This document shows, piece after piece, positions 1 through 64,000 of a stretch of DNA of 64,000 bases. The translations under genes and the position numbers were made by a program. How positions within the stretch are numbered: the first letter of the stretch is position 1; every line of letters starts with the position of its first letter. The notes below the pieces were generated by a model that saw only the letters and a list, made by a program, of their open reading frames with translations, searched no databases and was not told the origin of the DNA. Origin of the DNA: Coprococcus phoceensis. Lineage in GTDB: Bacteria; Bacillota; Clostridia; Lachnospirales; Lachnospiraceae. The stretch covers positions 2,703,421-2,767,420 of the forward strand of contig NZ_FNWC01000007.1 of the NCBI RefSeq assembly GCF_900104635.1, written 5' to 3'.

Positions 1-330
1 TCTGCACCTTTGGACATCGTGTCCAGAAGTATCACTGATTATCTTTATTATCTCCATCAGCACCATAACCATTCTCAGAATTACAACCACACCGCCAATC
101 AGACCACCTACAATACAGTTCAGTGCCAGTATTCCTATACTTCCTGCAATTCCGAAATTTTTTGGTATGAGAATCATACACATTTTTCTGATCCCATAAG
201 GACAGCCGACCAGTACCCAATACAGGAAAAAATCAAATCCTTCTGCTTTTCTGCAAATCGGATAACAGGTTATCATCCAAACTGCCAGCAACGATACCGG
301 AAGCACAATTTTAACCAATATTCTTTTCAT
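1..330 (-). CDS. Small ICE membrane protein (DUF6050-like), cut by the window edge
   Basis: Reading the minus strand from an ATG at 330 gives an open frame to the window edge (about 110 residues, no stop). The start overlaps the last 20 bases of the replication initiator gene, which suggests translational coupling. The product is very hydrophobic, with an N-terminal membrane segment (VKIVLPVSLLAVWMI), a second around WVLVGCPYGI and a glycine-rich third segment (CIVGGLIGGVVVI). This resembles, from memory, the DUF6050 proteins next to rep/par genes in Lachnospiraceae ICEs. Role unknown; probably part of the conjugation or maintenance module. The gene is real by overlap and composition; the family name is less certain. 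Confidence 0.7.
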   Translation of the reverse strand, partial: MKRILVKIVLPVSLLAVWMITCYPICRKAEGFDFFLYWVLVGCPYGIRKMCMILIPKNFGIAGSIGILALNCIVGGLIGGVVVILRMVMVLMEIIKIISDTSGHDVQRCR

Positions 331-1375
331 TCCAGCCACCTCCGTACATATCATGCTGTACCTCCTGCTGATAATAATGATTCATCGTTGAGGGTGCATT
401 ATAAAGAGCTGTTACCATATATGCCTTGATATTTGCAATTTTCGTAGTTGTTTCCTGCATACATCCTATCACATATTCCAAATGGGAGCTATTCAGTTTG
501 AGGAACTTTGATTTTACAAGCTCATATGGATAATCATTTCCACCGATTTTAACAGTCTTATGCTTCACACATACAATCTCGCAGATTACCTCATACAATT
601 CCTCATACAGCCCTTTGTCCTGCCATCTGCCATATTTCATGTGATGTTCGTACTCAATATTCTCTTTGATGATTTCCATGTAAGCATTGACATCTTCCAT
701 CACATCAATCTCCCCTTCCAACTCACTGCCGGATTGATTGATAGGATTGATATAATTCCTATCAATATTACTCTGGTTAGTATGATTATAGTTAGTATAA
801 TTAGGGTCTGCTTTTTGAACTTCCGCAAGTTCAGATATTGTACTTCTTGAAGTAAAATTTTTAGACTTCTGGAAGTCTGCTTTTTGAACCTCTTGAAGTT
901 CAGTTTCTGAACTTCTGGAAGTATAACTTTTAGAACTCTTGAGGTTCAAATCCTGAACTTCTGTGGAAACATCAGCATTTGCAGGCGTTTCTTCTTCTGC
1001 TTCTCCTATTGTGGCAAAATTCTTTACATAAATAATATCCGGTTTTCCAAGTCCCCTGCGTTTCTTTTCGATCAATCCTATCCCATTATCACTGTCCAAC
1101 TCTTTCATAATCTTAACACAGGTTGCTTTTGCACATCCCAAATCCTCCATGACATTATCAAGAGTATAAATGATATAGGCTCTGTTTTCTTCATCCAACC
1201 AGCCATTTTTCATAGACAGTGACATACGGTCAAGCATCAGACCGTACAGGAGCTTGGCATCGCTGCTAAGCCCCTTGAAACGCTCGTCTTTAATCAGCAA
1301 CCGAGGAACACGATAAAAGGAAAACTGTTCTGCTTCAATCCCATAGTAATAATCAAACTGTATCTGTTTACCCAT
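311..1375 (-). CDS. Replication initiator protein A (RepA_N family) of an ICE
   Basis: The 354-residue protein starts with a RepA_N-type winged-helix region (about residues 15-110, with YRVPRLLIKDERF and GLSSDAKLLYGLMLDR), followed by a polar linker and a C-terminal domain like that attached to ICE/plasmid RepA_N proteins (DUF6017-like). RepA_N proteins bind iterons and open the origin of low-copy plasmids and of replicating ICEs. The linker contains a 23-residue repeat (pattern TSRSxxxELxEVQKAD, seen twice) encoded by phased palindromic DNA repeats, listed separately as a candidate origin. The gene lies downstream of parA-parB in the same direction, so it is one rep/par maintenance operon. 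Confident on family, moderate on the domain boundary. Confidence 0.88.
   Translation of the reverse strand: MGKQIQFDYYYGIEAEQFSFYRVPRLLIKDERFKGLSSDAKLLYGLMLDRMSLSMKNGWLDEENRAYIIYTLDNVMEDLGCAKATCVKIMKELDSDNGIGLIEKKRRGLGKPDIIYVKNFATIGEAEEETPANADVSTEVQDLNLKSSKSYTSRSSETELQEVQKADFQKSKNFTSRSTISELAEVQKADPNYTNYNHTNQSNIDRNYINPINQSGSELEGEIDVMEDVNAYMEIIKENIEYEHHMKYGRWQDKGLYEELYEVICEIVCVKHKTVKIGGNDYPYELVKSKFLKLNSSHLEYVIGCMQETTTKIANIKAYMVTALYNAPSTMNHYYQQEVQHDMYGGGWNEKNIG
816..962. repeat. Phased palindromic iterons inside repA, candidate replication origin
   Basis: Six imperfect palindromes of the form ACTTC-NN-GAAGT/TTC are centred near 824, 847, 870, 893, 916 and 940, that is every 23 bp, with a further half-site near 956-961. 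They sit in the linker-coding part of the initiator gene. In RepA_N plasmids the origin is known to lie inside the rep gene as a central repeat cluster. The 23-bp phase (about two helical turns) and the palindromic units fit initiator binding sites. That this is the origin is inference. Confidence 0.72.
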
Positions 1376-1390
1376 TTTACCGCACCCCCT

Positions 1391-2278
1391 TTACTGTTTC
1401 TTCTGCCATTCCTCCAATAATTGCAGGATAATCCCCTCAATCTCTTCGCTGGAGTATTCCTCTGAAAAAAACTGGCTGATTTTTTCAGACTTGATTGTAA
1501 CTTTCCTCTCTTTCGGCTTTTCCTCGGTCAGTATCAGACGCACCATCGGCAGCGTCAGTTCGCCGCTTTTCCCATATTCCTTCAGCTTGGCAGACTGTAC
1601 TGTGGAAATATTTGCTCCGCTTTCCTCAAGGATTACCAGCACCCACTGTTGTGCATCTTCCGACAGAAAGGAAATGTCAACACCCTGTACCAGACCGATT
1701 TTCTTTCTGTCAACCAACTCTAGCAGCTCATCGGACAGCCTTGCAAGCCAGATATACCGTTGCACCGTCTTTCCGCTTTCTCCGGCAGCTTCTCCTACCT
1801 CGTCAAGCGTATTTCCGTTTCCTTTTCTGCCCTGATGCTTCATAGCCTCGTATTTCATGGCATAAGCTTTCGCCTTCTCACTTGGCAGAATGTCCTCACG
1901 CTGAATGTTGGAATCCACCATGATAATCGTAGCTTCATCGTCTGTATAATTGCGGACTATCACAGGCATATCCTCTTTTCCTGCCCGTTCTGAACCTCGT
2001 TTTCTGCGGTGTCCGGCTATGATTTCATAGCCACCCTCTGCCCTCGGTCTTGCAATTCCCGGTACGAGCACCCCATACTTACTGATGCTTTCCGTTGTTT
2101 CTTCCATTTTTTCATCGTCCAGTACACGGAACGGATGATTTCTAAACTCATGCAAATCCGTGAGCTTGGCTCTGATAATCTGCTCTTCGCTCCCTGTCTT
2201 TTCTTCTGCATTTCCAAATAAATCATCATAACTGCTTAATTTTACCTTTGCGGCACTTCCTGCTTTACTCATTCCCAA
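1391..2278 (-). CDS. parB: ParB/RepB/Spo0J-family partition protein
   Basis: The 295-residue protein has the ParB N-terminal nuclease-like/CTPase fold: NHPFRVLDDEKMEE near residue 47, the arginine-rich box IIAGHRRKRG near residue 90, then DILPSEKAKAYAMKYEAM typical of the helix-turn-helix that binds parS. It is expected to bind a centromere-like site on the element and work with the ParA ATPase encoded upstream. The reading frame starts 14 bases before the end of parA (overlap), so the pair is probably translationally coupled. It belongs to the ICE maintenance module and is not the chromosomal Spo0J, judging by its neighbours. Confidence 0.9.
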   Translation of the reverse strand: MGMSKAGSAAKVKLSSYDDLFGNAEEKTGSEEQIIRAKLTDLHEFRNHPFRVLDDEKMEETTESISKYGVLVPGIARPRAEGGYEIIAGHRRKRGSERAGKEDMPVIVRNYTDDEATIIMVDSNIQREDILPSEKAKAYAMKYEAMKHQGRKGNGNTLDEVGEAAGESGKTVQRYIWLARLSDELLELVDRKKIGLVQGVDISFLSEDAQQWVLVILEESGANISTVQSAKLKEYGKSGELTLPMVRLILTEEKPKERKVTIKSEKISQFFSEEYSSEEIEGIILQLLEEWQKKQ

Positions 2279-3047
2279 GCACCTCCTCCGTCAAAGACTG
2301 ATAAGCAGCGGCTACTTTGCCTTTCGGATCATGTTCGTAGATACTGACACCCTCTGCGGAAATCTCTGCCGCACGGACGGAAATGGGAATACTGTTTTCA
2401 AATATCCGCACCTTGCTACCGTAATTCTCCACCAGTAATGCAGTAATGTCCTTTGCATAATTGGTTCGAGCATCCACCATTGTCAGCAGAATCCCCTCAA
2501 TCATCAGCTTCGGGTTAATCTGTCTCCTGACCTTTCCTATGGTCTTAATAAGCTGCTGCAACCCTTTTGCCGGAAGATATGCCGCCTGCACTGGAATCAG
2601 AATACTGTCCGCACAGGCAAAAGCGTTTATAGTAATCATGCCGAGAGAGGGCATACAGTCAATCAGAATATAATCATAATTATCCTTTACCAGCTCTATG
2701 TAGGAACGCATCACAAGCTCTCTGCTCATCACATTTACAAGTGATACTTCCAGACCGGAAAGCTCAATGTTTCCCGGCATCAGGTCAATTCCCTCTTTGT
2801 GTTTCAGGATACCATAATCCGCTTCCATATCTTCATCATTGATGATATTGCCAAGTGCTGTTGCAAGTGTTTCCTCTAGCTTGTCCGGCTCTGTGAAGCC
2901 AAGACTGTCTGTCAGACTGCCCTGTGCATCGGCATCAATCAGCAGGACTTTCTTGCCCTGTTTTGCCAATCCTATGCCTAAATTACTGGTTGTGGTGGTC
3001 TTGCCCACACCACCTTTTTGGTTTGCGATTGCGATTATTTTACACAT
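2265..3047 (-). CDS. parA: ParA-family partition ATPase
   Basis: The 260-residue product shows the deviant Walker A motif KGGVGKTT at residues 11-18, LLIDADAQGSLT (A' box) near 35-46 and DYILIDCMPSLG (Walker B) near 130. This is the short, HTH-less class Ib/Soj-like ParA. It hydrolyses ATP on DNA to move ParB-bound DNA apart, stabilising the ICE when it is circular and replicating. The gene is followed by parB (14-base overlap) and then repA; upstream are two small ICE proteins. A good ribosome binding site (AAAGGAG) precedes the ATG. Confidence 0.93.
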   Translation of the reverse strand: MCKIIAIANQKGGVGKTTTTSNLGIGLAKQGKKVLLIDADAQGSLTDSLGFTEPDKLEETLATALGNIINDEDMEADYGILKHKEGIDLMPGNIELSGLEVSLVNVMSRELVMRSYIELVKDNYDYILIDCMPSLGMITINAFACADSILIPVQAAYLPAKGLQQLIKTIGKVRRQINPKLMIEGILLTMVDARTNYAKDITALLVENYGSKVRIFENSIPISVRAAEISAEGVSIYEHDPKGKVAAAYQSLTEEVLGNE

Positions 3048-3070
3048 GATAGATTCTCCTTTGTTTTCTG

Positions 3071-3247
3071 CTATTTTTCTGCTACGTTTCTTTTCTTTAC
3101 TTCTACATACGCCCTGTAAAATTTCTTCGTTCCCTTATTCGGATACATCTCGGAAAACTCCGTTACTTCCACTTTCGGATTCCTCTGCAAAATCTTTCCG
3201 AACCACTTAATATCATTCTTTGTTCCCATCAATCTGACTTTTAACAT
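3071..3247 (-). CDS. Small ICE protein (DUF3970-like, 58 residues)
   Basis: The ATG at 3247 overlaps the TAA of the preceding gene (TAATG), a coupling signal. The frame runs 58 codons to a TAG. The product is basic and polar and begins MLKVRLMGTKNDIKWFGKIL; the second half contains EFSEMYPNKGTKKFYRAY. This matches, from memory, the DUF3970 proteins carried between parA and DUF6075 genes in Firmicute ICEs. No function is known. It sits 23 bases upstream of parA, so it is part of the same transcript. Confidence 0.72.
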   Translation of the reverse strand: MLKVRLMGTKNDIKWFGKILQRNPKVEVTEFSEMYPNKGTKKFYRAYVEVKKRNVAEK

Positions 3248-3720
3248 TAGTCTGTTCCTCCCAATAAGGCATACAGCTTATGGTTGTATGTGGCATATTC
3301 CGGATACCGAATCTGAATTGCCTGCCAGAAATATGGTGCATAAGCACAGCAGAATATTTCCTCCACCGTGTACTGCCTGCACTCGTCCACCTGTTCTTCT
3401 GCATCTTCATAATCGGAAACACTTGGTGTTCCATTGCAATACAGATTGAATGCCATTCTGATCACTCTCACACTTCCACTGGTCTGCCAGCCTTCGTGTA
3501 AACACTCTGTTATTACGCATCCTGTTTTGAAATCATAAATTCTGTAAACATTTCTTCTGGTATCATCGCTGATCCCAAGACAATAGCAGAGTGCCTTGTG
3601 GTAAACATCCTGATACCGGACTTCCTTTAACTTCTCGTAGTAGAATTTCTCATGTGCATCGCTGATAAAAATAATCTTTTCTTCCTTTTTGGTTTCTGCT
3701 CCTAACGCTGTACTTGTCAT
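3247..3720 (-). CDS. ICE protein of unknown function (DUF6075-like)
   Basis: The 157-residue protein has no signal peptide or membrane segment. It contains ISDAHEKFYYEKLKEVRYQDVYHKALCYCLG-like sequence (residues about 19-50), then a region with DYEDAEEQVDECRQYTVEE. It resembles, from memory, the DUF6075 proteins found at the start of rep/par operons of Lachnospiraceae ICEs. The start follows a strong GGAGGG ribosome binding site 8 bases upstream. It is the first gene of the leftward operon 6075-3970-parA-parB-repA-6050. The function is not known. Confidence 0.75.
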   Translation of the reverse strand: MTSTALGAETKKEEKIIFISDAHEKFYYEKLKEVRYQDVYHKALCYCLGISDDTRRNVYRIYDFKTGCVITECLHEGWQTSGSVRVIRMAFNLYCNGTPSVSDYEDAEEQVDECRQYTVEEIFCCAYAPYFWQAIQIRYPEYATYNHKLYALLGGTD

Positions 3721-3770
3721 AATAGAACCCTCCTTGTGTTATTTTGATTTTGTTTTGACCATAACAACAG

Positions 3771-3809
3771 AAAAAGGACACTCTCCGTTTTATTGGAAAA
3801 TGTCCTTTT
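3771..3809. terminator. Hairpin upstream of the ICE rep/par operon
   Basis: An inverted repeat AAAAAGGACA ... TGTCCTTTT with a 19-base centre, flanked by A and T runs on the two sides, could terminate transcription in both directions. It lies 50 bases upstream of the first ICE gene. It may insulate the ICE from host transcription or act as a leader hairpin. Confidence 0.55.
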
Positions 3810-3865
3810 AATAGCATTCAACTATTAAGTTTTGAAAGGTTCTGATTTCTAAAACATCCCTTTTC

Positions 3866-3958
3866 AGTCCATATTAGTCCACCGAATGACACAAATTTGA
3901 TGTCAATTTGATGTCAAACACTCGATAAACTCATAAAAGTCTATGGATTTTCTGATTC
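3866..3958. other. Putative ICE end: att/integrase-arm repeat region abutting lysS
   Basis: Two overlapping copies of AATTTGATGTCAA occupy 3894-3906 and 3905-3917 (11-bp period). Two copies of AGTCCA lie at 3866 and 3876 (10-bp period). Short direct repeats with one-helical-turn spacing near an element end are typical arm-type sites of tyrosine integrases. The stretch lies between the last ICE gene and the stop of lysS, and no lysS terminator is seen here. The exact att core cannot be set without the other end of the element. Confidence 0.5.
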
Positions 3959-5896
3959 TTAGTACAACTTCGCACCTGCCGGAATCCAGTCATTCACCAT
4001 GAGAAGATTTAATCCCTCATGTCCATCTTCCTCGTGTACTGCTGAAATCAGCATACCCTCGGAATCAATGCCCATCATCTTTCTCGGAGGCAAATTTACG
4101 ATTGCAATCGCTGTCTTGCCAATCAGATCTTCTGGCTCGTAATACTCGTGAATACCGCTTAAAATCGTGCGTTTCCGGTCTGTTCCGTCATCCAGAGTGA
4201 ACTTTAAAAGCTTCTTTGACTTCGGTACTGCTTCACATTCCAGAATCTTTACTGCACGGAAATCAGCCTTTGCAAAGGTATCGAAATCAATCATTTCTTC
4301 AAACAATGGTTCGATTTTTACGTTGGAGAAATCAATCTTTTCTGCAACCTTTTCCTCTGCCACAGCAGCATTTTCTACTGCCTTTTCAGCCTTCCCTTCG
4401 CCCTTCTTAGCGTCCAGGGACTTCATTGTCGGGAACAGTAACACATCTCTGATTGCTGCGCTGTCTGTCAACAACATACACATTCTGTCGATTCCGAATC
4501 CGATACCTCCTGTTGGCGGCATACCGATTTCAAGTGCGTTCAAGAAATCTTCGTCTGTTGTGTTCGCTTCTTCATCACCTTGTGCAAGCAATTCTTCCTG
4601 TGCTTTGAAACGTTCTCTCTGGTCGATTGGGTCATTCAGCTCTGAGTACGCATTTGCCATTTCCCATCCATTCATAAAGAACTCGAAACGTTCTGTGTAT
4701 TCTGGATTCTCTGGTTTTTTCTTTGTAAGTGGAGAAATCTCGATTGGATGATCCATTACAAATGTTGGCTGAATCAAGTGCTCCTCTGCAAATTCTTCGA
4801 AGAATAACGCAAGAATATCACCTTTTTTGTGACGTTCTTCAAATTCTACGTGGTGTTCTTTTGCAGCTGCTCTTGCTTCTTCCAGTGTGTGAATCTCATC
4901 AAAATCAACACCTGCATATTTCTTTACAGCGTCTACCATTGTGATTCTCTCAAATGGTTTTCCAAGATCCATCTCTACCCCATTGTAAGTGATTGTTGTT
5001 GTTCCAAGCACTTCCTGTGCCACATAACGGTACAAGTTCTCTGTCAGATCCATCATTCCGTTGTAATCTGTATATGCCTGATATAATTCCATCAATGTAA
5101 ATTCCGGATTATGTCTTGTATCCAAACCTTCGTTACGGAATACTCGTCCAATTTCATAAACGCGTTCCAATCCGCCGACAATCAATCTCTTCAAATACAA
5201 TTCCAAAGAAATACGAAGTTTGAGATCTTCATTTAAAGCATTGAAATGTGTCTCAAACGGTCTTGCTGCTGCACCACCAGCATTTGCTACCAGCATCGGT
5301 GTCTCAACTTCCATAAATCCCTGTCCGTCTAAATATCTTCTGATAGAAGCCAAAATTTTAGAACGTTTAACAAATGTATCTTTTACATCCGGATTCATGA
5401 TCAAATCCACATATCTCTGACGGTAACGTAAATCCGTGTTTGTCAATCCGTGGAATTTCTCCGGAAGAATCTGCAAGCTCTTTGCAAGCAATGTTACTTC
5501 CTCTGCATGGATCGAAATCTCACCCATTTTTGTGCGGAATACCTCACCTTTGATTCCCACGATATCACCGATATCCATCTTCTTAAAGTCTTTATAAGCT
5601 TCCTCACCTACACAGTCTCTTGCAACATAAGACTGAATATTTCCCTGTAAATCCTGCACATTACAGAATGAAGCTTTTCCCATCACACGCTTAGACATAA
5701 TACGTCCTGCGATAGACACTTTCTTTCCTTCCATTGTCTCAAAGTTATCTTTGATCTCCTGGCTGTGCGCATCTGCATCATATTTTGTAATCTGGAATGG
5801 ATCTTTTCCATTTGTCTGCAAATCTGCAAATTTCTCACGGCGCACTTTTCTCAATTGATTAATATCTTGTTCTTGTACATTCTTTTGTTCAGCCAT
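3959..5896 (-). CDS. lysS: Lysyl-tRNA synthetase with C-terminal tRNA-binding domain
   Basis: The 645-residue class II synthetase charges tRNA-Lys. Visible are an N-terminal OB-fold anticodon domain (about residues 55-150), motif 2 ([15 protein letters not shown]), and motif 3 ([12 protein letters not shown], near residue 485). After a charged linker rich in K/E/A, about 110 extra residues form an EMAP-II/Trbp111-like tRNA-binding OB fold ([20 protein letters not shown] to the C terminus), the domain usually found at the end of MetRS. Bacterial LysS is usually close to 500 residues, so the tail is an addition. It follows greA by 18 bases (operon), and its 3' end abuts the ICE. Confidence 0.95.
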
Positions 5897-5914
5897 GTCT
5901 CTTCTCTCCTATTC

Positions 5915-6397
5915 TTATACGCTTCTGTCGATTTTCAGCACTTCGTACTCGATGATACCAGCCTGAGCTTCTACCTCTACTTTATCTCCCACTTTTTTTC
6001 CAATCAGTGCTTTTCCAAGCGGAGACTCATTCGAAATCTTACCTGCAAGGCTGTTTGCCTCCGTAGAACCTACGATTTTGTATTCTACTTCTTCTTCAAA
6101 TTCTACGTCATATAATGAAACAGTGCAGCCTACGTTGATTTTGTCAAAGTCTACTTCATCTTCTACAACAACCTCTGCATTTTTCAAGATTTTCTCAATC
6201 TCTTCAATACGTGCTTCAATATCACGCTGTTCATCTTTTGCTGCATCGTATTCTGCGTTTTCTGATAAGTCGCCCTGCTCTCTTGCTTCTTTGATCTTTA
6301 CAGCAACTTCTTTACGTCTTACCACCTTTAAATTCTCCAACTCTTCTTCCAGCGCTTTTAATCCTGCATAAGTGAGTAATGTTTTCTTTTCTGCCAT
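5915..6397 (-). CDS. greA: Transcription elongation factor GreA
   Basis: The 160-residue protein has the GreA coiled-coil N-terminal domain ([32 protein letters not shown] with the acidic tip D-E residues) and the C-terminal FKBP-like domain ([18 protein letters not shown]). GreA stimulates cleavage of backtracked RNA by RNA polymerase. It is the first gene of a greA-lysS pair. A consensus promoter lies 110-130 bases upstream and a ribosome binding site (GGAAG) precedes the ATG. Confidence 0.96.
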
Positions 6398-6504
6398 TTT
6401 TATACTTCCTTTCTTACCCCTTTACGCCCCTTTTCGGAGCATATCTATTTTGAAAATTCTGCCTTAAAAATTCTGATAAATAATTTTATTTTCACAATTT
6501 CAAT

Positions 6505-6533
6505 ATTATACATGATACGTCCTCTAATGTCAA
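6505..6533 (-). promoter_or_regulatory. Promoter of greA-lysS
   Basis: On the minus strand TTGACA (6533-6528) and TATAAT (6510-6505) are separated by exactly 17 bp, with a TG just before the -10 (extended -10). It lies about 110 bases upstream of greA. A perfect sigma-A consensus. Confidence 0.85.
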
Positions 6534-6624
6534 GAATTCCGCTGGTTTTCCACTCGTTTTCATACATGCGACATGGTTACTGTTCACTCTTTATCGCCGC
6601 CCACATGGCTGAACTTATACCTTT

Positions 6625-7314
6625 CTAATCCCCTACTCCAAAATCGGTATTCTCATAGAGCACTTCTACTGTCGGATCTTCTTCCAAATACGCATATTTT
6701 TCCAAAAACCAGCGCACCAGTTCTTCATCCCGAACGACATCCGTCGTATTGTTTGTAAACACATTGACCGTCCCCAGTCTAAAATGCTCTTTCAGCATCC
6801 GAATGTCATAATCGATCATTTCCTTTGTTTGTCCTTTGATTCCGACCATCAGACACGGCGAATCGAACAGTTCCGCCACCTCCTCCGGTGTTGTAAATCC
6901 TGCGTTTTTATTCAAATACTGCTGGCGAAATTCATTGTCAAACGTTTCCACCCCTATTTTGAACACAATAGGAATCCCCATATAATCTCGCATTTCCTGC
7001 AATTTTTTACGATACATCCAGTGGCTTTCAAAAAATAGTTTCTTAATCTTTTTTGTTTGTATTAAGATTCGGATTTCCTCCAATGTCTCTTTTGGCAGTT
7101 CAAAGCAGCTCCCCGAATTGATGACTTCCAAGACACCGAATTCTCCTGTTACCTGCGACAAAATCTCGTGGTTTAACCGAATCATCTCATCTTTTTGATT
7201 TGAATTATCCTCTATATAATCGCAAAATCTGCATTTCCCCCATATACATGGAAATGCCTTTAAAAGCACGATCTCCCTCTGATTTTTATTTGTAATTTTG
7301 CTATACCTGTCCAT
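6625..7314 (-). CDS. queL: Radical SAM enzyme, probable queuine lyase QueL
   Basis: The 229-residue protein has a cysteine cluster C23-X4-C28-X2-C31 (CIWGKCRFC) near the N terminus, followed by a TIM-barrel-like radical SAM region (GSCFELP, FKIGVETFDNEFRQ). The first gap is one residue longer than the canonical CX3CX2C. Published work on Clostridioides difficile describes queuine salvage by a nucleoside hydrolase (QueK), a radical SAM queuine lyase (QueL, giving preQ1) and an ECF S-component. The same three types of gene occur here, tightly coupled, behind a preQ1 riboswitch. The start overlaps the transporter stop by 14 bases. Assignment by context is strong; the lyase reaction is inferred. 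Confidence 0.78.
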   Translation of the reverse strand: MDRYSKITNKNQREIVLLKAFPCIWGKCRFCDYIEDNSNQKDEMIRLNHEILSQVTGEFGVLEVINSGSCFELPKETLEEIRILIQTKKIKKLFFESHWMYRKKLQEMRDYMGIPIVFKIGVETFDNEFRQQYLNKNAGFTTPEEVAELFDSPCLMVGIKGQTKEMIDYDIRMLKEHFRLGTVNVFTNNTTDVVRDEELVRWFLEKYAYLEEDPTVEVLYENTDFGVGD

Positions 7315-7876
7315 TCGTTTTTCCCTCTCGAATCTGCTGTTTCATCGAATTTGACAGTACTGCAAGAACCGCCACAACAATTGCAATTGAGATCAAGCGG
7401 TCTGCATAGTCTGTCACAATCTGTACGACAAACGCACTCGCAACCATATTCAATCCCAGTTTATGCAAAAGTGTCACAAGAATCGATGAACCGGAAGATG
7501 TCACTCCGCCAAACACATACGCTGTGATGCACGCACTGATAATTGTTCCCGCAATTGACACACAAAATGCCCCAAGAAAAATATTCCATTTTTTTAACAA
7601 CGTTGTCCGAAAAAGAATTCCAGCTGCCACTCCGGTCACTATCTGCACCGGGATAAAATAGAGCGAATAAATATCTGTCGTGATGCCAGAAATCACACCG
7701 CTGACCACCCCGGCAAGAACTCCTCCAACTGGACCAAGCAACGCCGATGCCAGAAATGTCCCGATACTGTCCAAATAAATCGGAAGCCGCAGAACAAGCG
7801 CAAGATTTCCTCCAATAATATTAATCACCGCACTCAATGCAATAAAACAAACCTGTACCACTGTCAATTTTTTCAT
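7301..7876 (-). CDS. ECF transporter S-component, probable queuosine/queuine uptake
   Basis: The 191-residue integral membrane protein has about six hydrophobic segments and begins MKKLTVVQVCFIALSAVINI. It contains the ECF S-component pattern of small, glycine-rich helices (LLGPVGGVLAGVVSGVISG). I place the start at 7876, preceded by GGAGGAGAAGG; the longer open frame reaches into the previous gene. S-components bind the substrate and dock on a shared EcfT-EcfA energy module, which is not in this window. The gene lies between queK and queL and under a preQ1 riboswitch, so the substrate is probably queuosine or queuine (QueT/QrtT type). An experiment would be needed to tell which. Confidence 0.78.
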   Translation of the reverse strand: MKKLTVVQVCFIALSAVINIIGGNLALVLRLPIYLDSIGTFLASALLGPVGGVLAGVVSGVISGITTDIYSLYFIPVQIVTGVAAGILFRTTLLKKWNIFLGAFCVSIAGTIISACITAYVFGGVTSSGSSILVTLLHKLGLNMVASAFVVQIVTDYADRLISIAIVVAVLAVLSNSMKQQIREGKTNGQV

Positions 7877-7889
7877 TTTCCTTCTCCTC

Positions 7890-8867
7890 CTAAGCCATAA
7901 TCTGTCGCAGGATTGTTCTGATCTCCTGCTCTGATTTCCCAAAAACTCTATGTAAAAACATTACCATAAATTCCTTCTCATCCACCTCGGTGAGCACAAT
8001 GCTGTTTTCCTCTTTCTTCCAGAAATTCATTGCATCCACCACAGATTGCCCGATACTGATTCCCTCTGTCTCCACAGTTGTATAGGCTTCAAAGCCACTG
8101 CACAATTCCCGATTAAGAAAATATGCAACCGCAAGCGGATCGTTGATAACACAGCCGATCACCCGCTCATATTCCCAGTGAAAATCATAATAAAACCGAG
8201 TAATATTTTTGACAAATTCACCTTTCTCTGTATCCAGAATTTGCATGTATTCCAAAATATTCGGTGTCAATACGATTTTTCTTGTCACATCTAATCCAAC
8301 CATATGAATCTTCGTTCTCAGATTTTCATACACATATTTTGCAGCGTCCGGATCACACCAGTAATTGTACTCTGCCACCGGCGAACAATTTCCGTGACTT
8401 TTATAAGAGCCTCCCATCGAGACAAATTCGTCCAGTTGTTCAAATGCCTCCAGATCTTTCTGCAGTGCTTTCGCAATATTTGTCAGGGGACCAATGGCGA
8501 TAATTGAAACACCTTGTTTCTCTCTTAAAGTGTCTGTAATGTAACTCACTGCATCTTTTTCTTGCGCGCTCCCCGGCACATTCTCGTATCCACTTTCCCC
8601 AAGACCATCCATTCCATGTGTATCCTGAGCGCTGATATATTCCCGCCTTAACGGTTTTTCCTCCCCTCGGTATACCGGGATGTCAAGTCGATTCATGACA
8701 TTTAATACCTTTCGGATATTTTCCACACCGATATCCACCGGCACATTTCCACAGACTGCTGTGATTCCGATAACTTCCAACTCCGGTGATGCAAGTGCCA
8801 GCATCAGTGCCAAGGCATCATCAATGCCCGTGTCACAATCAATGATAATTTTTCTTTTTGCATTCAT
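7890..8867 (-). CDS. queK: Nucleoside hydrolase, probable queuosine hydrolase QueK
   Basis: The 325-residue protein has the inosine-uridine nucleoside hydrolase signature DCDTGIDDALALMLAL near residues 9-24, whose aspartates bind the catalytic calcium, plus IIAIGPLTNIAKAL and FVSMGGSYKSHGN typical of the fold. The start at ATG 8867 follows GGAGATTGGAG; an upstream in-frame ATG would lie inside the riboswitch terminator. First gene of the three-gene operon. In queuine salvage QueK cleaves queuosine to queuine and ribose. An ordinary nucleoside hydrolase role is the alternative, but the riboswitch and the radical SAM neighbour favour QueK. Confidence 0.78.
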   Translation of the reverse strand: MNAKRKIIIDCDTGIDDALALMLALASPELEVIGITAVCGNVPVDIGVENIRKVLNVMNRLDIPVYRGEEKPLRREYISAQDTHGMDGLGESGYENVPGSAQEKDAVSYITDTLREKQGVSIIAIGPLTNIAKALQKDLEAFEQLDEFVSMGGSYKSHGNCSPVAEYNYWCDPDAAKYVYENLRTKIHMVGLDVTRKIVLTPNILEYMQILDTEKGEFVKNITRFYYDFHWEYERVIGCVINDPLAVAYFLNRELCSGFEAYTTVETEGISIGQSVVDAMNFWKKEENSIVLTEVDEKEFMVMFLHRVFGKSEQEIRTILRQIMA

Positions 8868-8887
8868 TCTCCAATCTCCTTTCGCGT

Positions 8888-8946
8888 AAAAAAGAGCCGC
8901 ATCTCCAAGGATACGGCTCACTCTAAAAAGTCCGGCTGCCCGGACT
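8888..8946 (-). terminator. Two tandem terminators in the preQ1 leader
   Basis: Downstream of the aptamer come two strong hairpins. The first (8946-8925) pairs AGTCCGG with CCGGACT and is followed by TTTTT. The second (8919-8888) pairs GAGCCG with CGGCTC and is followed by TTTTTT. Both lie between the aptamer and the queK ribosome binding site. They probably form the expression platform; a double terminator is unusual for a preQ1-I switch. Confidence 0.8.
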
Positions 8947-8968
8947 CTTTTCCTTTTTGCTTTTCAAT

Positions 8969-9004
8969 CCTTAGTTTTTTATTCTGGGAAGTTTTCGAAC
9001 CAGT
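8969..9004 (-). promoter_or_regulatory. preQ1-I riboswitch
   Basis: On the minus strand a CTGG stem strand is followed by a loop, the closing CCAG, an A-rich tail and the hallmark AAAAAACTAAGG, exactly the architecture of the class I preQ1 aptamer (short hairpin plus A-rich 3' tail forming a pseudoknot). It precedes the queK-ECF-queL operon and should switch it off when preQ1 is bound, through the terminators that follow. Confidence 0.93.
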
Positions 9005-9005
9005 C

Positions 9006-9074
9006 CAGAGCAGATCACTGCTCTGATTTTATAAACGCAAAATGTATTATAGCAGATATTTGACAGCTTGAAAA
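9006..9074 (-). promoter_or_regulatory. Promoter and leader hairpin of the queuosine salvage operon
   Basis: TATAAT (minus strand, 9051-9046) with a weak -35 TTTTCA (9074-9069) at 17 bp spacing lies upstream of the preQ1 aptamer. A perfect inverted repeat CAGAGCAG/CTGCTCTG (9025-9006) follows, just before the aptamer. The -10 is convincing; the -35 overlaps the region just past the thiT stop and is weak. Confidence 0.6.
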
Positions 9075-9075
9075 G

Positions 9076-9744
9076 CTATACATTTACTGCCGATATTTTT
9101 ACTTTTTTCAATGCCTTTGACACTGCCGGAATAGAGATTATAATAACTGTAATCACCGCCTCAGCAAATATGTAGCATCCATTATATACCAAGGAATATG
9201 GGAGCGCTCCCCATCCATCCCAGGCATATTCTCCAAAGAAAATCCATCCAGAAATGACTGCAAATACATATCTTCCAAACACACCGAGCAGATAGCCTTT
9301 TACCAGTCCATGCTTGGACTCTGCAAATACTCCGGACAATCCAAGTGCCCCGAATGCGAGCGGATAGTCAACCAATACCTGCAGTGGAAAATAAATATAC
9401 GGCTCAATAATAAATTGTAGTACACCATATGCAGCTCCTGTCAAAATTCCTGTTGCCGGACCATACACATAACCTACAAAGCAGATGAACAACATGCTGA
9501 ACAATGTAATAGAACCGCCAAATGGGAAAGAATAAACCTTTAACATAGATGTCACCATCGCAAGTGCCACTGCCATCGCACAGAACACAAGCTGCTTTGT
9601 CCCCATTTTCTTCTTTTCCTTTTTCTCTTTCTTTGCCAGAACTGTCGCAAGCACAATCAATGCAATTAAAATCACTGCAGCTGCAACATATCCCGCTGTG
9701 GTGAGTTGATACCCACCCTCTGTTGTTGATACAAAAAATGACAT
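9076..9744 (-). CDS. thiT: ECF thiamine transporter S-component ThiT
   Basis: The 222-residue membrane protein carries an extra N-terminal hydrophobic segment and lysine-rich linker (residues 1-48) before the S-component core, which starts near KQLVFCAMAVALAMVTSMLK. The core shows ThiT features: FPFGGSITLFSMLFICFVGY, YGPATGILTGAAYGVLQFI, LQVLVDYPLAFGALGLSG and FFGEYAWDGWGA, where the tryptophans and tyrosine line the thiamine site in known structures. The TPP riboswitch directly upstream confirms thiamine as the substrate. It needs the shared ECF module encoded elsewhere. Stop codon near the queuosine operon promoter. Confidence 0.92.
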   Translation of the reverse strand: MSFFVSTTEGGYQLTTAGYVAAAVILIALIVLATVLAKKEKKEKKKMGTKQLVFCAMAVALAMVTSMLKVYSFPFGGSITLFSMLFICFVGYVYGPATGILTGAAYGVLQFIIEPYIYFPLQVLVDYPLAFGALGLSGVFAESKHGLVKGYLLGVFGRYVFAVISGWIFFGEYAWDGWGALPYSLVYNGCYIFAEAVITVIIISIPAVSKALKKVKISAVNV

Positions 9745-9792
9745 AAAAAAACCTCCTAAAATAATTTTTTACAGGAGGAACCACTTTGGTAC

Positions 9793-9878
9793 TGCTTCCT
9801 TCCGCCGGTACTAACCGGTTCAAGTAATGAGGGTCAACACACATCTGTGTGATTCTCAGCTCATGGCTCCCCTAGCAA
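9793..9878 (-). promoter_or_regulatory. TPP riboswitch (THI element)
   Basis: The minus strand contains the conserved blocks GGGGAGCC, GCTGAGA, GACCC, then TTGAACCGGTTAGTACCGGCG and GGAAGG in the order and spacing of the thi-box aptamer. It precedes thiT by about 50 bases and contains no other gene. Thiamine pyrophosphate binding should shut off thiT. A GGAGGAACCACTTTGG stretch just downstream may base-pair with the 3' arm. Confidence 0.95.
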
Positions 9879-9956
9879 ATTGCTATATGAAATTTGTCAT
9901 TTCCAATCTATTGTATCACACTGTCATCTTTTGTCAATTTTTATCTCAACTTCAGC

Positions 9957-9990
9957 AAAAGGGATGTCGTCTTCGACATCCCTTTCACCT
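9957..9990 (-). terminator. Terminator of the sialidase gene
   Basis: Perfect inverted repeat AAAGGGATGTCG/CGACATCCCTTT with a four-base loop, followed on the minus strand by TTTTG. It lies 20-55 bases downstream of the sialidase stop codon. Confidence 0.85.
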
Positions 9991-10010
9991 TAAATATGAT
10001 CTGTTATATT

Positions 10011-13000
10011 TTATTTTCCAAATCTTCTGCGGATAACTTCAACCGCTGCGCCAAGGCATCCTGCCATTCCTAACATAAATGGAACTGCTGAAGCTGTATC
10101 ACCTGTTTTTGCCGGCTTACTGTTATCATTGTTGTTGCTGTCATTTTTGTCATTGTTTGGTTTTGTGACATCCGGAACTCGTTTCAAACCATCCACCGCA
10201 TCTTTGATTTCTACAATCGCATCTTCTACATCCTGCTCTGTAGCATCTTCATCGTCCAATACAGCTTTTGCGTTAGCCATTGCTGCCTGATATCCTTTCC
10301 AGCTGTCAGCTGTGTAATCAGCCTCTTTGTAATATGCCAAACATTCATTGTAATATTTCTCTAATGCTGATTTATCTACCTGTTCTGGTGCAACCGGAAG
10401 TTTCGGAATTTCTCTTGTCTCCTTCACATCACAGCCTTCTCGCTTACAAGTACGAACTTCCAATCCTGTTTCTGTCTCAGTTGCCTCTTTTTCTACTGTC
10501 CACTCGCCAAAATCATGTCCAAGTGCTGCAATTTCTCTTGTAGTTGTGCCATTACATTTACTACATGTTCCTGTCTCCACACCTTTTTCTGTACACGTCG
10601 GTGCTGTTGTCTCTTCCCATGTATATGAATGATCGCATTCCTGTGTACCTTTAATTGTAATTTTATAAGTTGTTCCTTCTGTAACTAAAGTTACTTCTCC
10701 AGCCGCATTTGCTGTAATCACATTTCCTTCTGATGCTTTGTAGAAATACCATGCATTGTCATCTGCGCTCCATGCAGCCACTTTATTGTTTGATCCTGAC
10801 CAGTTATTCAAATAGTTAGAACCATTTGACACTGCAAATCCACCATGTTTGCTGTCTCCAATTGTAAGCACCTGCGGCGTATCTGTCAGCTCTACATTCT
10901 GTCCTGAAATGTTTACATATTTTCCATTCGCATCCTGCATTGTGTAACCATTTCCGGATTTCTTAAGCGTCCACATAGAATCTTTATATTCACCTGTGTT
11001 AAAGTTTGCAGATGACATTCCAAGACCTTTCGGATCTCCTGCCACTGTGCTTGCCGAATTTAGCATAATGTGTGTATTGCTTCCGAACAGATATGTTCCT
11101 TCTTCCACTTTTGTAATTGCCTTGTAAGGAGGCATATCATCACGAGCTTCTTTTTTGATGCTGTTTGTGTCTCCTTCTTCTTTCACAATTTTTCCAGGCA
11201 CATTATATGTGTCGCCTACTTTTAATGTCACTTCTTTCACATCATTTTTTACGACAATATAATATGTGGTATCTCCAATTGTCACAGATGTCTGACCTTC
11301 TGCTTTTCCTGTAATTGTAATTTCTGTATTTGCAGTTGTTGTCTCACCCTCGTACATCTCGCCTGTCACTTTAGCAACATAGCTGTATTTGTCATTTCCC
11401 TGTGCCGGATTCAACAGATAATTACTTCCATTATTAGCCTTTGCCACAATCAGGTACTGTCCGTTATCTGTAATTTCTGCCAGCTCTGTTACTTTTTCAT
11501 ATCCTGCGATTCCACTGTCAGATGCAGTCTCCGATTGTTTATAAATATCAAAATCACATCTGCCGTTTGCATCTACAGTACTATTTCTGTCAAAGTGTAA
11601 TTTTGCTTCATTGTCTTTCCAGAAGAACAGGATTCCTCCCCTTGTTCCTCCTTCTGACTGCGTAAATGTAAATCCTTGGCTTCCTTTTGCCACTTCAATC
11701 GCCCCACGAGTTGTTGTAAGCGGTGTTGTCGCAGAAGTTGCCATCTTCGGTGTCAAATATACTGTTTGACCGTCTGCTGTTGTAGATGAAACGATGAATT
11801 TTCCATCATCCTGTTTGTCAAAGGTAAACAGACATTCGCTGATTCTCTTTTTCTCTCCGTTAAACTGTGCATCGTTTCCGAGTTGCACTGCTGCCTCCGG
11901 TTTTACTTCTACCTGCTCTTTGATTACTTTCGCTACATGGTCAAAATTATTAGAGCCAGAAGCCGGATTCACTACATAATAGCTTCCGTCGTTCGCTTTC
12001 GCTGCAATCAAATACTGTCCACCGTTTGTAATCTGAGCAATCTCTGTCACTTTCTCATATCCCGGAAGTTCTGATTCTTCACTTGCTTTGCCTGCTTTTT
12101 TCCACAGTTCTAATTGACAGTTTGCATCAGCACTGCTATTTCTGTCAAAATGCAATTTAGAATTATCTGCCTTCCAAAAATACAAATATGAGCCAGCCGC
12201 TCCGGAAGATAGATCTTTCAATGCAACCGTTCCATCTGCCTTTTGTTCTAACAAAATTTCTGTTTCTGTTGTTGTAGATACACATTTAGAAGGTGCTTTT
12301 TTATGATTTACATATACTTTGGCATCTCCTGCCTGCGCAGAAATCTTATATGTATCATTTTTATTCTCAACTTTATCAAATGTAAACAGACAGCTGTCTA
12401 GCGATTTTTTCTCACCATCAAATTTTGCCTGTGCAGTTGCATTCTGTGCTTTTACCTGTGTTTCTACTGTCTGAGGATCTTCCCCTTTCAGTTCCACTTC
12501 TGCAATTGTCTTATCCAATCCTTCTAAACTACTGTCAGCGTAGTTTCCAGTCTTATCTACATAAGTTTTTGTATCTCCAATTCTGAGATCCACAATCTCA
12601 TAGTTTTCAGAATCTGTCACCGTCACTCTGATTTTTGTAGATGCATTGCCGGATTTCAATGTCACAACTGCTCTCTCCAGACCTTCCACTTCTTTTGAAG
12701 TCACTGTAAGTTTTCCGTCTGCATATAAAGCTTCGACAACTCCCTTGTCATCTGAAGATACAGTTACCTCTGCGCCGTCTTCCATACCGTTTACTGTAAA
12801 TTCTTTGCTCTCGCCGGATTTCATCGTGACATCTGCCACTGTTTTTCCCCCTCCATCTGTACACCAGATATTTCCGATTGCCGCACCCTTCGCAATATCA
12901 TTGATATCTAAATTCTTATATGTCAACTGTGTATCTGCATTTTCGTAGAGAAGTCCAACTGTTCCGTCCGGCAATACTGTCAGACAAGAATATGCGTAGT

Positions 13001-14279
13001 ATGCAGATCCGTTAATGCTATAGTCATATTCCCACTTGATAGAACCGTCTTCCTGTACAAGACCTACGAAAATCTTTCCTGCTGCACGACTTCCTGTATT
13101 GGATGGTGCTGCAAATAAGATTGCTGTCTTTCCATCAATTTTCTGAGAATAGGTAATCGCTGTCAGCTGACAATTCAGATTATAGGAAATACCCATCTCT
13201 TTCTTAGGAGACCACGTCTCTCCAAAATTGTCAGATACATAATATCCGCCATGACGGGTAAACATGTACAACTTATCATCAGCCTCTGTCACAACTGCCT
13301 CTGAACTCCAATCGGACACAGATGCACCTCGTTTCCATGTCTTTCCTTTGTCATCAGAATAAATAGCAGCACTATTCTTGTCACCTTTTGTAAACTCATA
13401 TGCAGTAAATACGATTCTTCCTGTGGATGTAACCATTCCACGTCCCGGACCCACTAAAAGTGACTGTTCAGAGTCTTTTCTCAAATTCAAAATCGAAGGC
13501 TCAGACCATGTTTTTCCGCCATCTGCAGAAGATGTCAGATACAGATAATCAGTCGGCCATACCTGAAACGGTGACTCTGCCTCAAAAAGATTGGTATCTA
13601 CACCATTCCCTTCCACATTAAAATATGCATCTACAGTATATCCATCTACAGTATTTCCGTCTTTATCTTTGATTAAATATGCAGATTCTGCATCTTTCTT
13701 TGTATTCTTTTCTAAATGATATGTATAATTGGAAGCTTGTGTACGCTCTGTTCCCCACACATCGCTCCAGTTCTTTGCATCTGCCAAAAGAATATTTCCT
13801 TTCGCATCATGACTCTTTCCCGGAACCGGAGATGCTTTTGCACCATTTAATGCATATCCAGCTGGATAAAGATCCGCAATCATGTAGACATTTTCCCCGT
13901 CTGTTGCCATTGCCGGATCGATAAACGCTGTTGATGCACTGTTCCAAACATTGCCGTTATCCCCTAAATAGTTTGCAAATGTGTAATTCCAGTTGTCTCC
14001 TTTGTCCTTGGAATAAGATACAATTGTATCCAATCCGCCTCCATCTGCGTAAGTTGTCCATCTGGCATCACATCCTGCTACCAGTGTTCCATCATTCAAA
14101 GATACCAAACAAGGAATACGGAATTTATCACTTCCCCCTGTTCCACTCCAAAACGGTTGTTCTTTTGTCGTTCCATTCGCAGGTCTTGTCTCCGATTTCG
14201 CCATGGCCGTTCCCGAAAAACTGCTGAATGTCAAAGTCGCAGCGAGCAACAAAGCTAAAACTCTTCTTCTCTTTTTCAT
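10011..14279 (-). CDS. Secreted, cell-wall-anchored multidomain sialidase (GH33)
   Basis: The 1422-residue exo-sialidase removes terminal sialic acid from mucin-type glycans. A signal peptide (residues 1-27, ending GTAMA) is followed directly by the GH33 propeller: the FRIP motif with the catalytic-site arginine at residue 54 and at least four Asp boxes (SKDKGDNW, SSADGGKTW, SDDKGKTW, SDNFGETW). No N-terminal CBM40 is evident. Then come an Ig-like domain, two homologous modules (each with FDGEKK/FNGEKK, LFTFDK, LHFDRNS, GYEKVTE), a further beta domain (YLFGSNTHIMLNSAS), two cysteine-containing GHDFGEW-type repeats, a FIVAR segment (about 1310-1380) and a sorting signal PAKTGD, hydrophobic stretch and RRR tail. 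The start at 14279 has GGGAGG upstream. No sialic-acid catabolic genes are adjacent. Confidence 0.93.
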   Translation of the reverse strand: MKKRRRVLALLLAATLTFSSFSGTAMAKSETRPANGTTKEQPFWSGTGGSDKFRIPCLVSLNDGTLVAGCDARWTTYADGGGLDTIVSYSKDKGDNWNYTFANYLGDNGNVWNSASTAFIDPAMATDGENVYMIADLYPAGYALNGAKASPVPGKSHDAKGNILLADAKNWSDVWGTERTQASNYTYHLEKNTKKDAESAYLIKDKDGNTVDGYTVDAYFNVEGNGVDTNLFEAESPFQVWPTDYLYLTSSADGGKTWSEPSILNLRKDSEQSLLVGPGRGMVTSTGRIVFTAYEFTKGDKNSAAIYSDDKGKTWKRGASVSDWSSEAVVTEADDKLYMFTRHGGYYVSDNFGETWSPKKEMGISYNLNCQLTAITYSQKIDGKTAILFAAPSNTGSRAAGKIFVGLVQEDGSIKWEYDYSINGSAYYAYSCLTVLPDGTVGLLYENADTQLTYKNLDINDIAKGAAIGNIWCTDGGGKTVADVTMKSGESKEFTVNGMEDGAEVTVSSDDKGVVEALYADGKLTVTSKEVEGLERAVVTLKSGNASTKIRVTVTDSENYEIVDLRIGDTKTYVDKTGNYADSSLEGLDKTIAEVELKGEDPQTVETQVKAQNATAQAKFDGEKKSLDSCLFTFDKVENKNDTYKISAQAGDAKVYVNHKKAPSKCVSTTTETEILLEQKADGTVALKDLSSGAAGSYLYFWKADNSKLHFDRNSSADANCQLELWKKAGKASEESELPGYEKVTEIAQITNGGQYLIAAKANDGSYYVVNPASGSNNFDHVAKVIKEQVEVKPEAAVQLGNDAQFNGEKKRISECLFTFDKQDDGKFIVSSTTADGQTVYLTPKMATSATTPLTTTRGAIEVAKGSQGFTFTQSEGGTRGGILFFWKDNEAKLHFDRNSTVDANGRCDFDIYKQSETASDSGIAGYEKVTELAEITDNGQYLIVAKANNGSNYLLNPAQGNDKYSYVAKVTGEMYEGETTTANTEITITGKAEGQTSVTIGDTTYYIVVKNDVKEVTLKVGDTYNVPGKIVKEEGDTNSIKKEARDDMPPYKAITKVEEGTYLFGSNTHIMLNSASTVAGDPKGLGMSSANFNTGEYKDSMWTLKKSGNGYTMQDANGKYVNISGQNVELTDTPQVLTIGDSKHGGFAVSNGSNYLNNWSGSNNKVAAWSADDNAWYFYKASEGNVITANAAGEVTLVTEGTTYKITIKGTQECDHSYTWEETTAPTCTEKGVETGTCSKCNGTTTREIAALGHDFGEWTVEKEATETETGLEVRTCKREGCDVKETREIPKLPVAPEQVDKSALEKYYNECLAYYKEADYTADSWKGYQAAMANAKAVLDDEDATEQDVEDAIVEIKDAVDGLKRVPDVTKPNNDKNDSNNNDNSKPAKTGDTASAVPFMLGMAGCLGAAVEVIRRRFGK

Positions 14280-14371
14280 ATTCTTTCCTCCCAATTTTAC
14301 TCAAAACACAACACGAGCAAACAAGATTATGCAAAACCAACAATAATATTCTTGTTTAAAACCCATTTTCT

Positions 14372-14400
14372 ATTATAATGATTATCAAAATATCTGTCCA
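14372..14400 (-). promoter_or_regulatory. Promoter of the sialidase gene
   Basis: TGGACA (14400-14395) and TATAAT (14377-14372) on the minus strand are 17 bp apart, about 95 bases upstream of the start codon. Confidence 0.72.
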
Positions 14401-14420
14401 CAAGAAAAAAATCAAAAAAA

Positions 14421-14463
14421 TACCCTGTATAAATGTTTTGTTTTACATCTACAGGATATTTTA
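14421..14463 (-). terminator. Terminator of the birA-coaX-dusB operon
   Basis: On the minus strand ATATCCTGTA pairs with TACAGGGTAT around an A/T-rich loop, followed by TTTTTT. It lies 15 bases downstream of the dusB stop. Confidence 0.8.
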
Positions 14464-14477
14464 TACAACTCCACTGA

Positions 14478-15452
14478 TCAAATCTCTTCTTTCAGTCTTT
14501 CTTCCAATAATTTTTCCAATTCCTCATAGTTGTCCACTCGATTAATCTCATCTCGCAGTTTTGCTGAGTTTGGGAGTCCACTTGTATACCACGATACATG
14601 TTTTCGCATCTCACGGATTCCGAGATATTCTCCCTTATATTGCATCTGAAGCTGTGCATGACGAAGCATCATCTTCCTAATCGCTTCCACACTCGGACGT
14701 TGTGGCATCTTTCCGGTTTGCTCATACTCCAAAAGTTCTGAAAAAATCCACGGATTTCCCTGTGCTCCCCTGCCAATCATCACGCCATCACAACCTGTCT
14801 CTTTTTGAATCGCAATTGCACTTTCTCCCGATACAACATCTCCATTCCCAATAACCGGAATGGATACCGCCTCTTTCACCTGACGGATAATATCCCAGTC
14901 TGCTTTTCCGGAATAATACTGTTCTCTCGTTCTTCCATGAACCGCCACCGCTTTTCCTCCGGCATCCTCAATAATTTTCGCAATCTCTACCGCGTTGATG
15001 CAAGTATCATCAAATCCCTTTCGGATTTTCACTGTGACCGGCTTTTGAATTGCCCTTGCCGTCTTTCTGACAATCTCATACACCAGTTTCGGATTTTTCA
15101 TCAATGCGGAACCTTCTCCATTCTTCACAATCTTCGGAACCGGACACCCCATATTGATATCCAGTATGGAAAATGGAAGTTCCTCTATTCGTTTTGCAAT
15201 CTCACTGATCACATCCGGATCAGATCCAAATAACTGGAGAGATACCGGCAATTCTTCCGGATGAATCTCCAACAACGCCTTTGTATTCTTATTGTTATAC
15301 TGTATCGCTTTTGCGCTTACCATCTCCATGCACAAAAGTCCCGCTCCCTGTTCTTTGCACAGCAGACGAAAAGGCAGGTCTGTCACCCCTGCCATCGGTG
15401 CTAAAATATATGGATTTTCTAATTCTACCGTCCCAATTTTTAACGTTTTCAT
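14478..15452 (-). CDS. dusB: tRNA-dihydrouridine synthase (DusB type)
   Basis: The 324-residue flavoprotein reduces specific uridines in the tRNA D-loop with NADPH. It shows the FMN-binding TIM barrel: ILAPMAGVTDLPFRLLCK (residues 16-33), the catalytic cysteine in DINMGCPVPKIVKNGEGSAL, VKIRKGFDD and VIGNGDVVSGE, and VMIGRGAQGNPWIF. Length and motifs are those of the Firmicute DusB family. Last gene of the operon patatin/argF-birA-DUF6145-coaX-dusB; only one base separates it from coaX. Confidence 0.95.
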   Translation of the reverse strand: MKTLKIGTVELENPYILAPMAGVTDLPFRLLCKEQGAGLLCMEMVSAKAIQYNNKNTKALLEIHPEELPVSLQLFGSDPDVISEIAKRIEELPFSILDINMGCPVPKIVKNGEGSALMKNPKLVYEIVRKTARAIQKPVTVKIRKGFDDTCINAVEIAKIIEDAGGKAVAVHGRTREQYYSGKADWDIIRQVKEAVSIPVIGNGDVVSGESAIAIQKETGCDGVMIGRGAQGNPWIFSELLEYEQTGKMPQRPSVEAIRKMMLRHAQLQMQYKGEYLGIREMRKHVSWYTSGLPNSAKLRDEINRVDNYEELEKLLEERLKEEI

Positions 15453-15453
15453 T

Positions 15454-16230
15454 CTAATTTAACCCTTTGTTTTTTTCGTAAATAATGCGTAACCCTTCCA
15501 GCGTCAATTCCGGGTCATAGATATCCACAACATCTGTCTCAGATACAATAATATTCCCCAGTCCGCCTGTAGCTACAACCTTTGCATTTGCAAATCCAGC
15601 CTTTTTGATTTTGTTGACAATATATTCTGTCTGTCCGATATAGCCGAACACAAGCCCCCCCTGCATACTGGATACAGTCTCTTTTGCAAGAATAGACTCC
15701 GGCTTTTTTATCTCAATCTCCGGAAGCATAGATGCCCCGCCCCACAATGCTCTCGCTGATGTGCGGATTCCCGGAGAAATCACACCACCTTCAAAGACTC
15801 CCTTTTCACTTACCACATCATAGGTCGTCGCAGTTCCAAAATCAATGACTATGACCGGACCGCCATATTTTTCATAAGCAGCAACCGCATCTACAATTCG
15901 ATCAGGTCCCGTATCCTTCGGATTTTCTGTGTTTATCTGAAGTCCGGTCTCCAAATTTGGCGATACGATGAGCGGCTTTATATGGAAATACTTAATGATC
16001 GCGCTCCCAAGAGAGTGCATAATGTCCGGCACAACCGACGACACGATCACCGCATCAATCTCTTCGATATCAAATCCTCTGTGTTCCAATAACGTACAGA
16101 GCTTGATTCCATATTCATCCGAAGTTCTTGGTTGTTTCGCCGTCATGCGAAATGTCGCCTCTAATTTTTCTTTTTCAAATACTCCCAGAGTGATATTTGT
16201 ATTTCCCACATCAATTACCAGCAGCATCAT
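15454..16230 (-). CDS. coaX: Type III pantothenate kinase
   Basis: The 258-residue protein carries the CoaX signature [17 protein letters not shown] (phosphate-binding loop with D7) at the N terminus, [15 protein letters not shown] and [13 protein letters not shown] in the middle, and [16 protein letters not shown]. It phosphorylates pantothenate, the first step to coenzyme A, and needs a monovalent cation. The start overlaps the end of the DUF6145 gene by four bases; GGGGAGGAAG lies upstream. Grouping with birA places two acyl/biotin cofactor genes together. Confidence 0.96.
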
Positions 16231-16556
16231 ACTTCCTCCCCTAAAAAGAATACTCTATAATACAACTGCAAAGACTCCAGCAGTTCTTTTTTGGTTCTCT
16301 GAAGTTCTTTAATCTTCAGATGACTTCCGATTTCATCAAAAAGCAGATCATTGTCCTCTGTCGTAACCTCAAACATAAGCTCCCCATCTTCTTCAAATAC
16401 CAATGTCAGAATCCCTCCTACGTCCTCCGTGTACAATACACACATGATCTTCAGTTCATCTTTGATGCTGTCTGGAAGTACCTCAAAATCCGGATTCAGA
16501 TAAAACTTTCTATCATATGAATTCGCACCACACAGTACAATTTTTTCTTCGTACAT
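16227..16556 (-). CDS. Conserved small acidic protein (DUF6145-like)
   Basis: The 109-residue cytosolic protein has no membrane segment or cysteine cluster. It reads as [20 protein letters not shown]..., followed by [20 protein letters not shown] and an acidic middle, ending in a helix with [20 protein letters not shown]. From memory it belongs to DUF6145, found beside coaX and birA in Lachnospiraceae. Function unknown. Spacing (10 bases after birA, 4-base overlap with coaX) makes it part of the operon. Confidence 0.72.
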
Positions 16557-16565
16557 ACATTCCTC

Positions 16566-17546
16566 CTAAATATACCCGTAGATTCCGCGCACAGAGACTT
16601 CTCCCGCAAAAACAGTCTCCTCTTCGCCATCTTCTTTTCTTACAAGCAATTCACCTGTCTCGTTGATGCCCAATGCATAGGCGTTATATTCGCCTCCAGG
16701 CTCCAGAACTCTCACTTCTTTTTCTTTGCTTACTAGAAGACGATTGTAATCCTCCTGCAAAAATTTTAAATTCTGTTCTTTTGCAAACCGCTCATAGTTT
16801 TCCTCAAACTTTTTCATGATACATGCAATCAATGCAGAACGTTTTATCGGGCTTTCCTTTTCCACACGCAATGAGGTCGCCTTTTCACACAGTTCTTCCG
16901 GAAAAGACTGCATATTCACATTGATTCCGACTCCAATTACAACATAGTTGATATAATCAATCTCGGCACTCATCTCCGTTAGAATTCCACATATTTTCTT
17001 CGTTCCAATCACAAGATCATTCGGCCATTTAATTCCGACTTCAAGTCCTTCCTGCTCTCGGATCGCCATCGCCGCACTATACGCCATCACCAATGTCAGC
17101 ATAGGGGCTTTGGATGGCTCCATCGTCGGTCTTAAAAGCAGAGACATATAGATATTTTCGCCCAGCGGAGATTCCCAAGATCTTCCACGCCTTCCTTTTC
17201 CGGAATTCTGACGGTCAGCGACCGCTAACGTGCCATGCTTTTTTCCCTGTTCCGCCAGATGTTTGATCCTTGTATTCGTCGAGTCTGTCTCTTCATAATA
17301 AATGACATGCCTTCCCATACACTCTGTCTGCATCAGGCTTTCTATCTCCTCTTGCGAAAGCACGTCCGGACATTCCACAATTCGATATCCTCTGTTTCTT
17401 ACGGCCTCAATCTGATACCCTTCATTCTCCAACTGCTTGATCACTTTCCACACTGCTGTTCTCGATACCTGAAGCCGTTCACACAACTGCTGCCCCGACA
17501 CATATTCTTTACTTTCCCGAAGCATTTTTAAAATCTCTGCTTTCAC
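16566..17546 (-). CDS. birA: Bifunctional biotin-protein ligase / biotin repressor BirA
   Basis: The 326-residue protein starts with a winged-helix DNA-binding domain (residues 1-60: VSGQQLCERLQVSRTAVWKV) followed by the ligase core with the biotinyl-AMP loop GKGRRGRSWESP, IKWPNDLVIGTKKICGIL and a C-terminal SH3-like domain. It attaches biotin to carboxylases and, as holo-repressor, binds operators. A well-formed BirA box (TTGTTAAC-N15-GTTGACAA) overlaps the promoter of bioY elsewhere in this window, which gives it a visible target. Confidence 0.96.
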   Translation of the reverse strand: MKAEILKMLRESKEYVSGQQLCERLQVSRTAVWKVIKQLENEGYQIEAVRNRGYRIVECPDVLSQEEIESLMQTECMGRHVIYYEETDSTNTRIKHLAEQGKKHGTLAVADRQNSGKGRRGRSWESPLGENIYMSLLLRPTMEPSKAPMLTLVMAYSAAMAIREQEGLEVGIKWPNDLVIGTKKICGILTEMSAEIDYINYVVIGVGINVNMQSFPEELCEKATSLRVEKESPIKRSALIACIMKKFEENYERFAKEQNLKFLQEDYNRLLVSKEKEVRVLEPGGEYNAYALGINETGELLVRKEDGEEETVFAGEVSVRGIYGYI

Positions 17547-17566
17547 AACTCGTCCTCTTTCTCTGC

Positions 17567-18502
17567 TTATTCTCCAAGTGTTGCGACCATAACCGCCTTG
17601 ATTGTATGAAGACGATTCTCCGCTTCATCAAATACTACTGATGCCTTTCCTTCAAATACATCTTCCGTCACCTCTTTGCCTTTCACCGCCGGAAGACAGT
17701 GCATGAAGATTGTTCCCTCTTTTCCGGTCTTGTCCATCAGTTCCTGATTGATCTGATAAGGACTTAAAAGCGCAATTCGCTCAACCGCTTTATCTTCCTC
17801 ACCCATAGAGCACCATACATCCGTATACAACACATCCGCGCCCTCAACTGCATCGATGGAATCTGTCACACAGACTGAGGAACCAGCTTCTTTTGCGTAC
17901 CCTTCACACAACGTAACCAGTTCTTCTCCCGGCCACAGTTTTTTTGGCGCAATGATAACAAAATCAACACCTACTTTCGAACATCCGATCATAAGACTGT
18001 TCGCCATATTGTTTCTCCCATCTCCAAGATATACGAATTTCAGTCCTTTTACATACCCAAAATGTTCTTTCATCGTCAAAAGGTCTGCAAGAATCTGTGT
18101 TGGATGATACTCATCTGTCAAGCCATTCCACACCGGAACTCCGCTGTATTTTGCAAGCGCTTCCACATGCTCATGTTTGAAGCCGCGGAATTCAATCCCG
18201 TCAAACATACGCCCGAGAACACGAGCCGTATCCTGAATGCTCTCCTTGTGTCCCAGCTGAATATCATGCTCTGATAAATAAGTCGGAATACCGCCCTCAT
18301 CACACGCACCCACAGTAAATGCACACCGAGTTCTTGTCGACGGTTTTTCAAAAATCAATGCAATGTTCTTCCCTTTCAGAGAATTTCCGGTAATTCCCTG
18401 TTTTTTCTTTTCTTTCAGATCTGCTGCCAGATCAACCAGATACATAATCTCATCTGGAGTAAAGTCTTTCAGTGTCAAAAAATTACGTCCTTTTAAATTC
18501 AT
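17567..18502 (-). CDS. argF: Ornithine carbamoyltransferase, internal start within the fused frame
   Basis: From the ATG at 18502 the 311-residue product is the normal length of an ornithine carbamoyltransferase. It shows the carbamoyl-phosphate site [23 protein letters not shown], the ornithine-side segment [13 protein letters not shown] and the HCLPA loop with its cysteine near residue 265. It converts ornithine and carbamoyl phosphate to citrulline. A ribosome binding site (AGAAAGGAT, 18518-18510) is placed correctly for this start. Carbamoyl phosphate would come from carA-carB further along. The other argGH genes are not in the window. Confidence 0.88.
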
Positions 18503-19603
18503 TTTACTATCCTTTCTGATTTCCATGAACACATGTACAAATCTTGGTAAATTAATCTGATCTCTGAGACGCTCATATCTTCGATATACTGCCTCTTCTA
18601 ATGCCTGTACCGTATAAATCTGATACTTTGGCACATGAAGTAATTTTGCACTCGCCTCAAGCATCGCCATATAGAGTGTTTCATCGGAGAATCCATGAGA
18701 CAATTTCAGCACAAACGCAATCTCTGCCTTCTCAATCTCACTCAAACCACTTAATATTTTTTCATAATACCACTCTTTTCGTGTTTGTTCAATATAATAA
18801 ATCGTTCCGGCAAGTCCATAAATCATCCGTTTCGCATCGTAATAGCCGATTTTCAGATTCTGTCTGCTGCGTTTTCCGTAAAATTCAATGATGCTTCCTA
18901 GTTTCACCCGCGGCGCAATCTCATACATCGTCGTATCCTCTGACAGCTTCACCCGCGGTTCTCTTCCCGGACCATAGATACGAATTTGTATCAGGTTCTT
19001 ATATCCCCTTTTCACAAGTGAGCCTGTCGGCACATTGTTGATGACTCCGCCATCCACATACGTTCTTCCGTGCAGTTTTTCATTCTTAAATCCAATCAGG
19101 TATGCACTTGCCAGCAAAAAATCCTCCAAAAGCCCTTCCGGAATATCATGAATACTAAGATCCAACTCCTTCATATCCGATATGGAAAACGTAAGCAGGC
19201 AAAATTCCATTCCAGACCCCCTTATCTTCTTCTCATCCACCATCTCATGGATCATATTCTTAAGCGGAGTGATATCAATCCCACCGTCTGACAGCCTCTT
19301 TTTCATCTCTGAGATCACTTCACCGAGCGTATTTTCTTTGTTGAACAACCGTTCCATCCATACGTCATCTACGTCCATCACACGCGAAAATGTCATCTCA
19401 CTCCAGATTTTTTCCGCTTGCTTTACACCTCCCATGCAGATCAATGCTCCATTTAATGCGCCAACCGAGGTTCCGGCTACCGCATTCACTTTCACACCTG
19501 CCTCCACAAGCGCCTTCCACGCACCAATCTGATAAGCTCCCCTTGCACCTCCGCCATCTAAAATCAGTCCATACTCTTTCGTCAAGTCTATCTTCGCTTT
19601 CAC
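17567..19603 (-). CDS. Patatin-like phospholipase fused in frame to ornithine carbamoyltransferase
   Basis: One open frame of 678 residues begins with GTG at 19603 (after GGAGGG). Residues 1-365 are a patatin-like hydrolase: oxyanion hole GGGARG (17-22), nucleophile S46 in GTSVG, and the DGG of the Ser-Asp dyad ([11 protein letters not shown]). Residue 368 onward is a complete ornithine carbamoyltransferase. No stop separates them. The second half has its own ATG at 18502 with AAAGGAT upstream, so a free ArgF may also be made. It may be a true fusion, a recent stop-codon loss, or an assembly or sequencing indel. Lipid hydrolysis and arginine synthesis have no obvious link. Confidence 0.85.
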
Positions 19604-19621
19604 GTTTTCTTCCCTCCTGAT

Positions 19622-19660
19622 ACCACAAAAGGGGCATGCTCTCGCACACCCCTCAACATC
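19622..19660 (-). terminator. Hairpin between the SPFH and patatin genes
   Basis: On the minus strand GGGGTGTGC and GCATGCCCC pair with two G-U wobbles around a GAGA loop, followed by TTTTG. It directly follows the SPFH stop and precedes the patatin ribosome binding site, so it may attenuate read-through. Confidence 0.6.
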
Positions 19661-20616
19661 TAACCGTCTTTTTCCGCTCCGACCTCTACCAAGGATTTCA
19701 CAAGTCCTGCAACTCCCTGAATCTCAGATGGAATAATAATCTTCGTCGCCTTGCCGTCAGCCGCTTTTGCAAATGCTTCCAGACTCTTCATCGTAAGAAC
19801 CGCCTCATCGGCACCAGCCTCTTTCAGGAAACGGATACCATCGGCATTCGCCTGCTGCACTTTTAAGATTGCCTCAGCTTCACCTTCAGCTTCTCTGATC
19901 ATCTTTTCTTTTTCAGCTTCCGCACGGAGAATTGCCGCCTGTTTTTCTGCCTCTGCATCAAGGATTGCAGATTCTTTATTACCTTCTGCTACAAGAATTG
20001 TAGATTTCTTTTCTCCTTCTGCACGAAGAATCGCTTCACGTCTTTCACGTTCTGCTTTCATCTGTTTCTCCATCGCATCCTGAATCGCTGCAGGCGGAAT
20101 AATATTTTTCAATTCCACACGATTAACCTTGATTCCCCAAGGATCTGTGGCCACATCAAGAGATGCTCTCATCTTTGTGTTGATTGTCTCTCTGGATGTC
20201 AATGTCTGGTCTAATTCCAAATCACCGATAATATTACGCAGTGTAGTCGCTGTCAGATTCTCAATTGCCATGATCGGATTGGCAACTCCGTAACAGAACA
20301 TCTTTGGATCTGTAATCTGATAAAATACAACCGTGTCAATCCGCATTGTTACGTTATCTTTTGTGATAACCGGCTGTGGTGCAAAATCTACAACCTGTTC
20401 TTTGAGATCCACACGTCTTGCCACTCTTTCGATAATCGGGATCTTAAAATGCAAGCCAACTGCCCATGTCGCCTGATATGCTCCCAGTCTCTCCACAACA
20501 AGAGCCTGCGCCTGCGGAACAATCTTTACACACGATATCAAAAGACCTACTACAATGACTATGATAGCCACTAACACAACACTTGTAATGATACTTCCTA
20601 CACTCCCTGCATCCAT
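19660..20616 (-). CDS. SPFH/Band 7 membrane protein (QmcA/HflK-like)
   Basis: The 318-residue protein has one N-terminal membrane segment (residues 8-30), then the SPFH/Band 7 domain ([39 protein letters not shown]), followed by a long alanine/glutamate-rich coiled coil (about 190-265, many [18 protein letters not shown] repeats) and a short tail. Such proteins oligomerise into large membrane rings and are linked to membrane quality control. The nfeD gene lies four bases upstream, the usual partner of this class. Conserved pairing, role not settled. Confidence 0.92.
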
Positions 20617-20620
20617 AATT

Positions 20621-21055
20621 TTACGCCTCCTTTAGTCTTACAATCAGTTTCACTCCTTGTATCCCTTCGATAGATACAACCGCGTCCTTCTCAATCACTT
20701 CGTGCGGTTCATCCGTCTTTGCAGACCACTGCTGTCCGTTTACTTCCACTCTTCCGACATTATGAAGTGTATCTACTGTCTCAATGACAACCGCCTTCTG
20801 TCCGATCAGGCTCTCTGCGTTCGTAAGCTTTCGTTCCTGATTAAAATATTTTATTGCGATTGGTCTTGTCAGGACGAGCAGTAAGATAGAAGATACGAGG
20901 AATGCCACAATCTGTACCGGTAAGCTAAATCCTACTATCGCCAAAATAAAGGCAACAATGGAACCTCCGGCAAACCATATCGTGGTCAGTCCAAGCGTAG
21001 CAATCTCAATCACTACAAGCACTACGAACAAAATAAGCCAGAAAATTGTTTGCAT
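20621..21055 (-). CDS. NfeD-family membrane protein
   Basis: The 144-residue protein has two or three hydrophobic segments (residues 3-65) and a C-terminal OB-fold domain (about 80-140: LIGQKAVVIETVDTLHNVGRVEVNGQQW). This is the short NfeD form without the protease part. It is probably a partner of the SPFH protein encoded four bases downstream. A candidate promoter TTGTAA-N17-TAAGAT lies 45-80 bases upstream on the minus strand. Confidence 0.92.
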   Translation of the reverse strand: MQTIFWLILFVVLVVIEIATLGLTTIWFAGGSIVAFILAIVGFSLPVQIVAFLVSSILLLVLTRPIAIKYFNQERKLTNAESLIGQKAVVIETVDTLHNVGRVEVNGQQWSAKTDEPHEVIEKDAVVSIEGIQGVKLIVRLKEA

Positions 21056-21202
21056 TACGAATCGCCTCTTTCCTTATTATTTCCATTAGTGTTTCTATTT
21101 TTTTATCTTACTATACTTTCCCCAATATTACAACTAAATTCAGCGTCCATAAGATTACAATATCATTACAGAGTCATTAACAAAAATCACAGAAAAACAC
21201 TC

Positions 21203-21922
21203 TTAATTGGCTACATACATCTGTCGATACGGATTTTTGCTGTCCGGTGTTACGACAGTAAACGGCGCCTCCAAAACTGTTTCGATATCATATCCGAACA
21301 AGTCGCAATATTCTGACACATACTCCCGTAACTCCTCCATATCTTGTGCCTCTGCCCTCTTTGCCGTCACCTGTTCCGGGAACGTTACATCTTTACAGTC
21401 CGAGCGCAAAAACATTTTTCCCCCATGCATCCCTGTGCATGGGAAGAATCCGACAATCTTCTCTTGCTCTGTTTCCAGACCAAGTACAACGATCACTCCG
21501 CCAGCCTGATATTCCCCGAGAAAACTTCCCGCTGTACCTCCGATAACCATAACCGGAACCTTTTCCTTGTACGCCTTCATATGAATGCCGGCACGATATC
21601 CGGCATTGTTCTTTACAAAAATCCTACCGCCCCGCATTGCATATCCTGCCGCGTCACCGATATTTCCATGTATGACTATTTTCCCTTCATTCATAGTATC
21701 TCCGACCGCATCCTGGGCATTTCCGTAAACAGTGATCTCTCCGCCATTTAAATACGCGCCTAAGGCATTCCCCGGAACCCCTTCAATTGTGACGGCATGT
21801 CCCGACATTGCAGATGCGATAAAACGCTGTCCACAGCAATTTTCTATCGTCACATCCTCGTCTGCAAAACGCAGCTTCTCATTCAAAGTTTTATAGTCCA
21901 TTTCCTTTGCATTTATCAACAT
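21203..21922 (-). CDS. Glutamate synthase GXGXG-domain protein (split GltB, third part)
   Basis: The 239-residue protein is the beta-helix GXGXG domain that forms the C-terminal part of the large glutamate-synthase chain, here encoded alone. The repeats are visible (VTIEGVPGNALGAYLNGGEI, VYGNAQDAVGDTMNEGKIVI, HGNIGDAAGYAMRGGRIFV). It acts structurally around the ammonia tunnel. I prefer the ATG at 21922; an in-frame GTG four codons upstream is only one base from GGAGG. Last of three leftward genes that together rebuild GltB. Confidence 0.9.
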   Translation of the reverse strand: MLINAKEMDYKTLNEKLRFADEDVTIENCCGQRFIASAMSGHAVTIEGVPGNALGAYLNGGEITVYGNAQDAVGDTMNEGKIVIHGNIGDAAGYAMRGGRIFVKNNAGYRAGIHMKAYKEKVPVMVIGGTAGSFLGEYQAGGVIVVLGLETEQEKIVGFFPCTGMHGGKMFLRSDCKDVTFPEQVTAKRAEAQDMEELREYVSEYCDLFGYDIETVLEAPFTVVTPDSKNPYRQMYVAN

Positions 21923-21945
21923 AATTGCTATCACACCTCCGTTTT

Positions 21946-23451
21946 CTACTCTCCTGCATGAAAAATACCGAGAATCTCAAGCTCTTTTTCTGTCATACCA
22001 ATGCCACGCAGCATCAGACGGTTGCCGCGAAGGACTTCAATAGAATTAATGCCCATGCCTCCCATCAACTCCTTAATCTCATGATTCCAAGCATGCATCA
22101 AGTTGACAAGACGGGCGCTTCCTTCATTTGGATTGAGGCGCTTCACCAGCTCTGGACGCTGTGTTGCAATTCCCCAGTTACATTTTCCAGTCTGGCAAGT
22201 ACGGCAAAGATGACATCCCATCGCAAGCAGTGCCGCTGTGGCAACATAACAGGCATCTGCACCTAAGGCGACTGCCTTGACAACATCCGATGCACTTCGT
22301 ATTGAGCCGCCAACTACAAGGGATACGTTATTTCGAATACCCTCGTCTCGAAGTCTCTGATCGACAGCTGCAAGTGCAAGCTCAATTGGAATTCCCACAT
22401 TGTCACGGATTCTTGTCGGCGCTGCGCCTGTCCCTCCACGGAATCCATCTATCACAATAATATCTGCCCCGCTCCGTGCAATTCCGCTTGCTATCGCCGC
22501 AATATTATGTACTGCTGCCACTTTGACAATAACCGGTTTTTTATATTCTGTCGCCTCTTTCACAGAAAAGACAAGCTGCCGCAGATCTTCGATAGAGTAA
22601 ATATCATGGTGCGGAGCCGGCGAGATTGCGTCAGAGCCTTCCGGAATCATACGGGTTCGAGAGACGTCTCCAACAATCTTCGTCCCAGGCAAATGCCCTC
22701 CGATTCCCGGTTTTGCACCCTGTCCCATCTTAATTTCAATCGCAGCTCCGGCATTTAGATATTCCTCATGTACGCCAAAACGTCCGGAAGCTACCTGCAC
22801 GATCGTGTTCTCTCCATAGCAATAAAAATCTTCGTGAAGCCCACCCTCACCGGTGTTATAAAAAATCCCCAGTTCAGAAGCCGCGCGTGCAAGTGATTCA
22901 TGTGCATTGTAGCTAATCGAACCATAACTCATCGCCGAGAACATAATCGGCATAGAAAGCTCTAACTGTGGCGGAAGCTCACAACGGATTTTTCCATTAT
23001 CGTCTCTTACAATTTTCTGATCCTTTTTTCCCAGAAATACTTTCGTCTCCATCGGCTCGCGTAGTGGATCGATCGGCGGATTGGTCACCTGAGATGCATT
23101 AATCAGTATCTTATCCCAATACACCGGCAGTGGATTTGGATTCCCCATAGAAGAAAGCAGCACTCCTCCGCTTTCAGCCTGTTTGAAAATTTCCTTGATG
23201 GTATCATTTTTCCAATTAGCATTTTCCCGAAATGTCGCATCACTTTTCACAATTTTCAACGCCCTTGTCGGACATAGCACAACACATCTCTGACAATTGA
23301 CACATTTTGTCTCATCAGCAACCATAATTCCGTGCTCCGCATCAAAATGATGCACTTCATTTGCACACTGCTTTTCGCACAGACGACAATTTATACAGCG
23401 ATTATCATTCCGGATTACTTCAAATTCCGGATATACGAATTTATAACTCAT
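21946..23451 (-). CDS. Glutamate synthase FMN-domain protein with ferredoxin-like N terminus
   Basis: The 501-residue protein starts with two 4Fe-4S motifs (CINCRLCEKQC and CVNCQRCVVLCP, residues about 18-65) and continues with the FMN-binding synthase barrel (FSAMSYGSISYNAHESLA, GQGAKPGIGGHLPG, VIVDGFRGGTGAAP-like). A further cysteine cluster CHLCRTCQTGKC lies near residue 415. It combines 2-oxoglutarate with ammonia from glutamine to form glutamate. It overlaps the amidotransferase gene by four bases. The ferredoxin-like module suggests electrons come from ferredoxin or a separate subunit; no gltD homologue is seen nearby. Confidence 0.9.
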   Translation of the reverse strand: MSYKFVYPEFEVIRNDNRCINCRLCEKQCANEVHHFDAEHGIMVADETKCVNCQRCVVLCPTRALKIVKSDATFRENANWKNDTIKEIFKQAESGGVLLSSMGNPNPLPVYWDKILINASQVTNPPIDPLREPMETKVFLGKKDQKIVRDDNGKIRCELPPQLELSMPIMFSAMSYGSISYNAHESLARAASELGIFYNTGEGGLHEDFYCYGENTIVQVASGRFGVHEEYLNAGAAIEIKMGQGAKPGIGGHLPGTKIVGDVSRTRMIPEGSDAISPAPHHDIYSIEDLRQLVFSVKEATEYKKPVIVKVAAVHNIAAIASGIARSGADIIVIDGFRGGTGAAPTRIRDNVGIPIELALAAVDQRLRDEGIRNNVSLVVGGSIRSASDVVKAVALGADACYVATAALLAMGCHLCRTCQTGKCNWGIATQRPELVKRLNPNEGSARLVNLMHAWNHEIKELMGGMGINSIEVLRGNRLMLRGIGMTEKELEILGIFHAGE

Positions 23452-24545
23452 TTACATGCACCGTCCTTCACTCGAATGATCACAGGTTCTCCGCCTGCAG
23501 GAGCCCAGATATTTTCCGCATGCGGCTCCATCGTCCGTATCGCCGCTTCCTCGCTGGCGATAAACACCTTGTCTTCTTTTTCACCTACCACCATAGACCG
23601 GAGTTTCAGTCGGTCATTCAATGCCATAAGACCTCCTTCAAATCCAAGAACAATAGAAAATGGTCCTGTGATCAGAAGACTGGAAAACAAGGTGCGCAGA
23701 TAAATATGTTTCTCCTTGTCCTCCAAATCTGTCTTCCCTTCAATCGTGCTCCAAAACGGAGCTGCCACAACGCTCGCTGCCTCCTCAAACGTCAATCCCT
23801 GCACACGCACCAGATAATCCATAATATATGTGATAACCTCTGTATCTGTTTGCAGCGTACATTTATAACCAAACATCTCTATAAACCGACGATTCGCATC
23901 ATAGGAAGAAATCTCTCCGTTATGAACAATGGACCAGTCAAGCAAAGTGAACGGATGTGCACCGCCCCACCAGCCCGGTGTATTTGTTGGATACCTGCCG
24001 TGCGCGGTCCATGAATAGCCTTCGTACTTTTCCAATTTGTAAAATTTCCCCACGTCCTCCGGGTAGCCGACAGCCTTGAACGTCCCCATATTCTTTCCAC
24101 TTGAAAACACATAGGCGCCTTTGAGCTCTGTGTTGATCTTCATAACTATCCGCGCCACAAATTCTTTTTCATCAAGCTGCATAGATGACAGCACAGATTT
24201 GAGCGGTGCGACAAAATATCTCCAAATAATCGGCTCATCCGTAATCTCCGGAATCTTGCGTGTCGGAATGATCTCTGATTGTACGATTTCAAAATATTCT
24301 TTCAAAAATACTTCACAATCTTTTCTTGTTGTACGGCTGTCAAAAAACATATGCAGTGCATAAAACTCTTTGTATTCCGGGTAGATTCCATAAGCGGCAA
24401 AACCTCCTCCAAGTCCATTGGAACGATCGTGCATCGGCTTCATCGCATTTGTGATCATCTCGCCGGACATGCGTTTCCCTTCTTTTGAAATAACAGCTGC
24501 AATTGCACATCCGGATGGGATACGTACCTGACCTTCTAATTTCAT
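23448..24545 (-). CDS. Glutamine amidotransferase, glutaminase part of split glutamate synthase
   Basis: The 365-residue class II amidotransferase releases ammonia from glutamine. The likely N-terminal nucleophile is Cys13 (IPSGCAIAA), so a 12-residue leader would have to be removed. Other class II elements are visible (MHDRSNGLGGGFAAYG, GRYPTNTPGWWGGAHPF, WSIVHNGEISSYDANR, TDTEVITYIMDYL). The start at 24545 is preceded by AGGAG; the longer open frame runs back through the leader hairpin and is not used. First gene of the split-GltB operon, divergent from glnN. Confidence 0.9.
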   Translation of the reverse strand: MKLEGQVRIPSGCAIAAVISKEGKRMSGEMITNAMKPMHDRSNGLGGGFAAYGIYPEYKEFYALHMFFDSRTTRKDCEVFLKEYFEIVQSEIIPTRKIPEITDEPIIWRYFVAPLKSVLSSMQLDEKEFVARIVMKINTELKGAYVFSSGKNMGTFKAVGYPEDVGKFYKLEKYEGYSWTAHGRYPTNTPGWWGGAHPFTLLDWSIVHNGEISSYDANRRFIEMFGYKCTLQTDTEVITYIMDYLVRVQGLTFEEAASVVAAPFWSTIEGKTDLEDKEKHIYLRTLFSSLLITGPFSIVLGFEGGLMALNDRLKLRSMVVGEKEDKVFIASEEAAIRTMEPHAENIWAPAGGEPVIIRVKDGACK

Positions 24546-24601
24546 ACCATTGTTCTCCTTCCTGTGTGTAATAGTGTAAATATAAGATTTTAAGCAAACG
24601 A

Positions 24602-24642
24602 AAAGACGTCCATTCCGATCACTCCGGAACGAACGCCTTTGC
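24602..24642 (-). promoter_or_regulatory. Leader hairpin of the split-gltB operon
   Basis: On the minus strand, GCAAAGGCGT pairs with ACGTCTTT through an outer stem, with an inner GTTCCG/CGGAAT stem and a GAGTGAT loop, followed by TTTTC. It starts about 12 bases after the -10. The outer-stem sequence is shared with the leaders of glnN, purC and (as a variant) amtB. Confidence 0.72.
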
Positions 24643-24654
24643 TCATTTATCTGT

Positions 24655-24683
24655 GTTATACTCTTTTTCCACTTGCTTGTCAA
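24655..24683 (-). promoter_or_regulatory. Promoter of the split-gltB operon
   Basis: TTGACA (24683-24678) and TATAAC (24660-24655) on the minus strand, 17 bp apart. It lies back to back with the glnN promoter; only 22 bp separate the two -35 boxes. Confidence 0.85.
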
Positions 24684-24705
24684 GCTGATTTTTTTCAAAA
24701 AAAGA

Positions 24706-24734
24706 TTGACAAATGCTTTTTTCAGGTGTATAGT
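24706..24734 (+). promoter_or_regulatory. Promoter of glnN-asnB
   Basis: TTGACA (24706-24711), 17 bp, TATAGT (24729-24734). It is divergent from the gltB promoter and followed at once by two terminator-like hairpins. Confidence 0.87.
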
Positions 24735-24748
24735 GCAATTCGTAAAGA

Positions 24749-24872
24749 CAAAGGCGTTTTTGAGTGAAAGAACTCAGAGACGCTTTTTTGTTTTTCAATC
24801 TTAATTAAATCCTACTTGTTTGATAAGGGCAAAGGCGTCTTAAATGTGAAAAACATTGAGGACGCCTTTCCT
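24749..24872 (+). promoter_or_regulatory. Two tandem leader hairpins of glnN
   Basis: Hairpin 1 (24750-24789) has the outer stem AAAGGCGTTT/AGACGCTTT and an inner GAGT/ACTC stem, ending in TTTTTT. Hairpin 2 (24831-24869) has the outer stem AAAGGCGTC/GACGCCTTT and an inner AATGT/ACATT stem, with a weaker T tract. Both begin with CAAAGGCGT. They look like attenuator terminators. The inner loops (GAAAGA, GAAAA) do not clearly match the A1/G4 hexaloop known for ANTAR-protein targets. Confidence 0.72.
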
Positions 24873-24927
24873 GTTATTTAATGTAAACTCATCAATGATT
24901 TAAGGTAACACAAATGGAGGACATGCT

Positions 24928-27024
24928 ATGAAAACGGTAACAGATTATTTTGGAGATTTGGTATTTGATGACAGAGTTATGAAAGCAACCCTTTCCGCAA
25001 AAGTTTATTCTTCTCTCAGAAAGACTATAGACGAAGGATGTGAACTGGATATCAGCGTTGCCAATGCAGTCGCAACCGCTATGAAGGATTGGGCGATTTC
25101 CAAGGGAGCAACCCATTTTACGCACTGGTTCCAGCCACTGACCGGGATTACAGCAGAAAAGCATGACAGCTTTATCACCCCGTCACCTGACGGCGGTGTC
25201 ATTATGGAATTTTCCGGCAAGGAACTGATTAAAGGAGAACCAGACGCCTCTTCCTTTCCAAACGGCGGGCTTCGCGCCACCTTCGAGGCAAGAGGTTACA
25301 CTGCCTGGGATCCTACTTCCTATGCGTTCATCAAAGACAACAGCCTTTGTATCCCTACAGCATTCTGTTCTTATGGCGGATACGCTCTGGATAAGAAGAC
25401 GCCGCTTTTGCGTTCCATGGAAGCACTCAGCAGACAGGCTATTCGTATCCTTCGCCTGTTCGGCAACGATTCCGCCAAATGTGTCCGCTCATCCGTCGGT
25501 CCGGAGCAGGAATATTTCCTGATTGACAAAGAAATGTACGACCAACGTCCGGATCTTTGTTTTACTGGTCGTACCTTATTCGGAGCGAAGCCTCCGAAAG
25601 GGCAGGAGATGGACGATCACTACTTCGGCGTGATCAAACCTCGTGTAGCCGCATATATGGAAGAACTCAACGAAGAACTTTGGAAGCTTGGGATTCTCGC
25701 AAAAACAGAACATAATGAAGTTGCACCTGCACAGCATGAACTAGCGCCAATCTACACAACTACTAATATTGCGACCGATCATAACCAGCTCACAATGGAA
25801 ATCATGCAAAAAATTGCTGCAAAGCATGGTCTTGTATGTCTTCTTCACGAAAAGCCATTTGCCGGTGTGAACGGAAGCGGAAAACACAACAACTGGTCGA
25901 TTTCAACAGACAAAGGACAAAACCTTCTTTCTCCTGGTGAGACACCTTATGAAAATGCTCAATTTCTTTTGTTCCTTTGTGCCGTTATAAAAGCAGTAGA
26001 TGACTATCAGGATCTGCTTCGTATCTCCGTTGCGACTGCCGGCAATGACCATAGACTTGGTGCTAACGAAGCTCCTCCGGCTGTTGTTTCTATTTTTCTT
26101 GGAGATGAGTTAAATGCCGTATTAGAGGCAATTGAAAATGACACCCCTTATCAGGGCGCCAAAAAAACAAAAATGAAACTCGGCGTCGATGTGCTTCCGA
26201 AATTTAACCGGGACAACACCGACCGTAACCGGACTTCTCCGTTTGCTTTCACCGGCAATAAATTCGAGTTTCGTATGCTCGGTTCTTCGAACAGTATCGC
26301 ATGCGCAAATATTATGCTCAACAGTGCGGTGGCAGAATCACTGAAAATCTATGCAGACAGACTGGAGCAGGCACAGGACTTTGAGACAGCGCTTCATGAA
26401 ATGATCCGCAAGACCATCAAAGACCACAAACACATTATTTTCAACGGCAACGGGTATGACGACAACTGGATTAAAGAGGCTACTGAAAAGCGCGGTCTTA
26501 TCAACTACCGCACAACTGTGGACTGTATGCCTCATCTGCTCGATGAAAAGAATGTCAAAATGCTGACCGGACAAGGTGTATTCTCCATCGCAGAGCTTCA
26601 GTCACGCTGTGACATCATGCTTGATAACTATTGTAAATCTGTAATTATAGAAGCCAACACAATGGTCACGATGGCAAAAACGCAGATTGCTCCGGCTGTG
26701 GAGAGCTACGCCGCGCACGTTGCAGATGCGGCTATATCCAAAAAGGCATTGGATGCAAATCTTGCTTGCAGTTATGAGACCAATCTTGTCAGAACACTTT
26801 CTACCCTGACTGACACGATTGCCGCAAAAGTAAATTTACTAAACGAGGCACTGCGCTCTCTTGAAACGGCAGAAGATATTTTTGCAGAATCTTTCCTTAT
26901 CCGTGACCATGTACTTGGCTTGATGAATGAACTGAGAGCTGCCTGTGATGAGGCAGAAACACTGACTGCAAAAAGCTACTGGCCTTTCCCTACCTATGCA
27001 GATTTACTGTTCGGTGTAAAATAA
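24928..27024 (+). CDS. glnN: Glutamine synthetase type III (GlnN)
   Basis: The 698-residue enzyme makes glutamine from glutamate, ammonia and ATP. Its length and sequence are those of the type III family (type I is about 450 residues). It begins [19 protein letters not shown] and contains [10 protein letters not shown] (metal-binding glutamates), [14 protein letters not shown], the ATP-site loop [13 protein letters not shown] and [32 protein letters not shown] precedes the ATG. It forms an operon with asnB (19-base gap) and is divergent from the glutamate-synthase genes, so glutamine formation and use are controlled from one region. Confidence 0.97.
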
Positions 27025-27043
27025 ATCAGACGGAGGTTACTTT

Positions 27044-28624
27044 ATGTGTTCTATTATGGGTTATTGTGGCAGTAATGCCGATCTTAATATTTTTAAAAAA
27101 GGTTTTGACCGGACGATTACAAGAGGTCCGGACGAAAGCCGTATCATAGATACCGGAAATGGTTTTCTTGGATTTCACAGACTTGCCATTATGGGGCTTT
27201 CCCCTTCCGGCATGCAGCCGTTTGAGCTGGATGGAAGCTTTGTTGTATGCAACGGAGAAATATATGGGTTTGAACAATTCAAAGAACAGCTTTCCGAAAA
27301 ATATACTTTTCAAAGCGAGTCCGACTGTGAGATATTACTTCCCTTGTACCGCGAGTACAAAACGGATATGTTTGCAATGTTAGATGCCGAATTTGCCTGT
27401 ATCATATACGACGGCGAAACCGGCGAATATATTGCAGCAAGAGATCCTGTCGGCATCAGACCGCTTTATTATGGTTTTGATGAAGCCGGGACACTCCTGC
27501 TCGCAAGTGAACCAAAAAACCTTGTCGGGCTCGCCGAAGCGATCATGCCGTTTCCACCCGGACATTATTATAAGAACGGGGAATTTATCTGCTACTGTGA
27601 CATTGCCTCATCGGATACCATCTGTCACGATGATTTGGAAACCGTATACGGACAGATTCATGACAAACTCGTTGCCGGTGTTAAAAAGCGGCTTGTCGCA
27701 GATGCCAAGGTCGGATTTCTTCTTTCCGGCGGGCTCGATTCGTCACTTGTATGCGCCATCGCAGCAAGGGAAAGCGCTTCGCCAATCAAGACCTTCGCTA
27801 TCGGCATGAGCGAAGATGCCATCGACTTAAAATATGCGAAACAAGTCGCCGACTATATTGGCAGTGACCACACAGAAATTTATATGACACCAGACGATGT
27901 ACTTTCTTCTTTAGAGACAGTGATTCGGATACTCGGAACATTTGATATCACGACAATTCGCGCCAGCATGGGCATGTACCTCCTGTGCAAGGCAATTCAC
28001 GAGCAGACCGATATCCGTGTTCTGCTCACAGGAGAAATATCAGATGAATTATTCGGATACAAATATACGGACTTTGCCCCATCAGCGGAAGCTTTTCAGG
28101 CAGAATCCCAAAAACGTATCCGTGAACTTCATATGTATGACGTACTGCGCGCCGATCGCTGCATTTCCGTAAACTCACTGGAAGCGCGAGTTCCTTTCGG
28201 AGATCTTGATTTTGTGAAATATGTCATGGCATTGGATCCATCGATCAAACAAAATGTCTACGGAAAAGGAAAATACCTGCTTCGCAAGGCATTTGAAACA
28301 GGCGACTATCTCCCAGAAGAAATTCTGTGGCGTGAAAAAGCAGCATTCTCAGATGCTGTAGGTCATTCCATGGTCGACTATCTGAAAGAGTACGCCGAAC
28401 AGCATTATACAGAAGAAGCATTTGAAGCCGGATGCAAAAAATATACGCACGCTCGCCCTTTCACCAAAGAATCTCTTCTCTATCGTGAAATTTTCGAAAA
28501 ATACTACCCGGGTCAGGGCGAAATGATCTCCGGCTTTTGGATGCCAAACCGCGACTGGGAAGGCTGTGATGTGAATGACCCTTCTGCCAGAGTTCTTGCA
28601 AACTACGGGGACAGCGGAAAATAA
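27044..28624 (+). CDS. asnB: Asparagine synthase, glutamine-hydrolysing (AsnB)
   Basis: The 526-residue protein has the class II glutaminase domain with the nucleophile Cys2 (MCSIMGYCG), GPDESRI, HRLAIMGLSPSGMQPF and CNGEIYGF, then the ATP-pyrophosphatase domain with FLLSGGLDSSLVCAIA (P-loop) near residue 228 and GEISDELFGYKYTDF. It makes asparagine from aspartate with ammonia from glutamine. The gene follows glnN by 19 bases with GGAGG before the ATG. A broader amidotransferase role cannot be excluded. Confidence 0.94.
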   Translation: MCSIMGYCGSNADLNIFKKGFDRTITRGPDESRIIDTGNGFLGFHRLAIMGLSPSGMQPFELDGSFVVCNGEIYGFEQFKEQLSEKYTFQSESDCEILLPLYREYKTDMFAMLDAEFACIIYDGETGEYIAARDPVGIRPLYYGFDEAGTLLLASEPKNLVGLAEAIMPFPPGHYYKNGEFICYCDIASSDTICHDDLETVYGQIHDKLVAGVKKRLVADAKVGFLLSGGLDSSLVCAIAARESASPIKTFAIGMSEDAIDLKYAKQVADYIGSDHTEIYMTPDDVLSSLETVIRILGTFDITTIRASMGMYLLCKAIHEQTDIRVLLTGEISDELFGYKYTDFAPSAEAFQAESQKRIRELHMYDVLRADRCISVNSLEARVPFGDLDFVKYVMALDPSIKQNVYGKGKYLLRKAFETGDYLPEEILWREKAAFSDAVGHSMVDYLKEYAEQHYTEEAFEAGCKKYTHARPFTKESLLYREIFEKYYPGQGEMISGFWMPNRDWEGCDVNDPSARVLANYGDSGK

Positions 28625-28657
28625 GCCAAAATAATTATAAAACCTTTCAAAGACTAG

Positions 28658-28686
28658 TTGACAATAATCCGAAAAAAGAGTATCAT
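28658..28686 (+). promoter_or_regulatory. Promoter of purC-pyrG-purF-carAB
   Basis: TTGACA (28658-28663), 17 bp, TATCAT (28681-28686), located just after the asnB stop. Same architecture as the glnN and gltB promoters. Confidence 0.83.
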
Positions 28687-28695
28687 ATCGGCTGG

Positions 28696-28747
28696 AAAGG
28701 CAATGGCGTCTTTAATGTTTACACATTAAGGCATCATTGCCTTTTTT
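28696..28747 (+). promoter_or_regulatory. Leader hairpin of the purC operon
   Basis: An outer stem AAAGGCAATG/CATTGCCTTT encloses GGCGTC and an inner perfect TTAATGT/ACATTAA stem with a TTAC loop, followed by TTTTTT. It starts about 10 bases after the -10 and lies 37 bases before purC. It shares the GGCAAxGGCGTCTT block with hairpin 2 of glnN. Probable attenuator. Confidence 0.74.
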
Positions 28748-28783
28748 ATTGCAAACAGTAATGAAAATGGAGGTACATAAGTC

Positions 28784-32569
<3,786 letters not shown>

Positions 32570-32573
<4 letters not shown>

Positions 32574-33682
32574 TCATGAAATATAACAGAAAACTAATTT
32601 TAGAGGACGGACAGGAATATTATGGATATGCCTTTGGCGACACTGCCGACAGCGTGTGTGAAATTGTCTTCAACACCTCAATGGTCGGCTATCAGGAAAT
32701 CCTGTCTGATCCGTCCTACACCGGACAGGCTGTCGTAATGACTTATCCACTGATAGGAAATTACGGAATGGCAGAAGATGATTATGAGACCATCACACCG
32801 ACCATCGGTGCTCTCATTGTAAGAGAATATAACGACGTTCCCTCTAACTTTCGAAGTGAATCAACACTTGGGAAAGTTATGAGCACCTATAAGATCCCCG
32901 GTATTTACGGTATCGACACCCGCAGACTGACCCGCTCTATACGCGATCACGGCTCGCAAAAGGTTCTGTTGACAGACGTAAAAACACCTGTTGAGAAAGG
33001 GCTGAACATCTTAGCCGCTACAGCGCTTGCACATGATTCAGTCGCTCGCGTAAGCTGTCAGCAAACGCTGGTCTATCCAGCAGATACCGAAAAGTTCCAT
33101 ATTGTTGCAATCGACTGTGGTATCAAAATGAATATCATTCGTTCTCTCAATGCACGTGGCTGCAAAGTGACATGCGTTCCGTGGAACACGCCTGCAGAAG
33201 TGATTGAAACGCTCTCTCCTGACGGCATCTTTATCTCTAATGGACCCGGGGATCCAACCGACGTACCACAGACGATTACAGCTATAAAAAAATTAATCGG
33301 TAAATATCCGATTTTCGGAATCTGCCTCGGACATCAGATTATTTCACTTGCCTATGGTGCCAAAACTTATAAATTAAAGTTTGGACATCGCGGCGGGAAT
33401 CATCCGGTAAAAAATTTAAAAACGAATAAAATTGAGATTACATCGCAGAATCACTCCTATGCGGTTGATGCAGACAGTCTCTTAGAGACACCGCTTTCTG
33501 TGACACACATCAATCTGCTCGACCAGACAGTAGAAGGTGTAGTATGCGAAAGAGATCGTGTATTCAGCGTTCAATATCATCCGGAAAGTGCTCCTGGTCC
33601 ACAGGACAGCACCTATTTGTTTGATCAATTTATCACACTTATCAAGGAGGGATGCCAACATGCCGAAAAGAACAGATCTTAA
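32570..33682 (+). CDS. carA: Carbamoyl-phosphate synthase small subunit (CarA)
   Basis: The 370-residue glutaminase subunit supplies ammonia to CarB. It has the N-terminal domain ([33 protein letters not shown]) and a class I amidotransferase domain with [21 protein letters not shown] (nucleophile cysteine) and [14 protein letters not shown]. Two ATGs lie at the start (32570 and 32576); the first overlaps the purF stop. It overlaps carB by 23 bases. The product serves both pyrimidine and arginine synthesis, linking to argF in this window. Confidence 0.97.
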
Positions 33683-36600
33683 AAAAATACTTGTCATTGG
33701 TTCCGGTCCGATTGTCATCGGTCAGGCGGCGGAGTTTGACTACGCAGGAACACAGGCATGCCTCGCTCTCAAAGAAGAAGGATACGAGGTTGTTCTCTGC
33801 AATTCCAATCCTGCCACAATTATGACAGATACTTCCATCGCCGATAAGGTTTACATGGAACCTCTCACACTGGAATATGTGGCAAAAATCGTTCGCTACG
33901 AACGCCCAGACGCCATCTTGCCTGGTATTGGAGGGCAGACCGGACTCAACCTTGCCATGCAGCTTGAAAAAAAGGGAATTCTGGCGGAATGTCGCACAGA
34001 ACTTCTTGGAACAAAGATCAGCAGTATCGAACGTGCCGAAGACAGGGAGCTCTTCAAAGAGCTCTGTGAAGAACTCGGAGAGCCCGTACTTCCATCCGAC
34101 ATTGCAAGTTCTATCGAGGAGGGATTGAAGGTAGCAGAAAAAATCGGATACCCCCTTGTTCTTCGCCCTGCCTTCACACTTGGCGGTACCGGCGGCGGTT
34201 TTGCAGATAACGAGGAGGAACTCGTGGCACTGATGAAAAATGCCTTATCTCTATCGCCGGTTCATCAAGTTCTTATCGAAAAAAGTATCAAAGGGTATAA
34301 AGAGATTGAATATGAAGTGATGCGCGACAGCAATGACACTGCCATCACAATCTGTAACATGGAAAATCTAGACCCGGTTGGTATCCATACCGGTGACTCT
34401 ATTGTAGTCTGCCCTTCGCAGACACTTACGAACAAAGAATACCAAATGCTGCGCTACAGCGCCTTAAAAATTATTCGGGCGCTTGGCATCGAGGGCGGAT
34501 GCAACGTACAATTTGCACTGGATCCACATTCTTTCCAATACTATTTGATTGAAGTAAATCCACGTGTATCCCGTTCCTCTGCGCTTGCCTCAAAAGCGAG
34601 TGGATACCCAATTGCCCGCGTTTCGGCTAAAATCGGTATTGGCATGACATTAGATGAGATACCGCTTGCAAACACACCGGCTTCTTTTGAGCCTGCTTTA
34701 GACTATGTCGTGACAAAAATGCCACGTTTTCCATTTGACAAATTTGCCGATGCAGACAACTCACTCTCTACCCAGATGAAAGCAACCGGCGAAGTCATGA
34801 GCATCGGAAGAACTGTAGAAGAAAGCCTTCTGAAAGCTGTTCGTTCGCTTGAGATCGGACTTTTTCACCTGTATGACGCAAAATTCGATGATATGACGGA
34901 AACGCAATTGCTCGATTATATTCAGATTGGCACTGATGACCGTATCTATGCCATCGCCCAACTGCTTCGCCTTGGCTGTGATACTGACCGCATTCACTCT
35001 GTTTCTGCCATTGATGCGTTCTTTCTTCAAAAGCTTTCTCATATCGTTCAGATGGAGCAGCTTCTTCAGGAACATCCTGGCGACAGCAAGTTTTTGAAAA
35101 TGGCAAAACAAACCGGATTTTCTGATAAAGAGATTGGTCTGCTTTGGCAAATGGACGAGAAGGATATCTTTCATATCAGAAAGCAGCACGGCATCCTTCC
35201 TGTCTATAAAATGATTGACAGCTGTGCCTCTGAATTTGACAGTTATATTCCTTATTTTTACTCTACCTACGAAGAGGAAAACGAGTCCATTGTATCAGAC
35301 AAGCACAAGATCATCGTACTTGGCTCCGGTCCGGTTCGTATCGGACAAGGTGTAGAATTTGATTATTCCACAGTACATGCTGTTCAGACGATTCAGTCTG
35401 CCGGCTATGAGGCAATTATTATTAACAATAACCCTGAAACCGTCTCCACTGACTACACCTGCTCAGATAAGCTTTATTTTGAACCACTCTGCGTGGAAGA
35501 TGTCATGAATATCATTGAGCTTGAACAGCCAGACGGCGTGATCGCCACCCTCGGCGGACAGACGGCGATCAACCTTGCAGAGCCGCTCCGGGCAAGAGGG
35601 GTAAATATTATCGGAACTGACTGCGATGCAATTGAGCGTGCTGAAAACCGTGATTCCTTTGAAAAGCTCCTCGCCTCTTTACATATTCCACAGCCAAAGG
35701 GACAGGCAGTCACAAGTATCGAAGACGGCGTAAGAGCCGCAAACGAGATTGGTTATCCGGTACTTGTGCGCCCAAGCTTTGTACTCGGAGGAAGAGCGAT
35801 GCAGATTGTCGCAAAAGAAGAGGCTCTTCGGAATTATTTAAAAACTGCAGTAGAGATCAACGAGGAAAAACCAGTACTTGTAGATAAATACATCCGCGGA
35901 AAAGAAGTGGAAGTAGATGCTGTCTGCGATGGAAAAAATGTGTTTGTACCGGGTATTATGGAGCTGGTGGAACGTACCGGAGTCCATTCCGGAGACTCTA
36001 TCAGCATTTATCCAACGCACAGTATTTCTGAGAAAGTAAAAGAAACGATTCTTGACTACACACAAAAACTGGGACTTGGCATCGGAATCATCGGACTGTT
36101 CAATATCCAGTTTATTGTCGATGAATTCGAAAACGTCTATATTATAGAAGTGAACCCAAGATCCTCCAGAACGGTACCATTTTTATCGAAAGCAACCGGA
36201 TACAGCCTTGCAGATATCGCGACCCTTGCAATACTTGGCAAAAGTCTTCCGGAACAAGGTATTCATACTCTCTACCCAAAAGAGAAAGAACGTTTTTATG
36301 TAAAAGCACCTGCGTTCTCTTTCTCAAAATTACACGGTATGGATGCCTATCTGTCACCGGAGATGAAATCAACCGGAGAGGCAATTGGATACGACAATAA
36401 ACTGCACCGCGCAATGTATAAGGCAATGATTGCTTCCGGAATCAAAGTACAAAACTACGGTACTGTCGTTGTGACACTCGCCGACGAAGATAAAGAGGAG
36501 GCACTGCCACTGGTAAGGCGTTTCTACGATATGGGATTTAATATCGAAGCAACTGTTGGCACCGCACTCTTTTTGAAAGAGCAGGGTATTCGAACCCGTA

Positions 36601-36833
36601 TCCTGCGCAAGCCATCTGAGGGCAGCGAAGAAGTACTTGATTCTATTCGCGCCGGATATGTCAGCTACGTCATCTGTACACGTGCCATCCTTTCCGGTAT
36701 CCACTATGAAGATGGTGTTGCAATTCGTCGATGTGCCTCCGAAAACAATATTACCATGCTCACCTCACTTGACACCGTGCGCGTACTGCTCGATGTCCTG
36801 GAGGAAGTAACTATCGGTATCTCGACAATTTAG
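33660..36833 (+). CDS. carB: Carbamoyl-phosphate synthase large subunit (CarB)
   Basis: The 1057-residue protein is the duplicated ATP-grasp synthetase. Both halves are visible: [19 protein letters not shown] at residue 10 and [19 protein letters not shown] near 560, [12 protein letters not shown] and [14 protein letters not shown], and a C-terminal MGS-like allosteric domain (last 130 residues, [13 protein letters not shown]). I use the ATG at 33660, preceded by AAGGAGGGA; a much longer frame runs upstream inside carA and is not used. A 23-base overlap couples it to carA. Confidence 0.97.
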
Positions 36834-36841
36834 AATAAATA

Positions 36842-36890
36842 AGACAGTGACCGAAAGGTGATAAAAGCCCTTCGGTCACTGTCTTTCTAT
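36842..36890. terminator. Bidirectional terminator between carB and the SleB-like gene
   Basis: GACAGTGACCGAAAGG pairs with CCTTCGGTCACTGTC, a 14-16 bp stem with T-rich 3' flanks on both strands. It lies 10 bases after the carB stop and 15 bases after the convergent SleB-like gene. Confidence 0.88.
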
Positions 36891-36905
36891 TTAAAAATAC
36901 TCCCT

Positions 36906-37823
36906 CTAGTGGAAATAGTGATCTCCAATCAACTGACCATAATTTCCATTTCCGAAATATAATGCATCTCCAATTGGGTTATATCCTGCAAGTGCATCAG
37001 CTGCTGCCTGATAACATTCTGCCGGGATATTGCCACTTGCCAATACTCTGTCAAGCTTTCCTGTGATTGCCGGACCAAACTGTCCTGCCTGATAAATAAC
37101 CTCTCTGATTGAGTTCGGGAAAGACCCGCTTCTTACACGGTTCAAAATAACCGCCCCAACCCCTACTTTTCCATCGTGTGGCTGGTTCCCTGCCTCACAG
37201 TAAATAATTGCTGCCAATAATGTCTGGTCGTCTGCGGACGCTGACATTGCCTCATCATATCTTACACTGCTTCCTGACTGTCTTGCAGCTTCTTCTGCAG
37301 CCTTTCTGGCAGCTTCTTCCTCTGCCGCTTTCTTTGCTGCTTCCTCGGCAGCAATCTCTTCCAACGTCTTTGCATCCTGCGGATTTGTCATATCAATCGC
37401 TGCTGCTCTTGCTACTGCGTCTGACCCAAATGCAAGCATTTCATTTTTTACATATCCTACAACCGAACCTGAAGAAACCTTTGACCATACATCTCCTCTT
37501 TCTTCCACAGTCAAGATTGTATTTGTATACATCTTTCCGACTACTTCACCGCCATCAACTGCCTCCGCAAGCACATCCGCTTCTGACTCTACATTTGCCA
37601 GCGCTTTTCCATGCCACACCTGTGTAGCCTCCGCAACTGCTGCTGTCTCTGGAATTTCATTCCATGTCTCCGCTAATGGTGAAATTGTCGTTTCGTGATT
37701 TATTGTTTCGATTGGCTGAGCATCAGATTGTGTATCAGCTGCCAAACTGCCGAACTCTGTGGTAAACACCATACAAGCTGTCAGCGCGAAGCTTATAATC
37801 ACTCTCTTTTTCTCTCGTCTCAT
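36906..37823 (-). CDS. Secreted cell-wall hydrolase, SleB/CwlJ type
   Basis: The 305-residue protein has a signal peptide (residues 1-29, ending SLAA), an SH3-like segment (about 75-130: VGKMYTNTILTVEERGDVWSK), an alanine/glutamate-rich coiled coil (about 155-195) and a C-terminal Hydrolase_2/SleB domain (about 205-305) with LLAAIIYCEAGNQPHDGKVG (the catalytic glutamate E in YCEA) and VILNRVRSGSFPNSI. Such enzymes cleave peptidoglycan in spore germination or cell-wall turnover; which one cannot be told here. Confidence 0.88.
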   Translation of the reverse strand: MRREKKRVIISFALTACMVFTTEFGSLAADTQSDAQPIETINHETTISPLAETWNEIPETAAVAEATQVWHGKALANVESEADVLAEAVDGGEVVGKMYTNTILTVEERGDVWSKVSSGSVVGYVKNEMLAFGSDAVARAAAIDMTNPQDAKTLEEIAAEEAAKKAAEEEAARKAAEEAARQSGSSVRYDEAMSASADDQTLLAAIIYCEAGNQPHDGKVGVGAVILNRVRSGSFPNSIREVIYQAGQFGPAITGKLDRVLASGNIPAECYQAAADALAGYNPIGDALYFGNGNYGQLIGDHYFH

Positions 37824-37980
37824 AAATTACCTCCTGGTTTGTTGCAATAACCTTACTGACTATTACAATAGTATACGTATTTAATTCATTTTTATTACAA
37901 ATGTTACGTATTTGTTACATCTTTCAAACACAAGTGATATCCTAACATCTATTTGCCAACCTGTCAACCCCTAAAAAGAA

Positions 37981-38016
37981 AAAAAGGTTTATCGCCTTTG
38001 GCGATAAACCTCAAAC
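37981..38016 (-). terminator. Terminator overlapping the rRNA methyltransferase stop codon
   Basis: On the minus strand GGTTTATCGCC pairs with GGCGATAAACC, followed by TTTTTTT. The 5' arm and loop encode the last residues and the TAA of the upstream gene, so the terminator is built into its 3' end. Confidence 0.9.
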
Positions 38017-38762
38017 ATCAATATTGATGCGGCAATTGCCGCATTGAGCGATTCTACTTTTCCCTGCATCGGAATCTGAACCCAGACATCCGCTTTTTCT
38101 GCCACTTCATCTCTCAGTCCATTTCCCTCATTTCCAATGAGAACTGCTGTCCCTGACTGATAATTCTCCTTGTCATAAGTATTTTTTCCCTTAAGATGCG
38201 CCGCATAAGTTGTGACCTTTTTCTTTTGAAATTTATCCAAAAGCGCCAACAGATCATCCACATACACAAACGGCACACGATAAATCGATCCCATCGTAGA
38301 GCGAATTGTCTTCGGATTATAAATATCCACACAGTCACTGCTCATAAAAACGGCCGTCACTCCGGCTCCTTCCGCTGTCCTGACAATCGTCCCTAAATTC
38401 CCTGGATCCTGTAGGTTATCCAGCACGATAAAGTGCGGATTTTCCTTGGAAATCAGATCCTCTATCTCGTATTTTCGCTGCTTTACAACACATAATATCC
38501 CCTGCGGCGTCTTTGTGTCAGACACATGTTGAAATACCTTGTCCGCTAACACTTCCACTGGGAATCTCTCCAAATGTAATTCTTCTTTCTTCTTATTATA
38601 AAGCGATTCAGAAACATATACTTTTTTTACTTGGTCTTGCGGTACTTCCATGAACATCCGAAGTCCTTCTACAATAAATACCTGTTCCTCATTTCTCACC
38701 TTACTTTTCTTTTGTAACTGCAATAAATTTTTTACTTGCGGATTGCTTGTACTTGTAATCAT
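37989..38762 (-). CDS. TrmH/SpoU-family RNA 2'-O-methyltransferase
   Basis: The 257-residue protein has an N-terminal substrate-binding domain (EEQVFIVEGLRMFMEV) and a C-terminal SPOUT fold with the trefoil-knot motifs VLDNLQDPGNLGTIVRTAEG (motif 1, N and R residues), GNEGNGLRDEV (motif 2) and VESLNAAIAASILMFE (motif 3). It uses S-adenosylmethionine to methylate ribose in rRNA or tRNA; the target is not predictable. Last gene of the operon kinase-regulator-ktrB-ktrA-methyltransferase; six bases follow ktrA. Confidence 0.93.
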   Translation of the reverse strand: MITSTSNPQVKNLLQLQKKSKVRNEEQVFIVEGLRMFMEVPQDQVKKVYVSESLYNKKKEELHLERFPVEVLADKVFQHVSDTKTPQGILCVVKQRKYEIEDLISKENPHFIVLDNLQDPGNLGTIVRTAEGAGVTAVFMSSDCVDIYNPKTIRSTMGSIYRVPFVYVDDLLALLDKFQKKKVTTYAAHLKGKNTYDKENYQSGTAVLIGNEGNGLRDEVAEKADVWVQIPMQGKVESLNAAIAASILMFEVYRQRR

Positions 38763-38767
38763 ATTCC

Positions 38768-39418
38768 CTATTCCTTTTTCAACTTTTGTAATGCTTCATT
38801 CGAACCGATCAATATCACGATTAGATTCTTATTAAACGGCCGCTGTGGATTAATTGTAACATCTACAACACCATTTTCAATAGTTCCTACTACATTAATT
38901 CCGTATTTTTCACGAATTTGAAGATCAACAAGCCTTTTCCCGATCCATTCATCCGGAATTTCTGTTTCCACCAGACTGTAATCCGGCGACAGCTCTATCC
39001 AGTCAGCAAAATTACCTGACACCATCGTTCTTGCAATACGGCGTCCCATCTCCTTTTCCGGATGGACGACAGCATCTGCCCCTACTTTTTTTAATACGGT
39101 CGCATGAAGACTGCTCTGTGCTTTTGCAAGTACATATGGTATTCCAATCTCCTTCGCCATGATCGTAGCCATAATACTTGTTCCAAAATTTTCAGAGATT
39201 GCAATCACTGCGCCATCCAAATTTCTTGCTCCCAGTGATTTTATCACTTCCGGATCCTCAATATTGGCGCACATTGCATATGATACCTTGTCTGCGATTT
39301 CCTGAATTTTTTCCATGGAATTGTCCACCACAACCACTTCACATCCCAGATTTTCCAATCCGAGCGCAAGATGCTTCCCAAAATTTCCCAAACCAAATAC
39401 TGCATATTGTTTTCTCAT
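38768..39418 (-). CDS. ktrA: Potassium-uptake regulatory subunit KtrA/KtrC (TrkA family)
   Basis: The 216-residue cytosolic protein has an RCK_N Rossmann domain with FGLGNFGKHLALGLENLG (NAD/ATP-binding glycines) and ending VVVVDNS acidic residue, followed by an RCK_C domain (about 140-216). It gates the Ktr potassium channel in response to nucleotide, and c-di-AMP commonly binds RCK_C. It pairs with the ktrB gene 9 bases upstream. The K+ transporter and the two-component system next to it suggest osmotic or K+ sensing. Confidence 0.93.
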   Translation of the reverse strand: MRKQYAVFGLGNFGKHLALGLENLGCEVVVVDNSMEKIQEIADKVSYAMCANIEDPEVIKSLGARNLDGAVIAISENFGTSIMATIMAKEIGIPYVLAKAQSSLHATVLKKVGADAVVHPEKEMGRRIARTMVSGNFADWIELSPDYSLVETEIPDEWIGKRLVDLQIREKYGINVVGTIENGVVDVTINPQRPFNKNLIVILIGSNEALQKLKKE

Positions 39419-39427
39419 ATTCTGCTC

Positions 39428-40807
39428 CTATCCAACCATGATTCTCTTTTCCGGTAATTCTCTTGTGAACTCTTTCGGGTTTTTCTTTCCCCCAAATACC
39501 AATGCAATTGTAATCGGACCGATACGTCCCACATACATTAAACTCATCACCACAAGTTTACTCCCAAATCCAAGACTTGGTGTAAGATTTGCCGAAAGCC
39601 CCACTGTACCAATTGCTGATACTGCCTCATATAACAGATCCAAGAAATCCTTCCCCGGTTCAAATATCGTAAGCATTGTCACACCCGCCGTCAGAAACAG
39701 AAGTGCAAGCATTACCACTGCAAAGCCCGTCCTAAAATTCTCCACCGGAATTCTTCTGCCAAAACACTCTGTATCACGTCTCCCATAGACAACCGTCATA
39801 CATGTCAAAATGAGCATTGCCGCAGTCGTAGTCTTGATACCGCCGGCCGTTCCTGCAGGAGATCCTCCAATGAACATTAAAATACACGACAAGAACTTAC
39901 TTCCTGCCGTCAATCCATCCTGACTTACCGTTGCAAATCCCGCTGTCCTCGTGGATACCGAATGGAATGCCGATGCCATGATCTTTTCTCCGAATGATAG
40001 ATTCCCTATCGTCTTTGCATTGTCATATTCCAATGCAAACACAAACACGGTTCCTGTTATAATCAGCAAAACCGTCATCGTAATCGCCAGCTTCGAATGA
40101 AGAGATAATCTGGTAAAAAATTTACTCCACACAAGTTTTTTCGCTTTTACTTTCTTAAAATTTCCAATCAGGTCATTCCATACTGTAAAACCGATTCCTC
40201 CGGCTATAATCAACATCATTGTCGTCAGATTGATAACCGGATTACGAACATACTGCGTAAAGCTTCCATCTCCTAAAATATCAATTCCTGCATTACAAAA
40301 CGCCGAGACAGAATGAAATATTGCATATGCAATCCCCTTCAGCGCTCCAAATTCAGGTACAAACACAACTGCAAAAAGAAGCGCGCCGATTCCTTCTACT
40401 AAAAAAGTACCTTTGATAATCTTTAGTACAAACGCCACAATTCCGGACAGTGTATTCAGATTATAGCTCTCCTGAATAATCACCCGCTCCCGCACTGTGA
40501 TTTTTCTTTTTAAGATAATAAAAAAACCAGTCACACACGCGATTACACCCAGTCCACCGATTTGAATCAAAATCAAAAGAATGACTTTTCCAAATACCGT
40601 AAACTGTACCGCCGGCACAACTGTTACAAGTCCGGTTACACAGACTGCGCTTGTTGCCGTAAAAAGCGCATCTATAAAACCAATCGGCTGTGTATTAGAA
40701 ATCGGCAATGTTAATAAAATCCCACCAAGGAAAATGGTCGCGATAAATCCCATTGCCAATAACTGTATCGTGCTGAACCTGATTTTTTTAAGCGATGAAT
40801 ATTCCAT
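39428..40807 (-). CDS. ktrB: Potassium-uptake channel subunit KtrB (TrkH family)
   Basis: The 459-residue integral membrane protein has four pseudo-repeats of two helices and a pore loop. The first repeat reads LFTATSAVCVTGL, the second FHSVSAFCNAGIDILG, the third AFHSVSTRTAGFAT, the fourth YEAVSAIGTVGLSAN; each contains the glycine of the selectivity filter. It takes up potassium, sometimes coupled to sodium. It lies in one operon with a downstream ktrA and an upstream response regulator gene. Confidence 0.94.
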   Translation of the reverse strand: MEYSSLKKIRFSTIQLLAMGFIATIFLGGILLTLPISNTQPIGFIDALFTATSAVCVTGLVTVVPAVQFTVFGKVILLILIQIGGLGVIACVTGFFIILKRKITVRERVIIQESYNLNTLSGIVAFVLKIIKGTFLVEGIGALLFAVVFVPEFGALKGIAYAIFHSVSAFCNAGIDILGDGSFTQYVRNPVINLTTMMLIIAGGIGFTVWNDLIGNFKKVKAKKLVWSKFFTRLSLHSKLAITMTVLLIITGTVFVFALEYDNAKTIGNLSFGEKIMASAFHSVSTRTAGFATVSQDGLTAGSKFLSCILMFIGGSPAGTAGGIKTTTAAMLILTCMTVVYGRRDTECFGRRIPVENFRTGFAVVMLALLFLTAGVTMLTIFEPGKDFLDLLYEAVSAIGTVGLSANLTPSLGFGSKLVVMSLMYVGRIGPITIALVFGGKKNPKEFTRELPEKRIMVG

Positions 40808-40823
40808 AGCGTTCCCTTCTTAA

Positions 40824-41513
40824 TTATACTTTAAATCGGTATCCAACGCCCCATATAGTCTCGATATACTGTGGTTTCGACGTATCAAATTCTATCTTCT
40901 CACGGATCTTTTTAATGTGAACTGTAACTGTTGCAATGTCTCCAATCGATTCCATATCCCATATCTCGCTGAATAATTCATCTTTTGTATATACATGATT
41001 TGGGTGTGAAGCCAAAAATGTAAGCAGATCAAATTCTTTTGTCGTAAAAGGCTTCTCCTCACCATTCACCCACACACGTCTCGCTGTCGTATCAATCTTC
41101 AGTCCACGAATCTCGATCACCTTGTTTTCTTCTGCTGCGCTTCCAATCAAACGGTCATAACGTGCCATATGCGCCTTCACACGGGCAACTAACTCACTAG
41201 GGCTAAACGGCTTTGTGATATAATCGTCTGCTCCAAGACCAAGTCCTCGGATTTTGTCAATGTCATCCTTTTTTGCCGAAACCATAATAATCGGCGTATT
41301 TTTTTCATCTCGAACCTGTCTGCAGATCTCAAATCCATCTACTCCCGGAAGCATCAAATCCAAAATAAACAGATCATAATCATTTTCCAATGCTTTCTTT
41401 AAACCTGTCTCTCCATCATTTGCAACCTCAACTTCAAAACCACTCAACTCTAAATAATCTTTTTCTAAGTCAGCAATTGCCTCCTCATCTTCTACAATCA
41501 ATATTTTACTCAT
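40824..41513 (-). CDS. OmpR/PhoB-family response regulator
   Basis: The 229-residue regulator has a receiver domain (residues 1-115) with the phosphoacceptor aspartate in DLFILDLMLPGVDG and the conserved lysine in DDYITKPFSPSELVARV, followed by a winged-helix DNA-binding domain (about 130-229: TKEFDLLTFLASHPNHVYTKDELF). It is coupled by an 8-base overlap to the histidine kinase gene upstream. Being followed by ktrBA, it probably regulates that operon among others. Target operators are not visible. Confidence 0.95.
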   Translation of the reverse strand: MSKILIVEDEEAIADLEKDYLELSGFEVEVANDGETGLKKALENDYDLFILDLMLPGVDGFEICRQVRDEKNTPIIMVSAKKDDIDKIRGLGLGADDYITKPFSPSELVARVKAHMARYDRLIGSAAEENKVIEIRGLKIDTTARRVWVNGEEKPFTTKEFDLLTFLASHPNHVYTKDELFSEIWDMESIGDIATVTVHIKKIREKIEFDTSKPQYIETIWGVGYRFKV

Positions 41514-42996
41514 TTACTGGTACCTCCTGATATTTTCTAATAACAAAGTACATTACGGTTCCGGTGCCTTCCTTGCTCGTAGCCCAGATTTTTCCGCCAT
41601 GCTCTTCCACAATTTTTTTCACAATCGAAAGACCGATTCCACTTCCTCCCTTAGAGGAATTTCTAGATGCATCTGTCCGATAAAACCGGTCAAAAATATG
41701 CGGCAGCTCTTTTGCCCCAATTCCTTTTCCGTTATCTTCCAGTTCAATCTGAACGAAATCTCCCACATCTTTCACGCGAAGATTGATCTTTCCATGTTCT
41801 TTATCCATATATTTTTCTGAATTGGACACAATATTATTAATGACACGCTTTAACTGCTCCACATCCGCAATGATCTTTACATCACTTTCCACATAATTAA
41901 AATAGCCAAACTCAATGCCCCTTGCCTCCAGTTCCATGGCAAGATCTTCTGCACAATCATCAAAATAATCATTTACAAGAACTGTGCTGAAATTGTAAGG
42001 TATACGGTTAGAGTCAATCTTCGAGTACAACGTCAGCTCATTGATCAAAAGATCCATCTCATTTGCCTTGTTATAAATCGTCTTAATATAGCGATCCATC
42101 TTCTCCGGCGTATCTGCCACACCGTCCATGATTCCTTCTACATAACCTTTAATCGCTGTGATAGGAGTCTTCAAATCATGGGAAATGTTGCTGATAAGTT
42201 CCTTACTTTTCCTGTCATACTCTACTTTTTCTTCCGCCGTATCTTTCAGACGTTTTCTCATCTCTTCAAAATCACGGCAAAGTTGTCCAATCTCGTCATC
42301 TACCTCAATCTCCAGCTCAAAATCTAAATTTCCATCCTTGATATTTTGCGTGGCAATCTTCATTCTTCCAAGCGGTATCACAATTCCACGATAAATCCAA
42401 AGAATCAAAAACAATGCTGTGAACATCAAGATAAATACAACCGCAATCACCATGTCAGTTATAAGCTGTTTCACTTCAGGCACAGAATCACTCACATCCG
42501 TCACAATAAAAGCACTTCCCTGTGCCCCATCTTGATACTCAAAATCAATCTGCTTTACAAGTACCTGAAGGTCACCTCCAAGATAGACGCCGCTCTCCGA
42601 AGATGAATCATAGTCTCCATACGCCGGAAGCTCTTGTAAAAGCTCTGTCTCTGCCTCTGCTCCTATATATACCACTTTGTCATCTCGCCTTACAACCAAA
42701 TACGAGTTTTTCTTCGTCAGTTCTTCGTTGATTTTTTCCAAATATGTGATATCTGTCAATGTCTCCGGCGTTGTCTTTGCCGTTTTTACTAACTTGTGAA
42801 ATGTCGCTGACGTGACTTTATTTAACATATTGACCGGATTTGAAAAACTCTTATATGTCGTTCCTGTAATATTATAATTCTTCTCGATCATCGATATCTG
42901 ATACTGACTGAAACCAGTAATGACAGCAAGAGACAATCCCATCGGCAATACTATAATGATTAAAAATGCTATCACCAATCTTGTTTTTAACTTCAA
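41506..42996 (-). CDS. Membrane sensor histidine kinase (HAMP, HisKA, HATPase)
   Basis: With a TTG start at 42996 (AAAGGA upstream) the protein has 496 residues: a first membrane segment (about 5-28), an extracellular sensor region (about 30-180), a second membrane segment (about 190-215), a HAMP linker, the phosphoacceptor histidine in NISHDLKTPITAIKG, and the ATPase domain with NNIVSNSEKYM (N box) and DNGKGIGAKEL (G1 box). The open frame extends further upstream without a good start. It is paired with the response regulator by overlap. The signal is unknown. Confidence 0.93.
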   Translation of the reverse strand: MKLKTRLVIAFLIIIVLPMGLSLAVITGFSQYQISMIEKNYNITGTTYKSFSNPVNMLNKVTSATFHKLVKTAKTTPETLTDITYLEKINEELTKKNSYLVVRRDDKVVYIGAEAETELLQELPAYGDYDSSSESGVYLGGDLQVLVKQIDFEYQDGAQGSAFIVTDVSDSVPEVKQLITDMVIAVVFILMFTALFLILWIYRGIVIPLGRMKIATQNIKDGNLDFELEIEVDDEIGQLCRDFEEMRKRLKDTAEEKVEYDRKSKELISNISHDLKTPITAIKGYVEGIMDGVADTPEKMDRYIKTIYNKANEMDLLINELTLYSKIDSNRIPYNFSTVLVNDYFDDCAEDLAMELEARGIEFGYFNYVESDVKIIADVEQLKRVINNIVSNSEKYMDKEHGKINLRVKDVGDFVQIELEDNGKGIGAKELPHIFDRFYRTDASRNSSKGGSGIGLSIVKKIVEEHGGKIWATSKEGTGTVMYFVIRKYQEVPVNE

Positions 42997-43104
42997 TAAA
43001 CACACATCCTTTTCTACAATTAGTAGTATTATACCATGCGACAAAATGTAATACACCAAAGAACCACTAAATATTTATAAATTTTTTGTAAATTTATACA
43101 AAAA

Positions 43105-43145
43105 AATCAGATGCACACTCATTTTAAGTATTTGCATCTGACTTT
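43105..43145 (-). terminator. Terminator of metK
   Basis: On the minus strand GTCAGATGCA pairs with TGCATCTGAT and is followed by TTTTTTT, about 22 bases after the metK stop. Confidence 0.87.
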
Positions 43146-43166
43146 TTCTTATTTTTTGAAATCTTT

Positions 43167-44354
43167 CTACAAGTAAGCTTTCAAGGTTTCTACTTTATCT
43201 AATTTTTCCCAAGGTAAATCCAGATCATGACGTCCAAAATGTCCGTAAGCTGCTGTCTGCTTGTAAATCGGGCGACGAAGGTCTAACATCTTGATAATGC
43301 CAGCCGGTCTTAAATCAAAGTTCTCTCTTACGATATCTACTAATTTTTCCTCTGAAAGTTTTCCTGTTCCAAATGTATCAATCATAATTGATGTCGGCTG
43401 AGCCACACCGATTGCGTATGACAGCTGAATTTCACACTTGTCTGCCAAACCTGCTGCAACGATATTCTTTGCTACATAACGTGCCGCATATGCCGCAGAA
43501 CGGTCAACTTTTGTGCAGTCTTTTCCAGAGAATGCTCCGCCACCGTGACGAGCCATTCCGCCGTATGTGTCAACAATAATCTTACGACCTGTGACACCGC
43601 TGTCTCCATTTGGTCCACCGATTACAAAACGTCCTGTTGGATTGATAAAGAATTTTGTATTCTCATCTACCATTTCCGCAGGTAAAATCTCGTCAAAAAT
43701 ATATTTTTTCACGTCTGCATGAATCTGCTCCTGTGTCACTTCCGGATCATGCTGTGTCGATAACACAACTGCATCCAGTCTGGCAGGAACACCATTTTCA
43801 TCATATTCCACTGTTACCTGTGTCTTTCCATCCGGGCGAAGATAAGGAAGTGTTCCATCTTTACGCACTTTTGTAAGTCTCAGTGCAAGCTTGTGTGCCA
43901 ATGCGATCGGATATGGCATAAATTCTTCTGTCTCATTGGATGCATATCCAAACATCATTCCTTGATCTCCGGCACCGATTGCCTCAATTTCTTCATCTGA
44001 CATCTTATTTTCTTTTGCTTCCAAAGCCTTGTCTACACCAAGTGCAATATCAGCTGACTGCTCGTCAATTGCAGTTACCACACCACATGTATGCGCATCA
44101 AATCCGTATTTTGCTCTGTTGTATCCAATCTCATCGATTGTCTCTCTTACTAATTTTTGAATATCCACATATGCATTTGTTGTGATCTCTCCCATAACCA
44201 ACACAAGACCTGTTGTAATTGCTGTCTCACAAGCTACACGGCTCATCGGATCCTGCTCTAACAGTGCGTCTAAGACCGCATCTGAAATCTGGTCACAAAT
44301 CTTATCCGGATGTCCTTCTGTTACTGATTCTGATGTAAATAATAATCTTTCCAT
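43167..44354 (-). CDS. metK: S-adenosylmethionine synthetase (MetK)
   Basis: The 395-residue enzyme makes S-adenosylmethionine from methionine and ATP. It shows the N-terminal [32 protein letters not shown] (signature 1), and [26 protein letters not shown] signature 2 near residue 270 in the expected places. A monocistronic gene under a SAM-I riboswitch, so S-adenosylmethionine represses its own synthesis. A strong ribosome binding site (AAGGAAAG) precedes the start. Confidence 0.98.
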
Positions 44355-44420
44355 TCGTTCTTTCCTTTCTTTATTTCTTTCTTTCTCTTTAAGGATTGTC
44401 CTGCTTCTTCCCTAATTAAC

Positions 44421-44455
44421 TAAAAACAGCCCGACAAAATCGGACTGTTTTATAT
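44421..44455 (-). terminator. Riboswitch terminator in the metK leader
   Basis: On the minus strand AAAACAGTCCGA and TCGGGCTGTTTTT form a hairpin with an A/T loop followed by a T run, just after the SAM-I aptamer and about 65 bases before metK. Confidence 0.88.
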
Positions 44456-44470
44456 TCTCATAAACCAATC

Positions 44471-44567
44471 CTCTTATTGTTCGATTACTCGCTCAGGTTG
44501 GCACCTTCCGTTCCCGGGGTTGCCGTGGCTTCATAGATCCTTTTACCTCCACCACTCTGAATAAGAG
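44471..44567 (-). promoter_or_regulatory. SAM-I riboswitch (S box)
   Basis: The minus strand shows CTCTTATTCAGAG, GGTGGAGG, ATGAAGCCACGGCAACC, GGTGCCAACCTGAGC and the closing AATAAGAG in the canonical S-box order. It precedes metK and a terminator hairpin. A consensus promoter TTGACG-N17-TATTAT lies upstream (44629-44601). Confidence 0.96.
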
Positions 44568-44600
44568 AAAGTTCGCATTATTTAATTTGTTCCGTTGATG

Positions 44601-44629
44601 ATAATAACACTTCTAAATACTGCCGTCAA
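44601..44629 (-). promoter_or_regulatory. Promoter of metK
   Basis: TTGACG (44629-44624) and TATTAT (44606-44601) on the minus strand, 17 bp apart, about 35 bases upstream of the S-box aptamer. Confidence 0.8.
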
Positions 44630-44723
44630 GCACTTTTTCTATTTACCTATTTGTTTGATAAAGTTTATTACTAATACCAAAGAAAAAAAGCCTCAGAAAT
44701 ATGAAATTCCTAGACTTTTTGAC

Positions 44724-44794
44724 AGGCGCCAACCAGATTTGAACTGGTGATAGAGGTGTTGCAGACCTTTGCCTTACCACTTGGCTATGGCGCC
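44724..44794 (-). tRNA. tRNA-Cys (anticodon GCA), copy 1
   Basis: The 71-nt gene folds as a standard cloverleaf with acceptor GGCGCCA, T-loop GGTTCAAATC-like arm and anticodon GCA in GTCTGCAAC. The discriminator base is U, as usual for tRNA-Cys. CCA is not encoded. A promoter TTGACT-N17-TATAAT lies about 25-55 bases upstream on the minus strand. Identical in sequence to the copy at 52416. Confidence 0.96.
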
Positions 44795-44943
44795 ATATAT
44801 TTTCTTTCTAATATATTGTATTCTAATAACAAAAAAATTATAACAAAATATTTATTCTCAGTCAATATTTTTTATTTATCAGAAAGTAAATTTCTGTTCA
44901 TTAGATTACAAAATTAGTACTATACAGCACCAAATACCCTCAA

Positions 44944-44995
44944 AATGACCATATAAAGAGATTCGAATCTTTCTCTCTACATGGTCATTTCTGGC
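44944..44995 (-). terminator. Terminator of the DASS-fumarase operon
   Basis: On the minus strand AAATGACCAT and ATGGTCATTTT form a stem with a further AGAGA.../...TCTCT inner stem, 24-75 bases downstream of the fumarase beta stop. Confidence 0.8.
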
Positions 44996-45018
44996 AGTAT
45001 TTTGGTTTTATTTTGATG

Positions 45019-45645
45019 TTACTTGATAAAGCTTACATGCTTACAAATTTCTTTAATTGCTTTCTCTTTTCTTTCATTGAAAACAACTTTATTTTCTTCA
45101 AACAAATTTCGTCCATCTGTATCAATGGATACAATCAGAGGACCAAATTCTTTTACACGGCAGTGCCATAACGTTTCCGGCATTCCCAGATCTCTCCATT
45201 GTGCATCTATAATTTTTTCCACCTCTGAAGCAGCTACCACTGCATTTCCGGCAGGGAACACACAATGGATCGCCTTATAGTTTTTACATGCATACTCCGT
45301 GTTTGTACCCATGCCTCCTTTTCCGATAATCACTTTCACACTGGTCTGTTTCACAAATTCTTTTTCGAATTTCTCCATACGCATGCTGGTTGTCGGACCA
45401 ACAGACACCATTTCGAACTTGTCATCCGCAAGAGGACGGATAATCGGTCCTGCATGAAAGATTGCAGCGTCCTTTACATTTACAGGAAGTTCTCTTCCTC
45501 CCTCAACAAGCCGTCTGTGTGCCACATCACGACAGGTTGTCATACTTCCGTTCAGATAAATAATATCTCCGATATGGATATCTGCCAGATCCTCAGCAGA
45601 TATCGGCGTTGTTAAAATTTTCTTTCCATCTTTGATTTCCAACAT
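45019..45645 (-). CDS. Fumarate hydratase class I, beta subunit (C-terminal domain)
   Basis: The 208-residue protein matches the C-terminal half of class I (4Fe-4S) fumarases: [45 protein letters not shown] and the C-terminal ...[10 protein letters not shown]. With the alpha subunit it interconverts fumarate and malate. Fumarase genes of this split form are common in clostridia; a tartrate dehydratase is the alternative. One base overlaps the alpha gene. Downstream is a terminator. Confidence 0.92.
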
Positions 45646-46544
45646 TATAAAGTCACCCCCGAATGTGTTGTGATCGTGTAATTGAGATCTTTGTCAAAAA
45701 TAATGTGCCCACGTCTGTGAGACCAGCAGCCAACATTCACGGCGACACCGATTGTAGATGGATGTCTTGCTGTGTTTTCAATATGTACACCCATTACGGA
45801 ATACTTGCCGCCCATTCCCTGAGGTCCGAGTCCAATTGCATTGATTCCGTCTTCAAGCAACTTTTCCATCTCTGCCGCACGCTCATTCTCATTATGACTT
45901 CCCAGCGGTCTCATCAATGCCTTTTTAGAAAGCAGTGCTGCTGTCTCAACAGATGTTGCCACACCGACACCGACCAAAAGCGGAGGACATGCATTCAGAC
46001 CATAAGAAGTCATGACATCCATTACAAATTTCGTAACTCCTTCGTAGCCCTCTCCCGGCATCAGCACCATGGCTTTCCCCGGAAGTGTGCATCCTCCGCC
46101 TGCCATGTACGTATAAATCTCGCACCGATCACTGTTTGGTATAATATCCCAGAATACTGTCGGTGTTCCTTTGCCAACATTTTTGCCTGTATTGTACTCG
46201 TCAAATGTTTCCACGCTGTTATGACGAAGAGGTGCTTCCACTGTCGATTTTATAACAGCTTCTTTTAAAAGTGTCTCTAATTCCCCGATCAGCGGGAAAT
46301 TTGTTCCACATTTTACCCAAAACTGCAATACACCCGTATCCTGACAGCTTGGTCTGTTCAATTCTTTTGCCAGTACCTGATTTTTCTTCATTGTCTCGTA
46401 AATGACTTTTGAAAGCGGACTGTCCTCTTTTTCTGCCAGTTCATCCAGCTTTGCAATAATATCATCCGGCAGCACTTTTGCGATATATGACACAAAATTT
46501 GCCATATAATCCGTAAGCTGCTCTACTTGTTCTTTCTTACTCAT
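45645..46544 (-). CDS. Fumarate hydratase class I, alpha subunit (N-terminal domain)
   Basis: The 299-residue subunit carries the iron-sulphur-binding cysteines of the class I family in [25 protein letters not shown] and [10 protein letters not shown]. Start at ATG 46544, after GGAGGCAGAAAC. It stands between a DASS-type dicarboxylate/anion transporter gene (69 bases upstream) and the beta subunit. The three genes with a divergent LysR gene look like a C4-dicarboxylate (fumarate/malate or tartrate) utilisation unit. Confidence 0.93.
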
Positions 46545-46613
46545 GTTTCTGCCTCCTCTGATTTTTTGCATCTATATCAGATGCTGTTTATTTTCACAAT
46601 TATAATCATCCTT

Positions 46614-47777
46614 TTATGGAAAGAATGGAAATGCAATCGTGAGGATAATCATACTCACAACCGTTGCTATGATAATCAATGGAAATCCTGCTTTTACAAA
46701 ATCCATAAAGCGGTAACCTCCGACTCCCACAACCATAGTATTTGCCGGCATTCCGATCGGAGTTGCATAAGCACAGGAACCTCCGATTACACATGCCATC
46801 AATACTGCTCTCGGATCTGCTTCGATTCTCTGTGCAATCGACAGACAGATCGGAACCATCAATGCTGTCGTCGCTGTGTTTGACATAAAATTTGTCATCA
46901 CACAACACAGAAGAAATACGACCAGCGTCAGAATATATGGAGACGGATCGCTTCCAAGTGCTCCAATTACTTTTTCTGCGATCATCTCTCCCGCTCCGGT
47001 CTTTTCAAGTGCCGCTGCCAGAGATAAAGTTCCTCCAAACAAGAAAATTGTTTTCAAGTCAATAGATTTCAATGCATCTTTTTCTGAAATCACACCGGTC
47101 AATATCAAAAGCAAAGCACCGATTCCACCTGAAACACAAAGACTGATTCCTATCTTTTCTTCAAAGATCATAGCCAGTAAAGTCAGTATCAGAATGATCA
47201 ATGACATCCACTGCTTCCATTTAGGTACCTGATCAAAATCTCTTTTTGTATCGAACGCCTCCTCTTCTTTCGGATCACATTCCGGAAGTAATTTATATCC
47301 TATGGTTGCATAAAATAAAATTCCTGCAATCAGAATCGGCATCAGTAATTTTGATCTTTTGTATCCTGATTTTGCTGCAATTCCTATAACTACCGGAATT
47401 AATACCGCTGCAGTACCTGTATTTGAAAGTACTCCACTCATCAAACCTACAATTACCATAATTGCTACAATCAGCATACGTTCTGTTTTTGCAAATCTGG
47501 TTACAATTCCCCCAATTTTATTTGCCATTCCTGTTTCAAATAATGCTCCTCCTACAATGAACATCGCTACGAACAGTATCACATTACTGTCAGTAAATCC
47601 TGCAAATGCGGTCTGCACATCCAGTACATCTGTAATGGTCAGTCCGATACAGACGATCATTGATGTTACCCCAAGCGGTATTTTTTCAATAACAAACATA
47701 ATCACCGCAAACAAGAGAAACAAAAGAGTTATTGTTGACGGACTCCTTTGTTTTCCTCCAATCCTTTTTTTATTCAC
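46614..47777 (-). CDS. DASS/SLC13-type anion transporter with an internal deletion
   Basis: The 387-residue membrane protein has the first SNT motif (LSNTGTAAVLIP), the second SNT motif (MSNTATTALMVP) and the second TP-type motif (YATPIGMPANTM). After SKLLMPI, where the family normally has a glycine-rich GGxxTLIGTPPN segment and the next helix, the protein jumps directly to LIAGILFYATIGYKLLP. About 35-45 residues of the usual approximately 430-470 appear missing, without a frame break. Known members take up succinate, citrate, fumarate or sulfate with sodium. With the fumarase genes next to it, a C4 acid is likely, but function may be lost. Confidence 0.8.
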   Translation of the reverse strand: MNKKRIGGKQRSPSTITLLFLLFAVIMFVIEKIPLGVTSMIVCIGLTITDVLDVQTAFAGFTDSNVILFVAMFIVGGALFETGMANKIGGIVTRFAKTERMLIVAIMVIVGLMSGVLSNTGTAAVLIPVVIGIAAKSGYKRSKLLMPILIAGILFYATIGYKLLPECDPKEEEAFDTKRDFDQVPKWKQWMSLIILILTLLAMIFEEKIGISLCVSGGIGALLLILTGVISEKDALKSIDLKTIFLFGGTLSLAAALEKTGAGEMIAEKVIGALGSDPSPYILTLVVFLLCCVMTNFMSNTATTALMVPICLSIAQRIEADPRAVLMACVIGGSCAYATPIGMPANTMVVGVGGYRFMDFVKAGFPLIIIATVVSMIILTIAFPFFP

Positions 47778-47858
47778 ATCACAGCGCTGTTTGCTATAGC
47801 TTTATTATAGAGGTCGTATAGATGCTTGTACATTTACTTAAAATGATACCTCCATTAA

Positions 47859-47910
47859 AAAAATTATGATATGTTGTATATTTGAGCATTTCTCACAAAA
47901 ATTATGATAT
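47859..47910. promoter_or_regulatory. Direct repeats in the transporter-LysR intergenic region
   Basis: AAAAATTATGATAT occurs at 47859-47872 and 47897-47910, 38 bp apart. The second copy overlaps an extended -10 (TGATATAAT) likely used by the lysR gene. The placement fits a LysR-type operator, but the repeats are A/T-rich and direct rather than inverted. Confidence 0.45.
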
Positions 47911-48013
47911 AATCAAAATAATCACGGATTAAAACCAGAAGAATTTTAGACATAATTACTATAATAAAATTTTTAATATTTTAGAAAATTAAGAAGAAAT
48001 GGGGTCACTACCA

Positions 48014-48895
48014 ATGAAAATCATTCAATTAGAATACTTTTCTGCCGTTTGTCGTTATCACAGTATTACACAAGCTGCACAAAAGCTTTATGTCACACAG
48101 CCTGCAATCTCAAACGCAATTCGAGAACTGGAAAAGGAATTTTCTATCAGTTTGTTTAGCCGTACAAAAAATCATATGGTTTTGACAAAAGAAGGGGAAG
48201 AATTTTACCAAAAAGCAAGTGTACTTCTTAACAATATTCATGAGACGACCTCAGAGCTTTATGACCTTGGAAAGCAGATTACCCCCATCCGAATCGGCAT
48301 TCCTCCTCTTTTGAGTACAGTCTTTTTCCCTGATATGCTGACTGCTTTTTATAAAAAATATCCAAATATCCCCGTTGAGCTTTTTGAATACGGCTCTGTA
48401 CGTGCCGCCAATCTGGTTTTAGATGATGTATTGGATCTGGCGCTCGTCAATCTGAATTTTTATGAGACTAATAAATTAAATTCTTGTCAGCTTCTTTCTG
48501 ACAAGCTAATGTTCTGTATCTCCAAGAGTCATCCTCTCGCGAAAGAAAAAAGTATATCAATTGAAATGTTAAAAGATGAGCCTCTAATCATGTACAATAC
48601 CGATTCCGTTCAAAACCATACGTTGCTTTCACTTTTTGATACAATCAAAGTAAAGCCTCATGTAATTTTAAATGCCAGCCAACTCTATACAATTCAGGCA
48701 TTTGTCCGTGAGAATCTAGGAGGAGCTATTCTCTACTCTTCGCTCTTCAAAAATATGAACGACGTCAAGGGAATACCAATCGCTCCTACAATCTCACAGG
48801 AAATCGGTCTCGTATGGCAAAAGGGCAAATATCTAAACAGCCGCACTGAACAATTTATTGCTTTTACAAAAGAATTTATGGAAAGTCAAAAATAA
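48014..48895 (+). CDS. LysR-family transcription regulator
   Basis: The 293-residue regulator has the winged helix (residues 1-60: IIQLEYFSAVCRYHSITQAA, QPAISNAIRELEKEF) and a C-terminal periplasmic-binding-like effector domain (about 90-290). Start at 48014 gives the typical MKIIQLEYF; an in-frame ATG five codons upstream is possible. It is divergent from the DASS transporter-fumarase operon, the classic arrangement of a LysR gene with its target. The effector is probably the transported acid. Confidence 0.92.
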   Translation: MKIIQLEYFSAVCRYHSITQAAQKLYVTQPAISNAIRELEKEFSISLFSRTKNHMVLTKEGEEFYQKASVLLNNIHETTSELYDLGKQITPIRIGIPPLLSTVFFPDMLTAFYKKYPNIPVELFEYGSVRAANLVLDDVLDLALVNLNFYETNKLNSCQLLSDKLMFCISKSHPLAKEKSISIEMLKDEPLIMYNTDSVQNHTLLSLFDTIKVKPHVILNASQLYTIQAFVRENLGGAILYSSLFKNMNDVKGIPIAPTISQEIGLVWQKGKYLNSRTEQFIAFTKEFMESQK

Positions 48896-48958
48896 ACCTT
48901 CTGCTTCTAAAGTCAATTGTTACAATGAAACTGTCCACCTGCAAAACAAATTACAAAA

Positions 48959-49315
48959 CTAATTTTCTGACTGAAGTGCGTCAAATCCAGTCTCTCTCGT
49001 TCTGATCTTCAGCGCACTTCGAATTTCATAGCTGAATATTTTTCCATCCCCCACTTCTCCCGTATACGCCGCTTTCTGAATTGCCTCAATAGTCTTTTTC
49101 TCCCATTCCTCAGAAGATACTACAATCTCAAATTTGATTTTGGGAAGCATCATAACATCTACCTCCATTCCACGCACAACGCTTTTATATCCTCGCTGAG
49201 AACCGCAGCCCATAACCTGCGACACAGTAATTCCGTTTACCTGAATAGCGTTCAATGCTTCTTTTACATCCTCAAGCTTTTCTTCCCGAACGATTGCTTC
49301 TATTTTAATCAACAT
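48959..49315 (-). CDS. glnK: P-II nitrogen regulator (GlnK type)
   Basis: The 118-residue protein begins MLIKIEAIVREEKLEDVKEAL, with the P-II pattern VSQVMGCGSQRGYKS and the C-terminal TGEVGDGKIFS. It should bind ATP/ADP and 2-oxoglutarate and plug the ammonium channel. In the T-loop the tyrosine that is uridylylated in enterobacterial P-II (EYxV) is replaced: RGMEVDVMMLPKIKFEI has valine there. Control is therefore by ligands alone or by another modification. Sixteen bases downstream of amtB. Confidence 0.95.
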   Translation of the reverse strand: MLIKIEAIVREEKLEDVKEALNAIQVNGITVSQVMGCGSQRGYKSVVRGMEVDVMMLPKIKFEIVVSSEEWEKKTIEAIQKAAYTGEVGDGKIFSYEIRSALKIRTRETGFDALQSEN

Positions 49316-49331
49316 AATCTGCTCTCCTTCC

Positions 49332-50570
49332 TTAATCCAATCCATTGAAAGACGGATATGCATTTTCACCATGCTGGGAAATATCTAATCCTACTTTTTC
49401 CTCTTTTTCGCTTACTCGAAGCGGTGTAAAAATTTTTACAATTGCCGCACAGATTAATGTACCCAAAACTGCAATCACAATTGTAATCAAAATTCCTATT
49501 ATCTGTGCACGGAACAGACGAAAATCACCGAATACTAAGCCATCCCACTTGGCCACGCTGTTAATAGAACTTTTTGCAAAAATTCCGGTTGCAAGTCCGC
49601 CCCAAATTCCTCCTATTCCATGACACCCAAAGGCATCAAGCGCATCATCTATTTTTACCCGCTCTTTAATAAAGCCAACTCCAAAATAACAGATTGGACT
49701 AACGAGTGCTCCAATAATAAATGAAGACCAAATCGGTACAAACCCGGCTCCCGGTGTAATTGCAACAAGCCCAACCACAAGACCGGTAGAAGCTCCAACC
49801 AGTGTTGGTTTTCCTTCTTTCAGAACATCAATCAACATCCAGGACAGTAATGCGGTCGCTGCAGATACCGCAGATGTCATAAATGCATGTGCAGCCAGCC
49901 CATTTGCTCCGAGTGCACTTCCTGCATTGAATCCAAACCATCCAAACCATAAAATCGATGCCCCAAGGACAACAAACGGAATATTGTGAATCCGGTAAGT
50001 CGTATGTTCATATCCTCTTCGTTTTCCAATTAAAACAGCAAGAACCAGTGCACTGATTCCGGAACTTATATGGACCACGTCTCCGCCGGCAAAATCTACT
50101 GAACCGATTTCAGCCAGCAAACCGCCCTCACCCCACACCATATGTGCCAGCGGATAGTAAACAATAACCGACCAAAATATTACAAAGAAAAACAACGCCT
50201 TAAATTTCATTCTCCCTACAAGTGCACCCGTAATCAATGCCGGCGTAATCATCGCAAACATCATCTGAAATGCCGCAAACACCAAATGCGGAATTTTTTC
50301 AGAATATGGGCCCGTTTCCATACCAATATCTGAAAAAGCAAACCATCTAAAATCGCCGATTATACCTGCATGATTTCCACCAAATGCGAGTGAATACCCA
50401 AATAAAACCCACATGACAACCGAAATCCCCATAATAGCCACACATGCCATCATCGTGTTCCCTACATTTTTACGTCTGACTAACCCGCCATAAAAAAATG
50501 CTAAACCTGGTGTCATAAAGAAAACCAATGCTGTCGAAATCATAACAAATGCTGTGTCTCCTGTATTCAT
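49332..50570 (-). CDS. amtB: Ammonium transporter (AmtB)
   Basis: The 412-residue protein is the Amt/Mep/Rh ammonium channel with eleven predicted helices. It shows MTPGLAFFYGGLVRRKN, DFAGGDVVHISSGISALVLA, the second half signature DDALDAFGCHGIGG with the pore histidine and the C-terminal tail that binds P-II. It is co-transcribed with glnK downstream. Its 5' leader has a promoter, a terminator-like hairpin related to those of the glutamine cluster and a stem that pairs with the ribosome binding site. Confidence 0.96.
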   Translation of the reverse strand: MNTGDTAFVMISTALVFFMTPGLAFFYGGLVRRKNVGNTMMACVAIMGISVVMWVLFGYSLAFGGNHAGIIGDFRWFAFSDIGMETGPYSEKIPHLVFAAFQMMFAMITPALITGALVGRMKFKALFFFVIFWSVIVYYPLAHMVWGEGGLLAEIGSVDFAGGDVVHISSGISALVLAVLIGKRRGYEHTTYRIHNIPFVVLGASILWFGWFGFNAGSALGANGLAAHAFMTSAVSAATALLSWMLIDVLKEGKPTLVGASTGLVVGLVAITPGAGFVPIWSSFIIGALVSPICYFGVGFIKERVKIDDALDAFGCHGIGGIWGGLATGIFAKSSINSVAKWDGLVFGDFRLFRAQIIGILITIVIAVLGTLICAAIVKIFTPLRVSEKEEKVGLDISQHGENAYPSFNGLD

Positions 50571-50578
50571 AACCACTC

Positions 50579-50624
50579 CTCCTTCAAAATCCTTTCCATG
50601 CTCCTGGCATCTTCTTTGAAGGAG
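50579..50624 (-). promoter_or_regulatory. Stem sequestering the amtB ribosome binding site
   Basis: On the minus strand CTCCTTCAAA (50624-50615) is a perfect complement of TTTGAAGGAG (50588-50579), which contains part of the amtB Shine-Dalgarno sequence. A 10-bp stem with a 26-base loop would hide it, so translation may be controlled. Confidence 0.68.
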
Positions 50625-50631
50625 ACATTCT

Positions 50632-50666
50632 CTCCGACAAAGCAGGTGTGCCTCTTTGCACGGAGT
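50632..50666 (-). promoter_or_regulatory. Second leader hairpin of amtB
   Basis: CTCCG and CGGAG with GCAAAG/CTTTGT form a hairpin with an AGGCACACCTG loop. It lies between the terminator-like hairpin and the ribosome-binding-site stem. Possible regulatory RNA module. Confidence 0.55.
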
Positions 50667-50687
50667 TTCTGTTACATCTATACAATA

Positions 50688-50721
50688 AAAAAAGTGTCTA
50701 GAAATCTTCTAAACACCTTTG
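50688..50721 (-). promoter_or_regulatory. Terminator-like leader hairpin of amtB-glnK
   Basis: On the minus strand AAAGGTGTTTAGAA pairs with TTCTAGACACTTTT, followed by T-rich sequence. It begins about 12 bases after the -10 with CAAAGGTGTTT, close to CAAAGGCGTTT of the glnN leader. Confidence 0.72.
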
Positions 50722-50731
50722 TTGGAATAAA

Positions 50732-50760
50732 GTATAACATACTTTAAATTAACAGACAAT
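50732..50760 (-). promoter_or_regulatory. Promoter of amtB-glnK
   Basis: TTGTCT (50760-50755) and TATACT (50737-50732) on the minus strand, exactly 17 bp apart, with TG before the -10. Confidence 0.8.
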
Positions 50761-50772
50761 AGTCAATATTAA

Positions 50773-51609
50773 CTATCTTTCCTCTGATTCTTCTACGATT
50801 TTCAAAAAATCTGCTTCTTCCTGCTTTGGTTTCGGAATAAATTTGTTTGCAATTCTTCCCTTTCCACGCTTTTTCACATAAAAAAATCCAATAATTGAAA
50901 ATACAACCGCTCCAATAAAATTCACAAATAGATCTTTCATTGTATCCAAAAGCCCAATATCCAAATAACCACCAAGTCCAAGCTCTTTTCCATTTACTAT
51001 CACGCTGTTAATATCTCCAATATGAATCACTTGATTACCGCCCGTTGGATCAAGCATCACTGTATTGATACTGTTTACAATCGTATCCTTCTGTGTGTCC
51101 ATCCCGAAAAATAAATCCATACCGCACTCAAAAAATTCCCACATCACACCAATTGTCATTGAAAAACAAAATGCTACCACTGCCATGTAAAGCGGTGACA
51201 AATTGAACTTTGCTCTCTCATCCCGATTAAGAATATCTACTAACGAAAAACCAATTGCGGCTGCTAAAAATCCATTCAAAGTATGAAGCATTGTATCCCA
51301 ATTGGGAACGCGCGTATAATATGCACCGATCTCCCCCAAAATTTCTGCCGAAAATATAAACAGTAAAATAATAATCTCCAATGTCGTCGGAAGTTCAATC
51401 TTTAACTCTACTTGGAGAAAGCTCGGAACAATCAACAGCAATAAAGTCAATACACAGTAAAACACATCTTCGTAATTCCTGTTTAAAATCTGTAGAATCA
51501 TCACCAGGATTACCAATGCTCGAAGTACCATATACACCACAAAAGAACTTTTATGTTCTTTTATTTCCATCTTTAATGCTTTCCAGCGAATTCTCAACTT
51601 TTGTCTCAT
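50773..51609 (-). CDS. Integral membrane protein, possibly YjdF/DUF2238-like
   Basis: The 278-residue protein has about seven hydrophobic segments, with the pattern YYTRVPNWDTMLHTLNGFL followed by VDILNRDERAK and MTIGVMWEFFECGMD. This resembles, from memory, the YjdF/DUF2238 family of unknown function. A hydrophilic C terminus rich in K/E is cytosolic. I choose the ATG at 51609 (AGAGGACGAAAG upstream). It sits alone between amtB and bioY, divergent from bioY. Function unknown. Confidence 0.62.
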   Translation of the reverse strand: MRQKLRIRWKALKMEIKEHKSSFVVYMVLRALVILVMILQILNRNYEDVFYCVLTLLLLIVPSFLQVELKIELPTTLEIIILLFIFSAEILGEIGAYYTRVPNWDTMLHTLNGFLAAAIGFSLVDILNRDERAKFNLSPLYMAVVAFCFSMTIGVMWEFFECGMDLFFGMDTQKDTIVNSINTVMLDPTGGNQVIHIGDINSVIVNGKELGLGGYLDIGLLDTMKDLFVNFIGAVVFSIIGFFYVKKRGKGRIANKFIPKPKQEEADFLKIVEESEER

Positions 51610-51678
51610 CTTTCGTCCTCTTTCTTTCATTTTACCTACTTATCTTACCTCTTTCTCTACAATTCTTCAACCTTTTAA

Positions 51679-51731
51679 TTGTTAACCATTATTTATATAT
51701 AGTTGACAATTAACCTTGTATAACGTATACT
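51679..51731 (+). promoter_or_regulatory. BirA operator overlapping the bioY promoter
   Basis: TTGTTAAC (51679-51686) and GTTGACAA (51702-51709) are inverted half-sites separated by 15 bp, the biotin-repressor box. The second half contains the -35 TTGACA (51703-51708), followed after 17 bp by TATACT (51726-51731). Binding of biotin-loaded BirA would block the promoter. Confidence 0.9.
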
Positions 51732-51778
51732 TAATTAAAAATGTATTTATTTACAATAATCTTATGGAGGAAACTTAT

Positions 51779-52321
51779 ATGCAAAAAACCAACTTTAAAA
51801 CACTGGATCTATGTATGATTGGTGTAGTTACTGCCGTCATCGTTATTATGGCGCAAATATCCATTCCAATGCCTCTTGGTGTTCCAATGACCATGCAAAC
51901 CTTTGCCATCACACTAGCCGGAATTATACTCGGCTCTAAAAAAGGAGCTGTAGCTTCTCTCATCTATGTGCTGCTTGGAGCAGTTGGTGTTCCCGTATTC
52001 GCGAACTTTAGCGGTGGATATCAACTTTTGGTTGGCCCAACCGGTGGTTTTATCATCTCATTTCCAATTATGGCGTTCATTATCGGACTTGGCGTTGAGT
52101 ACAAAAATCGTTTTAAAGGCTGTTTTACTTTTTGTCTGATTCTCGGAACATGCATTAATTATCTTTTTGGTGTTGTTATGTTCTGTATCATCATGCACAG
52201 CACCGTTTGGGTTGCACTCACAGCTTGTGTGCTTCCATTTATTCCTACTGCTATTTTAAAAGCCATCTTGGCAAGTATACTTGGATTAAATCTAAGAAAG
52301 AGAGTCCCGGGATTATCCTAG
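51779..52321 (+). CDS. bioY: Biotin transporter S-component BioY
   Basis: The 180-residue membrane protein has six helices with BioY hallmarks: QISIPMPLGVPMTMQTFAIT, LGSKKGAVASLIYVLLGAVG, VPVFANFSGGYQLLVGPTGG. It binds biotin and uses the shared ECF module. The BirA operator overlapping its promoter confirms the substrate. Start at 51779 after GGAGG; the longer frame upstream is not used. Its stop lies within a hairpin. Confidence 0.95.
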   Translation: MQKTNFKTLDLCMIGVVTAVIVIMAQISIPMPLGVPMTMQTFAITLAGIILGSKKGAVASLIYVLLGAVGVPVFANFSGGYQLLVGPTGGFIISFPIMAFIIGLGVEYKNRFKGCFTFCLILGTCINYLFGVVMFCIIMHSTVWVALTACVLPFIPTAILKAILASILGLNLRKRVPGLS

Positions 52322-52408
52322 GGCTCTCCTTTATTATGCAAGCATTTTTCATTACATAGAACAAAATTCTCACAATAAAAAATATCGAAAGCTTTAAACT
52401 TTCGATAT
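52299..52408 (+). terminator. Terminators downstream of bioY
   Basis: A first hairpin pairs GAGAGTCC with GGGCTCTC across the stop codon (52302-52328), followed by CTTTATT. A second hairpin ATATCGAAAG/CTTTCGATAT with a CTTTAAA-like loop (52382-52408) ends in TATTTT and can also end the rRNA operon on the other strand. Confidence 0.75.
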
Positions 52409-52415
52409 ATTTTAA

Positions 52416-52486
52416 AGGCGCCAACCAGATTTGAACTGGTGATAGAGGTGTTGCAGACCTTTGCCTTACCACTTGGCTATGGCGCC
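52416..52486 (-). tRNA. tRNA-Cys (anticodon GCA), copy 2
   Basis: Identical to the gene at 44724-44794 over all 71 bases. It is the last gene of the rRNA operon (after tRNA-Asn and tRNA-Glu) and has no promoter of its own visible. Confidence 0.96.
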
Positions 52487-52527
52487 ATATCTAATTGTAA
52501 CCACAAGAACATATCCTGTGGCTTAAG

Positions 52528-52599
52528 TGACTCCTACGGGAATCGAACCCGTGTTACCGCCGTGAAAGGGCGATGTCTTAACCGCTTGACCAAGGAGCC
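52528..52599 (-). tRNA. tRNA-Glu (anticodon TTC)
   Basis: Acceptor GGCTCCT/AGGAGTC, anticodon TTC in CGCCCTTTCACGG, T-arm GGGTTCGATTCCC and discriminator A. The 72-nt gene lies between tRNA-Asn and tRNA-Cys on the rRNA transcript. CCA is not encoded. Confidence 0.96.
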
Positions 52600-52604
52600 A
52601 AAAA

Positions 52605-52677
52605 CTCCCCCTGTTGGACTCGAACCAACGACAACTCGGTTAACAGCCGAGTGCTCTACCGACTGAGCTAAGGAGGA
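52605..52677 (-). tRNA. tRNA-Asn (anticodon GTT)
   Basis: Acceptor TCCTCCT/AGGGGGA, anticodon GTT in CGGCTGTTAACCG, T-arm GGTTCGAGTCC and discriminator G. The gene follows the 23S gene by about 90 bases and precedes tRNA-Glu by five bases. Confidence 0.96.
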
Positions 52678-52764
52678 TTATTTTCAGGTACTTTCATGTG
52701 CCTTCAAAATCACATACAATCCACTCGATAAGTCTCTCTTCATCCTTCTTGTTCCTATCACCTT

Positions 52765-55665
<2,901 letters not shown>

Positions 55666-56049
55666 GCTTCCATCCACGGGAATGGATGTCTGCTACACAC
55701 ACCTAGCGTGATGTGCGTTGGTAATAGGTCATTTTTTTAATTCGTTGTGTTCGAATGAGTTAATTATTAGTTTTAACAATTACCTCGGATGTCTTGATAT
55801 TTTTCTTATCATTTCGTTTCTTGTATGCGATTTTCAAGGTACATTCTTTTTGACTGTTTTATCAGTCATCAGAAATCAAAATCTCTTTTCATCTCTGATC
55901 ACTGGTAAATCCAGTTATGTTAAACAGCACTGCCCTGCTGGTCGGGTTGACATGACGCTATTTTCCACTAATCAATACTACTATTTTTCATTTATCTTTG
56001 TGTTCATGTCTGTATCTATATAAAAAAGCTTTCGCTTATTTTCTTATAG
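55666..56049 (-). other. 5S-23S spacer
   Basis: This 384-base A/T-rich spacer holds no tRNA, open frame or promoter that I can support. A short inverted repeat near 55664-55690 (CATCCACGGGAATGGATG) may be part of the 23S processing stem. It is longer than a normal 23S-5S spacer and takes the place of the usual 16S-23S spacer. Confidence 0.6.
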
Positions 56050-56167
56050 ATTCGGCAGCCACCTACTCTCCCACACCGTCTCCAGTGCAGTACCATCGGC
56101 CTCCCAGGTCTTAACCATCGTGTTCGGGATGGGTACGGGTGTTTCCCCTGGGCGTATCGCCACCGAA
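56050..56167 (-). rRNA. 5S ribosomal RNA
   Basis: The minus strand reads GGTGGCGATACGCCCAGGGG..., CCCATCCCGAACACGATGG and GGAGAGTAGGTGGCTGCC, a typical 5S of about 117 nt. It lies only about 66 bases downstream of the 16S gene and before the 23S gene, an unusual place. Confidence 0.93.
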
Positions 56168-56233
56168 AAGTTTTGTACTCTTTGAGCACTCATAACTAAA
56201 CAACAGATTTCTTTCAATCCCTTACTTCTTCCC

Positions 56234-57768
<1,535 letters not shown>

Positions 57769-57934
57769 GTGTTTGTTCCGGTTCAGATAACTGCTAGCTA
57801 TCTTTCCCTTTACTGTTTTAGGTTGACATTTTCATGTCTGTTCTGAATTTTTCTCTTTTAAGAATTTTTCAGGGTTATCTTGTCATCTGTTGTTTAATTA
57901 TCAATGTTCTTTGTTGTCTTGCGACAGCTATATT

Positions 57935-58057
57935 AGATTACCACATCTCTTTTCGCTTGTCAACAACTTTTTTAATTTTTTTCAAATTCTTTTTAAGTTG
58001 TTTTTGTCTCTCCTTGACAACGAACGTTATTTTATCATGGCTTTACGTAACTGTCAA
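57935..58057 (-). promoter_or_regulatory. Tandem rRNA promoters P1 and P2
   Basis: P1: TTGACA (58057-58052), 17 bp, TAAAAT (58034-58029). P2: TTGACA (57963-57958), 17 bp, TAATCT (57940-57935). The two are about 94 bp apart and 170-290 bases upstream of the 16S gene; A/T-rich sequence upstream of each resembles an UP element. Confidence 0.87.
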
Positions 58058-58079
58058 TACATTTTTTAATTTTTTTAAA

Positions 58080-58122
58080 AATACCGCAAAATAACTTTCC
58101 ATCGTTATTTTACGGTACCTTT
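58080..58122 (-). terminator. Terminator after the cvpA-like gene
   Basis: On the minus strand TACCGTAAAATAAC pairs with GTTATTTTGCGGTA, followed by TTTTT. It separates the DUF5711-CvpA operon from the rRNA promoters. Confidence 0.86.
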
Positions 58123-58163
58123 TTCCTCATTATTTCTCTAAAATTTTCTCTAAAACTTCGCTC

Positions 58164-58955
58164 CTACCTAAATCTAGTAATAGCTTCCAAAAGCGGATTG
58201 TGATCATACAAAAATGTAAGTATCTGACTATCTGCAATATTTTCAAAACAAATCTTTCCTATTGAAGTCGTATACAATAATGTCACAACAATTAAAATCA
58301 CCCAGATAATAATCACCCCTGTTGCCATTCCAAGCACTCCGCCCGCAATTCTGTTGAGTCCGCCTATAACCGGAAGATCGCTGATCAATCCAAGCATATA
58401 GACAATTGTGCGGACAACTATTGTAACTATTAGAAGTGTCAGCAGAAATCCCACAAAATCCGCAATCACTTTCGCCATATACGCCCCAACATACTCACCA
58501 AACGTACTGACTCCCAGATTTTTATAAATCTCTGCATTATTATTTTCTAAGAGTAAATCACGAAATAATTGTGGAATATTTGCATTTTCAATCGCCGAAA
58601 TCTGCTGTTCTCTCGTCAGATCAATCTTTCCTATCAGATTTTTTATATCTTCTTCCGTAATCCCAGCCGCTTCCAGATCAATTCCATCTAACTTTTGTCC
58701 ATTGATTTCAATCCCCGACAAATCCATATCTTCCAAATCCGGAGTTAATAATTCCACACATTTTTCCTGTACCATCCTCTCTAAAGGTGTCACTTTTAAA
58801 ATTCCTTTACTCACATATGGCGTAAGAAAAACCACCAAGACGATAATAATGATTGTTGCAGCTAATGAAGCCACTATTTTTATAAACCCTCGAACCAAAC
58901 CGGCAATCACACATACCAAAAGTATAATACCGACTAAAATTAATAATCCATTCAT
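58164..58955 (-). CDS. CvpA-family membrane protein
   Basis: The 263-residue protein has four hydrophobic segments (about residues 2-40, 155-185, 200-235) and the CvpA pattern LVCVIAGLVRGFIKIVAS and LPVIGGLNRIAGGVLGMATGV. An extra hydrophilic loop (about 55-140) lies between helices 2 and 3. CvpA proteins are linked to envelope stress and colicin V production in Gram-negatives; the Firmicute role is unclear. It follows the DUF5711 gene by eight bases. Confidence 0.85.
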   Translation of the reverse strand: MNGLLILVGIILLVCVIAGLVRGFIKIVASLAATIIIIVLVVFLTPYVSKGILKVTPLERMVQEKCVELLTPDLEDMDLSGIEINGQKLDGIDLEAAGITEEDIKNLIGKIDLTREQQISAIENANIPQLFRDLLLENNNAEIYKNLGVSTFGEYVGAYMAKVIADFVGFLLTLLIVTIVVRTIVYMLGLISDLPVIGGLNRIAGGVLGMATGVIIIWVILIVVTLLYTTSIGKICFENIADSQILTFLYDHNPLLEAITRFR

Positions 58956-58963
58956 ATACTCTC

Positions 58964-60211
58964 CTATTTCACCAGATGAACTTCCTGAAGTCCTTCTGCA
59001 CTTATCACCATGTATTTATTCAGACCTGTCATTCGGAAAATCTCTATAATATTTGTCTCCATCTTTCCTTCAAATTTACAAACTCCAGATCGATCAAATA
59101 TCATGCATTTATTTCCATCATACAAAACCACCTGGTTACCGGTCATTTTTATATTTCCGTACTCACCCTCAAAATCTTTTGACAGTATCTGTTTCCCCTT
59201 TGTATTATAAATGCGCAGTTCATATCCGCTTTTTCCAGAATTTTTCAGAACAAGCGCCACTCCGCTCTTATCATATGACACACTTTTTATCTCTTTTTTA
59301 ATCTTTATCTTTTTGACCTGCTGAAGATCTTCCAAACCACTATAGAACACCAGCATATCATTCCCTATCAGCACAGAAGTTTTCTCATCCAAAAACGCAA
59401 CCGTCGGGACCACTTCGTTCTCATATTCTTTTTCAAAAACTTCGTGATCTTTCTTCTCTTCTCCAGCCTCACCAAAATTATAACAAACTACTTTCGTCAT
59501 CGCTTCGCTGCCTTTTGTAGATAAGTATGAAACAAGAAGTGCTTCTCCATTATTGGAAATGGCAATATCCAACGGATATCCAGTATTTGCAAGTGAAGTG
59601 TTCTGCTCCACAAGAATATTCCCTTTTGCATCATAACAAATAATCTGCTGTGTAGATTCTCCTTTGAGCACCACCCCTACGATTCCCTGTTCCGAAACAA
59701 CCAGCTTTTGGATTGGACTCGTTGTTTTAATCTCTCCTTTTAGTCCATCTTTTTGAAACACCAAAATACTTGTCCCACTTTGATCCCCAACAGCTGCCGT
59801 TCCTTTGCACACTTCCACAATCGGATTCTTCATCTGACACGGCTGATTCCATATTTCCTGACCTTTTTTATCTAAATAAACAATGCCATCTCGACTGTAT
59901 TTCAAACCCCCTCCGGCATACTCTCTGTAATTACTGTTATCCGCCTCTTCATTCTCATATGTAGCGGTCACAGCGACATTCTCATATGTCTGGTATTTCA
60001 AAAACAGCCCCACTCCCGCAGTCACCACAACAACAGATACCGCAACGATCACAACCCGTCGAAAAAATCGATATCTATGCGCCTTTATTTTTAACTCCAT
60101 CTCCCGCATCGGATTCTGGCTATCCTGCAGTTCATCTATAATATCATCTGCAATCTCCTCCGTCGGGTCTTTTTTTTCTTTTACAATATGAAAACCAAAT
60201 TTCTTCTTCAT
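58964..60211 (-). CDS. Membrane-anchored beta-propeller-like protein (DUF5711-like)
   Basis: The 415-residue protein has a short lysine-rich cytosolic N terminus, one membrane segment (about 55-78) and a large extracellular domain with repeated strand patterns (DGIVYLDKKGQEIWNQP, QDQSGTSILVFQKDG-like) that suggest a six- or seven-bladed propeller. Start at 60211 after GGGGAG. From memory this is DUF5711. It is joined with the CvpA gene (8-base gap). Function unknown. Confidence 0.72.
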   Translation of the reverse strand: MKKKFGFHIVKEKKDPTEEIADDIIDELQDSQNPMREMELKIKAHRYRFFRRVVIVAVSVVVVTAGVGLFLKYQTYENVAVTATYENEEADNSNYREYAGGGLKYSRDGIVYLDKKGQEIWNQPCQMKNPIVEVCKGTAAVGDQSGTSILVFQKDGLKGEIKTTSPIQKLVVSEQGIVGVVLKGESTQQIICYDAKGNILVEQNTSLANTGYPLDIAISNNGEALLVSYLSTKGSEAMTKVVCYNFGEAGEEKKDHEVFEKEYENEVVPTVAFLDEKTSVLIGNDMLVFYSGLEDLQQVKKIKIKKEIKSVSYDKSGVALVLKNSGKSGYELRIYNTKGKQILSKDFEGEYGNIKMTGNQVVLYDGNKCMIFDRSGVCKFEGKMETNIIEIFRMTGLNKYMVISAEGLQEVHLVK

Positions 60212-60268
60212 ATGCTCCCCTTTATTTCTTCTTTGGTTCATGCTACATCAATAGTATAGCACATTTTA

Positions 60269-61309
60269 CTATGGTAACAACAACTTTTGTCCGATAAAGA
60301 TGAGATTTCCATTCTCCAAACCATTCATCTTACAGATCGCCTCCACATGGGATATATCTCCATATACTTTTCGACTGATTGTTGCAAGGGTATCTCCCTT
60401 TTCAACTACATAAATGTCATCTTCCAGAATTTGTGCCTCCGGATTCTCAGGTTCCTCTAAGATTTTGTCTCCTTCTTGTTCTTTTTCTTCTTCGATAACC
60501 TCACCGCCTGTCTCCATCACCTTATCCCCTTCTTTATTAGAAACAGATTTGGAGATAGTATCCAGCGATTGTTGAACTCCCTGCATTTTATCATAATTAT
60601 TGATCATCGTAACCCCTATCACAAACACCACAAGAACAAGAAAAGTACTTGCCGCATATATGAATCTCGCGCCGTGTCTTTCTTCGTTTTTTTCCATCTT
60701 TTCTTTTATGACATCACGAAAATTCTTTGTAACTCGATCCTCAATAGTTTCACTGGGTGTTACTCCATTATTTTTACGACTCGCAATCATATAATTCTGC
60801 ATTTCCAAATTTTTCTCATAATAAATATAGTGTCCGCCGCACTCCATCAAGTCCTGATATTTATGTATATAAAACTGCTCCTCTCGGTCAACTGTATTTT
60901 TTAAGACAAAAATGCTTTTCTCTCTGGAGAAAAATTTTTCGTGAATTTTCTTTATGTTATGATTTGCCTCCAGCGGTTGTCCCGGAACAGTCAAAAACCA
61001 CCCTAAAATCTCTGCATTTTCAAAATATTGTTTACAGACTTCACATGCATTTTTCCAAACCGTATCCTGAACGTGGATATCCTGTCCTTTCATGGTCACT
61101 TCGCTCATCCGAATTGCACCGTATATGTAAATCAAATCCTGATCCTCTTCTTGTACTTTTTCTCCGACCAAAAACGCTCCGATTGGCATCTGGTCGGTCT
61201 TATCACACAGTTGATTAAAAAATGTGTCTACATAATCTTCTACATAGATTTTTGAACTGTCACTTACATTTCCTATTTGTCGAACATTTTTTGGAAGTTG
61301 TTTTTTCAT
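60269..61309 (-). CDS. Membrane protein with degenerate MPN-like domain and C-terminal LysM
   Basis: The 346-residue protein has three parts. The N terminus (about 25-190) resembles an MPN/JAB fold: IGAFLVGEKVQ, a central helix, EILGWFLTVPGQPLE, where an active JAMM enzyme would have HxH, so the metal site is lost. A membrane segment (about 219-240) follows a basic helix. The outside part is acidic (240-298) and ends in one LysM repeat (VVEKGDTLATISRKVYG to IGQKLLLP). A role linking cytosol and cell wall is possible; unnamed family. Confidence 0.7.
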   Translation of the reverse strand: MKKQLPKNVRQIGNVSDSSKIYVEDYVDTFFNQLCDKTDQMPIGAFLVGEKVQEEDQDLIYIYGAIRMSEVTMKGQDIHVQDTVWKNACEVCKQYFENAEILGWFLTVPGQPLEANHNIKKIHEKFFSREKSIFVLKNTVDREEQFYIHKYQDLMECGGHYIYYEKNLEMQNYMIASRKNNGVTPSETIEDRVTKNFRDVIKEKMEKNEERHGARFIYAASTFLVLVVFVIGVTMINNYDKMQGVQQSLDTISKSVSNKEGDKVMETGGEVIEEEKEQEGDKILEEPENPEAQILEDDIYVVEKGDTLATISRKVYGDISHVEAICKMNGLENGNLIFIGQKLLLP

Positions 61310-61420
61310 TTTCTTTCACCTCATCTGCATATTTTTCCTCATCATAGCATATGAAAAGTGCTGAATTTATCAGATACTGTCGCCCCTTCCAGAAACTGTT
61401 CGACATAAATTCCAAAGAAA

Positions 61421-61455
61421 GGATAGGGAAAACGCTTTTCTCCTATCCTTTCGTC
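61421..61455 (-). terminator. Terminator of the HD-domain gene
   Basis: On the minus strand AAAGGATAGG pairs with CCTATCCTTT around an A/T loop, directly after the stop codon, followed by CTTTGG. Confidence 0.72.
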
Positions 61456-61456
61456 A

Positions 61457-61942
61457 TCATCTTCTTTTACTTGTCTCGCATGCCCCGCAATATTTGTCGG
61501 TAAGAGTCGTAATAAACCCTTCCTTTGTTTTTGGTATTCTAAAAAAAGTAACCGGCCACATATGATTATAGATAATATCTTTTTCAATCTCATTCAGTTC
61601 AAAAAATTTGCTCGCATTCTTTAACGCTGTCTTCGGATGTGTGAGTCCATGAAAATGATCTCCCGTTTTTTTCGCATGTGTGTGCCAGTCGTACAAAAAC
61701 AAGTCATGAAGCATCGCCCCTCTCGCCGCCGATCTTGCATCTAAATGAAAAAAACGGCACCACTGATAATTGTAATATGCCACATGGACACAATGCTGAT
61801 AGCAATTCGTCGTGCCATGATGTGGATATAATTTCATGCGAAGCACGACAGGATGTTCGGCAATATCTCGAATACAATCATAAAAATCATATTTCCATTC
61901 ATCCCGCAGACTGTATAGTTTATCTTGAATTTTTCTAAACAT
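61457..61942 (-). CDS. HD-domain phosphohydrolase-like protein
   Basis: The 161-residue protein contains the HD pattern: first histidine in YQHCVHVAYYNY, the HD pair in AMLHDLFLYDWH, and further histidines (HFHGLTHP, NHMWPV). Such domains hydrolyse nucleotides or other phosphoesters with a metal ion. Start chosen at 61942 (GAGGGA upstream); a longer frame begins at 61981. Unknown substrate. Transcribed leftward, alone, between two terminators. Confidence 0.78.
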   Translation of the reverse strand: MFRKIQDKLYSLRDEWKYDFYDCIRDIAEHPVVLRMKLYPHHGTTNCYQHCVHVAYYNYQWCRFFHLDARSAARGAMLHDLFLYDWHTHAKKTGDHFHGLTHPKTALKNASKFFELNEIEKDIIYNHMWPVTFFRIPKTKEGFITTLTDKYCGACETSKRR

Positions 61943-61984
61943 TTTGCATCCCTCATAACATTTTGATTTCTCAAACATCATAAA

Positions 61985-62025
61985 ACATAAGAGGCGAAAG
62001 TGTCAACACTCTCGCCTCTTATGTT
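61985..62025 (-). terminator. Terminator of the transketolase genes
   Basis: On the minus strand ACATAAGAGGCGA pairs with TCGCCTCTTATG, a 12-bp stem, directly after the transketolase stop. Confidence 0.85.
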
Positions 62026-62029
62026 TTTA

Positions 62030-62965
62030 TTAAAACTCTTTTATTTTTTTATAAATGCTTTCCGCATCTAAACCGTATTTTTTAACCAACTCAACTGCCG
62101 GTCCTGATTCTCCATAAGTATCATTGATACCAATCTTCAGAACTTTTGTAGGTGCTTTTTCCGATAACACATCACAAACCGCACTTCCAAGTCCGCCAAT
62201 CACGGAATGTTCTTCAATTGTAACTACTTTTCCAGTCTCTTTTGCAGCTTCCACAATCAATTCTTCGTCCAAAGGTTTGATTGTATGGATGTTAATTACT
62301 TTTGCATCGATACCATCTGCCGCTAATTTTTCCGCCGCTTCCAGTGTCTCAGCTACCGGAAGACCTGTGGCGATCAAAGTGATGTCCTTTCCTTCACGAA
62401 GAACAACACCTTTTCCAAGTTCAAATTTATAATCTTCACGATCGTTGATTACCGGAACTGCAAGTCTTCCAAAACGAAGATAAACAGGTCCTTCATGCTT
62501 ATAAGCAGCTTTTACTGCCGCTCTTGCTTCCACATCATCCGATGGGTTTATGACAACCATCCCCGGAATTGTTCTCATCAGCGCAATGTCCTCGTTACAC
62601 TGATGTGTCGCACCGTCTTCTCCTACTGAGATTCCCGCATGTGTCGCACCGATTTTTACATTCAGCTTCGGATATCCGATAGAGTTACGAATCTGCTCAA
62701 ATGCACGTCCTGCCGCAAACATTGCAAACGAACTTGCAAACGGAACCTTTCCTGTTGTAGCAAGACCTGCTGCAACACCCATCATATTACATTCTGCAAT
62801 TCCGCAGTCAATGTGACGTTCCGGAAATACTTTCTTAAATACGCCAGTCTTTGTGGCAGCTGCTAAGTCAGCATCCAAAACAACAAGATTTTCATGTTCT
62901 TTTCCTAATTCTACAAGGGCATTTCCATAACTGTCACGAGTAGCAATTTTCTTTACATCTGACAT
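62030..62965 (-). CDS. Transketolase, C-terminal (pyrimidine-binding) subunit
   Basis: The 311-residue subunit carries the pyrimidine-binding domain of transketolase (RDSYGNALVELGKEHENLVV, GIAECNMMGVAAGLATTG with the catalytic glutamate) and the C-terminal domain (EEHSVIGGLGSAVCDVL). Together with the N-terminal subunit it forms the split enzyme common in clostridia. It moves two-carbon units between sugar phosphates in the pentose phosphate pathway. The start overlaps the partner gene by 13 bases. Confidence 0.94.
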   Translation of the reverse strand: MSDVKKIATRDSYGNALVELGKEHENLVVLDADLAAATKTGVFKKVFPERHIDCGIAECNMMGVAAGLATTGKVPFASSFAMFAAGRAFEQIRNSIGYPKLNVKIGATHAGISVGEDGATHQCNEDIALMRTIPGMVVINPSDDVEARAAVKAAYKHEGPVYLRFGRLAVPVINDREDYKFELGKGVVLREGKDITLIATGLPVAETLEAAEKLAADGIDAKVINIHTIKPLDEELIVEAAKETGKVVTIEEHSVIGGLGSAVCDVLSEKAPTKVLKIGINDTYGESGPAVELVKKYGLDAESIYKKIKEF

Positions 62966-63789
62966 AGTGCTTCACCTACTTTCTCTAAATCTGCCATTGC
63001 AACTGCATATTGTTCTGCATTCGGTGCAGAGCCATGCCATGATGCCTGATTCTCCATAAACGACACGTTCTTTCCTTTGATCGTCTTTGCAATGATCGCT
63101 GTCGGCTGACCTTTTGTCTCTCTTGCTTCTTTAAAAGCTGCATCCAAAGCATCAAAGTCATGTCCATCCACATTGATCACATGGAAATTGAAAGCTTCAA
63201 ACTTCTTGTCAATTGGATATGGCGAGCATACTTCATCAATTGCACCATCAATCTGAAGTCCGTTATTGTCTACGATCACAACAAGATTATCCAGTTTTCT
63301 GTGACTTGCAAGCATTGCTGCCTCCCATACCTGTCCTTCCTGAATCTCGCCGTCACCTAACAGTGTGTAAACTCTGTAATCTTCATTCGAAAGTTTCGCC
63401 GAAAGTGCCATACCTACAGCTGCTGAAATCCCCTGTCCAAGGGAACCACTTGACATATCTACCCCTGGGATATGTTTCATATCAGGGTGACCCTGTAAAT
63501 AAGATCCTACCTTACGAAGTGTAGTCAGATCTTCCACCGGGAAAAATCCTCTGTGAGCCAATGCAGCATAATATCCAGGCGCTGTATGCCCTTTTGATAA
63601 TACGAAACGGTCTCTATCTGCTTTTTTCGGTTCTTTCGGATCGATATTCATTTCCTCAAAAAATAAATATGCGTAAATATCTGCCGCTGACAGTGATCCA
63701 CCCGGATGTCCGGATTTTGCATTGTAAACAGCCGTCACTGCACCTTTTCGAACCTCATTAGCTATTTTCATTAATTCTAATTTGTTCAT
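62953..63789 (-). CDS. Transketolase, N-terminal (thiamine-diphosphate-binding) subunit
   Basis: The 278-residue subunit has the thiamine-diphosphate domain: SGHPGGSLSAADIYAYLFF, LSKGHTAPGYYAALA, and the GDG...N motif LLGDGEIQEGQVWEAA followed by VDNNGLQIDG. Thiamine for its cofactor would come through ThiT, encoded in this window. GGAGG precedes the ATG. It is downstream of the fructose-6-phosphate aldolase gene. Confidence 0.95.
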   Translation of the reverse strand: MNKLELMKIANEVRKGAVTAVYNAKSGHPGGSLSAADIYAYLFFEEMNIDPKEPKKADRDRFVLSKGHTAPGYYAALAHRGFFPVEDLTTLRKVGSYLQGHPDMKHIPGVDMSSGSLGQGISAAVGMALSAKLSNEDYRVYTLLGDGEIQEGQVWEAAMLASHRKLDNLVVIVDNNGLQIDGAIDEVCSPYPIDKKFEAFNFHVINVDGHDFDALDAAFKEARETKGQPTAIIAKTIKGKNVSFMENQASWHGSAPNAEQYAVAMADLEKVGEALCQM

Positions 63790-63872
63790 GAGCTGCCTCC
63801 TACTTTTTCATTTTACGTTCAATACACTCTTGATTATATTTGTACCATTTCAAATATGCAAGTACATTTTCA

Positions 63873-64000
63873 TTATTCACCAAAAACAGCTTTGTAATCC
63901 GCCTGGAACTTTGCAATTCCCTGATCTGTTAAAGGATGTTTTGTCATCTGCTCAATCACAGCATATGGAACAGTTGCAATATCTGCTCCGGCCAAAGCAC
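63873..64000 (-). CDS. Fructose-6-phosphate aldolase / transaldolase-like, C-terminal end
   Basis: The last 42 codons, cut by the window edge, read [29 protein letters not shown] and DYKAVFGE before a TAA. This is the typical end of the small FSA/TalC-type transaldolase. It stands 83 bases upstream of the split transketolase genes in the same direction, so the unit covers the non-oxidative pentose phosphate pathway. The rest of the gene is outside the window. Confidence 0.85.

Follow-up and report, generated by a model that had tools for sequence, protein, structure and literature searches.

Nitrogen-gene operons in the window share one leader element

The window, which is the whole 64-kb stretch of DNA that was analysed, contains a split gltB gene, glnN followed by asnB, the genes purC-pyrG-purF-carA-carB behind a common leader, and amtB (Table 1). 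The gene identities (split GltB, GlnN, AsnB, PurC, PyrG, PurF, CarA, CarB and Amt) were upheld, and with them the reading in the initial annotation that these genes cover ammonium uptake, glutamine and glutamate synthesis, and glutamine-using enzymes. The true start of the GATase part of gltB was judged by its ribosome-binding site to lie near 24550. Five terminator hairpins with the 5' arm CAAAGGYGTY (purC arm: CAATGGCGTC) were located behind the promoters of gltB, glnN (two hairpins), purC and amtB. All four promoters have a 17-bp spacer; that of gltB, whose -10 TATAAC is outside the -10 rule of our script, was read by eye. The distance from the -10 to the hairpin start was 10-15 nt at gltB, glnN hairpin 1, purC and amtB, and glnN hairpin 2 was found 81 nt beyond hairpin 1 without a promoter of its own. 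A T tract follows every hairpin except glnN hairpin 2 (CCTTTCCTGTTATTT). The promoters, hairpins and T tracts were all where the initial annotation had placed them, and its proposal of one shared leader element built like regulated termination is supported. A sixth copy lies upstream of glnA, whose operon contains the only ANTAR gene of the genome, directly downstream of glnA. This copy, the hexaloop in an alternative fold and a further hexaloop of the amtB leader are additions to that annotation.

Table 1 Genes and predicted leader features in the window
Feature	Position	Strand	Basis or remark
Split gltB	21946..24698	-	FMN part 21946-23451; GATase part 23448-24698 as listed
gltB terminator hairpin	24602..24640	-	fold -23.2 kcal/mol; exclusive with hexaloop hairpin
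gltB hexaloop hairpin AATGAGC[AAAGGC]GTTCGTT	24628..24647 (loop 24640-24635)	-	sequence; fold -4.8 kcal/mol
gltB promoter TTGACA-17-TATAAC	24655..24683	-	sequence
glnN promoter TTGACA-17-TATAGT	24706..24734	+	sequence
glnN hexaloop hairpin 1 TAAAGAC[AAAGGC]GTTTTTG	24743..24762	+	sequence; fold -2.5 kcal/mol
glnN terminator 1 and T tract	24750..24797 (hairpin 24750-24787)	+	fold -21.3 kcal/mol
glnN hexaloop hairpin 2 AGGGC[AAAGGC]GTCTT	24826..24841	+	sequence, fold
glnN terminator-like hairpin 2	24831..24869	+	fold -20.6 kcal/mol; poor T tract
glnN, long glutamine synthetase	24928..27024	+	then asnB 27044-28624
purC promoter TTGACA-17-TATCAT	28658..28686	+	sequence
purC hexaloop hairpin AAAGGC[AATGGC]GTCTTT	28696..28713	+	sequence, fold
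purC terminator and T tract	28698..28749 (hairpin 28698-28744)	+	sequence, fold
amtB	49332..50576	-	
Second A1/G4 hexaloop of amtB leader, GTGC[AAAGAG]GCAC	50648..50661	-	sequence
amtB terminator and T tract	50680..50720 (hairpin 50720-50686)	-	fold -13.8 kcal/mol
amtB hexaloop hairpin AAC[AAAGGT]GTT	50712..50723	-	sequence; weakest, 3 bp, alone unstable in fold
amtB promoter TTGTCT-17-TATACT	50731..50759	-	sequence

With up to one mismatch allowed, the window contains 28 copies of CAAAGGYGTY where 14.5 would be expected, and none of 100 shuffles reached 28. As evidence for a shared element this bare-word count is weak, and the post-promoter position of the word is stronger evidence. Across 120 genomes of the family, the pattern TTGACA-N16-18-TANNNT-N3-13-CAANGGNG gave 161 matches, compared with 27 for a reversed control. 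Eight of the 161 fell in 12 ANTAR-less genomes, where the control gave 3, and three of the four ANTAR-less matches listed contained CAANGGAG, which resembles a ribosome-binding site.

The recurrent word forms a predicted hexaloop that excludes the terminator

The initial annotation had seen no clear A1/G4 hexaloop and had set ANTAR-type antitermination aside on that ground. The loops that it had read were the apical loops of the terminators, which are 3-8 nt long and unconserved and were rejected here as the A1/G4 site. In a competing fold, the recurrent word itself forms an ANTAR-type A1/G4 hexaloop, C[AAAGGC]G on a stem of 3-7 bp, so the reason given against ANTAR is not supported. Such hexaloops were found in six own-genome elements of five leaders, and by sequence and predicted folds the hexaloop hairpin and the intrinsic terminator overlap and are mutually exclusive. 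The 3-bp stem at amtB is marginal, and one glnA leader of the pattern set (L314) has a stem of 2 bp only. No terminator paired with the second amtB hexaloop was seen. The word GAGTGA, present at gltB, glnN1 and glnA, was examined as a possible second site but rejected, since the remaining leaders do not contain it. No Rfam match above the gathering score was obtained at the leaders, either in the whole window or in 24560-24930.

Loop letters were nearly invariant in 55 gene-selected matches (A1 in 54; A2, G4 and G5 in 55), a uniformity that is partly selected because loops of this kind were in the training set of the model. Comparison of 47 distinct rows over five stem pairs showed 93.2% of cells paired, against 77.7% after shuffling, and 51 two-sided changes, against 18.2. 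None of 500 shuffles matched the data on four of five covariation measures. The fifth, the number of pairs with a two-sided change, was 4 vs 3.4 and not above the shuffles (241/500), and the outermost pair was broken in 15 of the 47 rows. By this covariation test, the stem has at least three pairs with compensatory change.

The hexaloop stem separates nitrogen-gene leaders from ordinary terminators

The initial annotation had suggested searching relatives with a covariance model of the hairpins, with matches to random terminators counting against the element. Two models were used: R1, built from the four window hairpins, and R2, a terminator-only model from 24 seeds, partly picked for having the hexaloop stem, with the 5' strand of that stem outside the model. 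R1 matched 40 of 61 genomes (own included, E<=0.1), and many of its rows, including two extra own-genome matches (L009 and L010), were ordinary terminators; we therefore rejected R1 alone as evidence. The raw R2 count (79/120 genomes) was likewise not taken as support, as 44 of the 121 matches examined, among those listed, had no hexaloop stem. Six weaker own-genome R2 matches (L109-L113 and L115) had stems of 0-2. The raw models thus in part match what look like ordinary terminators, but none of the 44 stemless matches, among those listed, preceded a reference glutamine or ammonium gene, and the check on relatives became favourable once the hexaloop stem was used to separate ordinary terminators.

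Among the 121 listed matches examined, a stem of at least 3 bp was found in 56/56 upstream of reference glutamine or ammonium genes and in 21/65 others. Six of the 56 had been R2 seeds, and with seeds removed the stem was present in 50/50, again among the matches listed; the seeds within the 121 were L074, L075, L076, L079, L080 and L084. By tblastn, 21 of the 77 stem-positive matches listed were upstream of other genes, several without a nitrogen link. L077, the glnN site read on the opposite strand, was counted among the other genes. L082, upstream of an ammonium transporter, had a 4-bp stem, and L099 had none. Kept outside the 121 were opposite-strand duplicates, repeated G135 copies, one G138 site (C156:4410), four R1 sites with stems of 4-5 (L026, L027, L034 and L036) and the own sites, save glnN2 and one terminator. 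In total, 54 of the sampled family genomes had the stem, among the matches listed, mostly upstream of the same gene set.

Most leaders carry one hexaloop directly behind the promoter

In 34 of the 55 leaders, a single hexaloop is located at the predicted +1 with a promoter directly upstream. These promoters score at least 9/12 by the promoter rule and end 10-19 nt ahead of A1, and most of them have TTGACA. One leader (L084) was moved by hand from the single-hexaloop class, which brought the script's 35 to 34. The median distance from the -10 to A1 in these 34 leaders was 14 nt. Most of the 55 did not show the arrangement in which two hairpins, P1 and P2, are joined by a short linker ahead of a single terminator.

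The strongest alternative is that these are ordinary dual-hexaloop ANTAR targets whose P1 went unrecognised, either with a start further upstream or with a P1 of non-canonical loop or size. Two hexaloops are the family rule in the available text of PMC3369931, and in five leaders (L074, L084, L090, L139 and L212) another A1/G4 hexaloop does lie 44-81 nt upstream, placed 13-18 nt behind a -10. We rejected P1+P2 as the reading of all five: in L074, L090, L139 and L212, a strong hairpin with a T-rich tail belongs to the first hexaloop itself, and these four are therefore tandem complete single units, with L084 resembling the classic P1+P2. A further 16 of the 55 have no clear adjacent promoter, and in three of them a strong promoter lies 23-76 nt upstream. 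Against this, the 34 leaders with an adjacent promoter showed no second A1/G4 hexaloop (stem of at least 4, G-C closed) within 110 nt upstream, and the promoter rule was satisfied by only 47 of 1820 random positions and 3 of 32 stemless matches. We consider the dual-hexaloop explanation unlikely.

Occurrence of the element follows the ANTAR gene

The ANTAR domain of the window genome (PF03861) scored 54.8 bits against a curated cut-off of 27.3. Of 54 ANTAR loci fetched, 49 by row count (43 by a stricter script flag) had a glnA match ahead of the ANTAR domain, and two of the five exceptions lay at contig edges. The element occurred in 34 of 48 glnN leaders of ANTAR-containing genomes and in 0 of 12 from ANTAR-less genomes, all 12 of which have glnN (Fisher 7e-6). 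The positives comprised 22/28 in a closer set and 12/20 in a divergence-matched set of single-copy ANTAR-containing glnN genomes, which was hand-picked and from which G034 was omitted because its element was already known. Of 30 glnN loci, L258 was omitted (gene cut at a contig end) and L229, which is ANTAR-less, was counted with the ANTAR-less genomes. Eight of the 20 matched leaders failed the strict test, six with G at loop position 1 and two with nothing convincing; six of the 28 closer leaders failed, four being seemingly second genes behind asnB, as judged by eye. One ANTAR-less genome (G137) retains a G1 version. Stem-bearing R2 matches, among those listed, amounted to 77/116 in ANTAR-containing and 0/5 in ANTAR-less genomes, placing the element in genomes with an ANTAR protein. 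An Amt match (E<=1e-20) was found in one of the 12 ANTAR-less genomes, too few for a comparison of Amt leaders.

Among 44 ANTAR proteins, the obligatory Met172 of EutV aligns with a Met kept in 44/44. Tyr164 of EutV, which stacks on G4, is His in 36/44 or Phe in 7/44, and the positions of R142, K143 and K147 are unconserved. The receiver has no phospho-acceptor Asp: EutV Asp54 aligns with Gly53 in the window genome and, among the residues listed for the 44 sequences, with G in 34, S in 4, N in 3 and T in 1.

The differing contact residues could point to another RNA-binding protein, or a glutamine riboswitch-like ligand-sensing RNA, as the reader of the hexaloop hairpin. This is improbable, as the element tracks the ANTAR gene in glnN leaders, conservation covers a loop of 6 nt, which is little for an aptamer, and no Rfam family reached threshold in the gltB-glnN region. 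The elements could also have no regulator and be constitutively acting attenuators, or hairpins that stabilise the 5' end, multiplied by copying. This would fit the five window copies with sequence in common within 26 kb and the ordinary terminators among the listed R2 matches. This explanation is very improbable given the covarying hexaloop stem, its recurrence in the family mostly at the same genes and its absence upstream of glnN in ANTAR-less genomes. A DNA operator is equally hard to credit: inverted repeats just after +1 do occupy the usual position of a repressor site, but the repeat arms vary with pairing preserved, the T tract is on the transcribed side, and a DNA palindrome has no need of the second, overlapping fold that the covarying stem represents.

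Proposed mechanism of the leaders

We conclude, with a probability of roughly 0.88, that the leaders are predicted targets of the genome's single ANTAR antiterminator and form a glutamine regulon, mostly in a one-hexaloop form. Computational support comes from the two exclusive folds, covariation in the hexaloop stem, the association with particular genes, dependence on the ANTAR gene and the spacing to the promoter; we infer the start sites, ANTAR binding, the direction of control and the signal route via a protein partner.

RNA polymerase would start at or near the 5' strand of the short stem closing the hexaloop A1-A2-N3-G4-G5-Y6. As long as no ANTAR protein is active, the loop together with the 3' strand of the stem would serve as the 5' arm of the far stronger terminator, ending transcription after about 45-55 nt. 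Under a shortage of nitrogen (glutamine), an ANTAR dimer may hold the hexaloop hairpin and block the terminator, and read-through would then transcribe glnA-ANTAR, glnN-asnB, gltB, amtB and purC-pyrG-purF-carAB. The ANTAR operon bears the element and would therefore feed back on itself. Most leaders would operate with one hexaloop at the RNA 5' end and no upstream recruitment hairpin, unlike the EutV target, and the two-hexaloop leaders would mostly be two complete units in tandem. The receiver of the ANTAR protein has no phosphorylated Asp, and the signal would come through a protein partner, possibly GlnA.

Comparison with known ANTAR systems

Like the target RNAs of EutV (eutP of Enterococcus), NasR (nasF) and AmiR (amiE), the leaders combine an A1/G4 hexaloop on a short stem with an exclusive overlapping intrinsic terminator, upstream of nitrogen genes in a genome with an ANTAR protein. 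Published targets are dual hairpins (P1+P2), whereas here mostly one hexaloop lies at the predicted RNA 5' end, and the two-hexaloop leaders are mostly tandem units with loops 44-81 nt apart. According to the available text of PMC3369931 and PMC8934654, EutV requires both hexaloops, so leaders with a single one may function in another way or fail to function. Lengthening the eutP linker by 20 nt abolished antitermination in vitro (PMC8934654), and an actinobacterial ANTAR screen demanded linkers of 2-25 nt (PMC8164766, available text).

In Desulfotomaculum and others, ANTAR regulons have been described that comprise genes for glutamine, glutamate and ammonium (Ramesh 2012, PMC3369931, available text). 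These resemble the present case in uniting several nitrogen operons under one ANTAR system, but were found with a dual-hairpin model. A text search of the main text of that paper gave no 'Roseburia', and its supplement may hold Lachnospiraceae matches. The consulted portions of PMC4676874 cite NitR of Clostridium acetobutylicum as an antiterminator linked to ammonia assimilation and propose a similar role for a C. thermocellum ANTAR gene. NitR is thus alike in tying an antiterminator protein to ammonia assimilation in Clostridia, but that description has an antisense RNA and no shared leader element. AmiR also has a receiver without the phosphorylated Asp (PMC8934654); it is held by AmiC, and no such gene was noticed beside the ANTAR gene here, where glnA is the constant neighbour.

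We lean towards the view that this Lachnospiraceae ANTAR system is reduced to one hexaloop, the first ~20 nt of the transcript, as both recruitment and antitermination site, with the terminator within ~55 nt and tandem stacking possible. A glutamine regulon that includes purine, pyrimidine and carbamoyl-phosphate synthesis would be under the control of a pseudo-receiver ANTAR protein whose gene lies with that of glutamine synthetase, perhaps the enzyme that provides the read-out, and the elements would suggest how these bacteria tie nucleotide synthesis to glutamine. Searches that require two hairpins would overlook such elements. The EutV structure paper gave the minimal ANTAR site a new definition, a single hexaloop, and left the extent of single-hexaloop use open because the eut system needs both. 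The candidate single-hexaloop antiterminators, dozens of them at a constant distance behind strong promoters, bear on that question, with tandem relatives, one dual-looking relative and sister genomes without the regulator for comparison.

Leaders of glutamine-related genes carry a hexaloop hairpin overlapping the terminator

In the window, the gltB and glnN(-asnB) operons are divergent, and the gene run purC-pyrG-purF-carA-carB is followed by amtB 22 kb past purC. A promoter with 17-bp spacing and then a terminator hairpin were found at the start of gltB, glnN, the purC run and amtB. The terminator 5' arm was CAAAGGYGTY at gltB, glnN and amtB and CAATGGCGTC at purC, and the glnN leader contained two terminator hairpins in tandem. 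Re-reading of the window sequence confirmed the places and letters of the hairpins in the initial annotation. Its description of a common leader element was also retained, but an alternative fold of the recurrent word had been overlooked, in which C[AAAGGC]G forms a six-base loop on a short stem. The loop letters A at position 1 and G at position 4 are those that matter to ANTAR proteins (PMC3369931). The hexaloop hairpin takes the 5' arm of the terminator, and the two are therefore mutually exclusive. In the six elements of this genome, predicted energies ranged from 0 to -4.8 kcal/mol among the hexaloop hairpins and from -13.8 to -23.2 kcal/mol among the terminators; because the terminators are predicted to be far more stable, a protein would have to shift the balance towards the hexaloop hairpin.

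A second A1/G4 hexaloop, lacking a terminator, occurs in the amtB leader, and behind it a strong hairpin is predicted to pair CTCCTTCAAAG with the ribosome-binding region GAAGGAGGAG. A second, translational control of amtB through this hairpin is possible.

Hexaloop hairpins of the window and located side features (loop in brackets; L, fetched locus; G, Lachnospiraceae genome)
Feature	Source	Position	Strand	Sequence
glnN hexaloop hairpin	window			TAAAGAC[AAAGGC]GTTTTTG
gltB hexaloop hairpin	window			AATGAGC[AAAGGC]GTTCGTT
purC hexaloop hairpin	window			AAAGGC[AATGGC]GTCTTT
amtB hexaloop hairpin	window			AAC[AAAGGT]GTT
amtB leader, second hexaloop (sequence shown) and the hairpin behind it	window	50661-50540	-	GTGC[AAAGAG]GCAC
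SAM riboswitch (Rfam)	window	44471-44567	-	
TPP riboswitch (Rfam)	window	9780-9883	-	
PreQ1 riboswitch (Rfam)	window	8965-9009	-	
Tandem hexaloop-terminator units	L124 (G138)	633, 708		
IS200-like transposase gene (Y1_Tnp)	L014 (G009)	640-1098		
IS200-like transposase gene (Y1_Tnp)	L021 (G012)	1722-2129		

The only ANTAR gene of the genome adjoins glnA

One ANTAR domain was found in the 3.6-Mb genome, and its gene is located directly 3' of the glutamine synthetase gene glnA. A sixth copy of the element precedes glnA, with the promoter TTGACA-17-TATAAT, then GAAAC[AAGGGC]GTTTT and a terminator. Among 54 ANTAR loci fetched from relatives, 49 had a glnA match ahead of the ANTAR domain, and two of the other five were at contig edges. 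The best PDB match of the protein by sequence was EutV (E 4.6e-7), followed by 1s8n (which we take to be Rv1626, following the naming in PMC8934654) and AmiR.

Residues were compared across 44 relatives' sequences retained by a length filter, after correction for a shift of two residues between the numbering of the chain and that of the paper. The EutV phospho-acceptor Asp54 aligned with Gly53 (G in 34/44 relatives, S in four, N in three and T in one, among the 42 for which the residue was listed), Met172 with Met163 (M in 44/44), and Tyr164 with His155 (H in 36, F in seven, Y in one), and R142, K143 and K147 aligned with unconserved positions. Based on the Gly at the Asp54 counterpart and the other alignments with EutV, the protein fits a pseudo-receiver under the control of a partner, as AmiR is. 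Gene order makes GlnA a candidate for this partner.

Hexaloop stems are associated with the reference genes

A covariance model of the terminator only (R2) was built from 24 terminators with loop base A1 as their first base and therefore does not include the 5' strand of the hexaloop stem. R2 was run over 120 Lachnospiraceae genomes, and 121 hits among the matches listed were assigned by tblastn to the window GlnN, GltB, AmtB, PyrG, PurF, CarA and AsnB and the genome's GlnA. Hexaloop stems of at least 3 pairs were present in 56/56 hits before these reference genes (six of them R2 seeds, which had themselves been chosen with hexaloop stems) versus 21/65 others, leaving 44 stemless (Fisher 4e-17, computed on 55/55 versus 21/66 with 45 stemless, one row being reassigned later). 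The genes behind the 21 other stem-positive hits included GdhA (two tandem elements), a PII protein, a class-I glutamine amidotransferase, four ABC-transporter ATPases, one family-3 binding protein and dapF, and several had no evident nitrogen link. The dapF element (L201, G066) is directly 5' of the gene; since dapF follows glnA-ANTAR in the window genome, this copy may be the remnant of an operon that was rearranged.

Covariation was examined in 47 distinct gene-selected rows against 500 shuffles that take no account of relatedness; the terminator arm also includes the 3' strand of the stem. None of the shuffles reached the observed pairing of stem cells (93.2% versus 77.7% shuffled), two-sided changes (51 cells versus 18.2), further pair types (13 versus 9.4) or covariation value (0.635 versus 0.325). 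The number of pairs with two-sided change was 4 versus 3.4, not above 241 of the 500 shuffles. The closing C-G was invariant, the outermost pair failed in 15/47 rows, and in slid registers only 37-54% of cells paired.

Most leaders carry a single hexaloop close to the promoter

In 34 of 55 gene-selected leaders (the script class minus one leader moved by hand), a promoter (at least 9/12) ended 10-19 nt before A1 (median 14). The stem of 3-8 pairs thus begins at about the transcription start, itself predicted, which leaves no room for an upstream hairpin such as P1 of the published dual-hexaloop targets. In the 110 nt upstream, none of these 34 had a second A1/G4 hexaloop (stem of at least 4, G-C closed); of two that the script found downstream, one was credible (L202). 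By the same rule, 16 of the 55 had no clear promoter, and three of these had a strong promoter 23-76 nt upstream and no P1.

Two hexaloops were present in 5/55 leaders, the first located 13-18 nt past the -10, with a distance of 44-81 nt to the second. In four (L074, L090, L139 and L212), a separate strong hairpin with a T-rich tail accompanies the first hexaloop as well, which makes each of these leaders a tandem of two complete single units; only L084 has the classic P1 and P2 appearance. The tandem units favour the single-unit reading.

Tandem units about 75 nt apart, like the window glnN pair, were also observed in L124 and L031 (G008), before gdhA and an ammonium-transporter-like gene, respectively. 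An ABC-transporter leader (L172, G154) has two hexaloops, the first being AACGGA with its own hairpin of -17.9 kcal/mol and a weak T tract. The transposase genes in L014 and L021 are directly behind promoter, hexaloop and terminator, separating the element from glnN or purF.

A separate search for the promoter-loop pattern in the 120 genomes gave 161 matches versus 27 for the reversed pattern. Among 30 matches fetched, 16 were before a reference gene, 15 of them with a stem of at least 3.

The element largely follows the ANTAR gene

ANTAR was present in 108/120 genomes, including 54/54 of those holding a stem-positive hit among the 121, and glnN was kept in all 12 ANTAR-less genomes, a small set that possibly shares ancestry. 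With a fixed detector (350 nt, C[ANNGNN]G, stem of at least 4, overlapping terminator, T-rich tail), the element was found in glnN leaders of 22/28 ANTAR-positive genomes, these being best matches to the window GlnN with some R2 seeds among them, versus 0/12 ANTAR-less genomes; shuffled leaders gave 2/280 and 0/120. In 20 ANTAR-positive genomes with similar divergence, the count was 12/20. Relaxing the detector (G at loop position 1, 3-bp stems) added seven of these 20, L275 being unconvincing, versus one of the 12 ANTAR-less leaders. G1 hexaloops were found in 6/20 ANTAR-positive glnN leaders (L273, L277, L280, L281, L284 and L286).

The promoter-loop pattern had 153 matches in ANTAR-positive genomes (control 24), and a further eight (control 3) came from the 12 genomes without ANTAR. 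These eight count against dependence on the ANTAR gene; three of the four listed read CAANGGAG. One glnN leader terminator (L231, G137) has the G1 hexaloop GACGGC despite no ANTAR match in a 98%-complete assembly. In G003, of the window's own genus, there was no ANTAR match, no Amt match at E<=1e-20 and no element before glnN.

Comparison with known ANTAR systems

ANTAR control of nitrogen genes is already known, and PMC4676874 cites the NitR antiterminator of C. acetobutylicum; the class of mechanism is therefore not new. Published targets are dual hairpins and eutP needs both (PMC3369931), and a 20-nt longer linker at eutP abolished antitermination in vitro (PMC8934654). In the same study, the minimal binding site was redefined to be a single hexaloop, and the extent of single-hexaloop use was raised as a question. 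A later actinobacteria screen required two loops and a 2-25-nt linker (PMC8164766). Our literature searches, thin on subscription journals, found no paper joining the ANTAR domain with Lachnospiraceae, and only the EutV paper on a single hexaloop in ANTAR systems. Within the reach of these searches, the 5'-terminal single-hexaloop form and a glutamine regulon spanning the family, both computational results as are all those reported here, appear to be new. In contrast to the dual hairpins of eutP and other published targets, the leaders described here mostly carry a single hexaloop at the predicted 5' end of the RNA.
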